A DNA stretch of 64,000 bases from positions 147,887,317-147,951,316 of the forward strand of contig CM037584.1 of NCBI GenBank assembly GCA_021018995.1, given 5' to 3'. Made by a program: the position numbers and the translations under genes. The stretch comes from Chloranthus sessilifolius (taxonomy: Eukaryota > Streptophyta > Magnoliopsida > Chloranthales > Chloranthaceae). Below, piece by piece: positions 1 to 64,000 of this stretch. Numbering within the stretch: position 1 is the first letter of the stretch; each line of letters starts with the position of its first letter. A model generated the notes under the pieces. That model saw only the letters and a list, made by a program, of their open reading frames with translations. It was not told the DNA's origin and ran no database searches.

Positions 1-619
1 TACCTGAGAGGCTGCTCCTTTACCTTTTTGATGTGGGAGGCTGGTGAATGTGACTCTTCTAGACCGGCCTCCATCATATAGACCATAGGTTCATCTGAGA
101 TTTCATCCTCAAATGTCAGCAAAGTCCTGTGGTGGTTTACCACAGGAGGAGTTTGTTTAGGTATGGAATGCTGCTCCTCAAATAGGGATAGGGTAGCCAG
201 ATCTATTTCAAGATTGGGAAGGGAGATGTGGAGATTGGTGGGATGGATAGGGGTTATGGGTTTATGTGGGTTCAAATGGGTTACCCCATTTCGATCGATC
301 TTTATGACCCCAGCGCTGACAAAGGATTCCCTGATGTGCGGCCTAGGGCAAGGCTTCTCTTCTATGTTGATTCCTCGAGCTCTTGCAGCTGCAGTAACCC
401 TGGCTTTCTCTTTAGCCTCTCGGACCTCTTCCTCTGTGGGCTTGTATCCCAGCCCGAATTTGACCTTCTGGCCCTTAGCAACAACTGGCTCTCTTCTGCC
501 TTGTAATCTAAGCCCGAGCGCTCGACCTTTCTGATAGCCCCACTTTTGGAGCATAGCCACCGCTGCTACCATATCGCCTTCTGTTTTAGGCATGATGCCC
601 TCAATGGGCTCCAGGAGTA
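1..619 (-). pseudogene. Element A post-protease G-patch region (partial)
   Basis: Reverse-strand reading downstream of the protease matches the C-element segment 47131-47555: an RFEYDF-like stretch, a short glycine-rich G-patch-like core and a basic stretch with the word KFGLGY. G-patch segments between protease and RT are known from plant Tat elements, where they probably contact RNA or helicases. The reading is broken and is cut by the window edge. No start codon is expected because this is part of a gag-pol polyprotein. Confidence 0.6.
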
Positions 620-1279
620 TCAGTGACACCTCATATTCAAAACTATGGAGGTCGACATCCTCAGCGGTGTGCGGTATATCCAACACATTGGGTTTTCGAT
701 GCTATTGGTGGCTTTTTCTTTCTCATTGTGCCCCTCACCAATGATTATAATAATTTTATGCCCAAATGCAAACTTGAGTTTTTGGTGCAAAGTGGAGCGT
801 ATGGCTCCGACCTCGTGAAGCCATAGGCGCCCCAACAATAGATTAAATGAAGATTTGATATCCATGACTTGAAATAAGATGGAAAAGGTCATTGGCCCTA
901 TCAACAGCTCAAGATCAACTTCTCCCATTATTTCTCTCCTGGTATTGTCAAACCCTCTTGTGATGGTTCTGGTGGGCCTCAGCATGTATGGATCGACCCC
1001 GATCTTAGTGGAGGTTCTTAACAGGCATATGTTCAATGTGGACCCATTATTAATTAAAACCAAGGGAATGACCATATTTCCAGACTCAACAGTTATATTT
1101 AATGACTTGGAGTGGCTACACCCTTCTTCAGGCAAATCAGCATCAGAGAATGAAATGACATTCGGAGCCATCACTTGCCCAATTATCCGCCAGACTTCAT
1201 CTGGGCTAACTTGGAGTGATACATGCACATTTTTTAATGCCCCCATTAATACTTGAAAATGGAGTGGGGACATCATCAA
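620..1279 (-). pseudogene. Element A aspartic protease (retropepsin) with altered active site
   Basis: A 219-codon open stretch on the minus strand. It has the retropepsin plan: a hydrophobic run ending in the active-site triad region, then a GxDNTRREIMGEV-type segment, and the LLGRLWLHEVGAI motif that corresponds to the second hydrophobic/flap-side motif (LLGRPWLHEVGAI in element C). The active-site word is LINNGS, where element C has LIDNGS at 46817-46835, so the catalytic Asp codon (1049-1051) now reads Asn. Downstream of gag and upstream of the G-patch region, as in C. The enzyme would cleave the gag-pol polyprotein in the virus-like particle; this copy should be inactive. Family assignment is secure; loss of activity is inferred. 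Confidence 0.8.
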
Positions 1280-3733
1280 CAGATCCCAGATGGTTATATG
1301 GCGGGCATTCTTCTCAATTAAGTCTCTAGTATATGTTCCTGACTCAATGTTTTGAAGGGATTCACAACACTGTCTTTCTTTCCCTCTGGTTGGGCATGTG
1401 TTGTTGCTGGCACTTCTGGCTGCTTCGATATCCTCCCAAACCGTGTGACAAAGTCCACTGCCCCTTTTCTAATGATGCTACTGATATTGACATCTGTTTG
1501 CTCGCAGCTTAGCGGGACCTGATGAGGGTCATAGGTTAGTCCCGAGAGCTGGAAAGGTATGGCTGCCGGTACTTGAGGCACTTGCACTGTCGGCTCATGA
1601 GGTGTGGGCAACACCTGATTTATTTCAGTGGTAATGGGTTGGGTGGAAAAATTAGGCCAGATAGGGGTGGTGAAGCTTGAGGGCGGTAGCATTGGAGGGA
1701 AGGAGGTAAAAGTAGGCCATTAATAGCTGGTGGGCACTGGCGGGGGATGGCGGGAGATGGGGGGTCTGATGGGCCGTTAGGTAATTGATCGGGGTGGTGG
1801 AGTTCACAGGCGGAACTTGGGGTGATGGGATGGCGCATGCCATTGATAATTGATGGGTGCGGGTGTGGGATTGGGGGCCTAATGGCTTATTGGGTAATTG
1901 ATGGGGGCGGTGGAGTTTGCCGGTAGTTGAACTAGGGGAAATGGGGTGGGTGCAGGCCATTAATAATTGGCAGGTGCGGGTGTGGGACCGGGGGCCTGTT
2001 GGCTCATTGGGTAATTGATGGGGGTGGTGGTGTATGGTTGGAATGCATTGATATGTACGTAATTGACGGGTGTGGTGGACGAAAAATATGCCCTGAGATC
2101 CAAGGGTTCAATTTGCGAGTTGGGGAAATATTCTGACAATTTTAGGGGTTCAATTACCCCTATGTTCCTCTCTTCCAGGTTTCTTGACAATGGTGCTACA
2201 TAACTCTCCCGATCACTGATATAATCGGATGGGTCAAATTCAAACTCCTCCTCATCTTCTATCATTCCGATGGTGGGTTTGGGACCTGCTCCTCCGGTAG
2301 GATGTGGGGGTAGTGGCACTTGGTGAATATTAGCATGCTGAGAAGGTGCAGGGGGAATGATTTTCTCAGCATCAATCAAATCTTGGATTGCGTGCTTTAA
2401 TAGGAAGCAGCGATCAATTGGGTGACCCGGCCCCTAATGAAAATTGTAGTGGGTATTCGGGTCATAATTCTTTAGGATCGGGTGAGGAGGAGGTTCTGGT
2501 TGACGGATAGTGACTAATCCCTTTTACACTAACAAAGGTAGAAGTACACTCAATGATTAGCCCAGTGGCATGAAAACTTGGTCGTAGCAGGCTCTCCTCT
2601 ACTTCGAAGTCATTTGCACTCCTTGCCCATTCCAATTCTCTGCATCTGCTCAGGCCTAACGGGTGCTAGTGGGGCTGCCTGAAATTGAAACGGGATAGTA
2701 TTGTTATTGGGCCTGGTATTGGCGACGTTCTGGACGTCGGCCTCGATTCTCTTATCATTCCTCTGCTCTGAAAACCTCCTGACCCCAGTGGGCCCACTTG
2801 GCATGTTCTTACTCAGACGGCCCTCCCTGATGGCATCCTCACATTGGTTAGCATTTCTCACCATATCAGTAAAGCTGGACTGCTACTGGTACACAAAAAA
2901 GTTCAAGTTCATGGGCAGAGTATTCTTTGAGATCATCTCTATCTGCTCATCATCAGGTATTCTATTTTTGACCTGAGCTGCCAGTGCTCTCCAGCATCCA
3001 AAGTAGTCGCTGAAGGTCTCATTCTAGTTCTGTTTCAAACGGGCCAAGTCTGACTTACGCGACTCAATGTCTATATTATAGACACATTGTTCTTGAAAGA
3101 GGTGCGTCAGGTCCTTCCACATTTTTATCATGGATGGTTCTAAAGATGTGAACCATCTCAAAGCCGGCCCGGTCAGAATATTCTAAAAGACTTTTATTAG
3201 TAGTCTTTCGTCCCCTCCATATTGGCACATGTCCCCATAGTACAACTTTAAGTGCGCGATCAGATTGCCAGTGCCATTATATTTGTCGAAGGCAGGCATT
3301 TTAAATTTGGGGGACAGGGGGACCTCAGTGAATAAGCATAAATCTGTGAAGTCTGTGGCGTGGATTTCAGCACCACCGATTTTCATCAGCTGCTTTTGTA
3401 TTTTGTCCAACTATTCTTTTAGCTGCTCTGACTCTTTTGATATAGGGGCAGCTTTCTCAGCCGTTAGTTGGACTTCACTCTGGGCCACCAAGGGGTGGGC
3501 AATTATGGGAGGAGGGTTAAGGCTAGTCAATGCCCCAGCATAGGCCCCACTATTACTAATCTTGTCCTCCTCATACTGCTGGTCGGCATAATATGCAGTG
3601 AGGGCGAGATTCTCTTATTGTTGTTGCACGGGTTGGATGGGAATGACATGAGTGGGGGTTGTGTGAGCCCATTGGGGGTGAGGAAAGGTTTATTGGGTGA
3701 TGGGATTTTGGCTTAGAGGTGGGGCCTGATGGG
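1280..3733 (-). pseudogene. Element A gag, C-terminal two thirds (broken)
   Basis: Reading leftwards from 3733: an acidic/glutamine region, a gag core (3410-3183) with PKFKMPAFDKYNGTGN, LRWFTSLEP and RNANQCEDAIREG, then a zinc-knuckle region (about 2460-2390), then an acidic EEFEFDPSDYIS segment (2379-1960) and a proline/histidine-rich tail. Each block matches element C gag (44282-46187). Several in-frame stops are present, for example after LLIKVF at about 3183. In the knuckle the first Cys is replaced by Tyr and a CAG-type codon has become a stop. Gag would form the particle and bind RNA. The N-terminal part of the same gag lies at 18036-19567, separated by the Athila insertion. Confidence 0.75.
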
Positions 3734-5558
3734 TGTTGTTACTTCTTAGTGTACTTGATTTATGTGTGTTTTGAAAACAGATTTATAGCTGCTAAATTAC
3801 AGTGGCTCCAGCCTATATAAAAAAAAATAAAGAAATATCAGCACAGTTAGAAGAGAATTAGCCTGCAAGATCAGGGCCAATTGTAGCAAGTTTTAAAAAG
3901 TAAGTGAGTGAAAGATCGTCCACAGAGAATTTGTCTAAAATGTAAGATAAACCTCCAGATCTGAGCTACCAGATCTGACTTCTTATCCTATCTAGAAAAC
4001 TGATAAGATGAGAGGTTTGAATTTGTCACGTTTAACTAACTAAAAACAAAGAAAAATTTAAACTAAATGATCCAGATCCGAGTTGGGGGAATGATTGAAA
4101 CAAAGATGGAGAAGTAATATCTAAATCTGATTTGGTCTTTGAAATCTAATGAGAATAATTGCTCAACAGAGGTGATCAATCTTCATCTCGCTACAAGCAC
4201 AGATGTAAGAGAGATAAATCTAATTCAAGGATTAGGCTTACACTTATGGCTATGGTCTGTCCACTTTAATGGCCACAAACCATCCAATAGTCTTTAATCC
4301 AAATCCTCAATTCAGAACAAGAAACATCACTACAAATGTTGTAAGAGACTAGTTTACAAACACTAATTCTCACAGGATTAATGAATCAAGGGAAATTACA
4401 TGCAAAATAATGAATCTAAAGGAGTCTAATGTACTGAGGAGATCAGACCCTTGACATGAGTCCAATGGAGAATGCATAGTTTACAGCAACCTTTTAAAAT
4501 TCATCCTTACAATTTACGAGCAACGCCATGACTCTCGGATTTGCGGTCTTGGTTGCAAACTCTCCTTTGATTCTGACGATGATCGCATGACTCTCAAATG
4601 CAAGTACAAAGTAGGTTTTACTAAGGATTGCGCAAAGTGTCTAGATTTGGGAAATGGGGGATTAAAAATGAAACTCAAAATCTGGATGCCCCAATTGGGC
4701 AAATGCTTCGTCTATTTATAGCTTTCCCCAGGTCCAGCTCAGATGTGTATCAACCAATCAGAGGTTCTCAGATCTGTATTGACCAATGGTAGTCGAGCAC
4801 GGGGATCCAGATCTGTTCTGGCTAATCAAAATTCCTCGATCTGGTTCAGCCAATCAGGTGAAAAAGGCATCAATTCTGTTATGCATTTTGAAAGTTTGTT
4901 AGAGTTTCTAGAAGTTCCAGCCAAGTTATTCCCTCTCTAGGTGCTCACGTGGGGTGGAATATTCCTTCGCTTCATGCTTAGAACCCTCTGGAATGTCCCT
5001 AAGTTTTAAAATGCATTGGGATGCGTGCAACAAATTACTGAATTGCCCTTGTTAAAGCTGCGAATCTCCAGAAGGCCTCTTCGCACAGCTTAGGGGCCTT
5101 TTCGTAAAGTGTTGTGATTATTGAAGCTCTTTTCGCAATGTTCTGGTTCTGTTCGAATTGTGTTTTCTTCTTTTCGCAAAGTTCAATCCTCTCTTCGAAC
5201 AATTTAGATGCTCTTCGAATGCTATGCCTGGAGTTTTATTCCTTTTCGCAGAGTTTCAGGTTCTTTGCGAAAAGGACTCTGTAGTGCATTTTTCTGTTCG
5301 AATTGTTCCATACTTCTCTTCCAGGTCTTTGCTTCTTCTATTCAGACCTTTCAACAGCTGATGAGGTTGTTTCTTCACTTTCTTCCTTTGGATTGACATG
5401 GATTGTCATCTTATTGGCACTTTTAAGCTGCTTTTATGGTTAAGCCTGTCTTTATTGTTAGCTGCAACATAAGCACTTAAAACACTTATTTAGTTCTCTC
5501 AAAGGTCTATCAAGACTCAAGTTCAGGGGTGAAAAATGGTATTTTTCACTTGTCAACA
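3734..5558 (-). repeat. Athila-type 3' LTR (left copy)
   Basis: 1,825-bp direct repeat of 16213-18035. Because the element reads on the minus strand this is its 3' LTR. Ends are TGTTG/CAACA. Contains the TATA box 4712-4721 and, upstream of it in transcript orientation, a cluster of TTCGAA/TTCGCA words (about 5045-5285). The two LTRs differ visibly at about 4520-4650, 4800-4830 and by small indels. Confidence 0.93.
4712..4721 (-). promoter_or_regulatory. TATA box in Athila 3' LTR
   Basis: Plus-strand ctatttatag reads CTATAAATAG on the minus strand, in an LTR that is transcribed on that strand. The identical box is in the other LTR at 17188-17197. Position inside the LTR fits the U3/R promoter. 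Confidence 0.6.
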
Positions 5559-5572
5559 CACCCCCAGACCTA
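5559..5572 (-). other. Polypurine tract of the Athila-type element
   Basis: On the minus strand the bases directly before the 3' LTR read AGGTCTGGGGGTG and then TGTTGACAAG. A G-rich tract ending at the LTR is the plus-strand primer site for reverse transcription. Confidence 0.7.
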
Positions 5573-7291
5573 AGCTTTGCTAGTCCCTGAGCAAAGACAA
5601 AATAAAAAAACAAAGTAAAGAGCCACTTTTGTAGGGAGCACAGTTGCATTTAGCATATGCAACAAGCCTTTTAAACCCCTAGGTGATCCCTAGTGGAGGA
5701 GTGAAGTCTCCTGAGGGTTTTCAGTGAAGGTACCCACAAACTTCTTCAATAAGTTAGTTAAGATCACTGCAGTTCTGTTACAGCCACTTTCCTCAATTGA
5801 TTATTCACACCTGCATCAGTTATTTTGTAAGAAGGTTTTTCAAGAAAGATATCAGTTTAAAACTAAAATTCTACAGTAATTCTTGTTACTACTCAGTCGA
5901 TTTATGTCAGAGGCCATTTACAAGGAAAATTAACGAACAGCTAGCCTTTGATTTAGGAATCCAGCTTCGATGTTGCCCTAATCAGTTGATTTTAAACCCA
6001 ATTCTCACCAGGATTTTCACTCAATAAGCAAATGAGAGGGTTGTACTATTTCACACAGCTCAAGAGCGATTCTGATCCTCAAATAGGACTGTAAGTGGGA
6101 GCATAGGCATTGCTTTTAGTTAAAAATTCACTGCTCCTTTCACCATAGATTACACAAATTCTTATCTCCATGTGATAGCTCAATTCATCATTGATCAGTA
6201 AGGACTTTTATTGTGGCTTATGGGTGAAATTTCTCAAAAGGGTTGGAATGGTGTTCATATTTGAGAAGTCAGTCAAGGTCAGGAGGTTATATACAAACCC
6301 ACTCTTCTTCAGCATAGTTTCATCTTCTTCTTTTGAATTTCCAGAGCCAAAGTGGCTATCTTTTTCAATCTTCCAATGAAAATGCCCGTTTTCTTTTATT
6401 TTTCTCAAATATTTTTCTTTTCTTTTCAATTAGCATTGACCGCATGCCACATTCCCTCTCATTTGCTTCATCATTGCCTTCAACTTTTACCCTTCTTTGC
6501 TATTAAATTGTTACTCAATTCTCCTTCCTCACTTCCTTCCTTTATCTTCTGCCTTCTCGGGGTAGGGTTAGGATAAATGAGGTTGATGAGGTTTATTAGG
6601 GGAGATTTCAAAGGAATCATAGATTTATTTAGCTCAAATGGTGTGTATCAAGGGCAGTTTCAAAAGGTGGGGCTTTGTAAGGTTCAAACTGTCCAAAAGG
6701 AGGCCTTACATCATGTCTTTAATATCATGAGTGCTATCAAATTATTTCGATATGTGTAACTTCTAGTGTAAGATTCACATAGTCCCAAAAGCGTAAAAGA
6801 TTGCCAAAGCATACCTCCAAAGAATACATTTCGCCCAAACCTCCTTTGGGTGTGGTTTTATATCAACGTCTTGAGGTATATCTTCACTGTTTTCCTTCAT
6901 TTTAGGTTTACTAAAACATCAATTTTCTTTTGGAAATTTCCTGACATTTACTTCATGAAAGTCTTTTAGAATTACACAGGAAAGTAATTTTAAAGAGTTT
7001 TTTTTTTTAACTTCTTAATATATTTCAAAACAACAGGTGTGAAAAATATATATAAAAAATTGCTGATCCAAAACTGTACTGATGTTAACTCCTTTATTGA
7101 TTATTGCTATTTCTGTCACACCCCCAAACCAAAGGGTAGCAGGGGTCCTGGGCCAAAACAGAGAAAAAATATATGCAAGAAAGAAAAACAACAAAAGTAA
7201 TGATGGCAAGAAGACAGACAGAAATGCACAGTAGTATACACAAAACAGAATTTTCTATTACAACTTTATAACACAAAAAGTACAATGAGAG
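5573..7291 (-). other. Athila 3' non-coding region with a second purine tract
   Basis: No supported gene. At 7114-7130 there is a second tract: TGTCACACCCCCAAACC on the plus strand, close to TGTCAACACACCCCCAGACC at 5551-5570. On the minus strand it reads GGTTTGGGGGTGTGACA. A T-rich stretch lies at about 6320-6500. The rest is AT-rich single-copy-looking sequence. Confidence 0.5.
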
Positions 7292-9934
7292 CTAATAACT
7301 GGGGTCAAAATCTGTATCATAGGTTGGTTCAAGTGGCTCCGAACTGGAGTCACTGTCAGAATCAGAGCTAGAGTCAGTGTTGGAGTCCGAACTTGATTGA
7401 GCTTTCTCCGGAATGGTGTTTTGTAGCTCAGTATACTCCTCAGATTTGATCTTTTTGGTGAGGCCAAGGTATTTGCTAAGGCTAGTGGTCTTCAATTTTT
7501 CTTGGTCAAGTTGGGCTTGCAACATGGACACCTTGTGTTGCTCAGTCCTCACCAGCTGAAATGTTTGACCCAGCAGGTCCTTCATTTTCTCTCTTTCAAA
7601 TTTCATAAAGATCTCCAACTTCCGAATCTGGTTTTCATAAGGGGTACGGATGTAAGCTTGTAAATCAGCTAGCCCCTTTTGAACATCTCTGCGAATATAG
7701 GGATTATCTTCCATGGCTTTGATGAGGGTGGCATATCGGGGGAGGGGAATGGAATGGTAGGGGACCAAAGGTGTCCCAGCTGTGGGAGGGGGGAAGAAGT
7801 ATCTAGAAGGTTGACAGCAGGGTCTGTCTGAGTGGCTTGCTCAGAGAAAATGGGGAGTGGTGGAGGGGATGCAACCAAGGGGACTTCAGGTTCAGTTTGT
7901 GTTGCATGGGCAGTAGTGGTGGGGGTGGTCAGATCAACCAATAATATCTCTGGGTCAGTTTGGGTGGCCTGGGAATCAACAATAGGTACAGGGGTAATGG
8001 TGGTTGTTTGGGATGTGGAAGCTAAGGTTTGGAGCAGTTCATTGGTTACAGACTGGTTGTCTGTGTTGATTTGGAGTTGGGCTTGGATGGATTGGAGGTA
8101 GGTAAGAATTTGGGAAATGGATGCAGGTGTGGGAGAGGTGGGCATGGCATGGACTGGGACAACTGATGTGGAGGGTGGAGGTGCAATGGCTGTAAAGGGA
8201 GAGGTAGGGAAGTGAGTGAAGTGATGAGGAGCAGGTATAGGGGTAGGTTCAAGTTCCATGGATTCAAAAATAGAACCCATTAAGGAAGAGTAGGCCTCTG
8301 TAGTGAAGGGCGCAGGTTCAGGTGTATGGGAGACCTCAGGTGTGTGGGCTGAATGAGCAGGGGAAGGTGAGGGGCTTTGGAGCAGAGGAGTGCAGGGAGA
8401 TGGGGCAATAAAATCTGCAGCTAACGCCTCTAAAACCTGGGCATTGGAGGGCAAAATTGGTGGTGTGAGAATGGTTGGAGTGGTTGGTGTAGAGGGGGAA
8501 TCCACAATTGGAATGATGGAGGGTGTGAGAGATGGGACAGCTGGGATAGGTGAAATGTCAGGGGCTGGAGTAGGGGAGTAGGGTGCAAGGCCAACGTCCT
8601 CCAGGTAGGTGCAGCTGAAGAGCTGGTCACCAAAGGAAGGGGATTTTTATCAACAATGGGTGCAGCTAAGGAGCTGGCCACCACAGGACAAGAGTGGGTT
8701 CAAGAAGTGCAGCCTAAAGAGGTCACCACAGAGTTGGCAAACTGGATCCGCAAAGTTGATTCGACAAAATTGGATCCGCAAAATTGAAGGCGGCTCAGTG
8801 CAGGCTCTCTTTCCCAGTGTGGATGGGTTCAGTGTGCTCATCAGTAGGGATGGGTTCTGGCTCACTCACAGCAGTTAAAAAGTGTGTGCTCATCTGTAGG
8901 GATGGGTTCTGCTCACTCACTTGCAGTTGATTAAAAGAGGGCATGTGCAGGTTCACCTACCTCTCTCATCCTTCTTAGCATAGCCTGGCTTGTAGTCCAA
9001 GCCTTTTTCCCAAAATTGTGAGGGGTAATGACTTCAAATGGCTCCTCACTATCAATGTCAAATTTGGCTCTGAGGAGGGCTGTGATCAATCTGCCAAATG
9101 GTAGGCTAGCTAGCTCCTGCTCCTTTATCAACTTGGCACTAATGTCAGCCATGGCTTCGAAAATTAGCATAGGGGCATTGAAAAACTGCCCCTTGGAGAA
9201 ATGAAAGAGGGCCTCTAAAATTGGTGTTCTCCTCTCTTGGCTGTGCCCAGTGACATAGAAGCTTCCCCTTAAAATGGAATCCATTAATAGAAATTGGGGG
9301 GCAAGGTCTCTTCTCATGATGGACTGCCCAGTGCCCACAATAACCTGGGTTAAATGTGCAGCCATCTCTCTAAAGGAGGCTGTTTCTGGAGCAGCCAAAG
9401 GACCAGAGGGATCAAATTGGAATGGTATCCCTAAAGCATTCCCTATGTCTTCAAATGTCACAGTAAGATCGCAATCATCAATGAAAATGACTAGGGTAGG
9501 GACATCAGCATCTCTTTGGACCTTGATTAGGTTTTGGTACCATAACTTCATCATTCTTGGGTAAATTTTCTCTGGCAAGGGGGTAAGGATATTGCTTAGT
9601 GAAGCCTCTCTAATGTATCTTAAGGATGGTAAGCAATGGTTTGGTGTGCGAAAAAGTTTCATCCACCATCACTGTGTATTAGTTTTTGAGCTTCAATGAA
9701 GGGGTTAGGTAAGACCAAATGAATGGGTAGAGGAGGAAGCTCAAATTGTAATAGTAGCAAAATGGGTTCCTCATGTCTAATTTTCTTCCTTTCTCCACCC
9801 TATCCGCTTTATCCATAGATAGTTTCTTTAGCTAAAGTTTTGGCTTTTCCTTTGCTTTTGGGGTAGGATTTGCTCACTTTCTTAGTAGAGGATTTGGGGA
9901 ACATAGCAGCCAATGATTTCTCTGCTTTTCCCAT
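7292..9934 (-). pseudogene. Athila accessory ORF between integrase and 3' LTR (transposon-protein domain, proline-rich linker, coiled coil)
   Basis: Starts plausibly at ATG 9934 (MGKAEKSLAAMFPKSS, lysine-rich), with stops soon after at about 9820-9660. The main open block 9662-8931 holds SILRGSFYVTGHSQERRT and SLPFGRLITALLRAKFDI, wording typical of the 'putative plant transposon protein' domain found behind pol in Athila-like elements. Next comes a Pro/Thr-rich stretch (8505-7669) with repeated QATQTDPE-type words, then a predicted coiled coil (7768-7400: DVQKGLADLQAYI, KFEREKMKDLL, QLDQEKLKTTSL) and a Ser/Asp-rich acidic tail ending near 7292. No signal peptide or membrane segment is visible, so this is not an obvious envelope protein although it sits in the env position. 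Function unknown. Confidence 0.6.
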
Positions 9935-10617
9935 TCTAGATTGATGTATAAAAATGCCCAAAATAGATGCTAACACAGAATCAAATTACTAAATGCTAAC
10001 CAGAGAGAATGGGCAGAGAAATACCGAGATCTAGGGTTTATGTTTGAACGAGTTGTTTGCTTGCAGAAATCCCCTGTTAAAAGCAAATCCTTCTCTGCAA
10101 ACGCAAATGATCGAACAACAGAGACAAAAGTGTAGTAAGCTTCTTAAATCGTGCAAGGAAAGAACGAAGTAGGGTTTCAGTGGAAAGAGTCGCTCTGCAG
10201 AGAGAGTTTGAAATGAAACCCCATCGAAAGGGTTTAAATATACTCAAAGTTAATATCGCAAAGTGCCTTTAAGTTTTCAAAAGTTCCAAAGAGACCTTTA
10301 CAATTGTGAATGGCCATATCACCATTCAAAAGTTAATAGCTTCGTAAACATTATTTCGCAAAGGAGTTAGCTTCGTAACTATCTTTTCAAAAGAAAATGG
10401 CTTCAAGACTAACTATTCAAGCAAACTTGCTTTCGAAAGCGCTTCCTACAGATCCAGTAGTCTTCGAAAAGTAAATTGGATTTTGCGAAAAGAGAATTAT
10501 TACTTTGCTAACTTAACTTTGAGCATATTTAAACTATGAAAAGAGATAAAATCATGAATAACAGAGAAAATAAGCAAAAACTATGATATACAAACATAAT
10601 GTACAGCTTTTCTACCA
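9935..10617 (-). promoter_or_regulatory. Non-coding spacer between integrase and accessory ORF, rich in TTCG words
   Basis: No ORF. Between about 10300 and 10500 the words TTCGTAA, TTCGCAAA, TTCGAAAG, CTTCGAAA and TTGCGAAA recur every 20-40 bp. The same words are clustered in the LTR (about 5045-5285 and 17515-17755). In minus-strand orientation the cluster lies upstream of the accessory ORF, so it may be its promoter region; that is inference. Confidence 0.35.
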
Positions 10618-11796
10618 TCAAATTTTTGAGATTCGTGATGATAAATGGGCAAAGACAGTTCTCGGTATTTTCAATGCATGGTTTGAGCCTCGACCATTTA
10701 CCTTTATGATTCTTCCATTACTTGGATCAAAGAGCCTCTGAATGACAGTATGGCCCTTCCCATCCGGATCTCTTTTCCGGGAAAATTTGAGTTTTGAGTT
10801 AAATAACCATACCTTAGAACCAGTGAACTCTTTTCTCAATAAATTTTTATCATGAAAAGTTTGACTTTCTCTTATACAATCTTGAATTTGTGTATGCATC
10901 CATTCGCAGCTTCTTCTAACTCAAAGAAGTTGCTTCTCGTGATTACCAGCAGAGTTAGATCCATGTTCAATGTTTTAATGGCCCAAAAGCTTTATATTCT
11001 AACTCTCATCGGTAAATGGCATGCTTTGCCATAGACCAACCTAAATGGGGACATACCAATTGGGGTTTTATAGGCTGTCCTATATGCCCACAATGCATCA
11101 TTCAGCTTAAAGGATCAATCCTTTCTGTCCTTCTTCACAGTCTTTTCCAAAATATGTTTGATTTCTCTATTGGAAATCTCCACTTGTCCACTGGTTTGTG
11201 GATGATATGGAGTGGCTACTCTATGAGAGTATTTCTTCAACAAAGTTTCAAAATGTCTATTACAAAAATGGCTTCCCCCATCACTGATAATGGCTCTGGG
11301 AAAACCAAACCTGGAAAAAATGTGATCCTTAAGAAATTTCAGAACCACTTTGTGATCATTTGTTTTAGTAGCTGTGGCTTCAATCCATTTGGATACATAA
11401 TCCACAGCTACTAAAATGAAGTTATTCCCATTGGAAGGAGGGAAGGGACCTATGAAGTCTATCCCCCAAACATCAAACAATTCTACTATCAAAATAGGCT
11501 GTAAAGGCATTGAGTTTCTCTTGGAAATGCTGCCTAATTTCTAATAGTTCTGGCAGGACTTACAATGCTGCAGGGCATCCTTGAAAAGTGTAGGCCAAAA
11601 CACCGCAAAACTTTGCAGCAGCTTTTGTTCCACTAAAATGACCTCCACAGTTCGTTTCATGACACATAGAAAGTATTCTATGAAATTCTTGGTCAGGGAC
11701 ACATTTCCTTATTATTTGATCAGCACAACTCTTAAACAGATAAGGATCCTCCCAGATGAAGTGGTTAACCTTTGAGAAGAAAAGATCTTTATTCAT
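10618..11796 (-). pseudogene. Athila integrase (broken)
   Basis: Minus strand, in order: zinc-finger segment (11796-11560, with HETNCGGHFSG, CQN-type Cys pair lost near a stop), catalytic core (11510-11115) with [25 protein letters not shown] and [16 protein letters not shown], giving the D, D and E positions, then a C-terminal part (11035-10618) with ALWAYRTA and a basic, lysine-rich end (SKLKFSRKRDPDGKGHTV). Stops or shifts occur near 11550, 11110 and 10900. Integrase would insert the cDNA into chromosomal DNA. Position after RNase H is the Ty3/gypsy order. Confidence 0.8.
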
Positions 11797-11802
11797 TCTA
11801 TT

Positions 11803-13736
11803 TCAATGTTGAAGAATTCTTCCAGTAGCCAAAAAGTTGACTATGTTTGCAAACCAAGGAGTGTGTACACTAATGGCAAAAAGTTGCTCATCAGGGAAAG
11901 ATTCATTAATAGGCAACCTATCAATCTCAACAGTTAAAATTCTGGAGAGGTGATCAGCCACCACATTTTCCACCCCCTTTTTATCTTTAATCTGTAGATC
12001 AAATTCCTGTAATAGGAGAATCCACCTGATTAATCTTGGTTTAGTGTCCTTCTTAGACAGAACGTATTTCAAAGCAGAGTGGTCAGTGAACACCATTATT
12101 TGTGAACCCAAGACATATGACCAATTTCTAAAGCAAAAACAATTGCCGCAGCTTCTTCCGCTTGTTGTGTAATTGAGTTGTGCATCAATCATTGATCTAC
12201 TGGCATAAGCTATGACATGAGGCTTTTTATCTTTTCTCCGCCCAAGGACAGCTCCCAAAGAATAACTGATGCATCACACATCGCTTCAAAAGGTAATGAA
12301 TAACTGAGACTACATATTGGAGCTAAAATCAAACAATTTTTAGGAATTCAAAAGCCTTCATGCATTCATTATTGAAAACAAAAGGGACATCTTGGCACAA
12401 AGAATGACAAAGAGGTTTAGTTATTTTATCAAGTCCTTGATGAACCTTCAGAAATCCAAAGATGTCCAAAAACTTGATTTGTTTAACAGCTTTGGGAGGT
12501 GGTAAATGTGCAATTAACTCAATTTTTGCTTTGTCCACCTCAATGCCCTTGTGGGAAACAACATGGCCAAGGACAATGCCCTTGGTGACCATGAAATGGC
12601 TCTTTTCCCAGCTCAAAACCAGATTGGTTTCTTCAGATCTTTGTAGTACCAATTTGAGATGGTGTAAACACTGGGAAAAACTATCGCCATAGATTGAAAA
12701 AATCATCCATAAAATCTCCATAAATTGGTCAATCATATCGTAAAAAATGGCATACATGCATCTTTGGAAGGTAGCAGAGCATTACAAAGACCAAAAGGCA
12801 TTCTCCTATAGGCAAAAGTGCCAAAAGGGCAAGTGAATGTGGTCTTTTCCTCTTGTGGGTACAGTGAATCTGGTTGTAACCGAGTAACCATCAAGAAAAC
12901 AGTAATAAGCTTTTGCTAGCTTATCTAAGATCCGATCAATGAATGGGAGGAGGAAATGGTCTTTTCGGTCATTGCATTTAATTTTTCAGAATCAATACAG
13001 ACTTCCATCCAATTGTTTGTCCGGTTGACATAAGCTCACCGTAACTGAGGTTACAATTAGTGATTCCAGATTTCTTAGGTACCACCGTAGGTGCCACCCA
13101 AGTCGAATCAAATGGGGTAAATGACCCTGATCCAACAACTTAACAACCTCTTTCATGACCACTTCTTGCATATGAGGGTTCAACCTCCTTTGCATTTCCT
13201 AGAAGGCTTTGCATCTTCTTCCAAGTGGATTTTGTGCATGCAACAAATGGACTGATTCCTCCTAAATCAAAGCAATAGTCCAAATTAATTGCCCTTTTAT
13301 GTTCTTTCAAGACTATCACAGCTCTTCCTCTTGCTCCTTTGTGAGAGAGGAAGAAATAATGGCGATCAATGATTTATGATTACCTAAGAACACATACTTC
13401 AAATTTTCGGCAAATGCTTTAGTTCTAAATCGTGGGTTGAGAAAAGAAGGTAACAAAGGTACCTTAGACGTTTGTGGAAGGGGAGAGTAAGGTGTTTCAA
13501 GAAGAGAAACTTGTCGATTGATTAAGAGTTCCTTGCACAACATTTATTTCCTCGAATTTGAGATACAACTTGCTTCTTCAATATCCCCAAGCATCTTTAA
13601 CATTTGTGGTGAAGTCTTCACCCCGCAGAAATTGTTGTAAAGTCCTTCCACAAGTTCATCCAATAGATCAACATGAAAACATTCTTCAGAAATCAATTGA
13701 GGTGTAGGACTGCATTATAAACATTTAATTTTACCT
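11803..13736 (-). pseudogene. Athila reverse transcriptase and RNase H (broken)
   Basis: RT pieces: 13543-13316 (linker plus LKYVFLGNHKSLIAIISS), 13195-12992 (RT N-terminus), 12757-12329 (QCLHHLKLVLQRSEETNLVLSWEKSHF, GIVLGH, GIEVDKAKIE). RNase H: 12258-11803 with [30 protein letters not shown] and VVADHLSRI. At the RT active site the frame reads WMIF; the nine bases that would encode the Met-Asp-Asp catalytic word are still present at 12710-12702 but out of frame, with compensating single-base changes on either side. Other stops and shifts lie at about 13300, 12980-12760 and 12330. The enzyme cannot be active as read. Confidence 0.78.
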
Positions 13737-14627
13737 TCATGTTTCCAAATGAGACTTCCATAATACCAGACTGCATTGAATGCAAGCATTTGTCAGAGCT
13801 GTGAATGGTCTTCCCAAAATGACAGGGATGGAAGTTTTGCTTTTGGTTGGTTCCATATCCAAAACTAGAAAATCAGCAGGATAGAAGAATTTATCTACTC
13901 CCACCAATACATCTTCAATCATCCCTACTGGCTTTCTTTCAGATCTGTCTGCTAGTTGTAACACCACATGAGTGGGTTTTAATTCTCCCAAACCTAGTTT
14001 CTCATATACAGAATATGGAAGTAGGTTGACACTAGCACCCAGATCTAATAAAGCCTTTTCAATTGTGTGTTCTCCAATAATGCAAGGGATTGTGGGGATT
14101 CCAGGATCTTGAAGTTTAGGAGGTATATCAATGAATAACACCTGGTTAATTCTTTCCACAGCAAAGACCTTCTTGGACAACTGTATCCTAGACTGTCTTT
14201 TGTGAGTGCAAACATCTTTCAAAAATTTTGCATATGCTGGAATTTGTTTGATTGCCTCAAGCAAAGGTAAATTTATCTTGACTTGCTTGAAAGTCTCCAT
14301 CATGTCATCTATTTTTGTATTCCCTTTATCAAAAGGGGATACAGATTTTATTGCATGAGGAAATGGTAAATGAGGAACTAATCTTTCATCTACAGCTTTA
14401 AAAGTATTTTCAGAAATTTTTTGAATTTTTTGTTTTTCATTTTTTTGGTTTTTCTGAGGTACATCAGCAACCCCACTGCTATCACTATGCTGCTCTTGCT
14501 GCATATCTTTATCCTCTTCCTCATTTCTTTCTTCTTCAGTACCCACTTTGTTATCTATCATTTTTCCACTTCTCAAAGTGGTGACAGTTTTTACTTCTTC
14601 ATGTGAATTAGAAGCTTCTCCAACCAT
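13737..14627 (-). pseudogene. Athila protease region of gag-pol
   Basis: A 296-codon open stretch. The first about 90 residues are a charged, Glu/Gln/Lys-rich linker. Then come INLPLLEAIKQIPAYAKFLK and the retropepsin active-site segment ALLDLGASVNLLPYSVYEKL (Asp-Leu-Gly, as is usual in Athila rather than Asp-Ser/Thr-Gly), LQLADRSERKPVG, YPADFLVLDME and the second motif PVILGRPF. It has no separate start in nature; it is part of the polyprotein. This is the best preserved domain of the element. Confidence 0.8.
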
Positions 14628-16052
14628 GAACTATCCTTTGGGATTGTTCAAAGGTTGGTCAGGTAACTTTCCTTCCTCTCTTTTTGCCAAGGTATTTGAA
14701 AGTATCCCAATGTTTCTTCAATCTTTTATGCTCGTGTGAAAGTTCACGCCTTGAGTTAAAGATCCTAAATTCAAGTGAATTTAGGACTTGATCTTCAAAA
14801 GAAAGGGACGAAGGGTTTGAATCGCATTTGTCGCATGTGTTGTTGTGGAATGGGTCATTTGAAAGTTTGGTTTGACATAAAAATTTCCGATATAAGGTGC
14901 GCTTTGAAAGGCATTTGATTCTTTGGTTGTTGCTGCTGTTGGGATTGGTAATTCCCTTGGTTCCACCTCAAATTGGGGTGTGCTCTCCATGGATATTCAT
15001 TTGATCGCATCTCGTCTAAATGATTGAGCAGCATGAGCTTGTTCCACCATTAAATCTGGGAACTGTGATGCAGCAGGACATTGGTCAATTGAATGAGTAG
15101 GGGACTGGCATATCAGACATGCCTCCTCTACTCTTGAAACATTTGGATTTTTAAGTGAGTCCATCAATCTATCAAACTTTGTGGTTAGATTGTCCATCTT
15201 TCTTTCCAATTCATTCACCTCATAGATCTTCCCTTTGGTGGGTTGGTGATTGTTCAACCTAGCAGGATTTTCAATTTCTCTTGACAGAGATTCCTGCTGA
15301 GTTGAGTTTTCACCAATCACTTCAAATAAGTCCCAAACCTCTTCAACTATTTTTTGCAAGTAAGTGCCTCCACAGGAGGCATCCACCATATTTTTGCCTT
15401 TTTGATCAATTCCTTGATAGAAGCTTTGAACTAGCTGCCATCTAGGAATTTGATGATGAGGACATTGCCTTAAAAGTTCCTTAAATCTTTCCCATGCTTC
15501 ATGGAAAGTTTCAGTTGAGTTTTGGGAGAATGAAATGATACTTTGTCTCAATTGGCTTGTTTTAGACATTGGGAAATATTTGGCTAAAAATTGATACTAC
15601 AAATCATTCCAAGAAGTGATATTGTTTGGTGCTAACATGGATAACCATGCTCTAGCTTTATCCTTTAATGAAAAATGAAAGAGCCTAAGCTTGGTTGCTT
15701 CTGGACCAAATCCAACTATGTTGAATGTGGTGCAAAGAGCCAAGAATTCATCCACATGTTTGTATGGGTCTTCCTTACTCAACCCATGGAAGGAAGGAAG
15801 CATTTGGATAGTTGATGACTTCATCTCATAATTTCCTTCAACAGTAGGAAATTGAATGCAAAAGGGAGAATTATAAGCACCAGGTGTAAAGTAATCCCTC
15901 AAAAGTCGAGGTTCTTCACCCATAGTAGCAGAATTCTGTGTTGTTTGTTTGGTTCGTAGTAGCCTTTCAACTTCTAAATTCAATGGGAAAATCTCAGGGC
16001 TGAGAGTCCTCCTACCAAACATACAACTCGAAAAAAAAATCTGATTATTCAC
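14628..16052 (-). pseudogene. Athila gag (broken)
   Basis: Likely start ATG at 16052. First block to 15597 has LPSFHGLSKEDPYKHVDEFL and LSLKDKARAWLSML, the retrotransposon gag core. A single TAG stop follows, then 15569-14997 continues with SFSQNSTETFHEAWERFKEL, LLRQCPHHQIPRWQ and a CX2CX4HX4C zinc knuckle (CLICQSPTHSIDQC). A third block (14990-14781) is a basic/proline tail. Stops near 15595, 14996 and 14780 break the gene. Gag would package element RNA in cytoplasmic particles. Confidence 0.8.
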
Positions 16053-16188
16053 AGCAAACCTTCAGAATTCCTTTAAGTAGTTTCCCTTCTTCAAAAATCT
16101 GAATATGAATAACTGCACAGGTATAAACAATAGAATAGTTTAGTAATGATAAAAGTGAAAACTTAGGTCTATCTATTTTAGAACAAAT
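16053..16188 (-). other. Athila leader between primer site and gag
   Basis: 136 bp of AT-rich untranslated leader. Nothing further recognised. Confidence 0.5.
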
Positions 16189-16206
16189 TCCCCGGCAACG
16201 GTGCCA
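16189..16206 (-). other. Primer-binding site, tRNA-Asp type
   Basis: On the minus strand, six bases after the 5' LTR, the sequence is TGGCACCGTTGCCGGGGA. Plant Athila and related elements use TGGCGCCGTTGCCGGGGA, complementary to the 3' end of tRNA-Asp; this copy differs at one base. Confidence 0.8.
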
Positions 16207-16212
16207 AAAACT

Positions 16213-18035
16213 TGTTGTTACTTCTTAGTGTACTTGATTTATGTGTGTTTTGAAAACAGATTTATAGCTGCTAAATTACAGTGGCTCTAGCCTATATAAA
16301 AAAAAATAAAGAAATATCAGCACAGTTAGAAGAGAATTAGCCTGCAAGATCAGGGCCAATTGTAGCAAGTTTTAAAAAGTAAGTGAGTGAAAGATCGTCC
16401 ACAGAGAATTTGTCTAAAATGTAAGATAAACCTCCAGATCTGAGCTACCAGATCTGGCTTCTTATCCTATCTAGAAAACTGATAAGATGAGAGGTTTGAA
16501 TTTGTCACGTTTAACTAACTAAAAACAAAGAAAAATTTAAACTAAATGATCCAGATCCAAGTTGGGGGAATGATTGAAACAAAGATGGAGAAGTAATATC
16601 TAAATCTGATTTGGTCTTTGAAATCTAATGAGAATAATTGCAGCTCAACAGAGGTGATCCAATCTTCATCTGGCTACAAGCACAGATGTAAGAGAGATAA
16701 ATCTAATTCAAGGATTAGGCTTACACTTATGGCTATGGTCTGTCCACTTTAATGGCCACAAACCATCCAATAGTCTTTAATCCAAATCCTCAATTCAGAA
16801 CAACAAACATCACTACAAATGTTGTAAGAGACTAGTTTACAAACACTAATTCTCACAGGATTAATGAATCAAGGGAAATTACATGCAAAATAATGAATCT
16901 AAAGGAGTCTAATGTACTGAGGAGATCAGACCCTTGACATGAGTCCAATGGAGAATGCATAGTTTACAGCAACCTTTTAAAATTCATCCTTACAATTTAC
17001 AGAGCACGGCTTAACAGCTCTCGGATTTGCAGTCTTGGTTGCAAACTCTCCTTTGAGTTCTGTAGATCTCATGACTCTCAAATGCAAGTACAAAGTATTT
17101 ATTACAAGGATTGCGATAAGCAATTTGGGAAATGGGGATTAAAATGAAACTCAAAATCTGGATGCCCCAGTTGGGCAAATGCTTCATCTATTTATAGCTT
17201 TCCCCAGGTCCTGCACAGATGTGTATCAACCAATCAGAGGTTCTCAGATCTGTATTGACCAATGGTAGTCGAGCACGGGATCGGATCCATTACGTCGCCA
17301 ATCAGAATTCCTCGATCTGGTTCAGCCAATCAGGTGAAAAAGGCATCAATTCTGTTATGCATTTTGAAAGTTTGTTAGAGTTTCTAGAAGTTCCCGCCAA
17401 GTTATTCCCTCTCTAGGTGCTCACGTGGGGTGGAATATTCCTTCGCTTCATGCTTAGAACCTCCGAATGTCCCTAGGTTTTAAAATGCAAATTACTGAAT
17501 TGCCCTTGTTAAAGCTGCGAATCTCCAGAAGGCCTCTTCGCACAGCTTAGGGGCCTTTTCGTAAAGTGTTGTGATTATTGAAGCTCTTTTCGCAATGTTC
17601 TGGTTCTGTTCGAATTGTGTTTTCTTCTTTTAGCAAAGTTCAATCCTCTCTTCGAACAGTCTAGATGCTCTTCGAATGCTACGCCTGGAGTTTTATTCCT
17701 TTTCGCAGAGTTTCAGGTTCTTTGCGAAAAGTACAGGTTCTTTGCGAAAAGGACTTTGTAGTGCATTTTTCTGTTTGAATTGTTCCATACTTCTCTTCCA
17801 GGTCTTTGCTTCTTCTATTCAGACCTTTCAACAGCTGATGAGGTTGTTTCTTCACTTTCTTCCTTTGGATTGACATGGATTGTCATCTTATTGGCACTTT
17901 TAAGCTGCTTTTATGGTTAAGCCTGTCTTTATTATTAGTTGCAACATAAGCACTTAAAACACTTATTTAGTTCTCTCAAAGGTCTATCAAGACTCAAGTT
18001 CAGGGGTGAAAAATGGTATTTTTCACTTGTCAACA
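16213..18035 (-). repeat. Athila-type 5' LTR (right copy)
   Basis: 1,823-bp copy of 3734-5558, ends TGTTG/CAACA, adjacent to the primer site, therefore the 5' LTR. A short duplication of a 'caggttctttgcgaaaag' type word occurs at about 17713-17752 and is absent from the left LTR. Confidence 0.93.
17188..17197 (-). promoter_or_regulatory. TATA box in Athila 5' LTR
   Basis: Plus-strand ctatttatag (CTATAAATAG on the transcribed strand), same place as in the other LTR. The TTCG-word cluster (17515-17755) lies about 320-560 bp upstream of it in transcript orientation. Confidence 0.65.
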
Positions 18036-19567
18036 ATGGGGCCATTGGGTATGGGGGAAGGTTTGGAGATGGCCTTGGTGTGTGGGGCCATGGGAAAATT
18101 GCGTTTGGGGTATGGCATGGGTTTGACTTGGCTATGAAGGTTGGGTGAAATGTTGTGGGTATTGTGGAAGGTATGAGTGTGGGGTTTAGGTTTGGGCCAT
18201 GGGCCCTTGGTAGGTTTGGGCCATGGGCCCTGGGTAGGTTTGGGCCATGGGCCCTTGATGGGTTTGGGCCAAGGGTCCTTGATGGGTTTAGGTTATGGGC
18301 CCTGGGTAGGTTTGGGCCATGGACCTTAAATGGGTCTGGGCCATGGCCCTTGGTTGGGTTGGGCCATGGGCCCTAGATGGGTCTGGGTCATGGGCCATTG
18401 GTGGGTCTGGGCCATGGGTCCTTAGTGGGCCTGAGCCATGGGCCCTTGGTGGGTCTGGGCTGTGGGCCCTTTGATGGGTTTGGCCCAATGGGCCTTGAGG
18501 GGTCTGGGCCATGGGCCTTGGGTAGGTTTGGGTGGTGGGGTATTGGGCCATGGGGCCCTGGGATATGTGGGAGAAGGGGGTTTGGGCCAATGGGCCTTGG
18601 GGTATGTGGGAGGTTGGAGATTTGGGCCATTTAGCCTTAGGGTGTATGGGTAGTGGGAGGTTGGGCCATGGGGCCTTGGGGTATGTGGATAATGGAGGTT
18701 TGGATGGTGTGAATTATGGGGGGTTGATGGGGTCATTGGGGAGTGAGGCATGGAGATTGGCTTGGGTGTGAGATGGGTTTAGGGACATGGGGTGTGGAGG
18801 AGGGGGGGTGTTTTGAGAAGCCTTCCACATGGAGTAGGCTTGGAACATCTCCATCATGGCCATGGAAGGAGGATTGAATGTGGGTGGTGGAGAGGGGAAA
18901 TTGGGCATGGCCCTGGTATGATCGGGCATGGCCATGGTAAGAGGTGGGATATGGGGTGGATTAGAGAGTCGAGGTGGGGTAAAGGATGGGGAGGGAATAG
19001 GGATTTTTAGAGATGGTGGTTGGTGGGGTGGGGTGTGGATGTTTGGAAGAAATCGGGCATGGCCCCAGTAAAAATGGGCATGACCCGGATAGATGGGGGG
19101 ATTTGTGGGGGGTTGGATAGGATAGAAGTGGTGTATGTGAATGTGGGTGGATTGGGCCTATAGGGGAAAGATGGGAAATGGGGCATGGATGTGGATTGGG
19201 AGAATGGGTTTAGGTTTTATATGGACATGGGTGGGAAATGTGATGGATTTGGTATGGGCATAGTTTGAGCAAAAGACGAGGAGTTGGGGGTTGGACTTTG
19301 GATGTTTTGGGAGGTAGTGGTTGGAAAAATGGGGGCACCAAATGGGCCAGTAACGGCAAAGGGTGATTGGGTGACGGGAATGGTGGAAAAGACTTCCCCT
19401 GAATGGGAATGGGTTGGAGAGTGTGGTGGGGATGCGTCGGGATCGGCATAAGCCGGTTCCACTACCCACGACATTCTACGGGAACAGGTTGGATAAGGGT
19501 GCCTTGGATAAGGCCCAAAAATTCTCCTTCTTCCCCTACGGGACGGCAGAGGGCAAGATGATGTCAT
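18036..19567 (-). pseudogene. Element A gag, N-terminal proline-rich part
   Basis: Start probably ATG 19567 (MTSSCPLPSRRGRRRIFGPYPRHP). The segment FGPYPRHPYPTC and SPFGAPIF match element C at 42396-42570 (FGPYPRHRYNTC, SPFGAPVF), confirming homology. Towards 18600-18170 it becomes a run of imperfect short repeats in which GGGCCCATGGCCCAAACC-like words recur about every 24 bp, giving proline/histidine/glycine-rich peptide on the minus strand. The element resumes at 3733 beyond the Athila insertion. Frames are broken in several places. Long opposite-strand ORFs here are only composition shadows. Confidence 0.65.
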
Positions 19568-19971
19568 TGTGCCGACACCACAAACTATATATATATATAT
19601 TTTTGGGTTTTGATTATATATATTTTTTTAGAAAATGTTTTTGAAATTTTTTTGAAAAACAAAGGTTCTGAGGCCTTGGAATTCCCTTTTCGGATGGCTC
19701 TCGTACCTTAATTCAAGACCCGCGGTGACGATTCTGACGCACTTCGAAAGAATCAATGGAAAGCCTTCGATCTATTGAAGGCATAAAAATCGAGGTAAAT
19801 AACCCGATCCCCAGGAATAAGCCAAAAAGAAGTTGCACTCTTTTGACCGGCGGGGGCATATTGGGTGTCTGAGATGGCGGGGCGTAAACAAGGCACTAAG
19901 CATATTGATCGGGGGATTCGAGAGGTGAAGAAGGCCACAGATTTGGGCTGGTGTGGTGTTAAACAGACGTA

Positions 19972-20134
19972 GTGAAACTAATACTTGCGCCCAGGTGGCA
20001 GGGGCACGTTTTTACACTGGCGCAACTATTAGTTGCGCCAAGGTAAAAACTTGGATTTTTTAGGCTGACGCAACTATTAGTTGCGCCAGCTATATATTCC
20101 AGTTTTTTACACTTGTGTAACTAATACTTGCACC
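19972..20134. repeat. Palindrome cluster in element A leader (four units, about 47 bp apart)
   Basis: Unit centres are at about 19982, 20029, 20077 and 20124. The second (20018-20040) is a perfect palindrome: TGGCGCAACTA, one central base, then its reverse complement. The third has one mismatch. The outer two are decayed. Spacer sequences differ far more than the palindromes. Confidence 0.85.
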
Positions 20135-20644
20135 AGGCAAAAACTGATGCTCCAGAACTAATGATAGCAGCCACCAACACCTGAAATGAGTCTCTTTTTT
20201 TTATTTTTATGGAAGCTAGGCTTCCGAGAAGTGAGCTATTTTTTTGTGATCGATTCTCTCCTCACCGCACCTAAAGGGTTTGAGTCAGGTATAACTCGCT
20301 AGCGCGCTCCCCAAGGGTGTTAAGCTTCAGAATGGGAACCCACCCGATATACCTCCGGTGCAAGCACTTTCTCATATACTAGGTGGACTGGGACTTTTCT
20401 GGATCATCACCACTAGGGGCTGCCGCCATACTAAGGCTCGGGTGTTTGTGTGTTTGCCTAATTCCCACCCTTTTAACATCTATCTCGTAACAACAAATTG
20501 ATTAAGCTCCCTAACTTGGTTCAATTTTTATTAATTTTTTAAAAATCTTTTCTTCTATTTTTTGGAAGTTTTCTTTAGTTCAAAGATCGGGGGTGATGAC
20601 CCCGTGCCGCCACTACGGGCTGGCATCCACTATTGGAATATGAG

Positions 20645-20812
20645 TGCGCATGTAGGCCCGCCAATCGGCTAAGGCACTTTAAATGATGGAAATTTAAATG
20701 AAATTAAAAGTCAATGCTCAAGTAGGCCGGCCAATCGGCTAAGGCACCAAAAATGACGAAAATGTAAGAAAAAAATAAAATGCACAAGTAAGCCCGCCGA
20801 TCGGCTAAGGCA
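20645..20812 (-). repeat. Triple leader repeat beside the primer site (element A)
   Basis: Three copies of a word reading TGCCTTAGCCGATTGGCGG on the minus strand, at 20645-20676, 20716-20746 and 20781-20812, spaced about 66-70 bp. Element C has the same triple repeat at 41080-41247. Confidence 0.8.
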
Positions 20813-20940
20813 TGTAAATGACGAAAGAGTAGGGGTGAGTAAAATAAACATAAAATAAAATAAATAATAAAAAAAATAGCAAAATGGTTAGTAAAATAAA
20901 AATAAAAAGGCCAAATTTTAAGGAGAAGCTCTATAAGCTT

Positions 20941-20958
20941 TCCCTAGTAGAGTCGCCA
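20941..20958 (-). other. Primer-binding site of element A
   Basis: Minus strand TGGCGACTCTACTAGGGA, two bases inside the LTR. Element C has TGGCGACTCTGCTGGGGA at the same place. Ogre-type elements are reported to use a tRNA-Arg primer with this kind of site; the tRNA identity was not checked here. Confidence 0.65.
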
Positions 20959-21686
20959 TTTGTGCAACCGTGGGATTTGTGACCATCCCGTCGCGGCGAT
21001 GTGCTCGTTTGCTAAAAAAATATAGAGTCGCCACCCGGAGCTTTTGGCGTCCCAGGATACCTATATCATTTTTATAAGCACCGAAGTGCCACAAATATGA
21101 CTCTGAATCCGGTCTACACCAAAGGCTCTTGGGTAGGGGCTTCGGTTATCGATCGGGAAGGTGTTAGACACCCAATCAACCCGCTTAATGCGGTCTCTAC
21201 TAATGGAAAAATAAAAATAAAGTAAAAGAAAAAAAATAGCTTCCTCTTGCCCAAATGGGCCTTAAATCCTATTTGTGCTCCTCTGTTCCTACCGAAAATT
21301 CAGTGGCGTAACGGCACAAATGGGAGGACGGGAGGAGCCAAAGAAGAGATAGGAGAAGAAAAGGGAGAGCCGGAGCCCTCGGGCCCTTGTAGCACCGTAG
21401 AGGAGCCTTGCTTGGCTTGCTTTAATGAGCTTTTGAAAGCTTGTATGGTATGGAATGGGGGGTTCTAACTACTAAGGCTTACTAGCTAAGAGGTAGAGAG
21501 GAGAGGCAAATGGAAAACACACATCTAACCTAGAGGCTTTTTAAGAAAGGTAAGGCATGGAATGAGGTTTTAGAATTTCGAATTTTTTATGGGAAGTGTG
21601 CACCAAAGGGAGAAAGATCTTCTCACTTTAAGCTCTTTCCCTCTTAGGCCAAAATTCTCAACCCTGAAACCAAGGGGTGGGGGTCC

Positions 21687-21696
21687 CTATTTATAG
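21687..21696 (-). promoter_or_regulatory. TATA box in element A LTR
   Basis: Plus-strand ctatttatag, CTATAAATAG on the transcribed strand. Element C LTRs have a TATAAATAGAGAG box at the homologous place. Confidence 0.6.
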
Positions 21697-21977
21697 GATA
21701 TGGGTGGATTAAGAGATCACTTACGAGCTAAATGGGTTTAGCAATTAGGTAATCTCACATCTATGGATTCCTAAGGTTTTTGGAGCCTTGAGATGTGTGA
21801 GAAGGTCCTGCAATGGTGGATGATGGGGTGAGGCCTTAAGCTACTTGAAGGGTTGCAAATAGGTAGGGAATGGGTGCAACAGAACTAGCAAAACACACCC
21901 CAAAGGTCAAGGTGGTCAACAAGTCAAACCCCAATCATGATTTTCAAGGCAAAATTCAGAGGTTACTGTTTATATGT

Positions 21978-22183
21978 CTGGCGCAACTAATAGTTGCGCC
22001 AGGTAAGTATATAGTAAAACAGTTTTAAACAGTGCTTGGAAGTTGGTTTGCGAGGGTGGGCCCCACCTTTAACCTTGGCATAACTAATAGTTTCGTCAAG
22101 CTTAAAATTTGGGAGAATTGGTCTGGCGCAACTAATAGTTGCTCCAAGCAAAATTATAACTGGTGCAACTATTAGTTACGCCA
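21978..22183. repeat. Palindrome cluster in element A LTR
   Basis: 21978-22002 is a perfect 25-bp palindrome with 12-bp arms (CTGGCGCAACTA) and one central A. Further copies, each with one to several mismatches, are at about 22075-22099, 22123-22147 and 22161-22183. The cluster lies about 280-500 bp upstream of the LTR TATA box in transcript orientation. Confidence 0.85.
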
Positions 22184-22608
22184 AATCCCTAGGGGGGCCC
22201 ACATGAATTTACACTTAAGCCCTCCGGGCTTGGTTTACCGTATCTTTTGATGTATACCTCCGATTGGGGTGATTCTTAGACCGTTGGAAAGTTGACAACC
22301 TCTACTTTTCAATGGTATGAGATTCAATCATAGCAGAGGGCTGTAGCTTATTTTGTTGCACCCCTCCTCAACCATTTGCTTGATAAGGTTAGGTTTAGGT
22401 TCAGAACGGGTTCTAAGGGCCGGGATTGATTTCTAAAGGTTCAGGTCAAGTTCCTAAGGGATCTAGGGTGATTCCTAAGGGTTTGAAAAGGTTCCTAAGG
22501 GTTATAGGGGGGTTCCTAAGGGTTCAATACATGTCATCAAAAGCTCAGAATTGCACCTCTCTCGAAAGGTGCTTCGATTGGGCCTTGGGCCAAATTTGCG
22601 TGTCTACA

Positions 22609-23033
22609 GGGGGTTCCAATTGATAATAATATTTTTTAAAGGTGTTGCAATATTCTTGAAATTGGAAAATATTGCATAGTTCTAATTTGGATAAAATATA
22701 TATTGCATCTTCTTATAGGTTTTGTTCACCTGTATAACCACAAAGATGTTCTTTAATGATTATAGTAAAGTGTTTTAAGATATCATCAAGATTATTAAAA
22801 CTTCCTAATAATGATGCTTTTTACATTTTACTATCATTGGATTTTTCTCATTGTTTTAACCATTGCAAAACATCACCTTGAAGTGTTGCAGCAATATAGT
22901 CAAGAAATCTTTCTTTGGGCCAAACGACTTTTTGGTTTGTAATTACTATGGACATGGATTGTGCCCAATCGTCAATTACCTTTTCTTGATCTTTAAAAGG
23001 AACATTGGTTAAATCTAGATATGTTCCGTGAGC
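22609..23033 (-). pseudogene. Fragment resembling an endogenous pararetrovirus (Caulimoviridae) coat-protein region
   Basis: The minus strand gives an almost continuous reading of about 140 codons with at least three in-frame stops. Its pattern (a WPKERF-like segment, a DYIAATLQG word, and a Cys-containing segment 40-70 residues later) resembles the coat-protein part of endogenous florendovirus/petuvirus-like sequences and not the gag of the neighbouring elements. The reading runs up to the edge of element A's LTR, so A appears to have inserted into it. Assignment is by pattern recognition only; a divergent gag remains possible. Confidence 0.42.
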
Positions 23034-24438
23034 AAGAAATCGGTTCGTTGATGCCTTGGCAACATTGGCATCAATGGTGGAAATTCCCTACGGTGTTGTG
23101 ATGAAGCCAATTATGATTGAGTAGAGGAATGAGCCGGCCTTCTGCCTCCAGATTGAGGAACCCCCAAGGTTGGATGATGAGCCACCGTGGTTCTAAGATA
23201 TCAAGAATTTCCTCGAAACTCAGGCATTCCCTAAGGGGACATCCAAAGAGGACAGACGGACCATTCAATGTTTAGCAGTAAACTATGTTATCTACGGAGA
23301 GTGCCTCTACAAGCGTTCATATAACAATATCCTACTCTGATGCTTGACTAAGGGCGAGGTTGCCAACATCATGAAAGAGATTCACGAGGGAGTCTGCGGG
23401 GCTCACGTCAATGGCTACATGCTCACTAAAAAGATTCTACAGCAAGGATACTTCTGGACCACTATGAAATTTGATTGTTGCAAGCATGTTCAGAAGTGCT
23501 GCAAATGGCAAGAACACTCCAGTCTGATCCACACTCTAGCCATTGATCTTCACAGCATGACCAATCCATGTCCATTTGCCACTTGGGGCCTTGACGCCGT
23601 CAGGAAAGTCAATCCAAGAGCATCAAATGGACATCAATTCATCCAGTTTGCCATTGAATACTTCACCAAATGGGTAGAGGCAGCATCCTACACAAACATC
23701 ATGGCCCAACATGTTGAGAAATTCATCAAAAGTAATATTATTTGCCGATTTGGCGTACCCAAGGATATCATCACAGATAACGGCATGAACTTCGCAAACA
23801 AGCTCATCAAGGCCTTCTGTGAGCAGTACAAGATCAAACATTATCGATCGTCACCATATCGGTCATAAACCAATGGGGTCGTGGAAGCTGCTAACAAGAC
23901 GATCATCCGCATCCTTGAGAAGATGGTCGTCACCTATTGAGACTAGAGCAAAATGTAACCATTCACTTTATGGGCCTACAGAACATCGATCCGCACTACT
24001 ACAGGGGCAACACCATTCTCTCTTGTATATGGAATTGAGGTCGTCCTATCGGTAGAGGTTGAAGTACCCTCGCTCCATATACTCCTTGAGTCAGGCCTAC
24101 CCAAAGCTGAAAGAGAGAGATCCTGCTTTGAGTAGTTGAACCTACTGGATGAGAAAAGGCTCCTTGCCTTATGTCATACTCAAGTGTACTAGGGGCGAAT
24201 CGCACACGCTTACAACAAACGTGTTCACGGTCGAGATCTAAAGGTAGGAGATACCGTACTCAAGAAAATCTTCTCATCCCTCTACGCCGATCCGAGAGGG
24301 AAATTCAGGCCTAACTGGGAAGGACCTTATGTCATCCGAGAGGTGCTCCCGGGATATGGTATCCGCCTCGCCACCATGGACCGAGATCACTTTTCTGAGC
24401 CCATCAATGCTGGATACATTCAACGATTCTGTTCCTAA
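23034..24438 (+). pseudogene. Element B integrase
   Basis: Reads from the linker through the HHCC region (HEGVCGAHVNGYMLTKKIL, KHVQKCCKWQ: the last Cys of the finger has become Trp), catalytic core (PFATWGLDAV, DIITDNGMNFANK, GVVEAANKTI) and C-terminal part (DLKVGDTVLKKIF, FRPNWEGPYVI, INAGYIQRF) to a stop near 24438. At least seven in-frame stops occur (for example near 23100, 23340, 23866, 23940). Very close to the C-element integrase at 50231-51554. Dead copy. Confidence 0.8.
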
Positions 24439-25074
24439 GTCTCTGCCGCAAGGTAAATATTGACAAAAATGGATACGTGACCGCTTAAGGATACTTTAAA
24501 AAGATGCCATCATTTCAAAGCCCAGTAGCCAAAAAAGCATCCCCGAATACTCATACCCCTTGCTACACCAGTTGAGCCATTAGCCTTTCTTTCATCAACC
24601 CTTCTCCAAAAGAAATGTGTGTATATATACCAAACAAAGAAAAAATGAAAAGGAGTTACCATCAAAATCTAAACAAATCAGAAAAGCAAAATCCCAAAAA
24701 GAGGATATCTGGAACAAAGAAGTGAAAAGAACACAAAATAGAAAAGAAAAAGTAGGGCATGTACAATCAAAACCTCCAAGAAATAAGTATATTATGGCAG
24801 CTGGAACCCAATCAAGGAAACCTTTTTGAAAACCCAGAATACCTTCAAAATTCCTAACCTATCTTATGGCCATAATACATTCCAAGAAAAAGTCCTCTTG
24901 AAGATCTACAAGCAGTCATAGTATCCATCGAGTCAGCATGAGCCAAGCTGTGAGACAACCAAAGAATTTCATCTAGCCAGCTATGACGGAATTGACATCC
25001 ATGTTGTGGCCTTTGATAAGAGAATAGAAAAGAGTAAAATAAATAAATAAATTCAAGCTCAAAGAAAAAAGGAC
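24439..25074 (+). other. Element B 3' untranslated region
   Basis: A/AAG-rich non-coding sequence collinear with element C 51555-52180. No gene seen. Confidence 0.5.
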
Positions 25075-25260
25075 GTGGTGAAAACCCGAAAGGGCGCCTT
25101 GGATAAAAATAGCGAGTTTGTGCGGACCAGGTGAAAACCTAAAAGGGTGCCTGGGGTAAAAATACATACCCATGGACGTAGTGAAAACCCGAGAGGGCAT
25201 TGTGGGTAAAAAGAGGGAAACAATGAGCACGACTGAAACCCACCTTGGGCGTTGTGAGTA
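25075..25260 (+). repeat. Diverged tandem repeat with GTGAAAACC core
   Basis: Three to four units of about 57 bp, each with GTGAAAACCYRAAAGGGYG and GGTAAAAA: starts near 25076, 25130, 25186 and 25225. Element C has the same array at 52188-52335, so it is a conserved element component rather than a recent expansion. Confidence 0.7.
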
Positions 25261-25992
25261 AGAAAGTTGAAAAGAGAAAATGAAAAAGAAAATAAATAAG
25301 AACCCCTCGGTTCCCCTCCCGCAATACCCGATTCTCGACAGGGCCACTCTTGTTAGCTCAAATCCGGGTCCCGACCAAGAATGTCTTCATAACTACACCA
25401 TCAAACGTATGGCCCGGGGTAAGGAGAAAATGGGCGATTCGATCCAAAGGAAGAAATATTCTGGCCTTGGTAAAAATTATTGAACCTCACTCAGGACCAA
25501 TCATGAAAGGGGGTTCGACCATGCTCAAAAGGGGACCCGTCATAATTAAGGCATCAAACCAAAAAAAAAAAGGGGGCAAGGAGACCATTTTTGTCAAAGA
25601 TAACAAATTTTCCTTCCCCATTTTCACACCCACACTATGTGTACACCACCTCAGGGCAAGGAGCCCCTTTTTGCAAAATATAAGAGACTTTCTTTTCTGT
25701 TCCCATACTATGCACTTTCAATCTCAAAAGAGGTCCACCAATCAAAGAAAGGAGAAATAACACTATTTTGTAAGATAATAGATTCCCTTTCTCATGTAGA
25801 AACTTGTATACAGCTGGCACCACGTCCCAAAAAATAATATGTGAGATGTCTAGCTTCTTTCTTTTTACAAAAGTGCAAAAACAACAAAAACATAAAGAAA
25901 ATATGTATACTAAAAAGATGTATCTAATTAGGGGTTTCTTACTCCCCTTTCTATGATTTTGATCTATGCAAAAAGGTATGTGCAGGATGGAA
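25261..25992 (+). other. Element B 3' region with degenerate repeats
   Basis: Contains loosely repeated AAAGATAA...TTTTCC...CACAC-type words at about 25585-25800. These correspond to the homogeneous 61-bp array of element C (52633-52990) but are strongly diverged here. No gene supported. Confidence 0.45.
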
Positions 25993-27513
25993 TCAATGAC
26001 CCAACTCATGCTTCAAGGCATGGATCTCTGCACGTAAAGCATCCTCCCGTACATTCCACTCCATCATCTAGTGGCCATGAAGACTCCTTTACCACTTTCA
26101 GGAAGCATCAGTAGCACCGAGAGCATCACTCAACAACCCTTCCAAACGAAGGACCTCATGCTCAGCTACATCAGCTCTAGTTTTTGCCACCTCTGCTCTA
26201 ACCGTCTGTTTCTCTAAATTCTCATGCAGGATTCGCTTCTCGTCCATCAGTAGCTCAATATAGTTTTAAAGCATTGACTCCTTCCTCGACCAGGGCCCCC
26301 CTACATCACTGTTCTCTACCTGATCTGAGTAACAAGCGGGAGGCACCTCAGATCGTAGCCAGACCTCATACTCTAGGGAGGACAGAACCGAATTCCCCTG
26401 CTCTAATCGCACATGAGCATCGACTGACGCATCTCGCAGAGAGAAGCTATCCTATCTATGTCCCCAAAGGACTCCCGAGAGAAAATTAAGTCACACAGGG
26501 GCGGCTCTGTCACACAAAGCACCTGCTGAGGGCAACCAAATTGGCGTAACACCTGAAATGGGAAATAATAAGTGCTATCAGTCAAATCAAGGAGAGTGAT
26601 GCCCTCATGATCTCTGGCGTAAACTACTAGGAAGGTCCGATCTAACCAAGGAAGCCTCCACACCAACTTGGCTTCAACCAGCCAAAGCTTCAAACCCTGT
26701 ATGTCTCCCAGTGGAAGCATGGGGCATCTACCCAGGAAGCAGCGGGCCACCTCACCACGAGTAACGTAAAAGTGGGACACGGGTCCCAAGATGGCAAGAT
26801 GCTCCCCAAGGCAAATTTGGAGCAAGATGGGACATCCTCGAAGGCCCTCCACCTTGCCCAGGGCGAAGGCAGCGATAAAGCTCCGCTAGCATCATATGCA
26901 TCATAGAGCAGCCTCTCTCTATTTTCGCCAAGAAGTCACAAAGTGCAAGCTAGAAGCTCTCTCCCCCAGTATAGAAAAGAACCTCGGAGATAAGGCAAAG
27001 GGCAAAGGCCTTCACATTATGAGGATTTTTGATCGAAAATTTTCACAGGCTTTCCTCGCCGAAAAGTTCTCATAGGAATTTCACCGAACACTTGATGGGC
27101 CCCCCAATTAGACTTTTCTCATAATCATTTTTCTTCAAGCCTAAGGTGATCTGGGTGGCTCTGGAATAACCCAGTTTTGGTAGCACCCTGGATAGGTCTC
27201 TATGCAACTTCAAACCCGATAGATTGGAGAGCTCCTCGAGAGTAGGAGTCAATTCACAATTCCCAAAATGGAAGACATGGGTGTTAACTCCCAAAAATGA
27301 AGTCGTGGCATAAATGAAATCCCAAAGCAGAGGAACTTCAAGGAAGGACGAGAGACGGGGCAAGCCAAGCCGATCCAAACCCGCAAGCTTGCTCGCATTC
27401 ATGCTCTCAAGCCACTCCCTTAGAAAATTGGGCCCCAACCCAAAGAGGGAAGTATCGCGGTCCCAGACCCTCCACGAGAGGCGGGGCTGACAAGTGGGTC
27501 CATTAACGTACAA
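25993..27513 (-). pseudogene. Element B antisense gene 1: PMD-like protein with C-terminal coiled coil
   Basis: Minus strand, opposite to pol. N-terminal block 27513-27070 holds GLDRLGLPRLSSFLEVPLLWDFI, FHFGNCELTPTLEELSNLSGL and PKLGYSRATQITLGLKK; the 'T.TF.F..CE.TPTLEE...L.GL' pattern is that of the plant mobile domain (PMD). Second block 26852-26403 has LGEHLAILGPVSHFY, DLTDSTYYFPFQVLRQFG and DIDRIASLCEMRQS. The end (about 26290-25993) is a coiled coil (ENLEKQTVRAEVAKTRADVAEHEVL) ending LRAEIHALKH...stop. All blocks match C-element gene 1 (53293-54771). Stops are present near 27070, 26880 and 26100. Function unknown; PMD proteins of hosts (MAIN/MAIL) act in silencing and development. Confidence 0.7.
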
Positions 27514-27668
27514 AGATGCTCCAAAGATACAAATTCAATGTAGGACAATGGACCCACCCTTGAGAAAGCAAGGAGAAAATCAGCAGCAAAAAGTACCAAG
27601 CCAAAATCAAAAGAAGGTGTAAAGAGTGCATTCTCAGGCTTAAAAGGCCCCACTTTTCCCAGGTTTGT

Positions 27669-27742
27669 CTTAGCGCATGTATTACATGCGCCAAGCCTTT
27701 TGTTTCCCAGGATATGCCTGGTGCATGTAATACATGCGCCAG
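27669..27742. repeat. Palindrome pair upstream of element B antisense gene 1
   Basis: 27669-27695 and 27718-27742, 49 bp apart. Arms read CTTRGCGCATGTA and CTGGYGCATGTA, each with one mismatch between arms and one central base. Same plan as the element A and C palindromes but with the inner word ATGTA. Lies about 160 bp upstream of the antisense gene. Confidence 0.85.
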
Positions 27743-28221
27743 ACCATTTGCCCCCCCCCCCCCACATAAAAAAATGAGGGTTGGTGAGGGAGTTTACGCT
27801 GATCCCCAGGACAACTTGCTTGCGTTTACTGCCTTTTACCTAAAATAGCACATTAAATCATATACGGAGGCAAATTTTGTTTGTCACATCTAACTTATAT
27901 AAATCTTCGTGCAGGAAAGATCCACACATGCATGGAAATGAGGCACACATGCATGGAAATGAGGGCCAAGTGTTAATAAATTATGTGCCCCAGAGGCCAT
28001 TTCGTTCTGAAAAAAATTTAAGCCCATCCTGCAAGCAATCCAACAGACTACAACAAGCAAACAAGAGATAGAATATGCAAAGGGCACTAACATTCATCTG
28101 AAAAAGCTGAAAAACCATCCGAAAATAATAACAATTTCACATCATCCATTACATATTTCCAAAATCCAAAAATAAAATGTGTCCTAGAAAGTCTTAAAGT
28201 TCGAAAATCAAAAAACAAAGC
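27743..28221 (+). other. Element B spacer between the two antisense genes
   Basis: Begins with a C homopolymer (27752-27764) followed by A-rich sequence. Two copies of CACATGCATGGAAATGAGG lie side by side at 27924-27961. No gene seen. Confidence 0.4.
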
Positions 28222-28334
28222 CTAATCCTTATTAGCACCCTTGGATTTCTTGTGCCTGTGTGAAGAGCTCTGATATGTCCTAACATCTCCCACTCGAGCC
28301 CACGCCTGAGAAAGTCGGCTAAGCAAGGAGCACG
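28222..28334 (-). pseudogene. Last exon of element B antisense gene 2 (fragment)
   Basis: Reads LSQAWARVGDVRTYQSSSHR then a short lysine-rich tail KKSKGANKD and stop TAG (28222-28224). Element C exon 7 reads LGHISQAWTRVGETRTFQSAT and a tail RRKKSKGATQD. The conservation of a Lys/Arg-rich C-terminus in two diverged elements supports a real protein. The rest of the gene is cut off by the family D LTR at 28335. Confidence 0.65.
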
Positions 28335-30187
28335 TGTAGCATCCTGAAAATTTTGACCTTAAACAGTGACCTCGGGATCTGTGCCCGATGGGTCATAGGT
28401 TTGACTAAGTGAGGGTCAAACAGTGGACTTCTATAGTTAACGTATTCATGTGATGTAAGTGTACCCTAAGTATGGGGTATGGGTGTTAGTTAAGCGTCAC
28501 ATACACCTATCTCTGGTGTATGTGCTTAACACCAAAACTGAAGGAGGGTTATAAGGGTTTAATAACCTAAAGGGAAGTCATTCCTTTGGTTGGTGAGAGA
28601 GTTAAGAGGAGAGAGAGAGAGAGAGAGTAAAGAGTGAGTTAATGGCAAGGAGAGTTATTGTGGTTCGGATTTGAGCATTGAATGCCGGATTCGAAGCGTG
28701 AAGAATCGTTAAAGCAAAAGCTTGGAACCCTAGCCAAGAAATTAACCATTCCATCATTTAAGAGATTGATTTGAGGTGAGCTTTATTAGATTTAAATACA
28801 TGAGTTTTGACGATTAAATTTAGTCAATAGATGGGGTAAATGATGAAAAAAGATAGAAAAATAGGAAGAATAAGATTTGGAGGAACAGCCCGAGAAGGGG
28901 CTGAGTTCTGGCCAAATCGATTAATCGATTAATTGATTTTGGTCTGGAAGTTGAAAAGGCATAAAAGCCCGTGTTCGATTAATAGATCTTGAAATCATTT
29001 AATTGATTTTGAATTCGATTAATCGATTTGGAAATCGACTAATCGACTGAGTACCTCCAATGGCTGGAAAATTTAGGCTTGAGGAAACCGATTAATCAAT
29101 TTGGGAATCGATTAATCAATTTTGGATTTCGATTAATCGATTGTAGACTTTTGATTAATCGACTTGGGATCGATTAATCAATTTTGGATTTCGATTAATC
29201 GATTTGAAAATCGATTAATCGATTTAGGGTTTCGATTAATCGATTTTGGAGATCGATTAATCGATTCTGGCAGTTTTAGTTGGCTTTTTAATTGAACCAT
29301 GAGGTTCATGGAGGGTCTTGGACCTTATCTATTGCATCCTTAGTAATATTGTGCATATGTTATGATGTACCATAGGTGGTATGAGCTAAGATAAGCATGA
29401 GGAGCCATGTGGGACCTTGATGCTTGGACAGTCAAACACCTGCGGTAGGGAACACCTTGAACATGTATTTTGATTACAAGCGCATGTATGTAGTGATATA
29501 GAAATAAAATGAATCATATAATCTCCATGTGTGTATGTGTGATACACTAATGAAATGAAAATGTTTTAATCATATAATCCTCTCAGTATGTGTGTGTGTG
29601 TGACACCAAGTAAGCATATGAAAATGAGACATCCACAGGGGTTGAGAAAGTGATAAAGGCATCAGTGTGATGCGAGTAATTTAGACATCCCAGGGATATA
29701 AGTGAGATTGTAAAGTAAGATTGAACAAAGATTGATAAGGCCTAATTGATTTAAAGTAGTACATTTACACGATGAATAACTACATGTAAAGCATATGATA
29801 TTTTTATTATTTAAGGTTTGATCAGAATACCCCACCAATGTGGCGGGATAAACCACTAGAATAAATATCACCTCAAATGGTTCGCCAAAAGAATTATCCA
29901 TTTAAATATCCGTGTTTCAATAGTACATCCCAGGGATGTTGAGATGAGATTAGACCCCATCGCCTACGAGAAAGGGACCTGAATAGTATTCAAAGTGATA
30001 TATTTATCACAATTGTCTATTTAGACGACAATGAAGGGTATTCCATCGGGGCTCAATGCTATATTACTCGGGGATTACTTAAGTTGAAGATTTAAGTTTC
30101 TTTAGACCTATTCAATGTAATTCATGAACAGTTAATAATAATACATATAAACCATGATATGATAGCTTGATGTATATGAACTTTAAA
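28335..30187 (+). repeat. Family D LTR arm, forward
   Basis: Starts TGTAGCATCCTGAAAATTTTGACC. Its reverse complement, roughly 85 percent similar by eye in the first few hundred bases and lower near the centre, occupies 30203-32063. Internal marks in order: (GA)n at 28608-28627, the palindromic TCGATTAATCGA array (28914-29272), TG microsatellite at 29590-29602. The 3' end of the LTR is not identifiable, so the arm is probably truncated at the fold centre near 30195. Confidence 0.8.
28914..29272. repeat. Array of TCGATTAATCGA palindromes (forward LTR arm)
   Basis: About a dozen full or partial copies of ATCGATTAATCGATT, a self-complementary word centred on TTAA, at irregular 18-35-bp spacing. 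Same array, mirrored, at 31106-31472. Confidence 0.85.
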
Positions 30188-30202
30188 CTATTTTCCATTA
30201 AG

Positions 30203-32063
30203 TTCATAAATACATCATGAAGTTTATCATGGAATATATGTGAGGATTTGACTTATATGTTCATTGTGTTGTTCCCTATTGAGCTAGGATGTAGCTCACC
30301 CTTTAGTAATCCCTATCGTCTATAGCATTGAGCCTTCGAAGTTTGGAGATATCATCGGGTGATTAAATAGACGGGGAGAGTTATTATAAATATATCACTC
30401 CAATACTACCCTAGGAGACTTTTGGTACTTTGATAGGGAGAGTTTCTGAATCTCATTTACACTTGGTATGTCAAGCCTTTATTTTAGAAGACAATGTATT
30501 TAAATGATATAATTCTTTTGGCCAAACCATCGAGTTGATATTATCGGTTGGATATCCCGATTCGATGGGGTATTCGATTAAACCTTAAATAACTATCATC
30601 TTTTATGCCTAGATTAGGTAAATATCCTATTTATATTATTTGTCTTATCTTGTTTGTTATTGTTTGCTATACAAATGTTTACATGCTCGATGTCTAAATT
30701 ACCGACATCAATCGATGCCTTTATCACTTTCTCATCCCCTGGGGTTGTCTCATTTTCATATGCTTACTTGGTGTCACACACACACATACTGAAAGGATTA
30801 TATGATTAAAGCATTTTCATTTCATTGGTGTATCACACACACACACACATGGAGATTATATGATTTATTTCAATTCTATATCACTATATACATACTCTTG
30901 CAATCAAAGTACATGTTCAAGGTGTTCCCTACCTCAACTGTCTGGCTGTCCAAGCATCAAGGTCCCACACGGCTCCTCATGCTTGCCTTAGCTCGTACCA
31001 CCTATGGTACATCATAACATATGCACAACATCAATAAGGATGTAATAGAGAAGGTCCAAGACCCTCTATGAACCTCATGGTTCAATTAAGAAGCCAACTA
31101 AAACTGCCAAAATCGATTAATCGATCTCTAAAATTGATTAAACGAAACCCTAAATCGATTAATTGATTCTCAAATCGATTAATCGAAATCCAAAATCGAT
31201 TAATCGATTCTCAAATCGATTAATCGAAATCTACAATCGATTAATCGATCCAAATTCGATTAATCGAAAGTCCACAATCGATTAATCGATTTCCCCAAGC
31301 CTTATTTCTCCAGCCACTTGAGGTACTCAGTCGATTAGTCGATTTCTAAATTGATTGATCGAATTCAAAATCAATTAATCAAATTTTAGATCGATTAATC
31401 GAATATGGGCTTTTATGCCATTTCAACTTCCAGACCAAAATCGATTAATCGATTTTTCTAATCGATTAATCAAATTGGCCAGAACTCAGCCCCTTCTCAG
31501 GCTGTTCCTCCAAATCTTTTTCTTCCTATTTTTCTATCATTTTAATTCATCATTTACCCCATCTATTGACTGAATTTAATCATCAAAACTCATGTATTTA
31601 AATCTAAAAAAGCTTACCTCAAATCAATCTCTTAAATGATAGAATGGTTGATTTCTTGGCTAGGGTTCCAAGCTTTTGCTTTAAACGTTCTTCACGCGTC
31701 GAATCCAACATTCAATGCTCAAATTTGTCCTCAAATCTAAACCACAATAACGCTCCTTGCCATTAACTCCCTATTTACTGTCTCTCTCTCTCTCTCTCTC
31801 TCCTCTTAACTCTCTCACTAACCAAACAAAGGAATGACTTCCCTTTAGGTTATTAAACCTTTATAACCCTTTGATCGCTGGGAAGGCACATACAAGATAG
31901 GTGTATGTGACCTTAATAACTCACTCATACATAGGTACACTTACATCACATGAATATGTTAACTATTGAAGACCACTGTTTGCAATCACTTGGTCAAACC
32001 TACGATCCATCGTGCACAGATCTCGAGGTCACTATTTAAGGTTAAAATTTTCAAGATGTTACA
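30203..32063 (-). repeat. Family D LTR arm, inverted (3' LTR of D1)
   Basis: Read on the minus strand it begins TGTAACATCTTGAAAATTTTAACC at 32063, directly after a purine tract, so it is the 3' LTR of D1. It mirrors 28335-30187, including (CT)n at 31784-31803, CA repeats at 30835-30848 and the TCGATTAATCGA array. Confidence 0.8.
31106..31472. repeat. Array of TCGATTAATCGA palindromes (inverted LTR arm)
   Basis: Mirror of 28914-29272, again about a dozen copies of the self-complementary word. Confidence 0.85.
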
Positions 32064-32076
32064 TTCTTCCCACCTT
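32064..32076 (-). other. Polypurine tract of D1
   Basis: Minus strand AAGGTGGGAAGAA immediately before the LTR start TGTAACATC. This is the usual plus-strand priming site of Tekay/Del-type elements and fixes the LTR boundary. Confidence 0.75.
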
Positions 32077-33512
32077 ATAAAATTTTTGTCCTCGAAAATT
32101 GCCTTAAGTAATCAGGTCTTATCATGCACATCAAGGTGAACACTCACGTCTTCGAAAATTTACGACTACGCAATCGGCATGAAAATCCACATATCACTAG
32201 ACTGGTGTACCACCGATTATCCAATAAGATAATCATCTGTTAAATGATATTTCTAGAAAATCAACTACACATATACTATCCATGAGATTATCAGCCCACA
32301 ACTAATCCTATGGATCATAATTGGAAGTTAACCATCGTCATAAAGGAAAAGAAATCTGTCCAACCATTAATTATCAACATGTACCATTAATTGGATAAAC
32401 AGATGAGCAAATAGCCTTGATACGCGGAATAGGTCTTACCTATCTGGAAATAAAAGTTCACACGCACCCACTTTCTGATACACGACGGTGGTAAGAGGAA
32501 TTACCAAAATGAGATAAAGCCATCACCAAGATGAGATAAAGCCATCACCAATATGAGGTAAAGCCATCAGCAAAATGAGATAAAGTCATCACCAAGATGA
32601 GATAAAGCCATCACCAAAATGAGATAAAGCCATCATCAAAATGATAACCTCTAAATTTATCACAACGATCTTGAAATCTTCAAACTTTATGCCCTTAACC
32701 AATCTTATATTACGCGAATAAAATTTTGATCATACAGGAAGAGCAAAAGAGGGTGACACATCTAGCCTTTCAAATCAAGGAGATGATTGCAAAGGATTGC
32801 TCTCAATGTCTTACCATTCAGGTGCACCAGGATAAGGTCGTACATAAATACTTAGGCATGATTAATCGACTTCATCCTGTGCACAATGCTCAACCCATTC
32901 CCTATACGAACTAAACCTCCATATGGTCCTTGAAAATCTATATCATTCATTATGGCTTAGGCAAAAATAGTGCAATCCACTGTAGTGACATCCAATTCTG
33001 CTCTCTCATGATATCCGTAATTAAATTTTTCCATCCTTTATCAATTACCGACATGATTGTCTTAGACTCTTCCAATTCTCGGGAAACTTCTAGAGTAAAG
33101 TACAGTGATTAACAACCGAACTCGGGTTTGAAAGGAATGTATTTAAACACACCAAAATCAATTAATTGAATTTCATCTCGATTAATCAAATTTTTTTTGT
33201 TATTATGTTTTCCAGGTTTGTCATCTCATTGGTGTGTGTCAGTTGATTAAAATTTCAAATTTTCAAAATTTTTTGCTTCATTTTTGTTCCATTTTCTTGG
33301 TAGTTCTTTGACCATTTGGTCATTGACTTAGTGAAGCATGTCTTCCCAGCCATTGCGTGGCATGATGAATCCTAACCATGCATTCCATATGGCATCACAG
33401 CACAATTTGGATCCACATTCTCTCCATTGAATAAATTGGCCAAATGGTTAACATTGGATTACAATAGACAGTTTAAATATGCAAACATGCTTGTGGTGAT
33501 ACAATTTGACTC
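32077..33512 (-). other. D1 3' untranslated region
   Basis: No gene supported. Holds a 22-bp tandem array (32505-32644) and, at 33080-33540, sequence that reappears inverted at 63540-64000 (downstream of D2's integrase), including isolated TCGATTAATC words. Confidence 0.6.
32505..32644. repeat. 22-bp tandem repeat, about 6.4 copies
   Basis: Unit begins CAAAATGAGATAAAGCCATC; copies differ by single substitutions. Not homologous to any coding sequence here; not a CRISPR array (no unique spacers). Confidence 0.9.
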
Positions 33513-34967
33513 TCAACTTGTCGTAAATAAGTTCGGGTATTGTTCCTTTACGTCGGCCTCTCGTTCCCACGTAGCCTCTTTGGTCGGATGATTCTTCCAT
33601 CGAACTAATGGAATCACGTTGGTGCGCAGTACTTGCTGCTTTCTATCCAATATCTCCGCCAGCACCTCGATCATGCTCATATCCTCATGCATCTCCAAAG
33701 GTTGACCTCCCAAAATATGGGAAGGGTCATTCACATATTTCCTGACCATCGATACGTGGAAAATGTTGTTCACCCGATCGTATCGTGGCGGTAAGCCAAC
33801 ATGATACGCAACTTCACCTACTCAACCCAAAACCTCAAAGGGTCCAATGTAGCGAGAGCTCAACTTGCCTCTCTTTCTGAATCTCATCACACCTTTCATA
33901 GGCGACACTTTCACAAACACCTGTTCACCCACTTTATAGTCTACATTAGTCTGCTTGATATCGACGTTGCTTTTCTGTCTGCTCTGTGCTGCCTTAAGTC
34001 TCTCTCGGATCATACGAACGTAGGCGGCATCATCTTCTAATAACTCCGGTCCTAAAACAAACTTCTCACCGATTTCTTCCCAATTGATAGGCGATCTATA
34101 TCGTCGTCCATAAAGAGCTTCATACGGTGCCATGCCAATGCTCATCTGAAAACTGTTGTTGTATGTGACCTCAATCAATGGCAGGTGTTGACCCCATGAT
34201 CCTTGCAGTTCTACCATACACGGTCTGAGCATGTCTTCTATGACTTGGTTCACTCACTCTGTTTGTCCATCAGTTTGTGGATGGAATGCTGAACTAAAGT
34301 CTAGTTGCGTTCCCATTCTTTCTTGAAATTTCTTCCATAACTTTGATATATATAATGGGTCACGGTCAGAAACAATGCTACTTTTAATCCCATACAAACG
34401 GACGATCTCATTCATATATAGCTCTGCGAGTCTTCCTGCCGTGTACATCGTGTTGTAGGGTAAGAAGTGTGCTGACTTAGTCAGTCGATCTACGACTACC
34501 CAAATTGCGTTATATTGCTTCGCTGTACGCGGCAGTCCTATTATGAAGTCCATAGAGATCGAATCCCACTTCCACTCTGGTATAGGTAGAGGTTGCAATA
34601 ATCTCATAGGATGTCTATGATCGGCCTTCACCTGCTGACATGTCAAACACTGTGACACGTACTTAGCCACGTCTTGCTTTAAACCTCTCCACCAGTAATT
34701 CTTTTTCAAATCTTGATACATTTTCATGCTACCAGGGTGGATCGCATAGTTTGACTTATGAGATTCATCAAAGATAGTTTACCGTAGATCGGCATTATCC
34801 GAAATGCAGAGGCGGCCCTTGAGTAATAAGGAACCATCTTTTTTCACTGAGAACTCCGGTTTGATGCCTTCAATCACATCCTGATTAATCTTGGTTAGTG
34901 TCGGGTCTTTCATCTGTAGCTCATGGATATGCTCAAATATCACTGGTCTCACTGATACGTTATCCAA
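33513..34967 (-). pseudogene. D1 integrase with C-terminal chromodomain
   Basis: In order: zinc finger (ESHKSNYAIHPG, CLTCQQVKADHRHP), catalytic core (WKWDSISMDFIIGLPRTA, SSIVSDRDPLYISKLWK, HPQTDGQTE), C-terminal domain (YKVGEQVFVKVSPMKGVMRF, GKLSSRYIGPFEVL), then a chromodomain-like end (EILDRKQQVLRTNVIPLVRW, KNHPTKEATWEREADVKEQYP) to a stop at 33513. Stops interrupt at about 34780, 34250 and 33820. Chromodomains guide integration to particular chromatin. The best preserved pol region of D1. Confidence 0.85.
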
Positions 34968-36497
34968 AAAGGCTCCTGTAGCTTACGACTCAATATTTAC
35001 ATCATACAGTGTCAGATCTTCAAACAACTTCCGTCTGTACATACCCAAAATCAAACTAACCAATTGAGTTGAACCATTCCGACTCAAGGCCTCTGCTACT
35101 ACATTAGCCTTGCCTGGATGGTACTACATGGAATAGTCATAGTCCTTGAGGAACTCCATCCATCTGCGCTGCCTCATATTTAGTTCTTTCTGTGTAAACA
35201 GATATCTGAGGCTCTTATGGTCAGTGAAAATCTCAAAGGTCTCACCGTATAAATAATATCGCCAAATCTTCAGTGCAAATATGATCACTGCCAGTTACAG
35301 GTCATTTGTCGGATAATTTTTCTCATGTTCTTTCAGCTATCTCGACTCGTAAGCTATCACCTTTTTGTGTTGGTTGAGCACGCAACCCAAACCATTATAC
35401 GAAGCATCACTGTAGACTGCAAACCCTCCACTACCTGATAGAATCGCTAGTACTGGAGCTGAAGTGAGTCTCTTCTTGAGTTCTTGAAAACTCTTCTCAC
35501 ATGTCTCACTCCATTCGAACCTTGAATCTTTTCGTGTTAGTCTTGTGAGTGGTCCCGATATCTTTGAAAAACCCTCAACGAAATGTCGATAATAGCCACC
35601 TAGTTCGAGGAAACTACGGACGTCAGTCACGGTCATTGGTTGCTCCCAATTAACCACTGCTTCTATCTTAGCCGAGTCAACTGTGACACCTAGCTTTGAG
35701 ATGACATATCCTAAAAAGCTAACTTCCTCTAACCAAAACTTGCACTTGCTGAGCTTGGAGTATAGTTGGTGTTCACGCAAAGTTTGTAGAGAAATTCTCA
35801 ACTGTTCTTCGTATTTCACTTTTGACTTGGAGTATATTAGGATATCGTCGACGAACATGACGACGCAGGATGCCAGGTGTGGTTTAAACACCCGATTCAT
35901 TAAGTCCATAAATGACGCCGGTGCATTCGTCAACCCAAACGACATCACTAAGAAGTCATAGTGTCCATACCGTGTCCTGAATGTCCTCTGCCTTGACTCT
36001 CAACTGATGGTATCCAGATTTCAAATCAATCTTCCAGAAATACCTTGTTCCTTGTAGTTGGTCGAATAAGTCATCTATCCTAGGCAAAGGATACCTATTC
36101 TTTATAGTGAGTTTTTTTAATTGCCAATAGTCAATGTATAGACGCATTGACCCATCTTTCTTCTTTATAAATAAGACCGGTGCTCCCCATGGAGACACGC
36201 TTGGTCTAACAAACCCCTTGTCCATGAGCTCTTGTAACTGCTCTTTCAACTCCATCAACTCAGCATGAGCCATTCTGTATGGTACTTTAGAAACAGTGCT
36301 AAGTTGATGGCGAACTCAACTTCTCTATCTGGAGGTAATCCGGGTAATTCTTCCGAAAACACGTCAGCGAAGTCTCGCATAACTGCTATCTCCATAATAA
36401 TATTCTTCTCTTCCTTATCCTCCTTCAAGAATGCCAAGTATCCACTACACCATTTTCTGATCAAGCGCTCGGCCCTGACTGCATAGATAAGTGGCAT
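34968..36497 (-). pseudogene. D1 reverse transcriptase and RNase H
   Basis: RT begins in 36497-36255 ([21 protein letters not shown]), continues in 36273-35956 ([33 protein letters not shown]) and, after a frame change near 35950, in 35948-35337 ([53 protein letters not shown], then RNase [22 protein letters not shown]). The FVDD active site is intact. RNase H continues with stops to about 34990 ([20 protein letters not shown]). Replication enzyme of the element; inactive here because of the frame breaks. Confidence 0.85.
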
Positions 36498-37199
36498 ATA
36501 CGTCGATCTCTCTCCTCAAAATCGAAACGATCTTCTTGTGTTAGGTCTGAAGATGACGACCTTGTTCTTGCAATCCAAAGTTGCACAATGAGTCGACAAC
36601 CAATCCATGCTAAGTATCACGCAAAACCTTACATGTTTAACATAATTAAATTTGCCGGTACTTCAAAGATGTCTTCATCCATGATTCTCATAGTCACGAA
36701 TTTGCAAACCTTTTCGGTATCAACCGATTTCCCAGTCAGAATAGCCACGGTTAACATAAAGTCTAACTCCCCTGGGCTGATTTTCATCTTCTTTGTGAAG
36801 TGAGGGGTAATAAATGAGTGGGTAGACCTCGGGTCTATCAACACTCAAGCTTCATACTTTACGTCGCTCCCCTTATCATACAAATAAGGTACATATAGCA
36901 CCCACATATATATATATATATACACAGATATCACATTATATATATTAGGATTTCTATTCTTTTTTTTTTTCGCAAGAGAGTTAATCAATTCGATTTAGTT
37001 ATGAATGCACCTTCACTATCTAAAATTTCTTAAGAATTGAAATTCTTTACTTAAAAGAGATTCTCAGCTTGGATCACGTCGTTTGTATTTTGGGCTTCTT
37101 GAGCTGTGATCGCATAGGCTCTCCCTTAGATGATCGGCTTCCTTGCTTGTATCGGTCGTGGCATAGCAACTGAAGTCATCTTCCCTTTGTTCACCTTAG
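36498..37199 (-). pseudogene. D1 protease region
   Basis: 36844-36629 encodes VLIDPRSTHSFITPHF and a downstream retropepsin-like segment ending EVPANLIMLNM. The family's usual active-site word is D-P-G-S-T; here the Gly is Arg, which should impair catalysis. Around 36900-37080 is an AT-rich, T-homopolymer-containing stretch with a TA microsatellite (36907-36924) that interrupts the polyprotein. Confidence 0.7.
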
Positions 37200-38437
37200 G
37201 GCAATCTTTGATCAAGTGGCCCACCTCGCCACATCTAAAGCAGCCCCGAGTACCCAACCTACAATCTGCCGTCTTGTGAGATTTGCCACACTTGGCACAA
37301 GTCTCCCGAGGTGTGGAAGAAGCTGCTCGTGAGAAACCCTGTGTAACTGTAGCTCCAGTAGTGATAGCAGGGCTCTCATATCATATCGGTCTCCCTGACG
37401 CGAGCAATGGAAATCTCTGCTGATTGCTCTACTACACCGGTCTCCCATAACCTCCTTGGAATGGTGGTCTCTGATTGTGGGCTACGAATCTTGGCTTTTT
37501 GTTCACCGGTTCATAGCTTCCCGTTCTACTCTGATCCACACTCCACCTTCCTTGTTGTTCCCTCTGGCGGTGGCAAGTATTATTTTCTTCTTCAACCACT
37601 AATGCCTTGCTCATGACCTCTTCATAGGTCCTCATCTGGAGTGGTGCTACTCCTCCCCTCACGTCCGGTCTCAACCCTTGCTGAAACCTCTTCGCTCTCA
37701 TCATCTCCGTGATAACATAGTCGAGCGCGAAGCGAGCAAGTCGCATGAATTCCACTCCATACTCTCTAACAGTCATCTTCCCTTGCACGAGTTACAATGT
37801 ATTTCCATATGATTCCTCACCACTTCTGGGATATACTATTTTTCAACTCCTCAACGAACTCCTCCCACGCCCAATCTCCTGAGCCCTAGTCCATGAAACG
37901 GACTTCCACCAAGGCCCAGCCTCCCCATCTAACATGTAGGTTGCCCAACAAACGCTCTCATCCTCTGTGCATGTGAGCACACTAAATACTTTCTCCATTT
38001 CACTCAACTAGTTCTCAGCTGCCATGGGCTCTACCTGCCCTAAAAAGCTAGGAGGTCTCATCCTCCTGAACTCAATAAATGCTGAAGCCACTGGCGGTGT
38101 AGCTCCTACTAGAGGCGTAGGTAGCTAATGCTGCTCGTGGGCAGTATGAGTTGCCAAGGATGCTGCCTACTGTGCCATGGCAGTCGCCATGGTTTCAATA
38201 GTGTGCATCATCCTTTGACGCTCCTCTCTCTCTTCATTTCTTTCTCTAATTCTCTCTTGTCCTCTTTGATCTCGATCCTGACGATCGCGATGCTGGTTCT
38301 CTGCCTGACCACTACCACTACCCTCTGGGGCCTCTCTATTCCCCACGGTACTTTGTTCATAGGCAAGATGTAGTCATCTCCACTATACAAATTTCTATTA
38401 TGGTCGCCCCTGGGTCGGCCCTTGCTCTAGAAGACAT
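37200..38437 (-). pseudogene. D1 gag
   Basis: Probable start ATG 38437 (MSSRARADPGATII). Gag core in 37788-37432 (KMTVREYGVEFMRLARFA, GLRPDVRGGVAPLQM, TYEEVMSKALVVEEE). Two zinc knuckles follow at about 37300-37205: CAKCGKSHKTADC and CFRCGEVGHLIKDC (CX2CX4HX4C). Stops and shifts lie between 38370 and 37790. Gag packages RNA; two knuckles are usual for this lineage. Confidence 0.78.
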
Positions 38438-38455
38438 AACGGCTGCATGTGAAAC
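38438..38455. other. Head-to-head junction between D1 and D2
   Basis: Left of it the D1 gag start codon region reads on the minus strand; right of it D2 RT (CTCAGCAAGTGCGAGTTTTGG, equivalent to D1 at about 35760) reads on the plus strand. No LTR or target duplication separates them. Confidence 0.7.
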
Positions 38456-39335
38456 CAAAGCTCAGCAAGTGCGAGTTTTGGTTAGAGAAAGTTAGCTTTT
38501 TAGGACATGTCATCTCAAAGCATGGTATCGTAGTTGATCCGGCTAAGATAGAAGCAATGGTCAATTTGGAGCAACCAAAGACCGTGACTGACATCCATAG
38601 TTTACTCATACTAGCTGGCTATCATCGACGTTTCGTTGAGGGTTTTTCAAAGATATCGGGACCACTCACGAGACTTACACGGAAAGATGTAAGGTTCGAA
38701 TAGAGTGAGACATGAGAGAAGAGTTTTCAAGAAATCAAGAAGAGACTCACTTCAGCTCCAGTACTAGCGATTCCGTCAGGCAGTGGAGGGTTCGCAGTCT
38801 ACAGTGATGCATCGTATAATGGTTTGGGTTGCGTGCTCAACCAACATAAAAAGGTGATAGCTTATGGGTCGAGATAGCAGAAAGAACATGAGAAAAAATT
38901 ATCCGACACATGACTTGGAACTGGCAGCGGTCATATTTGTGTTGAAGATTTGACGACATTACTTGTACGGTGAGACCTTTGATATTTTCACTGACCATAA
39001 GAGCCTCAGATATCTGTTTACACAGAAAGAACTAAATATGAGGCAGCACAGGTAAGGTTAATATAGTACCAGATGCCTTGGTTCAGAAGGGTTCAGCTCA
39101 GTTGGTTAGTTTGATTTTGGGTATGCACAAATGGAAGTTGTTTGAAGATCTGGCACTGTATGATGCAAATATCAAGTCGCAAGCTACAGGAGCCTTTTTG
39201 GCTAACGTATCAGTGAGACCAGTGATATTTGAGCATATCCATGAGCTACAGATGAAAGATTCGACGCTAACCAAGATTCGTCAGGATGTGATTGAAGGCA
39301 TCAAACTAGAGTTCGCAGTGAAAGAAGATGGTTCC
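38456..39335 (+). pseudogene. D2 reverse transcriptase C-terminus and RNase H (fragment)
   Basis: Reads [62 protein letters not shown], then RNase H pieces and the linker MKDSTLTKIRQDVIEGIKLE, matching D1 34780-35760. Several stops and an internal deletion near 39055. Broken at 39335 by element C and continued at 62248. Confidence 0.82.
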
Positions 39336-39717
39336 TGTAGACACCCAAATTCTGCCCAAGGCCCGATCGGTCTGTACTCCAAAAGAAATGCACCCCCGTG
39401 CTTCCAATGGCACCCCTGAAACCTTGAGAATTTATCTAGACCTTTAGGGATCACCTAAAACCCATTAGAGGCATTCCCCCAATCCTTAGAGATCACCCCT
39501 AAACCCCAGGATCCCTTCCCAGACTCAACTTAAATCCTTTTGAGCATTTGATGGGAGGAGAGCTATACATTTTTATACAAACTACTACTAAGGATAAACC
39601 ATATACCATTGGAAATAGAACTTCTCTAGCTTTTCAATGAGCCAAAGATCACCCAATTTGGAGTTGTGGTTCAAAAGTTATGGCCGTTTGAAGTTTACAT
39701 AAAATCATGACTTTTTG

Positions 39718-39943
39718 GTCAGGCATATGTATCACATACGCCCAACAAATTTGGCCCCAGTTTGGTCGGGCGTATGTATTATATACACCTGGCATTTTTG
39801 GGCCAAATTTGGTCGGGCGTATATAATACATACGCCCAGCATAGGAAGGCCCACCACGGGCACCTGTCTTCTTAGATTCCCCCTGGTTTTAATGAAGATT
39901 ACTGTGCATAAAACTGGGCGTATATAATATATACGCCCAGTTT
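39718..39943. repeat. Palindrome cluster in element C 5' LTR
   Basis: Three units at 39719, 39765 and 39812 (46-47 bp apart) and a fourth at 39911-39943. The fourth is a perfect 33-bp palindrome: AAACTGGGCGTATATA, one central A, then its reverse complement. The others carry a few mismatches. Cluster ends about 270 bp before the TATA box. Confidence 0.9.
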
Positions 39944-40213
39944 AGCTACAATATCTATCATTAAATGCTCGAATTTCCTCCTCTGGTTTGACTCTTTGAC
40001 CATCCCCTTGGTTGAGGTGGGTGTCTTAAGGTTGGTTGCACCCCCTTTGAGCTTGTTGGCAACCCTTAAGTCACCCATGGTCTCACCCCATCATCCGCCA
40101 TTGCAACCAATTTCCTAAACCCCTAGGACCCTAAAAACCTAGAAAACCTTAGATGGAGGATTACCTAATTGCTAAACCAATTACCTCTTAAGTAACCCTC
40201 TAACCCACCTCTT

Positions 40214-40228
40214 CTCTATAAATAGAGA
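40214..40228 (+). promoter_or_regulatory. TATA box of element C 5' LTR
   Basis: TCTATAAATAGAGAG, also present in the 3' LTR at about 61525-61539. A C-rich/GA-rich leader follows, as usual for plant LTR start regions. Confidence 0.7.
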
Positions 40229-40938
40229 GCCCCCCTCTTCCCCAAAGGGTTGAAAAATTAAGATTGAAGTTAAGCTTAAGAGAGAGAGCCCTAGTGAGAG
40301 GAAAAAATATATATTTTGCAACCAGAATTCCAGCATGCTTAGTTCATCCTTTTCAACCCTTTTCAACCATTAGATCACCCCTTGTTAGTCAAGCTTAGTC
40401 CCTAGCTTCATCCCACACTTCCTATCTACCGAATCCTAGCATTAGAACCTATTCCTCTACCATTTAAGCCATTTAAAGCCGTCAGAAGCACGCTGAAGCG
40501 AAGGTCTTCTACAGTGCAACAAGGGTCCGTGAGCTCCGGCTCACCCGTCTCTTCCTCTACCTTCATGGTGATTCCTCTGTCCAAGGATTCAAGTCGTTAC
40601 GCCACCAAAATTTCAGTTTGGCTCAAAACTTGATAGGACCGTATTGCCTTTAGGCAAGGGGAAGCTCTGCCCATTTATTTTTATTTTTGGCCATAGATAA
40701 AGACCACTACATGCGGGTTGATCGGGTGCCTAAACCCTTCCCGATCGATAATCGAAGCCCCTACCCTAGAGCCTTTGGCAAAGACTAGTGAATCAGAGTT
40801 ATATTTAGCACTTCGGTGCTCAAAATATTGATTTGAAGGTTTCCCGGGTCACCAAAAGCTCCGGGTGGCGACTCTACATTTTATTCCATTGCGAGTGCAT
40901 CGCCGCGACAGGTTCGAGAGGATCCATGCTCACACAGA

Positions 40939-40956
40939 TGGCGACTCTGCTGGGGA
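40939..40956 (+). other. Primer-binding site of element C
   Basis: TGGCGACTCTGCTGGGGA two bases after the LTR. Same position and near-identical sequence as in element A. Compatible with the tRNA-Arg priming described for Ogre elements; not verified. Confidence 0.75.
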
Positions 40957-41079
40957 TTTCACCCTAGCACTTCCCCTCTTGTTGACCATTGCTATTTTTT
41001 TGTTCTAATTTTCTGCTATTTTTCTTTATTTTTGTTGTTTTTACTAACATACTCACCCCTACGATTCAGTCCTTTAAGT

Positions 41080-41247
41080 GCCTTAGCCGATTGGCGGGCC
41101 TACTTGCGCATTTAAATTTCAGTTTTTTATGATTTTGTCATTTAAGCCGCCTTAGCCGTTTGGCGGGCCTGCTCGCATCTACTTTCCACGTCATTTAAAT
41201 TTCAGTCATTTACGAGTCTTAGCCGTTTGGTGGGCCTACATGCGCTC
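41080..41247 (+). repeat. Triple leader repeat beside the primer site (element C)
   Basis: Three copies of CCTTAGCCGATTGGCGGGCC-like sequence at 41081, 41150 and 41217 (67-69 bp apart), each followed by TACNTGCGC or similar. Each can form a short GCC...GGC stem. Conserved with element A (20645-20812). Confidence 0.8.
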
Positions 41248-41757
41248 TTTATTTCAGTCATCATATCTCACCATTGAACGCCGGCCCGTTGAGGCCGCAT
41301 GGGCTTGTCATCCCTGACCCGATTTTGGACTTAAATTCACTCCCCTTTAAAAATCTGTAATTAAAAGTGAACCAACAGTGTGGAGACATAATAAAATTTG
41401 TTTTTACGTATCTTCGATAGTTTTCGGGGGGTTTAGGCACAGATATAACTTAACCGGTTCCCAGTAAGGCGGTAGCCCTAGTGGTGATGATCCTAAAAAG
41501 AACCACCCCTTCCAGTACCTGAGAAGGCGCTTGCGCCGAAGGTATATCGGTTGGATTGCCAATTCCGATCAAGCCGTAAAACCCACAATGGTGAGAGCGT
41601 AGACAACCCGATTTCAACCGTGTATTCCTAGGAAGCAGAAAGGAGGGACCCGATAACATACACAGTAGTCCCCGGGAGCATCCCTCCCAGAAAACCAGTC
41701 TGAAAGACCCATCTCGGGCTTGCTGTTTACTATCAAAACAAGCTTACAGAATCGTCT

Positions 41758-41928
41758 CTGCCAGGCATATATAATATATACGCCCAGCCAAAAATTCCCA
41801 GAAATACTCAGGCGTATATAATATATACGCTCAACCAAAATCCCCAGATTTAAGTCAGGCGTATATGATATATATGCCCAGCCAAATCTACTAAGTTTTG
41901 GTCATGCGTATATAATACATACGCTCAG
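41758..41928. repeat. Palindrome cluster in element C leader (four units, 47 bp apart)
   Basis: Units at 41761, 41808, 41855 and 41902, each close to CAGGCGTATATA, one central base and the reverse complement. Intervening 20-24-bp spacers are much less conserved than the palindromes. Confidence 0.9.
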
Positions 41929-42395
41929 TATATACTGGGTTCAGGCAGCCCGATCTGAGGCCCAATCCACCACCCAAGTTCCCCGATTAGCGATATTAGT
42001 GCCCACAGTAGCCTCCCGCATTTTGTAAAGCCCAATATGCCCCCACCTAGTCAAAAGAAGGCGACTTCTCATTGATTTGCTCCGGGGGATTGGGTCGTTT
42101 GCGTGGATTTCCTCACCTTCAATAGAACGAAAGGGTTCCCTTTCGCTTCTTTCAAAGTGTGTCGGATCCTGCCGTGGGACGTACTGAAGGTGCATATATC
42201 ACCCGAGACGGGAATTTTTCTAGGGCACCAGATCATCATTCATTTAAAATAGGGGAGATAATTTTCATTTGAAAAATTCCAAAGAAAATAAAAATAAATA
42301 TATAGAAAAATAAAAAATCCGTACATACGCGCACTTTCGGTGCAACCGTCACTACGGCGACCTCAAACCCAACCTGTAGAGGAAGAACTAGGAAA

Positions 42396-44240
42396 GTGTT
42401 CGGCCCTTACCCAAGGCATCGGTACAACACTTGTCAGCAGATCATGTCGAGCACCGATACATCCCCGCCATCATCCCAATCCCATTCCCATATAGGAGAA
42501 GACCCGATCTCCAACACCTTCACCCAAACCCGGTTCGATGTCACGAGTCCATTTGGGGCACCCGTGTTCGCATCCACCCCATCCCCCGCCCTTACATTTT
42601 CCCAACATTCCCCCATCTCATCCTCTACTGAAACACCACATTTCCCGACCAACCCATACATCCCCATCTCCCATCCATACACCCTTACCGCACCCCCCTA
42701 CTCCTAAAGACCCCATCGGGGGCCCCATCCCCCGCCTACCTTCCACATCCATGCCTCCAACATCCTATATCCCATTCATCTCATCTCACCTACCTCCCAC
42801 ATCACATGGCCCATCCACATCCCAACATACCTCCCTATTTACCCAGGTCATGCCCAATTTTTCCCAGGGTGTGACCAGTAACCCACCATCTTCCATAGCC
42901 ATACATCCACACCCTCTAAGCACAATCATTCATACCACCCATACCCGAGTCATGCCCAATTTCACCCAACCCCCTCCGTCCTTGAATGGGCCATCACCCT
43001 CCAATTTCACACCTGAATCCATGCCCTCAATGGAGGACATGAGAATGATGTATGCCCTGTGGGCTACTTCTCGAAGTCCTGCATTCCAAACCCCACATCT
43101 AAGTCTCCAAAACCTCCATACCCCATTCCCCCATGACCATGCCCAACCACCCATCATTCATACCATCCAAGATCCCCCACCTCAATTCCAGGCCCAGGCC
43201 CAAGCCCAACAGACCCAAGCCCACTCATCTTAGGACCAAACCCATGCGAATCCATGGGCCCAAGCCCAAATGTCTTTAGAACCATGGGCCCAAGCCCAAG
43301 CCCAAACCCAGGCTCAGGCCTAAGCCCCAGCCCACTAGACCCATCAAACACAGGCCCAAAATCCTCAAGGCCCATGGGCCCAAGCCCAAACCCATCAGAC
43401 TTAGTCCCAGGCCCAAAATCCTCAAGGCCCATGGGCCTAAGCCTAAACCCATCAGACTCAGGCCTAGGCCTAAAATCCTCAAGGCCCATGGACCTAAACC
43501 TAAATCCATCAGACCCAAACCCAGGCCCAAAACCCTCAAGGGCCATGGCCCCATGCCCAAACCCACCAGACTTAACCCCAGGCCCAAGCCCATAAGATCC
43601 AGGTCTAATTCCAAACCCCCTAGGGCCCTTGGAACCAAACCTATCAAACCCAGGCCCAAGGCCCATCATCCCACACCCAATACCCACATGGCCCATTAGC
43701 CCAAACCTAACAGGGCCCATTGACCCAAAATCATGCCAACCCCCACACCCAGGCCCGAGGCCCATCAGCCCAAGCTTTCCAAAACCATCAAGCCCAAACC
43801 CAAGGCCCATCCACCCACACTCATTAAAGCCCATTCACAAACCCCTTACCCCCTCACCAGTATCCTTCATTCACCTATACCCCTTATGCCCCCATCCCGC
43901 CTCCAACGAAAAATCTGATCCACCCCATTCCTCAAAACCACGCCTACAACATCTTGCCACATCAACCATACCCCCCATCACCCCTAGAATATACACCCAG
44001 CTCAACACATTATTCATCCACAAACCACTCATCCATTCACTCCCTCCCATCCCCTACAAGCCTTGTGGCCCCACCAGGTCGTCCAACCCATCACCCCCCA
44101 GGTCCAAATAGCAGACCTCGCCCCTCACCAGTATAATGACCAACAGTATGAGGAGGACGAGATCCGCAATAGTGGAGGAGCTGCCAGTTTCGGCCCCCCC
44201 AGGCCCATCATCGTCACACCCGGGGCCGAATAAAATCAGG
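42396..44240 (+). pseudogene. Element C gag, N-terminal proline-rich part
   Basis: Opens with FGPYPRHRYNTCQQIMSSTD and SPFGAPVFAST, matching element A. A stretch MPSMEDMRMMYALWATSRS (about 43021-43080) is followed by a long run of imperfect repeats (43254-43830) in which GGCCCATGGGCCCAAGCCCA-type words repeat about every 48-60 bp, giving proline/serine-rich peptide. Stops occur near 42709, 43233, 43595. Glycine-rich opposite-strand ORFs here are shadows of the repeat. Confidence 0.6.
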
Positions 44241-45556
44241 GGGAGGCAATCCCAGCTATAACCTCGAAAAAATCAGAGCAATTGGAAGAACAGATACACA
44301 TAATACAAAAGCAGCTGACGAAGATGGGAGGAGTAGAACTGCATTCGACGAACTTTTCAGGCTTATGTCTATTCTCGGATGTCCCCCTGCCACCAAAATT
44401 TAAGATGCCATCATTCGATAAATATAATGGCACTAGCAACTCCATCACCCACTTAAAATCTTACTGTGGGGATATGTGCTAGTACGGTGGAGATGAACGG
44501 CTCCTCATCAAAGTGTTCCAAAAGAGTCTAACGGACCCGACACTAAGATGGTTCACATCCCTAGAGCCATTCATGACCAAAACTTGGAAAGATCTGACAC
44601 ACTTATTCCAAGAACAATATGTCAATAACATGGACATAGAGCCAAGGAAGTCGGATCTGGCCCGTTTAAAGCAAAGACATGATAAAACTTTCAGTGCCTA
44701 CTTAGGGAGGTGGAGGGCATTGGCCGCTCAGGTGACCCACCGGATTCTGGATGATGAGCAGATTGAATTAATAACCAAGGGAGCACTCCCAGTCATCGCA
44801 GAATTTTTGGTATATCAGCAGCAGTCCAGTTTTGCTGATTTGGTCCGAAATGCCAACCATTGTGAAGACGCCGTTAGAGAGGACAGATTGGGAAAGAGTA
44901 TGGCCAACGGGGCCGTTGGAGTTCGGAAAGCTGCCAAACCAAGGGTTGAAAGAAGGCTAGGGGTAGAGGTGCAGAACATTGTTTATCCCTAGGCCAATGC
45001 CACCCTGATATAGCTCCAGGCCGCACACCCACCCCCGACCCATTTCAAACAAGCGCCAAGGCCGAACAATGGACCGATGGCCCCGTTCACCTAGGAATAA
45101 ATGAAAGCACGATTCAAACGGGTCTTCACGCCGTTAGGGCAATCATTAAGCGTCTTGTTGCCAGTATTGCTACAAAAGGGTCTGGTCAATTTACTCCAGC
45201 CTCGCCCACCCCCCAATCTGATACCAAGAAACTATGATCCGAACCTGCATTGTAACTTCCACCAGGGACTAGGTCACCCTACGAATCAGTGCTTCCTACT
45301 AAAGCACGCAATCCAAGATCTAATAGAGGCGGGAAAAATTATTCCCTCGTCGCTTCCTCAAGGGCAGAACCAGAATATCCATCAGGCCCCTCTGCCACCG
45401 CATCCAGGAGGCCCCAGGCCTAACATCCACTGCGTAGAAGAGGAAGAGGAAGAGTTTGACCCCTCGGATTACATCAGTAATCAAGAAGAGTTTTCATTTA
45501 CCAGGTTGAACGAGGGTGAACCAATTGTAAGGGTAATCAAGCCATTTGTATTTTAG
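44241..45556 (+). pseudogene. Element C gag core and zinc knuckle
   Basis: Gag core: PKFKMPSFDKYNGTSNSITH, then after a stop (TAG at 44483, in place of the Gln seen in A) FQKSLTDPTLRWFTSLEP, WKDLTHLFQEQY, RKSDLARLKQRHDKTFSAYL and NANHCEDAVREDR (to 44992). Knuckle at about 45245-45300: CNFHQGLGHPTNQC, the Tat-type C-x2-H-x4-GH-x4-C variant. Acidic EEEEEEFDPSDYIS follows. Ends near 45556 with a stop. Role: particle formation and RNA binding. Confidence 0.78.
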
Positions 45557-46225
45557 ATTACTTCCCCAAAGAGCCCTAGATTTAGAGCAGTATTTTTCCA
45601 CTTTCGCTCCTGCCTATCAAATCCAAATGGGCACAGCCCCGTCGCAATCATACGCATATCCGCCCCACTCCCAATTTATCTCACAGTATGCACCGCCTCC
45701 CAATCACCCCATCCCATACACTATCCCACTGTCAGCCACCCCATATACCTCTCCGTCACGCCCATATCACCCCACGCCATACATAAATCCACCACCCCAT
45801 ACTACCCCACCTCATACACACCCCCAAATCCCACCGCCCAGCATACTACCCCTCCATCCCCAAATCACCTCGCCCAATACACAACTCCACCATCCCTAAA
45901 TCACCCCGCCCCATGCACAACTCCGTCATCCCTGATTTACCTTGTTTCATCCACGAACCCATCATCGCCCCACCATGCCACCCCGATTACACACCCTTCG
46001 CATACCCTTCGCCCATCTACTACCCTCATACCCCTATCACACCGCTCCACCTGCACCTCTGACATTTCTCTGCCACCCTATCCTAGTCACACCCCCGCCA
46101 TCCCTGCGCTATTTCGCCCCCATTCCAACTCAACCCCCACCCAAACAAACAACCCCAATCACCAATGGTCTTACCACGCCACGGTAACACCTGCACAAAC
46201 CCACCCCGCACCCTCAAATCCAACT
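45557..46225 (+). pseudogene. Element C proline-rich linker of gag-pol
   Basis: CCC/CA-rich sequence encoding Pro/Tyr/His/Thr-rich peptide with repeated PYTxPxxHP-type words; corresponds to element A 1652-1960. Frame broken several times. No domain recognised. Confidence 0.5.
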
Positions 46226-47130
46226 TTGCTAATCCCCGCCAATGCCCCTCAGCCCCCTATTGGAGTCAACCTGGTTGGGCCCGAGAATCCGACATACCCA
46301 GCCCAATCCGCCCCAGAATCACCATGCACTCCCTTCCTCATCCCGAAACCCGCCTATGACCCGCATCAAGTGCTGTTAAGTTACGAGCAGACGGACATGA
46401 ATGCTGGTCACAACCAAGAAGAGACAGTCGAATTTATCACCCGGTCAGGCAGGATTTCTACACAGCCAGAAGCATCGGGGGCCATAAGAGGAGAAGAGAA
46501 GAAGAAAGAACATGCCGTAGGGAACCCCTTTGAAAAAATCGCCAGAGAGCATGTGTTGGAGACACAGCTCAAGCGGACACCTGCACATATTACTGTCTGG
46601 GATTTGTTGATCACGTCCCCGCTCTACTTTTAAGCCTTAATGGGAGCACTCAAAGACGCGCATGTTTCCGCCCACGTAACCCCAGATGAGGTAGGAGAGA
46701 TAATTGGGCAAGTATTGGCCCCAAATGCCATCTCATTCACTGATGCGGATCTGCCGCTCGAGGGGAACAACCACTCTAAGCCCCTGAATATAATAGTAGA
46801 AGTAGGGAACCTAGTGGTGTCGTTGGTCTTAATAGACAACGGGTCGGCATTGAACATGTGCCCTCTAAGGACGACAATCAAAATCGGTGCAACCCAACAC
46901 TTTTCGGCCATCAATAACAAGCGCCAGGGGATTCGATAACAACCGGAGAGAAATCATAGGAGAAGTAGACCTCGACCTGATCATCGGGTAGCAAACCTTC
47001 ACTGTCCCCTTCCAGGTGATGGGGATCAAGTCTACATTTAATTTACTATTGGGCCGGCCGTGGCTGCATGAGGTCGGGGCAATACCGTCAACTCTACACC
47101 AAAAACTCTTATTCATCTCAGGCGGAAGAA
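46226..47130 (+). pseudogene. Element C aspartic protease
   Basis: 46226-46633: SYEQTDMNAGHNQEETVEFI, ITRSGRISTQPE and a linker. After a stop the domain runs from 46640: APNAISFTDADLPLEGNNHS, LVLIDNGSALNMCPLRTTIK with an intact Asp-Asn-Gly-type active site, then a frameshift near 46920 and VMGIKSTFNLLLGRPWLHEV (47016-47090). One more stop at about 46990. The Asp retained here contrasts with Asn in element A. Confidence 0.8.
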
Positions 47131-47650
47131 TCGTCACCATCGTAGGTGAGAGCAGGGAAGACAGGGAGCGGAGCGCTCTGCATATTGAAAATCCGAAAGT
47201 GCTTGACATGCCGCACACAGCAGATGACACCGATCTCCATCGATTTGAGTATGACTTCTCAGTCGTTACCCTCGAGCCGACTAAAAAAGCCCCTGCCAAA
47301 ATTAGAGGAGATATGGAGGCAGCCGTGTTCATGCTCCACAAATGGGGCCACCAAAAAGGAAAAGGATTGGGCCCGCGCCTTCAAGGAAGAAGAGACCCCG
47401 TCAGGGCCAAGGGGCAGCAAACCAAATTCGGCCTGGGCTACAGGCCCGATGAAGAAGTCAGAGAGGCCAAAGAGAAGATAAGGGCCACAGCAGTCGCCAG
47501 GGCCAGGGGAATCGACCTGGAAGAAGAGCCTCCCACCCGGCCACACATTCGCTAAACCTTTGTGAGCGCCGGGGTGGTAAAGATTGATTTGAATGGGGAG
47601 ACGAGGATAACCCCACACAAGCTTGCTTCCACCACCCCATTAACCCTTAC
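47131..47650 (+). pseudogene. Element C G-patch region
   Basis: Reads LHRFEYDFSVVTLEPTKKAP, then a G-patch-like core (MLHKWGHQKGKGLGPRLQGR) and a Lys/Arg/Glu-rich helix (DEEVREAKEKIRATAVARAR) to a stop at about 47553. G-patch domains bind RNA helicases or RNA; in Tat elements the segment sits between protease and RT. Preserved as one 179-codon open stretch. Confidence 0.72.
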
Positions 47651-48240
47651 ATCATCCCCCCGGACCTCGAGGTAGACTTGGCAGCCCTCTCCTTATTTGA
47701 GGAAGGAATCCTCGGGCCCACCCATCACTTTAGTGCTAGCCTCTTTGGGCCCACCCTAACCTTCAAAGACAGGGTCCCAGAGGATCCCTCCATAAACATG
47801 CTGAGGGGGAAACTGCAAGAGCCTACTGATGTCGTTTACAACCGAAAGGGTAAAGGCCAAGCCTCACAGGTAAGTAACTGGGCATCTCTGCCCCAACTCC
47901 TGGGAGCCGTCAAATGCTGTGAATACGGCATCGGCTCCCCAAAAAAAACAATTTGTAAGAAGTGAAGTTAGCCTCTGGGACACTCTACCCTGTATTTACA
48001 GAGATCTACCGCGCTGGGGGCTAACCTCCGAAAAATTATGAAAAACCATAAAAATAGAAACCAATTCCAAAAATATTGTCCTTTAAAATTCCTAATAAAA
48101 TTGAAAATAATGTCGGGATACCTGTCCCACGCGAAGCCGACCCCTTCCCTGTAGAAATACGAGAAGAGGTAGGAGTCACGAGTCTGGACGAGGAAGGTCA
48201 AGTCGATGAGCTCCTCAAGTAATTTGCCGATTTTGAGCAT
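47651..48240 (+). other. Element C linker before RT with a possible intron
   Basis: 47678-47869 encodes MAALSLFEEGILGPTHHF and EPTDVVYNRKGKGQASQ. Then CACAG|GTAAGTAACTG at 47870 is a consensus 5' splice site, followed by non-coding AT-rich sequence; coding sense (PREADPFPVEIREEVGV) resumes by about 48115. Ogre elements are known to have an intron just before RT. A 3' site could not be fixed: CCCTTCCCTGTAG at 48154 and TGTATTTACAG at 48001 are candidates but neither keeps the frame. Confidence 0.4.
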
Positions 48241-49211
48241 GGCCCTACCCCGACGTCGAAGAGACAGAGGATGTCAATTTGAGCACCGAAGAGGTCCCTA
48301 GAATCACCAAAATCGGAACATCGCTGTCCCCTGCGGAGAGAAAAGGTATGATAGACTTCCTCCGGTCATACCAAGACGTCTTCGCATGGTTGTATGAAAA
48401 CATGCCTAGTTTGGATACCGATCTGGTTGAACATGAGTTGCCACTCTACCCTGATTGCAAGCCGGTTAAACGGAAGTTGAGACGTCTCTGACCTGAATGG
48501 ATGTTGAAAGTCAAGGACGAGGTCATTAAGCAGTATGACGCGGGTTTCCTCATGGTATCCAAGTACTAGCAATGGCTGGCCAATATCGTCCCCGTGATAA
48601 AGAAGGATGGAAAGGTTCGAATGTGCATTGAATTCTGAAATCTCAACAAGGCAAGCCCTAAGGATGACTTCCCATTACCCCACATCGATATCTTGGTCGA
48701 TAACACTACTAAGCACGGGATGCTTTCTTTCATGGACGGGTTCTCAGGCTACAATCAGATTAAGATGGCAGAGGCCGACCGAGAGAAGACCGCGTTCATC
48801 ACTCCCTGGGGAACCTTCTGCTATAAGGTGATGCCATTCGGGCTTAAGAACGCTGGGGCAACCTACCAGAGAGCAATGGCGACCCTATTCCATGACATGA
48901 TGCACTGGGAGATCAAAGTGTATGTCGATGATTTGATTGCCAAATCGTCGGAAAGGGACGACCACTTGGTAAACCTTCAGAAGCTGTTCAAGAGGTTGAG
49001 AAAGTACAAGCTGCGATTGAATCCCCAGAAGTGCACATTCGGCGCTATGTCAAGAAAATTATTAGGTTTTATCGTCAGTAGGAGAGGCATCGAGGTCGAT
49101 CCAACCAAGATCAAGGCCATCACTGAAATGCCGCCACCGTCCATAGGAAAAGAGGTCAGAGGCTTTTTAGGTAGAATCTAGTACATCAGTCGATTCATCA
49201 CACAGTTAACT
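48241..49211 (+). pseudogene. Element C reverse transcriptase
   Basis: VNLSTEEVPRITKIG, RSYQDVFAWLYENMPSLD, then RT proper: WLANIVPVIKKDGKVRMC, HGMLSFMDGFSGYNQIKMA, FCYKVMPFGLKNAGATYQRA, KVYVDDLIAKS (catalytic YVDD intact), LRLNPQKCTFG, SRRGIEVDPTKIKAI. Single stops at about 48489, 48568, 48637 and 49180. Several stops are one transition from Gln, Arg or Trp codons. Would copy element RNA into DNA. Confidence 0.85.
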
Positions 49212-49661
49212 TTGATATGCGCACCGATTTTCAAAATACTAAGAAAGGATTCACCAGTTGAGTGGAATGATGACTGCCAAGCTGCATTTGATAAGATCAA
49301 GGGTTACCTCCTAAATCCCCCAGTATTGGTACCACCTGTACCTAGTAGACCCCTCATAATGTACCTATCCATGACAGAGTTTTCCATGGGCTGTGTGTTA
49401 GGGCAACACGATGAGACAGGAAGAAGAGAGCAGGCCATCTACTACCTGAGCAAGAAGTTTACTGATTATGAGATGCGCTACTCTCATATGGAGAAGGCAT
49501 GCCTAGCGCTCGTGTGGGCTACTCAAAGACTTCGACACTACCTGCTATCCCAAGCCGTTCTACTTCTAGCACGGATGGATCCGTTGAAGTACCTGTTCGA
49601 GAAACCTTCTCTCACTGGCCGAACTGCATGATGGCAGCTTTTATTATCTGAATTCGACATC
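49212..49661 (+). pseudogene. Element C RNase H (retroviral type)
   Basis: ICAPIFKILRKDSPVEWNDD, MTEFSMGCVLGQHDETGRRE, QAIYYLSKKFTDYEMRYSHM, EKACLALVWATQRLRHYL. The usual first Asp of the active site lies in a D-A-S/S-x type word that here reads MTEFS; other positions are family-like. Ends at a TGA stop (49632). Confidence 0.75.
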
Positions 49662-50230
49662 ATGTACGTTACTCAAAAATCGATCAAGGGGCAGGCACTC
49701 GCCGATCATCTTGCTGAGAACCCTTTGCCTGACTATGAGCCTTTAAGAACCAAATTCCCAGATGAAGACATCTTGTTCATGACAGAAGATGATACAGAAG
49801 AAGCAGAAGAATCATGGGTAATGCACTTTGACGGGGCATCGCATGTCGAAGGCCAAGGAGTTGGTGCCATCCTGATTTCACCAAAAGGTTCCCATGTACC
49901 GATCTCTATCAAGCTCAACTTCCCTTGCACTAATAATATGGCTGAGTACGAAGCTTGCACCACTGGTCTGCAGGTGGCTCTTGATCTGAATGTAACTCAC
50001 CTTCGAGTATTTGGTGATTCACAGTTAATCATATGCCAAACGAATGGTGACTAGAAGATGAAAGATGAGAAACTGATCTCCTATCATGAACACCTCGAGG
50101 ATCTAATAGCTTGTTCCCAAGATGTAACTTTCTCATACATCCCCCGGATAAGGAATCGCTTTGCCGACTCATTAGCAACTTTGGCGTCAATGATTGAAAT
50201 CCTCTATGGTGTTGAGATAAAGCCGATCAT
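49662..50230 (+). pseudogene. Element C second RNase H (archaeal type)
   Basis: After a linker with IKGQALADHLAENPLPDYEP, the domain reads WVMHFDGASHVEGQGVGAIL, NNMAEYEACTTGLQVALDL, LRVFGDSQLIICQTNGD, giving the D, E, D positions, then one stop (50053) and IRNRFADSLATLASM. A second RNase H between RNase H and integrase is diagnostic of the Tat lineage. Confidence 0.85.
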
Positions 50231-51554
50231 GATCAAGCAGAGGAATGAGCCGGCCTTCTGCCTCCAGATTGAGGAACCTACAAAGCCTGAAGATGAGCCA
50301 CCTTGGTTCTCAGATATCAAGAATTTACTCAAGACCCTAACTTTCCCAAAGGGTACATCCAAGACAAACCGACGAACCATTCAACGTTTAGCGACAGGTT
50401 ACGTCATTTGCGGTGAATGCCTCTACAAGCGATCATACAATAACATCTTACTCAGGTGCCTCACTAAAACTGAAGCAGTTAGTATTATGAAAGAAATCCA
50501 TGAGGGGGTATGCGGAGCCCATGTCAACGGTCACATGCTCGCTAAGAAAATCCTACGGCAGGGATACTTTTGGACCACCATGGAATCGGATTGTTGCAAA
50601 CATGTTCAAAAATGCTACAAGTGTCAGGAACACTCCACTCTGATACACGCTCCTGCCATTGATCTTCACTGCATGACCACTCCTTGGCCATTTGCTAGTT
50701 GGGGCCTTGACATTGTCAAAATGATTAATCTAAAAGTATCAAACGAACATCGATTCATCCTCGTCGTCATTGAATACTTCACCAAGTGGGTAGAAGCGGC
50801 GTCATATGCCAACATCACGGCCAGTCACATAGAGAAGTTTCTTAAAAACAATATTGTGTGCCGATTCGAAGTACTCAAAGATATCATCACAGACAATGGC
50901 AGAAACTTTGCGAATAAGCACATCCAAGACTTCTGTGAGTAATACAAGATCAAGCACCATCACTCGTCCCCTTATCGACCTCAAATTAATGGAGCCGTGG
51001 AAGCCGCGAATAAGATAGTCGTCTGCATCCTTGAGAAAATGGTCGTCACTTATCGAGATTAGAGCGAAATGCTGCCATTTGCTTTGTGGGCCTACCGAAC
51101 GTCAATCTGTACTGCTACAGGGGCAACACCATTCTCCCTTGTATATGGAACTGAGGCCATCCTACCAGTAGAGGTTGAATTACCGTCACTTCGAATCCTC
51201 ATGGAATCAGGCTTACCCGAAACAGAAAGAGAGAGATCACGCTTTGATCAGCTAAACTTATTGGACGAGAAGAGACTCCTAGCCTTGTGTCACACTCAGG
51301 TTTACCAGGGGAGAATCGCACGTGCTTACAATAAACGTGTCCGCGGTCAAGATCTAAAGGTAGGAGACACCGTGTTAAAGAAGATCTTCCCATCCCTCCA
51401 TGTCGATCCAAGAGGAAAGTTTAAGCCGAACTGGGAAGGACCGTATGTTATTTGAGAAGTGCTGCCGGGATACGCCATCCGCCTCGCCACCATGGACGGA
51501 GATCATCTTCCTGAGCCCATCAACGCTGGATACGTCCGACGGTTCTACTCATAG
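50231..51554 (+). pseudogene. Element C integrase
   Basis: HHCC zinc finger (HEGVCGAHVNGHM, CCKHVQKCYKCQ), catalytic core (WGLDIVKMI, DIITDNGRNFANK, NGAVEAANKIV for the D, D, E positions), then [36 protein letters not shown] and INAGYVRRFYS to the stop at 51552-51554. Stops at about 50940, 51059 and 51453. An open block of 294 codons (50058-50942) is the best preserved. Inserts cDNA into the genome. Confidence 0.85.
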
Positions 51555-52187
51555 TCTATCATGATAAGGTAAGTATTGATGAAACAAATATGTGACTGCT
51601 TAAGAATCATCCAAAAGAGGCCATCGTTCCAAGCACAATAGCCCAAAAGCATCCCTAAAAATGATGATATCCTTTGCTATCCCATTTTGAGCCTAGGCCT
51701 TCCTTTCAATAAACCCTTTCCCAAAAAAATATATATATACCCAAGAAAAAAAAGAAGAGAGAAAAGATGCATGTATCAAAATCTAAAAAAATCGAAAAAG
51801 TAAAACCTCAAAGAAAGATTGCCTCAAATAAAGAAGAATCACGAGACATGTACAGCAAAACCCCCAAGGAAGAAAGTATGTTGAGAAAACTGAAGCCGTA
51901 TCAAGGAAACACTTTTAGCCCAGCATACCTTCAAATCCTAACCTAACCCATGGCCAAGCTACACCCTGAAGGAAGCCCTCTTTGTTGGTTCGCAAGCAGT
52001 CATAATATTTGTTAAGTCAACATGAGCCGAGTCGCAAGACGACACCAGAACCCCATCCAACCGGTTATGATGGAATCTTTGTCTATGTCGTGGCTTTTTG
52101 GTTCTAAAATAAAAAAATAATAATAATAAAAAGAAAAAAAAGAAAAGAAAAAATAGAAAGAAAGAAAATTTTGAGTTCAAAGCAAGG
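51555..52187 (+). other. Element C 3' untranslated region, first part
   Basis: A-rich non-coding sequence collinear with element B 24439-25074. A run of AATAATAATAAA...AAAAAGAAAA lies at 52108-52170. No gene. Confidence 0.5.
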
Positions 52188-52335
52188 TGGACGTGGTGAA
52201 AACCCGCAAGGGCACCGCAGGTAAAAACAGCGAACTCACGCGGACTAGGTGAAAACCTGAAAAGGCACTTGGGGTAAGAGAGCGGACCCATGGACGTAGT
52301 GAAAACCCAAAATGGCACTATGGGTAACAACAGGG
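52188..52335 (+). repeat. GTGAAAACC tandem repeat (element C)
   Basis: Three diverged units of about 55-57 bp, each with GTGAAAACCYRMAARGGCAC and GGTAA. Homologous to 25075-25260 in element B. Confidence 0.7.
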
Positions 52336-52632
52336 ATGACAGGCATGGCGGATCTGTTCTGGCTCACCTATTTTAGTCTGGACCCCTCGAGCCCCTTTCC
52401 CCTTACTTTGTCAGGCCGCTCATGTTAAAATTAGATCAGATCCTAATCAAGTATGTCGTCCCTACCGCGTCGTTTGACACATGACCAAAGGTAAGGCCAA
52501 AAGATCAATCAATCTCGGGGAAGCTGACCTATCCACATTTAAAAAGAAGCGCCGAAAACTCCTAAACGGGGTTCGACCATGCTCAAAAGGAGGACCCACT
52601 GGTTGGCCTTGAAAATACCGACATCACAAAAT

Positions 52633-52990
52633 GGAGAAAATTTCAAAAAAGATAATGGATTTTCCTGGAGAAAATTTCAAAAAAGATAATGGATTTTCCT
52701 TTCCCATAAAAAGCCTCACACTGTGTGGGAGAAAATTTCAAAAAAGATAATGAATTTTCCTTTCCCATAAAAAGCCTCACACTGTGAGGGAAAAAATTTC
52801 AAAAAAAGATAATGGATTTTCCTTTCCCATAAAAAGCCTCACACTGTGTGGGAGAAATTTTCAAAAAAGATAATGGATCTTCCTTTCCCATAAAAAGCCT
52901 CACACTGTGAGGGAGAAAATTTTAAAAAAGATAATATATTTTCCTTCCCCATAAAAAGCCTCACCCTGTGCAGGAGAAAAACTCGAACAA
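52633..52990 (+). repeat. 61-bp tandem array in element C 3' region
   Basis: About six units of GGAGAAAATTTCAAAAAAGA + TAATGGATTTTCCTTTCCC + a CACACTGTG-ending tail; the first unit is short (about 33 bp). Copies are highly similar to each other. Element B has only diverged single units at the same place, so the array was amplified in C's lineage. Confidence 0.9.
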
Positions 52991-53292
52991 AAAGATAATA
53001 GATTTACCTTTTTTATAAGAAAAACCTTACATTGCGAGACGTATGGAAGAAAACTCGAACACCAAAAAATATGTATATGTGTATATAGCAGATTTCATTT
53101 CTTTTCTTACAAGCATCACGTATGAAGTGTCACGTCCCAAAAAGATAACAACATGAGACACTTTCTACTTTTTGCCTTCTGTACAAGTATAAAACAAATA
53201 AAAAAGAAACAACCCCAAAAAGGAAGGAGATCTCTGTTAAGGGGCATCAGCCCCCCTCTGTGTATATGTTCTATGGTATGTGCAGGAACAGG

Positions 53293-54771
53293 TCAGGGGC
53301 AGGAACCACGCTTCAAGGCACTGATCTCTGCGAGAAGAGAGTCCTCACAGGCATTTCGATCGATCAACCACCTACCATGAAGACTCTTCTGCCACCTCCC
53401 TGAAGCGTCAGCTGCACTGCGAGACTCTGTCAAAAGCCCAATCAATCGAAGAACCTCATTCTCAGCCGTGGAAGCTCTTACCTCCGCCATCTCGGCTCTA
53501 GCCCTCTCCTTCCCCAAAGCCTTAGTCAAAGCCAGCTTCTCTACAGAAAGAGACTCAATTCTAGTCTCGAGCATCATTTCCTTGTATGGCCAGGGTCTCG
53601 TCTCTATCGCATCTACCGAAACTAGGTTAGGGGCAGGTAAGCTCTCAAATGCCAGCCAAACCTCATAATCAAAAGAGAGGATGCCCCCTGAACCAAGCTA
53701 CACATGTGCACCGATTGGCGGGTCTCCCAGAGGGCTGCTATGCGATCTAGGTCACTAAGAGAACCCCGAGAGAATATCAGGGAACACAAGGGCGGTCTCA
53801 CAGTACACATTCACGTGTTGGGTGTATCCGAATTGACGAAGCACCCGAGATGGGAAATAGTAGGTACTACCAGTCAACCCCAAAAGCATGATGCCCTCAC
53901 AATCTCGAGAGCGGACAATCGGAAAGGTGGATCAACTCAGATCGATAGCCATAGTTCTTCGATGCTCCCATGGGGCAGCCTCAAGCAGCGTGTCAGAAAG
54001 CCCCGAGCCACATCCCCTCTTACCAAGTAGAATCTCGGCACAGGCCCCATGATAGCCAAATGCTCTCCTAGCCAAATCTGAATGAGGAGTGGACTCCTGC
54101 GAAGAATCCCAACCCGGCCCGAGGCCGAGGCATCTAGGCCCCGATACATCTCAGTCAAGACTAGGTGTACCAGTGAACGGCCTCCCTCTAATTCGATCAA
54201 GACATCGCATAACCCGAGGGAAAATGCCTCGCCCCCAGTAAAGATGAGAACTTTCGATAACAAATAAAGGGAAAAGGCCTTCACATTAAAAGGATCCCAG
54301 ACCGACAACTTTCTGAGACTCAAGTCGCCAAAAAGTTCTCTCAGGAATTTCACCGAGAACCTAGTGGGCCCGCTGGTGAAGCTTTTCTCATACCCACCCT
54401 TTTTCAAACCAAGAATCGCGTAGACCACCTTTGCATACCCTAGTTTGGGCACCACTTTGGCAAGCCCCTGATGCATCCTCAATCCGGTAATAGAGGCTAG
54501 CTCCTCCAAGGTTGGGGTGAGCTCCCTGGACCCAAATCTGAAGACATGGGCCCTATGGTCCCATGATGCCAAGGCCGCCTGTAGGAGGTCGGGCAACAAA
54601 GGGACAGCAAGGAGAGAGGAAAGGTGGGATAACCCGAGGCGATCCAGAATAGCGAGCTCGCCCTCAGCCAAGCAGTGCACCACTTTTACAAAAAACTAGG
54701 CCCCGGGTCCAAACTGGGAAGTACACTAACCCCATCCCCCGTATGAGAATTTGGGCCGGGAAGCGATCCAT
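53293..54771 (-). pseudogene. Element C antisense gene 1: PMD-like protein with C-terminal coiled coil
   Basis: Candidate start ATG 54771, aligned with the ATG of element B (both MD-). Largest open block 54683-53937: AILDRLGLSHLSSLLAVPLL, HVFRFGSRELTPTLEELASI (PMD-type motif), PKLGYAKVVYAILGLKKGGY, LVHLVLTEMYRGLDASASG, LGEHLAIMGPVPRFYLVRGD. After a small deletion and frame change (53930) it continues with STYYFPSRVLRQFGY and DLDRIAALWETRQSVHMC, then the coiled-coil end 53577-53293 (EKLALTKALGKERARAEMAE, SLLAEISALK). Also a stop near 54695. Opposite strand to pol. Matches element B gene 1 throughout. Whether introns exist (for example around 53830) is unresolved. Confidence 0.7.
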
Positions 54772-54954
54772 AGACGTACAAAGATGTTCTATATAAAGCT
54801 CAATCAATGTAGGCCGATGGACCCGCTTATCAAAGATAAAAGGGAAGAGAGAGAAAAGAAAGAAAAGCGAGAGGCAAAAAGGCAAAGCCCGAGTGAATAG
54901 TGAGGCTAAGAGGGCTGGGCGCGAATTATAAGGAACCCGTCGAGGTTAGTTATA

Positions 54955-55112
54955 CAGGGCGTATATATTATAAACACGAAAAAAGTCAAAACATTATGGT
55001 TATATATATATATATCGCCTGGTAAAAACAGCACCTCGCTGCATATATATTATATACGCCCAGGCAAATTTTCAAAAATATTTGCCTGGCGTATGTAATA
55101 TATACGCCCACT
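54955..55112. repeat. Palindrome cluster upstream of antisense gene 1
   Basis: Units at about 54955-54978 (decayed), 55036-55063 and 55085-55112; the last two are 49 bp apart. Same word as in the C LTR (GGCGTATRTA, centre, mirror). About 185-340 bp upstream of the gene's start codon, in the homologous place to 27669-27742 in element B. Confidence 0.85.
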
Positions 55113-55520
55113 TGAAAAAAGAGGGGAGTGTGGCTTCCCTCACATCGGGCTATGCATTTTTTTTCCTTCCCCAAGGGAGGGACGGGTGTCACTCAGCCTA
55201 CGTTTTCTCCCGGGGTAGCCCACAGGCGGGCACGCTCACGCACCCCTGGGAAACCCTCGGATGACGTGGCACCCATGGGTCATATGCGGTTAATCACGCG
55301 CGAGCTCACCCCCATCATTGGAGGGGCTCTGGCCCGCTTCTGCCAACCAAACAAAAAAAAACCATTAAGGCAGAGAGATAAACAAACGGAGCATTCATAT
55401 AAATCATAAAAGTTGTGAGACCATCCAAACAAAAAAATCAATCAAAAGAAAATTATTACATATTCCCCAATATTTCAAAAGCTAAACTGTTTCACTGTTT
55501 CAAAATTTTTAGAAAATGAA
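55113..55520 (+). other. Spacer between the two antisense genes of element C
   Basis: No gene. Contains short A-rich runs (55350-55470). Corresponds to element B 27743-28221 in position. Confidence 0.4.
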
Positions 55521-57885
55521 CTAATCCTGGGTAGCCCCCTTTGACTTCTTTCGGCGTCAGGTTGCGCTTTGAAAGGTACGGGTCTCCCCCACCCGAGTCC
55601 ACGCCTGAGAGATGTGGCCAAGCAGAGAGCGCGACTCCTTGTCACGAGCATGCTGCATAAGCACACAAAGGGCCATAAGTTAGGGAAACAAGCAGAAAGT
55701 AAATATGAGGATGACTAGATGTGGTCAATATTCACTCACCACCTCAACCTCTCTAAGACCGGAAATGTTACGGTAATATTCGGCTTGGTTTACGGCCGAC
55801 TCATAATCCTGCAGTAAAAAGATAAAGAGAGACGTATCAGTCACACAGGCCATCGGCATAATCCAAGGAAACAGAAGAGCAAGGTAACAAGGGAGAGATT
55901 ACCCCAGGGATTAGCTTAGGGGGTGGAATTCGGATAGCTTTAGCAAATATGCATGCCTTCTCAGCCACATCGGCACACATACGTGACAGAAAGGCATCAT
56001 CCAAGCGCTTAAAGGTCCCCTGGACCTTAGTTGGTGAACTGTCGGAAGCACCAGCACCGGAAGGGTCGGAAGGTCCCGCACCAGTAGCCTCACCAGGAAC
56101 AGCTGCCTCATCCCCCTCATCTGAATCATCATCCTGTCCAAACTATAGAGAGAAATAGTCTTCGTTCAAATAGCAGGGCAATTAAGGTAATCATATGGAA
56201 GGCTGCTAGTAGAAAGAGAAAAGAACATTACCTGAGATCGCAGACCACCAAAAGCAAAAAAGTTGGCGCCAGAATCGGGGCAGCAAGGAACGATAGGGCA
56301 GAGACTCATACCACATCTGATATCCCCCAGGAAAGAGAAGGTCATCAATGGGGACCCCGTGGTGGAGAAAGCGAGAAGTAAGCATTTTGGTAGAACCCTC
56401 GAGAGCCAATACATCGGCTGGAGGAGCTTGGGGCACAGCAAAAAGAGGTCGATATTGATGAATCACCCTCTCTCCTAAGTAATAGGCCCTAGCCCAGGAC
56501 CCATAAAAGAAAATATTGCACCGATCTAACAAAAGGCAAGAAGGGCCCACTGCAGCCAGGTTTCGGAAGGGGGATCTGACGTAGGGATCAAGGATGACCT
56601 GCTCAACAAAAAGGAGTAGGGATTTATACATTTGGTCAGAACCCGCAGCATAAAAGAGCTATCAAATTTGCAAAGAGAGAAATTGTTATACTTGTTCAAG
56701 GATCAGCAGATCAAACTGAGAGTGCAGCCCTAGCTCCAAGTGCTTCATACCTACGTCCCGACGGCGGTTTGCATGCCAATTGCTCATAAGGGGGAACGTG
56801 GGAACTTCAGAGAGAAGCAGTGGGCGACCAGGTTGGAAATGCAGATACCCCCACACCTGAGAAAGCAAGCAGATAAAAACAGATATGCCAAAAAAAAAAG
56901 GGGAGGACGAATTGAGACCAAAGGATAAAATACCTCAAGTGCAGGCCAGAAGCCCACAATGGAGTTGGAGTCTCCAAGAACCGCTCACACCAGGCTAGAC
57001 ATGAGCACCACATAACTAGCACCTCCCCAATCGAACCGATGTACAGTGTCCTAGTTCACCATAAGAGTGAGTAGGGACAATGAGACCCGCCCTCCGCTGG
57101 TGTTTGAAAGGAGAGTCTTGTCGAGGAGGAACAGCAGAGAAATGCGGGCCAACATCAGTGCACGCTCTGGCTCGAGATAGATGGCCGCATAAGGTTGGCC
57201 CAGATCCACTAACTCATGAGGCTCGAATAAGCCAACTAGCCAGGATAGCTTGACTTCAGAACCGCAAACGTTCTCGGAGGTTGGGTAGGCCCCTTTCAGT
57301 CGAATCACCTCCTCCCTATCAGGCGTACGGACAGGTATCACTGGCACCCCTCCAATGTGAACCCCGGTAATCATAGACCAGTCTGCGGGCGTAAGGGTCA
57401 TCTCAGCCATGGCCATGTGAAATGTCATGGTCTCGGGGCGGAAGCGTTCTATCAAGGTCTTCAGATAGGCCGTGTCAGCCCTCACAGTGGGGCATGAAAT
57501 GAAGTCCCCAAAACCAGCTTGGGCGAGCAGGTCCTTCACCACCTGGGGGAGATAAAGTATGAGGCACTGGAGGTCGAACCAGCCACCCCGGAACATGATG
57601 TGTGGTAGCGGCTGCAAACAAAGGCATCGGTCAAATAAGAGCAAAGTGGTATAATGAAGGCATCAAAGGAAAAGAAGAAAAGGAGGCTCATCTGTTTACC
57701 TGACCAGCGATCCCAAAGTTGGAAATATGGGTATGCTGACAATAAAGAAGGTCAGTGCGGGCGGCTTCACCTTGCATTTCGTACCAAGGTTGGGAGGAGT
57801 GCTATGAAACAATGAACTGTTCCCCGTGAGGACCATAGGCCATCTCGGGCCCCTCCTGTGGACCCTGGCCTTCGTCGCCGGACAT
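55521..57885 (-). pseudogene. Element C antisense gene 2: seven-exon PMD-domain gene
   Basis: Exons inferred on the minus strand: 57885-57700, 57611-56934, 56856-56692, 56598-56232, 56142-55903, 55808-55740, 55652-55521. All six introns are GT-AG and 77-94 bp long; every junction is phase 0. Start MSGDEGQGPQEG. Exons 2-4 carry the plant mobile domain: AQAGFGDFISCPTVRADTAY, LIERFRPETMTFHMAMAEMT, LTPADWSMITGVHIGG, FDWGGASYVVL, VWGYLHFQPGRPLL, SWARAYYLGERV. Exon 5 is acidic then basic (FGQDDDSDEGDEAA); exon 7 ends in a Lys/Arg tail. Damage: stops at about 57815, 57048 and 56983, one extra base in exon 4 (367 nt), and a TGA at 55557 twelve codons before the conserved end. Antisense placement would let introns survive retrotransposition. 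Function unknown. Confidence 0.75.
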
Positions 57886-58618
57886 CTGAAAATATGGAAC
57901 ACATCGGTGTAAGAAAGGGCTGCTAAAAGAAAAAAGAAAAGAAAAGAGAATAACAAAAAAAAATGCACTGATCCATCAAAAAAAAAAAGGATGAATAAAG
58001 AATGAATGGTGATAGATAATGAGAAAAATGAAAAAAGAGAGGGGAGCATAGAAATAAGGAATCACATATACCTGAAGAAAAAAATGCACTACAAAAAAGA
58101 AGAACATCAAGCATTTCAAATCCAAAAAAAAAAAAAAAAAAAAAAGAGAAGGAGAAAAGTAACAAAAATATAAAAAAATATATATAATAATATATGTGCA
58201 CTAATCCATCATAAAAAAAAAAAACAAAAAACAAAACAAAAATAATAAACAGATAAGAACCAAGATGATGATGGATGATGGATGATGAACGGTGATGATA
58301 CATACAATCATAACTGATGAGATAATAAAAAAAAATAAAAAAACAAACAAAACAAAAAAAAAAACAACAAAACACAATCAAAATTCAAAGGAAAAATCAA
58401 TGATTACCTTCAATGGGAGGGAAATAGATCCAAAATCGGCGGAGAATAAACGTCTTTTGATCCACACTCACAACTCCCGGTAATAGAACTCAAGAAAAAT
58501 AAAATGCCAAAACCCTAAGGGGCTATCCCGGACTTGAGAAAGGAGGGAAGAGGATAGAGTTTGAAAGAGGGGGTCCCTTTTGTGCTCGGGCTCGGGCAGT
58601 TTTAAAACTGCCAATTTT
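57886..58618 (+). other. Upstream region of antisense gene 2, low complexity
   Basis: 57930-58380 is dominated by A-runs (for example 58118-58142) with TA and GATGAT stretches. Long Phe-rich minus-strand ORFs here are composition artefacts. No gene. On the minus strand it would be the gene's 5' leader and promoter. Confidence 0.5.
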
Positions 58619-58697
58619 GGTCAGGCGTATATAATATATACGCCCGACCATTTTTTCGTGCAGATTGGCTGGGCGTATATACTATATACACCCGACC
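58619..58697. repeat. Palindrome pair upstream of antisense gene 2
   Basis: 58619-58648 (GGTCAGGCGTATATA, centre, near-mirror) and 58668-58697, 49 bp apart. Same word as in the C LTR and leader. Confidence 0.88.
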
Positions 58698-60655
58698 AAA
58701 ATCGGCAGTTTAAAAATTGCCCGGCCATTTTTTTGGCTTTGAGGCCCGACGGACCCCCTTGTATGCTACGGACCAAGGTCTGGTCCCTTTTAGAAGCCCA
58801 CGTACCATCAAGCGATGGTGCACGCATCCCCAAACGGCCCTTCGAACTCTCTTCGATTGGCCTAAAGGGACCGTGCTACAATAAACGGATCTAGATCTGT
58901 AAGCACCCGCTGAGTGCCCCATAAAATCATAAAATCAAAAAAAGGGAGAAAAAGAAAATGTTGAAAAATGACACTAGTTCCTAAGGGAGCGTCGCAACGA
59001 CTGTTTGCCCCCTTCCAAGAGCCGTGTTAAATCAATTCGGAATGATCGGGTTCACCCGAAAGTTCTCAAACCCTGTTTTACACAAGGACACCTCATACCT
59101 GATCCGGCAGGCAAATGAACTCCTCCATCACCGGTCGTTCCTAGGAACATACACCTAGCCCAAGATCTTCCCTAGCAAACATCAAGACCTGATCCAGCAG
59201 GCAAACCAAGGACCTATCAGCGGAATGTGCACGTCCTTAAGGTGTATCAACATGGTAAGTTGATTCACCTAAGGATACGTGCAGAAAAAAAAGCAGTTTG
59301 AGCATGCTCAAAGTCTCGAATTGACATGTAAGAAGAGAAAGAAGAAAAAAGAAAAAGGAAAGAAGAGAGGAAATAACAACCTTTGGTTATGAAGTAAAAA
59401 TCCTGATTAGGTTGACCCCACCTTCCAAGCGTTAGCTCTGATCATCCACCTTCGGATCTAGGTTGACCAAGAGTATACCCGACTTCAGACCATTCGAAAA
59501 GTTTATTGTCAGTCAAAACTGACCCGTCAAAAATGAAATTACAACCAACCAAACTATGTGTAAGCATACAGACCAAAGGGCTCATTCCCTTTTACTTCCT
59601 TTTACACAGGCTTAAAACCTGTATAGGCACGGGGTCCCTGTTGAATTACGCACTTGCGTCTGGGTATCCGTAGGATGGTCGTTTGTCCTTGTAAATTGTA
59701 CCTTAGGGTCGAGGCTTCCATTCGCACCTATTTGTTGTTTATCGCCCCTGATGGGTGTCTGTCTGCGCATAGTTAGTAAGATGTGATTTCATTAGGACGA
59801 AGGCTAGAATTGACCATCTCTTTCGATGGATGTTTGGTTCTAGCCCGATCCTTTTTAGCTTTGTCTCAAGTTAAGGCACTCCAGTTTATGCGAATCAGGA
59901 GCACCTCGCCACTGGAACGAGCACATCCCCAAGGTGCACCTATCCTCGACAGAGAGCACGCATTCTTAAAGCGTGTCAACTGACATTTGATCCACTTAAA
60001 GAGTTGTGCAAGAATAAAATTTCTAGAGGTCCTTGAGCTTTGCTTAGAGGCCTCAAAATAAAAGAAAATTAAAAAAAAAACACACAAAAAATTACTCTAA
60101 AAATGGGCATGCATTCCCAAGAAGTGTCGCGACATCAATATTCGCTCCACTCAGGTAAATCATGCTAAAGCAACCTCGAGGTTGATGGGTTCGCCCAAAA
60201 GACTCCGAGCCTTACCTAGGTAAGGGCACCCGTGGCCAATCCAATGGAACAGTCAAGATCCCATAGGATTGGACACAAGTTTGTAGGCCTTCACTTTGTG
60301 TGCTTCGCATCAATTCCGAAGCATAGATCGATCACCCCATTTCATGGAGCTGTCTGGTTCAGATTAATACCCAACATCACAAATCTATAATTTCCCTCAG
60401 GAAGTGGATGATATCCCGGCTAGTAGGCTTACACTTTTTATGATCATCGCAATTATGCCCAGTAATGTTGCAATGCGCTTGGAGACTGTTAGCTTTGAGG
60501 TACGGATGATATCCCGAAATGAGAGGGCTTATGTACACTCACCATCACCATGACTGTTGGAGAATTGAGTTGAACCATGTAGACCCATCAAACATGCCTT
60601 GGACCTCTTAGGATGTCTCTTATCTTTGGCATCCGATCATTAGTGATCGAATACC
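58698..60655 (+). other. Element C 3' terminal untranslated region
   Basis: About 2 kb without a supportable gene. Two copies of a CCTGATCC(A/G)GCAGGCAAA word lie near 59099 and 59189; two GGATGATATCCCG words near 60407 and 60505. Otherwise nothing recognised. Confidence 0.45.
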
Positions 60656-60668
60656 AAAGAGGGGCATA
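60656..60668 (+). other. Polypurine tract of element C
   Basis: AAAGAGGGGCA followed by two bases and the LTR start TGTAGACACC. Normal plus-strand priming site. Confidence 0.7.
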
Positions 60669-62247
60669 TGTAGACACCCAAATTTGGCCCAAGGCCCGAT
60701 CTCTGTACTCCAAGAGAAATGAACTCCCGTGCTTCCGATGGTACCCCTGAACCCTTAAGAATCTATCCAAACCTTTAGGGATCACCTAAAACCCATTAGA
60801 GTCATTCCCCCAACCCTTAGAGATCACCCCTATACCCCAGGATCCCTTCCCAGACTCAACTTAAACCCTTCTGAGCATTTGATGGGAGGAGAGCTATATA
60901 TTTTTGTACAGACCACTGTTGAGGATGACCCATATATCATTGGAAAGAGGACTTCTTCAGCTTTCCAATGAGCTAAATATCACCCAATTTAGAGTTGTGG
61001 TTCAAACGTTATGGCCGTTTGAAGTTTCACATAAAATCATGACTTTTTGCTCAGGCGTATGTATTACATACGACAAAGATTTATTTGGTCCGTATGTATT
61101 ATATCGCTGGCATTTTAGAAATTTGGTCGGCTATAATACATACGCCCAGCATAGGAAGGCCCACCATGGGCACCTGTCTTCTCAGATTCCCCCTGGTTTT
61201 AATGAAGATTACTGTGCATAAACTGGGCGTATGTAATATATACGCCCAGCTTAGCTACAGTATCTGTCATTAAATACTCGAATTTCCTCCATCTGGTTTG
61301 ACCCTTTGACCATCCCCTTGGTTGAGGTGGGTGCCTTAAGGTTGGTTGCACCCCCTTTGAGCTTGTTGGAAACCCTTAAGTCACCCATGGTCTCACCCCA
61401 TCATCCGCCATTAAAACCAATTTCCCAAACCCCTAGGACCCTAAAAACCTAGAAAACCTTAGATGGAGGATTACCAAATTGCTATACTAATTAGCTCTTA
61501 AGTAACCCTCTAACCCACCTCTTCTCTATAAATAGAGAGCTCCCCCTCTTCCCCAAAGGGTTGAAAAATTAAGATTGAAGTTAAGCTTAAGAGAGAGAGC
61601 CCTAGTGAGAGGAAAAAATATATATTTTGGAACCAGAATTCCAGCATGCCTAGTTCATCCTTTTCAACCCTTTTCAACAATTAGATCACCCCTTGTTAGT
61701 CAAGATTAGTCCCTAGCTTCATCCCACACTTCCTATCTACCGAATCCTAGCATTAGAACATATTCCTCTACCGTTTAAGCCATTTAAAGCCGTCGGAAGC
61801 ACGCCGAAGCGAAGGTCTTCTACGGTGCAACAAGGGCCCATGAGCACCGGCTCACCCCTCTCTTCCTCTACCTTCTTGGTGATTCCTCCGTCCAAGGATT
61901 CAAGCCGTTACGCTGTCGAAATTTCGGTTTGGCTCAAAGCTTGATAGGACCGTATTGCCTTCGGGCAAGGGGAAGCTCCGCCCATTTATTTTTATTTTTG
62001 GCCATAGATAGAGACCGCTACATGCGGGTTGATCGGGTGCCTAAACCCTTCCCGATCGATAACCGAAGCCCCTGCCCTAGAGCCTTTGGCAAAGACCGGT
62101 GAATCAGAGTCATATTTAACACTTCGGTGCTCAAAATATTGATTTATTGGTTTCCCGGGTCACCAAAAGCTCCGAGTGGCGACTCTATATTTTATTCCAT
62201 CGCGAGTGCATCGCCGAGACGGGTTCGAGAGGATCCATGCTCGCATA
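60669..62247 (+). repeat. Element C 3' LTR
   Basis: 1,579-bp copy of 39336-40936 with scattered substitutions and small deletions; two of its four palindromes (about 61088-61149) are shortened by deletions. TATA box at about 61525-61539. Ends ...GCTCGCATA, so the terminal CA has become TA. Confidence 0.93.
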
Positions 62248-63567
62248 GTTCCTTATTGTTCAAGGGCCGTCTCTGCATTTCAAACAATGTCGATCTACGA
62301 AAAACTATCCTCGATGAATCTCACAAGTCAAACTATGCGATCCACCCTGGTTGCACGACAATATATCAAGATTTGAGAAAGAATTACTGGTGGAGAGGTT
62401 TGAAGCAAGATATGGCTAAATACGTGTCACGATGTTTGACATGTCAGCAGGTGAAGGTCGATCATAGACATCCTGCGAGATTATTGCAACCTCTACCTAT
62501 ACCAGAGTGGAAGTGGGATTCGATCTCTATGAACTTCATAATAGGACTGCCACATACAGCGAAGAGATATAACGCAATTTGGGTAGTCGTAGATCGACTG
62601 ACTAAGTCAGCACACTTCTTACCCTACAACATGATGTACACGGCAGGAAGACTCGCAGAGCTATATATGAATGAGATCGTCCGTTTGCATGAGATTCCAA
62701 GTAGCATTGTTTTTTACCATGACCCATTATATACATCAAAGTTCTGAAAGAAATTTCAAAAAGGAATGGGAACACGACTGGACCTTAGTTTAGCATTCCA
62801 TCTGTAAACTGATGGACAAACAAAGTGAGTGAACCAAGTCATAGAAGACATGCTCAGAGTGTGTATGTTAGAACTGTAAGGATCATGGGATCAACACCTG
62901 CCATTGATTGAGTTTACATACAACAATAGTTTTTAGACGAGCATTGGCATGGCATCGTATGAAGCTCTTTATGGACGGCGATATAGATCGCCTATCAATT
63001 GGGAAGAAATCGGTGAGAAGTTTGTTTTGGGACTAAAGATATTAGAAGATAATGCTGCCTACGTCTGTATGATCCGAGAGACTTAAGGCAGCACAGAGCA
63101 GACAGAAAAGCTACGCTGATATCAAGCGGACCAGTGTAGACTATAAAGTGGGCGAACACGTGTTTGTAAAAGTGTCACCTATGAAAGGCGTGATGAGATT
63201 CAGAAAGAGAGGCAAGTTGAGCTCTCGCTACATTGGACCCTTTGAGGTTTTGGGTCGAGTAGGTGAAGTTGTGCATCGTGTTGGCTTACCGCCATGATAC
63301 GATCGGGTGCCCAATGGTTTCCACATATCGATGCTCAGGAAATATATGAATGACCCATATTTTGGGAGGTCAACCTTTGGAGATGCATGAGGATATGAGC
63401 ATGATCGAGCAGCCAGTGGAGATATTGGATAGAAAGAAGCAAGTACTGTGCACCAACGTGATTCCATTAGTGCTTATTCGATGGAAGAATCATTTGATCG
63501 AAGAGGTTACGTGGAACAAGAGGCCGACGTAAAGGAACAATACCCGGACTTATTTACGACAAGTTGA
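62248..63567 (+). pseudogene. D2 integrase with chromodomain (continuation after element C)
   Basis: Resumes exactly after the target duplication: LFKGRLCISNNVDLRKTILD, zinc finger (SNYAIHPGCTT, CLTCQQVKVDHRHP), WKWDSISMNFIIGLPHTAKR, SSIVFYHDPLY (the second catalytic Asp region reads FYHDP where D1 has SDRDP), then broken frames with VGEHVFVKVSPMKGVMRFRK and the chromodomain-like end EILDRKKQVLCTNVIPLVLI to the stop at 63565-63567. Multiple stops. More decayed than D1. Confidence 0.82.
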
Positions 63568-64000
63568 GAGTCAAATTGTATCACCGCAAGCATGTTTACA
63601 GATTTAAACAGTCTATTGTAATCCAATGTTGACCATTTGGCCAATTTATTCAATGGAGAGAATGTGGATCCAAATCGTGCTGTGATGCCATATGGAATGC
63701 ATGGTTAGGATTCATCATGCCACGCAATGGCTGGGAAGACATGCTTCACTAAGCCAATGACCAAATGGTCAAAGAACTACCAAGAAAATGGAACAAAAAT
63801 GAAGCATAAAATTTCTGAATTTCTAAATTTTAATCGACTGGCACACACCAGTGAGATGACAAACCTGGAAAACATAATAACATAAAAAATTTGATTAATC
63901 GAGATGAAATTTGATTAATCGATTTTGGAGTGTTTAAATACATTCCTTTCAAATGCGAGTTCGGTTATTAATCGTTGTACTTTACTCTAAAAGTTTCCCG
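63568..64000 (+). other. D2 3' untranslated region (cut by window end)
   Basis: Inverted counterpart of 33080-33512 downstream of D1 integrase. Contains isolated GATTAATCGA words at 63893-63925. D2's own 3' LTR would be expected about 1 kb beyond the window, judging from D1. Confidence 0.65.

Follow-up and report, generated by a model that had tools for sequence, protein, structure and literature searches.

Palindromic sites in Tat/Ogre-type LTR retrotransposons of Chloranthus sessilifolius: candidate operators of an antisense PMD protein

A 64,000-nucleotide stretch of contig CM037584.1 of Chloranthus sessilifolius, here called the window, holds three LTR retrotransposons (elements A, B and C) that carry short palindromes in several copies. 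What are these palindromes, and does a protein of the elements themselves read them? An earlier sequence-only reading proposed that each family has its own word built on one shared plan. We describe the sites in the window and in the genome, and we consider that they may be operators to which a symmetric dimer binds. The likeliest binder would be the plant mobile domain (PMD) protein encoded antisense in the elements, which would make a self-recognition circuit. We give this reading a probability of about 0.5.

Palindromes and genes of the three elements

Palindromes with a one-base centre were present in elements A, B and C where the sequence-only reading had placed them (Table 1). A 19-bp core, GCGYANNTAWTANNTRCGC, occurred 24 times in the window with at most two mismatches, always within the palindrome clusters; when the window was shuffled 100 times with dinucleotides preserved, the average was 0.11. 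A looser half-site filter gave 29 places, 25 in clusters and 4 elsewhere, and ten first-order Markov controls gave 4 to 11 places each. Inner TA and outer CTGG had both been described as shared by the families. The TA was indeed common, but the CTGG was not strictly so, and in element C the left arms mostly have TCAGG or TCGGG and the right arms CTGGG. The common part of the sites in the window is GGCG....TA flanking a centre that is A or T, except at 58682, where it is C. No left arm in the window has the exact 12-bp sequence assigned to B, CTGGCGCATGTA; both palindromes of B are symmetric at 11 of 12 pairs. Clusters in LTR, leader and upstream of antisense genes were found together in element C only, as A has them in LTR and leader, its LTR being recognised by similarity to C, and B has them in one antisense promoter region.

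Table 1. Features of elements A, B and C (positions in the window)
Feature	Position	Strand	Remarks
Up to four A-word palindromes, leader of A	19969..20136	-	steps 48, 48, 47 bp; centres 20029, 20077, 20124 and a weak one near 19981
Four A-word palindromes, LTR of A	21978..22184	-	steps 97, 48, 37 bp; centres 21990, 22087, 22135, 22172
Antisense gene 1 of B, two open pieces, DUF7745/PMD-like	26403..27534	-	Pfam weak; 50% identical to C gene 1
Two B-word palindromes	27670..27742	+	48 bp step; about 140 bp upstream of open piece of B antisense gene; centres 27682, 27730
5' LTR of C	39336..40937	+	self-BLAST; 91.6% identical to 3' LTR; ends approximate
Four palindromes, 5' LTR of C	39719..39940	+	steps 47, 47, 101 bp; centres 39732, 39779, 39826, 39927
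Putative primer site TGGCGACTCTGCTGGGGA of C	about 40939		just after 5' LTR
Four palindromes, leader of C	41761..41928	+	centre-to-centre 47 bp; centres 41774, 41821, 41868, 41915
gag of C	44483..44992	+	Pfam Retrotrans_gag 4.4e-14
RT, RNase H and second RNase H (RVT_3) of C	48639..50054	+	
Integrase region of C	50055..50942	+	
Antisense gene 1 of C, further open piece	53293..53697	-	coiled-coil-like by eye
Antisense gene 1 of C, open piece, PMD/DUF7745-like	53937..54695	-	PMD 2.8e-7, below Pfam cut-off
Three palindromes of C	54955..55111	+	about 260 bp and more upstream of gene 1 open piece; steps 82, 48 bp; centres 54968, 55050, 55098
Antisense gene 2 of C, open piece, PMD	57051..57662	-	E 1e-15
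TTTTAAAA box, putative core promoter	58595..58612	.	within short palindrome adjoining gene-2 sites
Two palindromes of C	58621..58695	+	48 bp step; about 960 bp upstream of gene 2's open PMD piece; centres 58634, 58682
3' LTR of C	60669..62248	+	self-BLAST
3' LTR palindromes of C, partly decayed	61051..61249	+	centres 61064, 61136, 61236

The primer site of element C presumably matches tRNA-Arg. The polyprotein of C contains a second RNase H (RVT_3, 6.8e-9, 36.1 bits against a cut-off of 21.6) at 49632-50054, after RT_RNaseH; relatives of its integrase were not found in viral_contigs. The second RNase H (aRH) defines the Tat clade of Ty3/gypsy according to the accessible text of PMC6317226. Element C also has a PMD extra ORF, an Ogre feature, in antisense gene 2, and a PMD match below the Pfam cut-off in antisense gene 1. 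The same source reports PMD in 57% of Ogre elements, so it is common rather than strictly defining, and a primer site complementary to tRNA-Arg is given for Ogre in the accessible part of PMC9289625.

Half-site words, arms and spacing

The palindromes occur throughout the genome in Tat/Ogre-type LTR retrotransposons. A loose core search of the genome gave 48,037 sites compared with 154 for the reversed pattern. Exact sites with the YR word, GGCGYRTRTA, in both arms numbered 19,484 (one reversed-pattern match), and sites with the A-family word, GGCGCAACTA, in both arms numbered 12,638 (none for the reversed pattern). Mixed A/YR sites numbered only 1,744, whereas 16,241 would be expected with independent arms, a 9-fold lack. 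Equal palindrome density in control sequence had been named as grounds for giving up the proposal; an excess was found in the window and in the genome alike. The paired-site pattern had 0 matches in viral_contigs and 0 in genome_contigs.

The idea of family-specific words held in part. The A word is a clear switch, but the words of B and C and those newly found are variants of GGCGYRTRTA, and 103 of 112 half-sites at 18 loci (17 of 20 flank loci plus B of the window, without L024; L031, L043 and L047 omitted as decayed) are of YRTR type. Strict family-specific words for B, D and E were rejected, since 7399 of 20000 label shuffles reached the observed value. In five elements of types D, B and E, similarity between clusters was no higher within an element than between elements, for sites symmetric in 7 or more of their 12 pairs. 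The four clusters of C, and likewise the two of A, mostly use one word in each element. Clear family specificity is limited to A and C.

Covariation of the two arms across families, on which the proposal had been staked, came out in its favour. Among the YR sites listed (50 of 19,484), found by a pattern that did not require equal arms, 40 had identical arm words compared with 16.6 in shuffles (maximum 29); with one of these sites per 20 kb, the count was 16 of 20 compared with 4.5 (maximum 13). For 50 sites listed from the loose-core search, mostly A-word, it was 25 compared with 18.0 (shuffle maximum 26), which is not decisive alone. At 22 loci flanking gene 1, where slots were picked independently of the word, 25 of 62 pairs had identical words and 245 of 310 letters were the same, whereas shuffling between loci gave 10.6 (maximum 25) and 192.7 (maximum 223). 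Shuffling within loci gave 22.7 identical words, the observed 25 being reached by 1454 of 10000 shuffles, and the observed value by letters was reached by 373 of 10000. Slight extra pairing of a site's own arms may exist. The arms match mainly because one half-site word is used throughout a locus. Of the two possibilities that had been offered side by side, this makes a dimeric DNA-binding protein more likely than an RNA hairpin.

Adjacent sites were 46-48 bp apart in 35 of 38 cases, with slots picked by symmetry. Several clusters were scored as tandem repeats with a period of 47. The array spacers are related to each other (0.63-0.69 compared with a baseline of 0.34), so the 47-bp step may stem from tandem duplication. 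Transitions and transversions stood at 162:40 in palindrome columns and at 418:316 elsewhere (18 loci), and transitions in the flank-locus alignment showed little strand bias (G/A 196, C/T 177). Helical phasing was considered, since about one turn separates a spacing of 37 bp from one of 47/48 bp; it is not claimed, because 37 bp occurs only with the A word and spacings of 42, 59, 69, 72, 77, 82 and 83 bp also occur.

Antisense PMD genes and the proposed circuit

In YR-word elements, the palindromes are linked to PMD-like genes: a gene-1 match adjoins the palindrome flank in 20 of 21 loci. In gene 2 of both C and D, the arrays are followed at a short distance downstream by a TTTTAA box and then CCCGAG. 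TTTTAA was in the search key for the gene-1 loci, which leaves the CCGAG after it as the sole independent part there, and the TTTTAA...CCCGAG stretch is absent from gene 1 of C in the sequence examined. Palindrome clusters were not found in the examined stretch of three of seven 3' regions (L068, L070, L071). One A-word element, read from pol to the 3' LTR, has palindromes and no detectable PMD gene. It would need a protein from elsewhere, and self-recognition in cis does not fit that copy. Searches of the proteins of genes 1 and 2 gave no relatives at the thresholds used, and among solved structures a single match turned up, at chance level (E 0.57). The further open piece of C gene 1 matched no Pfam family at 0.001, and the predicted structure of a gene-1 piece was uninformative (mean pLDDT 49).

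We propose that a DNA-binding protein acting as a symmetric dimer would bind the palindromes, whose 10-bp half-sites lie on both sides of the central A or T. Such operators, mostly 47-48 bp apart, would mark LTR, leader and the regions upstream of the antisense genes. The product of the antisense PMD genes, probably the binder, would find copies of its own clade and would control both the LTR and the genes that encode it; it may also relieve silencing by the host. To our knowledge, PMD is not an established DNA-binding domain, and this counts against the operator reading. A broader version, which is less likely, is that Ogre-type PMD proteins encoded antisense to pol are sequence-specific dimeric regulators of a clade-wide operator, serving self-recognition and counter-silencing; elements without PMD, such as the A-word one, would use this protein or would have switched word to follow another.

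The elements might instead have hijacked sites that serve a transcription factor or PMD complex of the host, with the antisense genes merely under its control. This would suit the A-word element that keeps palindromes without a detectable PMD gene and the one degenerate half-site common to most families seen. It also agrees with the link between host PMD proteins and the promoter motif DOWN in the available text of PMC7156037 and PMC9899485. However, a fixed protein would not be expected to follow the switch between A and YR words, whose hybrids are so rare, and DOWN as printed in that text, CATGCAGTTT of the MORC1 promoter, is unlike these half-sites. We regard a host factor as unlikely, though a serious alternative. 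Mutational upkeep, in which a 47-bp unit multiplies by tandem duplication and template switching mends imperfect palindromes, so that symmetry arises without selection, draws on the interrelated spacers and repeat-like clusters. Direct duplication, however, cannot transfer a left-arm word to the right arm. One word mostly prevails in the four clusters of C and one in the two of A, transversions are proportionally far fewer in palindrome columns, and the 3' LTR sites of C decayed without repair. Its chance is small.

A smaller chance still is given to RNA hairpins in element transcripts, acting in packaging, stability or translation control. Copies in the leader, the 3' LTR and possibly the antisense 5' UTR can be transcribed, and inverted repeats fold in RNA. 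Against this, a left arm fits the right arm of the next slot (0.78) almost as well as the right arm of its own palindrome (0.81; 40 comparisons), and among the letters that vary least is the innermost TA at the one-base centre, bases that would be loop in a hairpin (sites were partly chosen by TA). On the gag-sense strand, mismatches were A.C in 80 cases and G.T in 38, to which CATG/TGTG hybrids of one orientation contribute much; wobble pairing on the antisense strand, which the counts first suggested, was set aside for this reason. Finally, alternating pyrimidine-purine tracts could act by shape, as Z-DNA or cruciform, with no sequence-specific protein. The YRTR words do alternate, but A-word sites (CAAC) break the alternation and are still present in thousands, which makes this highly improbable.

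Related systems and implications

VANDALs are MULE DNA transposons, unlike the LTR retrotransposon element C. As in the VANC/VANDAL system of Arabidopsis, tandem short non-coding motifs that diverge between related families accompany an extra protein encoded by the element, according to the available text of PMC5735166; here, family-specific motifs clustered in non-coding parts are clear only for A and C. The VANC motifs (YAGTATTAY, AGTTGTCC, AGTTGTAC) are not called palindromes in that text, and 'palindrom' is absent from the paper's main text. Binding was demonstrated for VANC, whereas the sites described here are known from sequence and the PMD protein is a candidate partner. Similarly, Retand has antisense ORFs proposed as DNA-binding regulators and tandem arrays near the 3' LTR in the available portion of PMC11963269, whose main text has 'palindrom' only within a reference. 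The Retand marker TRP28 (PF04195) had no match in the scanned antisense pieces of B and C. With the Ogre/Tat elements of PMC6317226 and PMC9289625, element C shares the second RNase H, the long LTR and the PMD extra ORFs, but a palindromic operator array is not mentioned in the accessible sections of these papers. MAIN/MAIL1 are host PMD proteins that the available text of PMC7156037 and PMC9899485 links to a promoter motif, DOWN, and to the silencing of transposons; direct binding is unproven there too. A description of such palindromic sites was not found in searches of open-access papers.

The accessible text of PMC8616336 calls PMD a domain of unknown function, although it is present in many Ogre elements and in silencing genes of the host. 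Operator sites in the tens of thousands, some of which adjoin PMD-like genes, would offer a direct candidate DNA target for PMD. If the operator reading is true, VANC-like self-recognition would extend from DNA transposons to LTR retrotransposons. The A and YR words, with rare hybrids as possible intermediates, would then be a natural experiment in the joint change of a protein and its binding word, and the plant mobile domain would gain a biochemical function.

Palindrome clusters and their carrier elements

The palindromes that the sequence-only reading had placed along the window, each consisting of two half-sites around one central base, were borne out at their positions. The 19-bp core GCGYANNTAWTANNTRCGC (at most 2 mismatches) occurs 24 times, always inside clusters of A, B and C, the Tat/Ogre-type LTR retrotransposons of the window, compared with a mean of 0.11 and a largest count of 2 in 100 dinucleotide-preserving shuffles of the window. 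A looser filter gave 29 places, 25 of them within clusters; the ten Markov controls gave 4 to 11 each. The exact arms quoted before are scarcer than was implied: perfect A and C palindromes were each found once, and the B left arm is nowhere intact.

C encodes gag, RT, RNase H, a second RNase H and integrase, together with two antisense genes matching the plant mobile domain (PMD), the gene 1 match being under the Pfam cut-off. Its second RNase H makes C a Tat-clade element under the definition given in the consulted portion of PMC6317226, which also reports PMD in 57% of Ogre elements. Clusters had been proposed in LTR, leader and upstream of antisense genes. C has all three: both LTRs, the leader (~0.8-1.0 kb past the 5' LTR), and sites ~260 bp upstream of the gene 1 open piece and ~960 bp upstream of the gene 2 open PMD piece, distances being measured from the open pieces. 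A (minus strand) shows LTR and leader clusters at places corresponding to those of C, and B (plus strand) has one cluster, situated upstream of its antisense gene 1 at ~140 bp from the open piece; that gene and gene 1 of C share 50% identity. Palindromes in the 3' LTR of C have decayed, which fits selection on the mobile lineage alone.

C itself appears to be an insertion within a pol region, and a second, inverted copy of that region lies at 33-36 kb with RT, integrase and SH3_Tf2-1. The element nested inside A, which we take to be Athila-like, has pieces matching Transposase_32 (below cut-off), aspartyl protease and RT RNase H, and its LTRs bear another short palindrome, GTGAAAAATGGTATTTTTCAC. 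Each arm of a separate inverted repeat, perhaps a long-TIR or foldback element, holds arrays of AATCGATT-type short palindromes.

Features located in the window
Feature	Position	Strand	Remark
Nested element inside A	3734-18035		12.5 kb; LTRs 94% identical
snoR71 (C/D-box snoRNA), Rfam match	15448-15553		E 4.9e-9; within nested element span
Inverted repeat	28335-32063		arms 1.6 kb, 84% identical
Pol-region pieces around C	33080-35756, 38458-39336, 62245-64000		
LTRs of C	39336-40937, 60669-62248	+	91.6% identity between them
Tandem array, 61-bp unit	52632-53038		between pol and antisense gene 1 of C
GGCAGTTTTAAAACTGCC	58595-58612		beside gene-2 sites
Integrase zinc-binding domain	62103-62747		in pol region around C

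Genome-wide occurrence and spacing

In the 2.17-Gb source genome, the 25-bp A palindrome (at most 2 mismatches) matches the forward strand 24,772 times and the reverse strand 24,724 times (control 0), and GCGNNNNTAWTANNNNCGC has 48,037 sites against 154 with the reversed pattern. Both arms carry YR words (YRTR) at 19,484 sites (control 1), the A word CAAC at 12,638 (control 0) and the B word CATG at 922 (control 0); words and spacings at this scale come from samples among the matches listed. Sites on the plan occur in 3 of 20 evenly placed 10-kb regions (L020, L022, L024), where a loose filter gave 18 places, 11 on plan by eye and 7 off. Two of the 20 regions share an identical 21-bp palindrome, AATCCTAATTGAATTAGGATT (L009 6661, L012 2265), perhaps another dispersed repeat. 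Pattern search of viral_contigs and genome_contigs found no two such sites 18-28 bases apart.

The flank GGGCTTAAAAGGCCCCAC, close to gene 1, was used as a search key that left the palindromes out of the query. With at most 1 mismatch it gave 243 forward and 223 reverse genome matches (control 0), and 20 loci were fetched from the 100 exact matches listed. At 18 of these (not at L031 and L047), palindromes reach 9 or more of 12 pairs. Their centres group at distances of 46-48, 92-95, 138-142, 186-189 and 234 bases, counted from the flank, with a few others (70, 75, 129). Neighbouring centres are spaced by 46 (n=3), 47 (n=20) or 48 (n=12) bases, and by 23, 24 and 83 once each. Of 21 loci (19 fetched, L024 and B of the window), 20 have a gene-1 match adjoining the flank, L061 being the exception.

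Half-site words and arm agreement

At a set of 18 gene-1 loci (17 of those fetched by the flank plus B of the window), 103 of 112 half-sites read YRTR (CATG 40, TGTG 39, TGTA 17) and none CAAC, and transitions to transversions are 162:40 in palindrome columns versus 418:316 in the remaining columns. Therefore, the B and C words and two further ones, D and E, are one degenerate half-site, GGCGYRTRTA, and the A word (GGCGCAACTA) is the clear switch. Family-specific words, as originally claimed, hold for A and C but not for the others: 0 of 20000 label shuffles reach the observed word sharing among clusters of one element (19 clusters, 7 elements), whereas 7399 of 20000 do once A and C are removed (13 clusters).

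The predicted covariation of arms across families was recovered. Among 62 slots picked without regard to word (22 loci), 25 have the same 5-base word on both arms (between-locus shuffles 10.6, max 25), and 245 of 310 letters agree versus 192.7 shuffled (max 223). The YR/YR pattern required YRTR on each arm and not equality; 40 of the 50 sites listed have equal arms (shuffles 16.6, max 29), as do 16 of 20 after thinning to one per 20 kb (4.5 shuffled, max 13). A/YR hybrids number 1,744 (838 + 906) against 16,241 expected with independent arms. A/CATG accounts for 1,527 of them, compared with an expectation of 2,994 for these two words alone, and most of those listed have the same base at the centre when read from the A arm, as a single lineage would give. 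Of 50 listed GCGNNNNTAWTANNNNCGC matches, mostly A-word sites, only 25 have equal arms (shuffles 18.0, max 26). One result speaks against strict pairing of each arm with its own partner: within-locus shuffles average 22.7 against 25 observed, and the observed agreement is reached by 1454 of 10000 shuffles when scored by words and by 373 of 10000 when scored by letters. Since within-locus shuffling almost reproduces the observed identity, the arm match stems mainly from one word used by all half-sites of a locus. This would be expected of a protein reading one half-site twice, and RNA pairing would predict it less. At C1:35533408-35549839, listed sites mix A/CATG and A/TGTG half-sites with spacing as within one element, one mixed site lying ~4 kb ahead of the last cluster; this is a possible intermediate stage of the word switch.

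Promoter context and candidate binding protein

On the antisense strand, GTGGGGCCTTTTAAGCCCGAGAATGCA or a near form stands shortly after the array in the gene-1 loci inspected, where TTTTAA is part of the search key and its presence not independent. Located without the key, TTTTAAA...CCCGAG lies shortly past the array at gene 2 in both C and element D (L024), and in the stretch inspected near the array at gene 1 of C no TTTTAA...CCCGAG was found. We read TTTTAA as a putative TATA-like box, and the arrays would then be putative promoter-proximal operators. GGCAGTTTTAAAACTGCC and CATGCAGTTT, the host DOWN motif that the published text consulted links to MAIN/MAIL1, have GCAGTTT in common; this covers seven bases only and may be chance agreement.

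We infer, with good support, that a dimeric DNA-binding protein would act on the palindromes. The antisense PMD protein is the best single candidate for this putative binder, because its genes lie in the same elements, with the sites in the same upstream regions, in a layout that would be autoregulatory. Several gene-1 pieces farther along look coiled-coil-like by eye, a feature that would fit dimer formation. PMC8616336 suggests counter-silencing by TE-encoded PMD, the consulted part naming no DNA target alongside. No description of palindrome sites of this kind was found among titles and abstract openings of the open-access PMC papers that literature searches listed. The main rival is that a host factor binds the sites. 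One A-word element, at C1:2727001-2736000, is 86% identical to C in RT and 77% in integrase. Over most of its pol-3'LTR part (probably excepting a few hundred bases ahead of the LTR), it showed no palindrome, and no gene-1 or gene-2 match save one weak one (E 0.003) within the gag-pol part. If this element is general, A elements would need the protein from elsewhere, or the binder would be other than the PMD protein.
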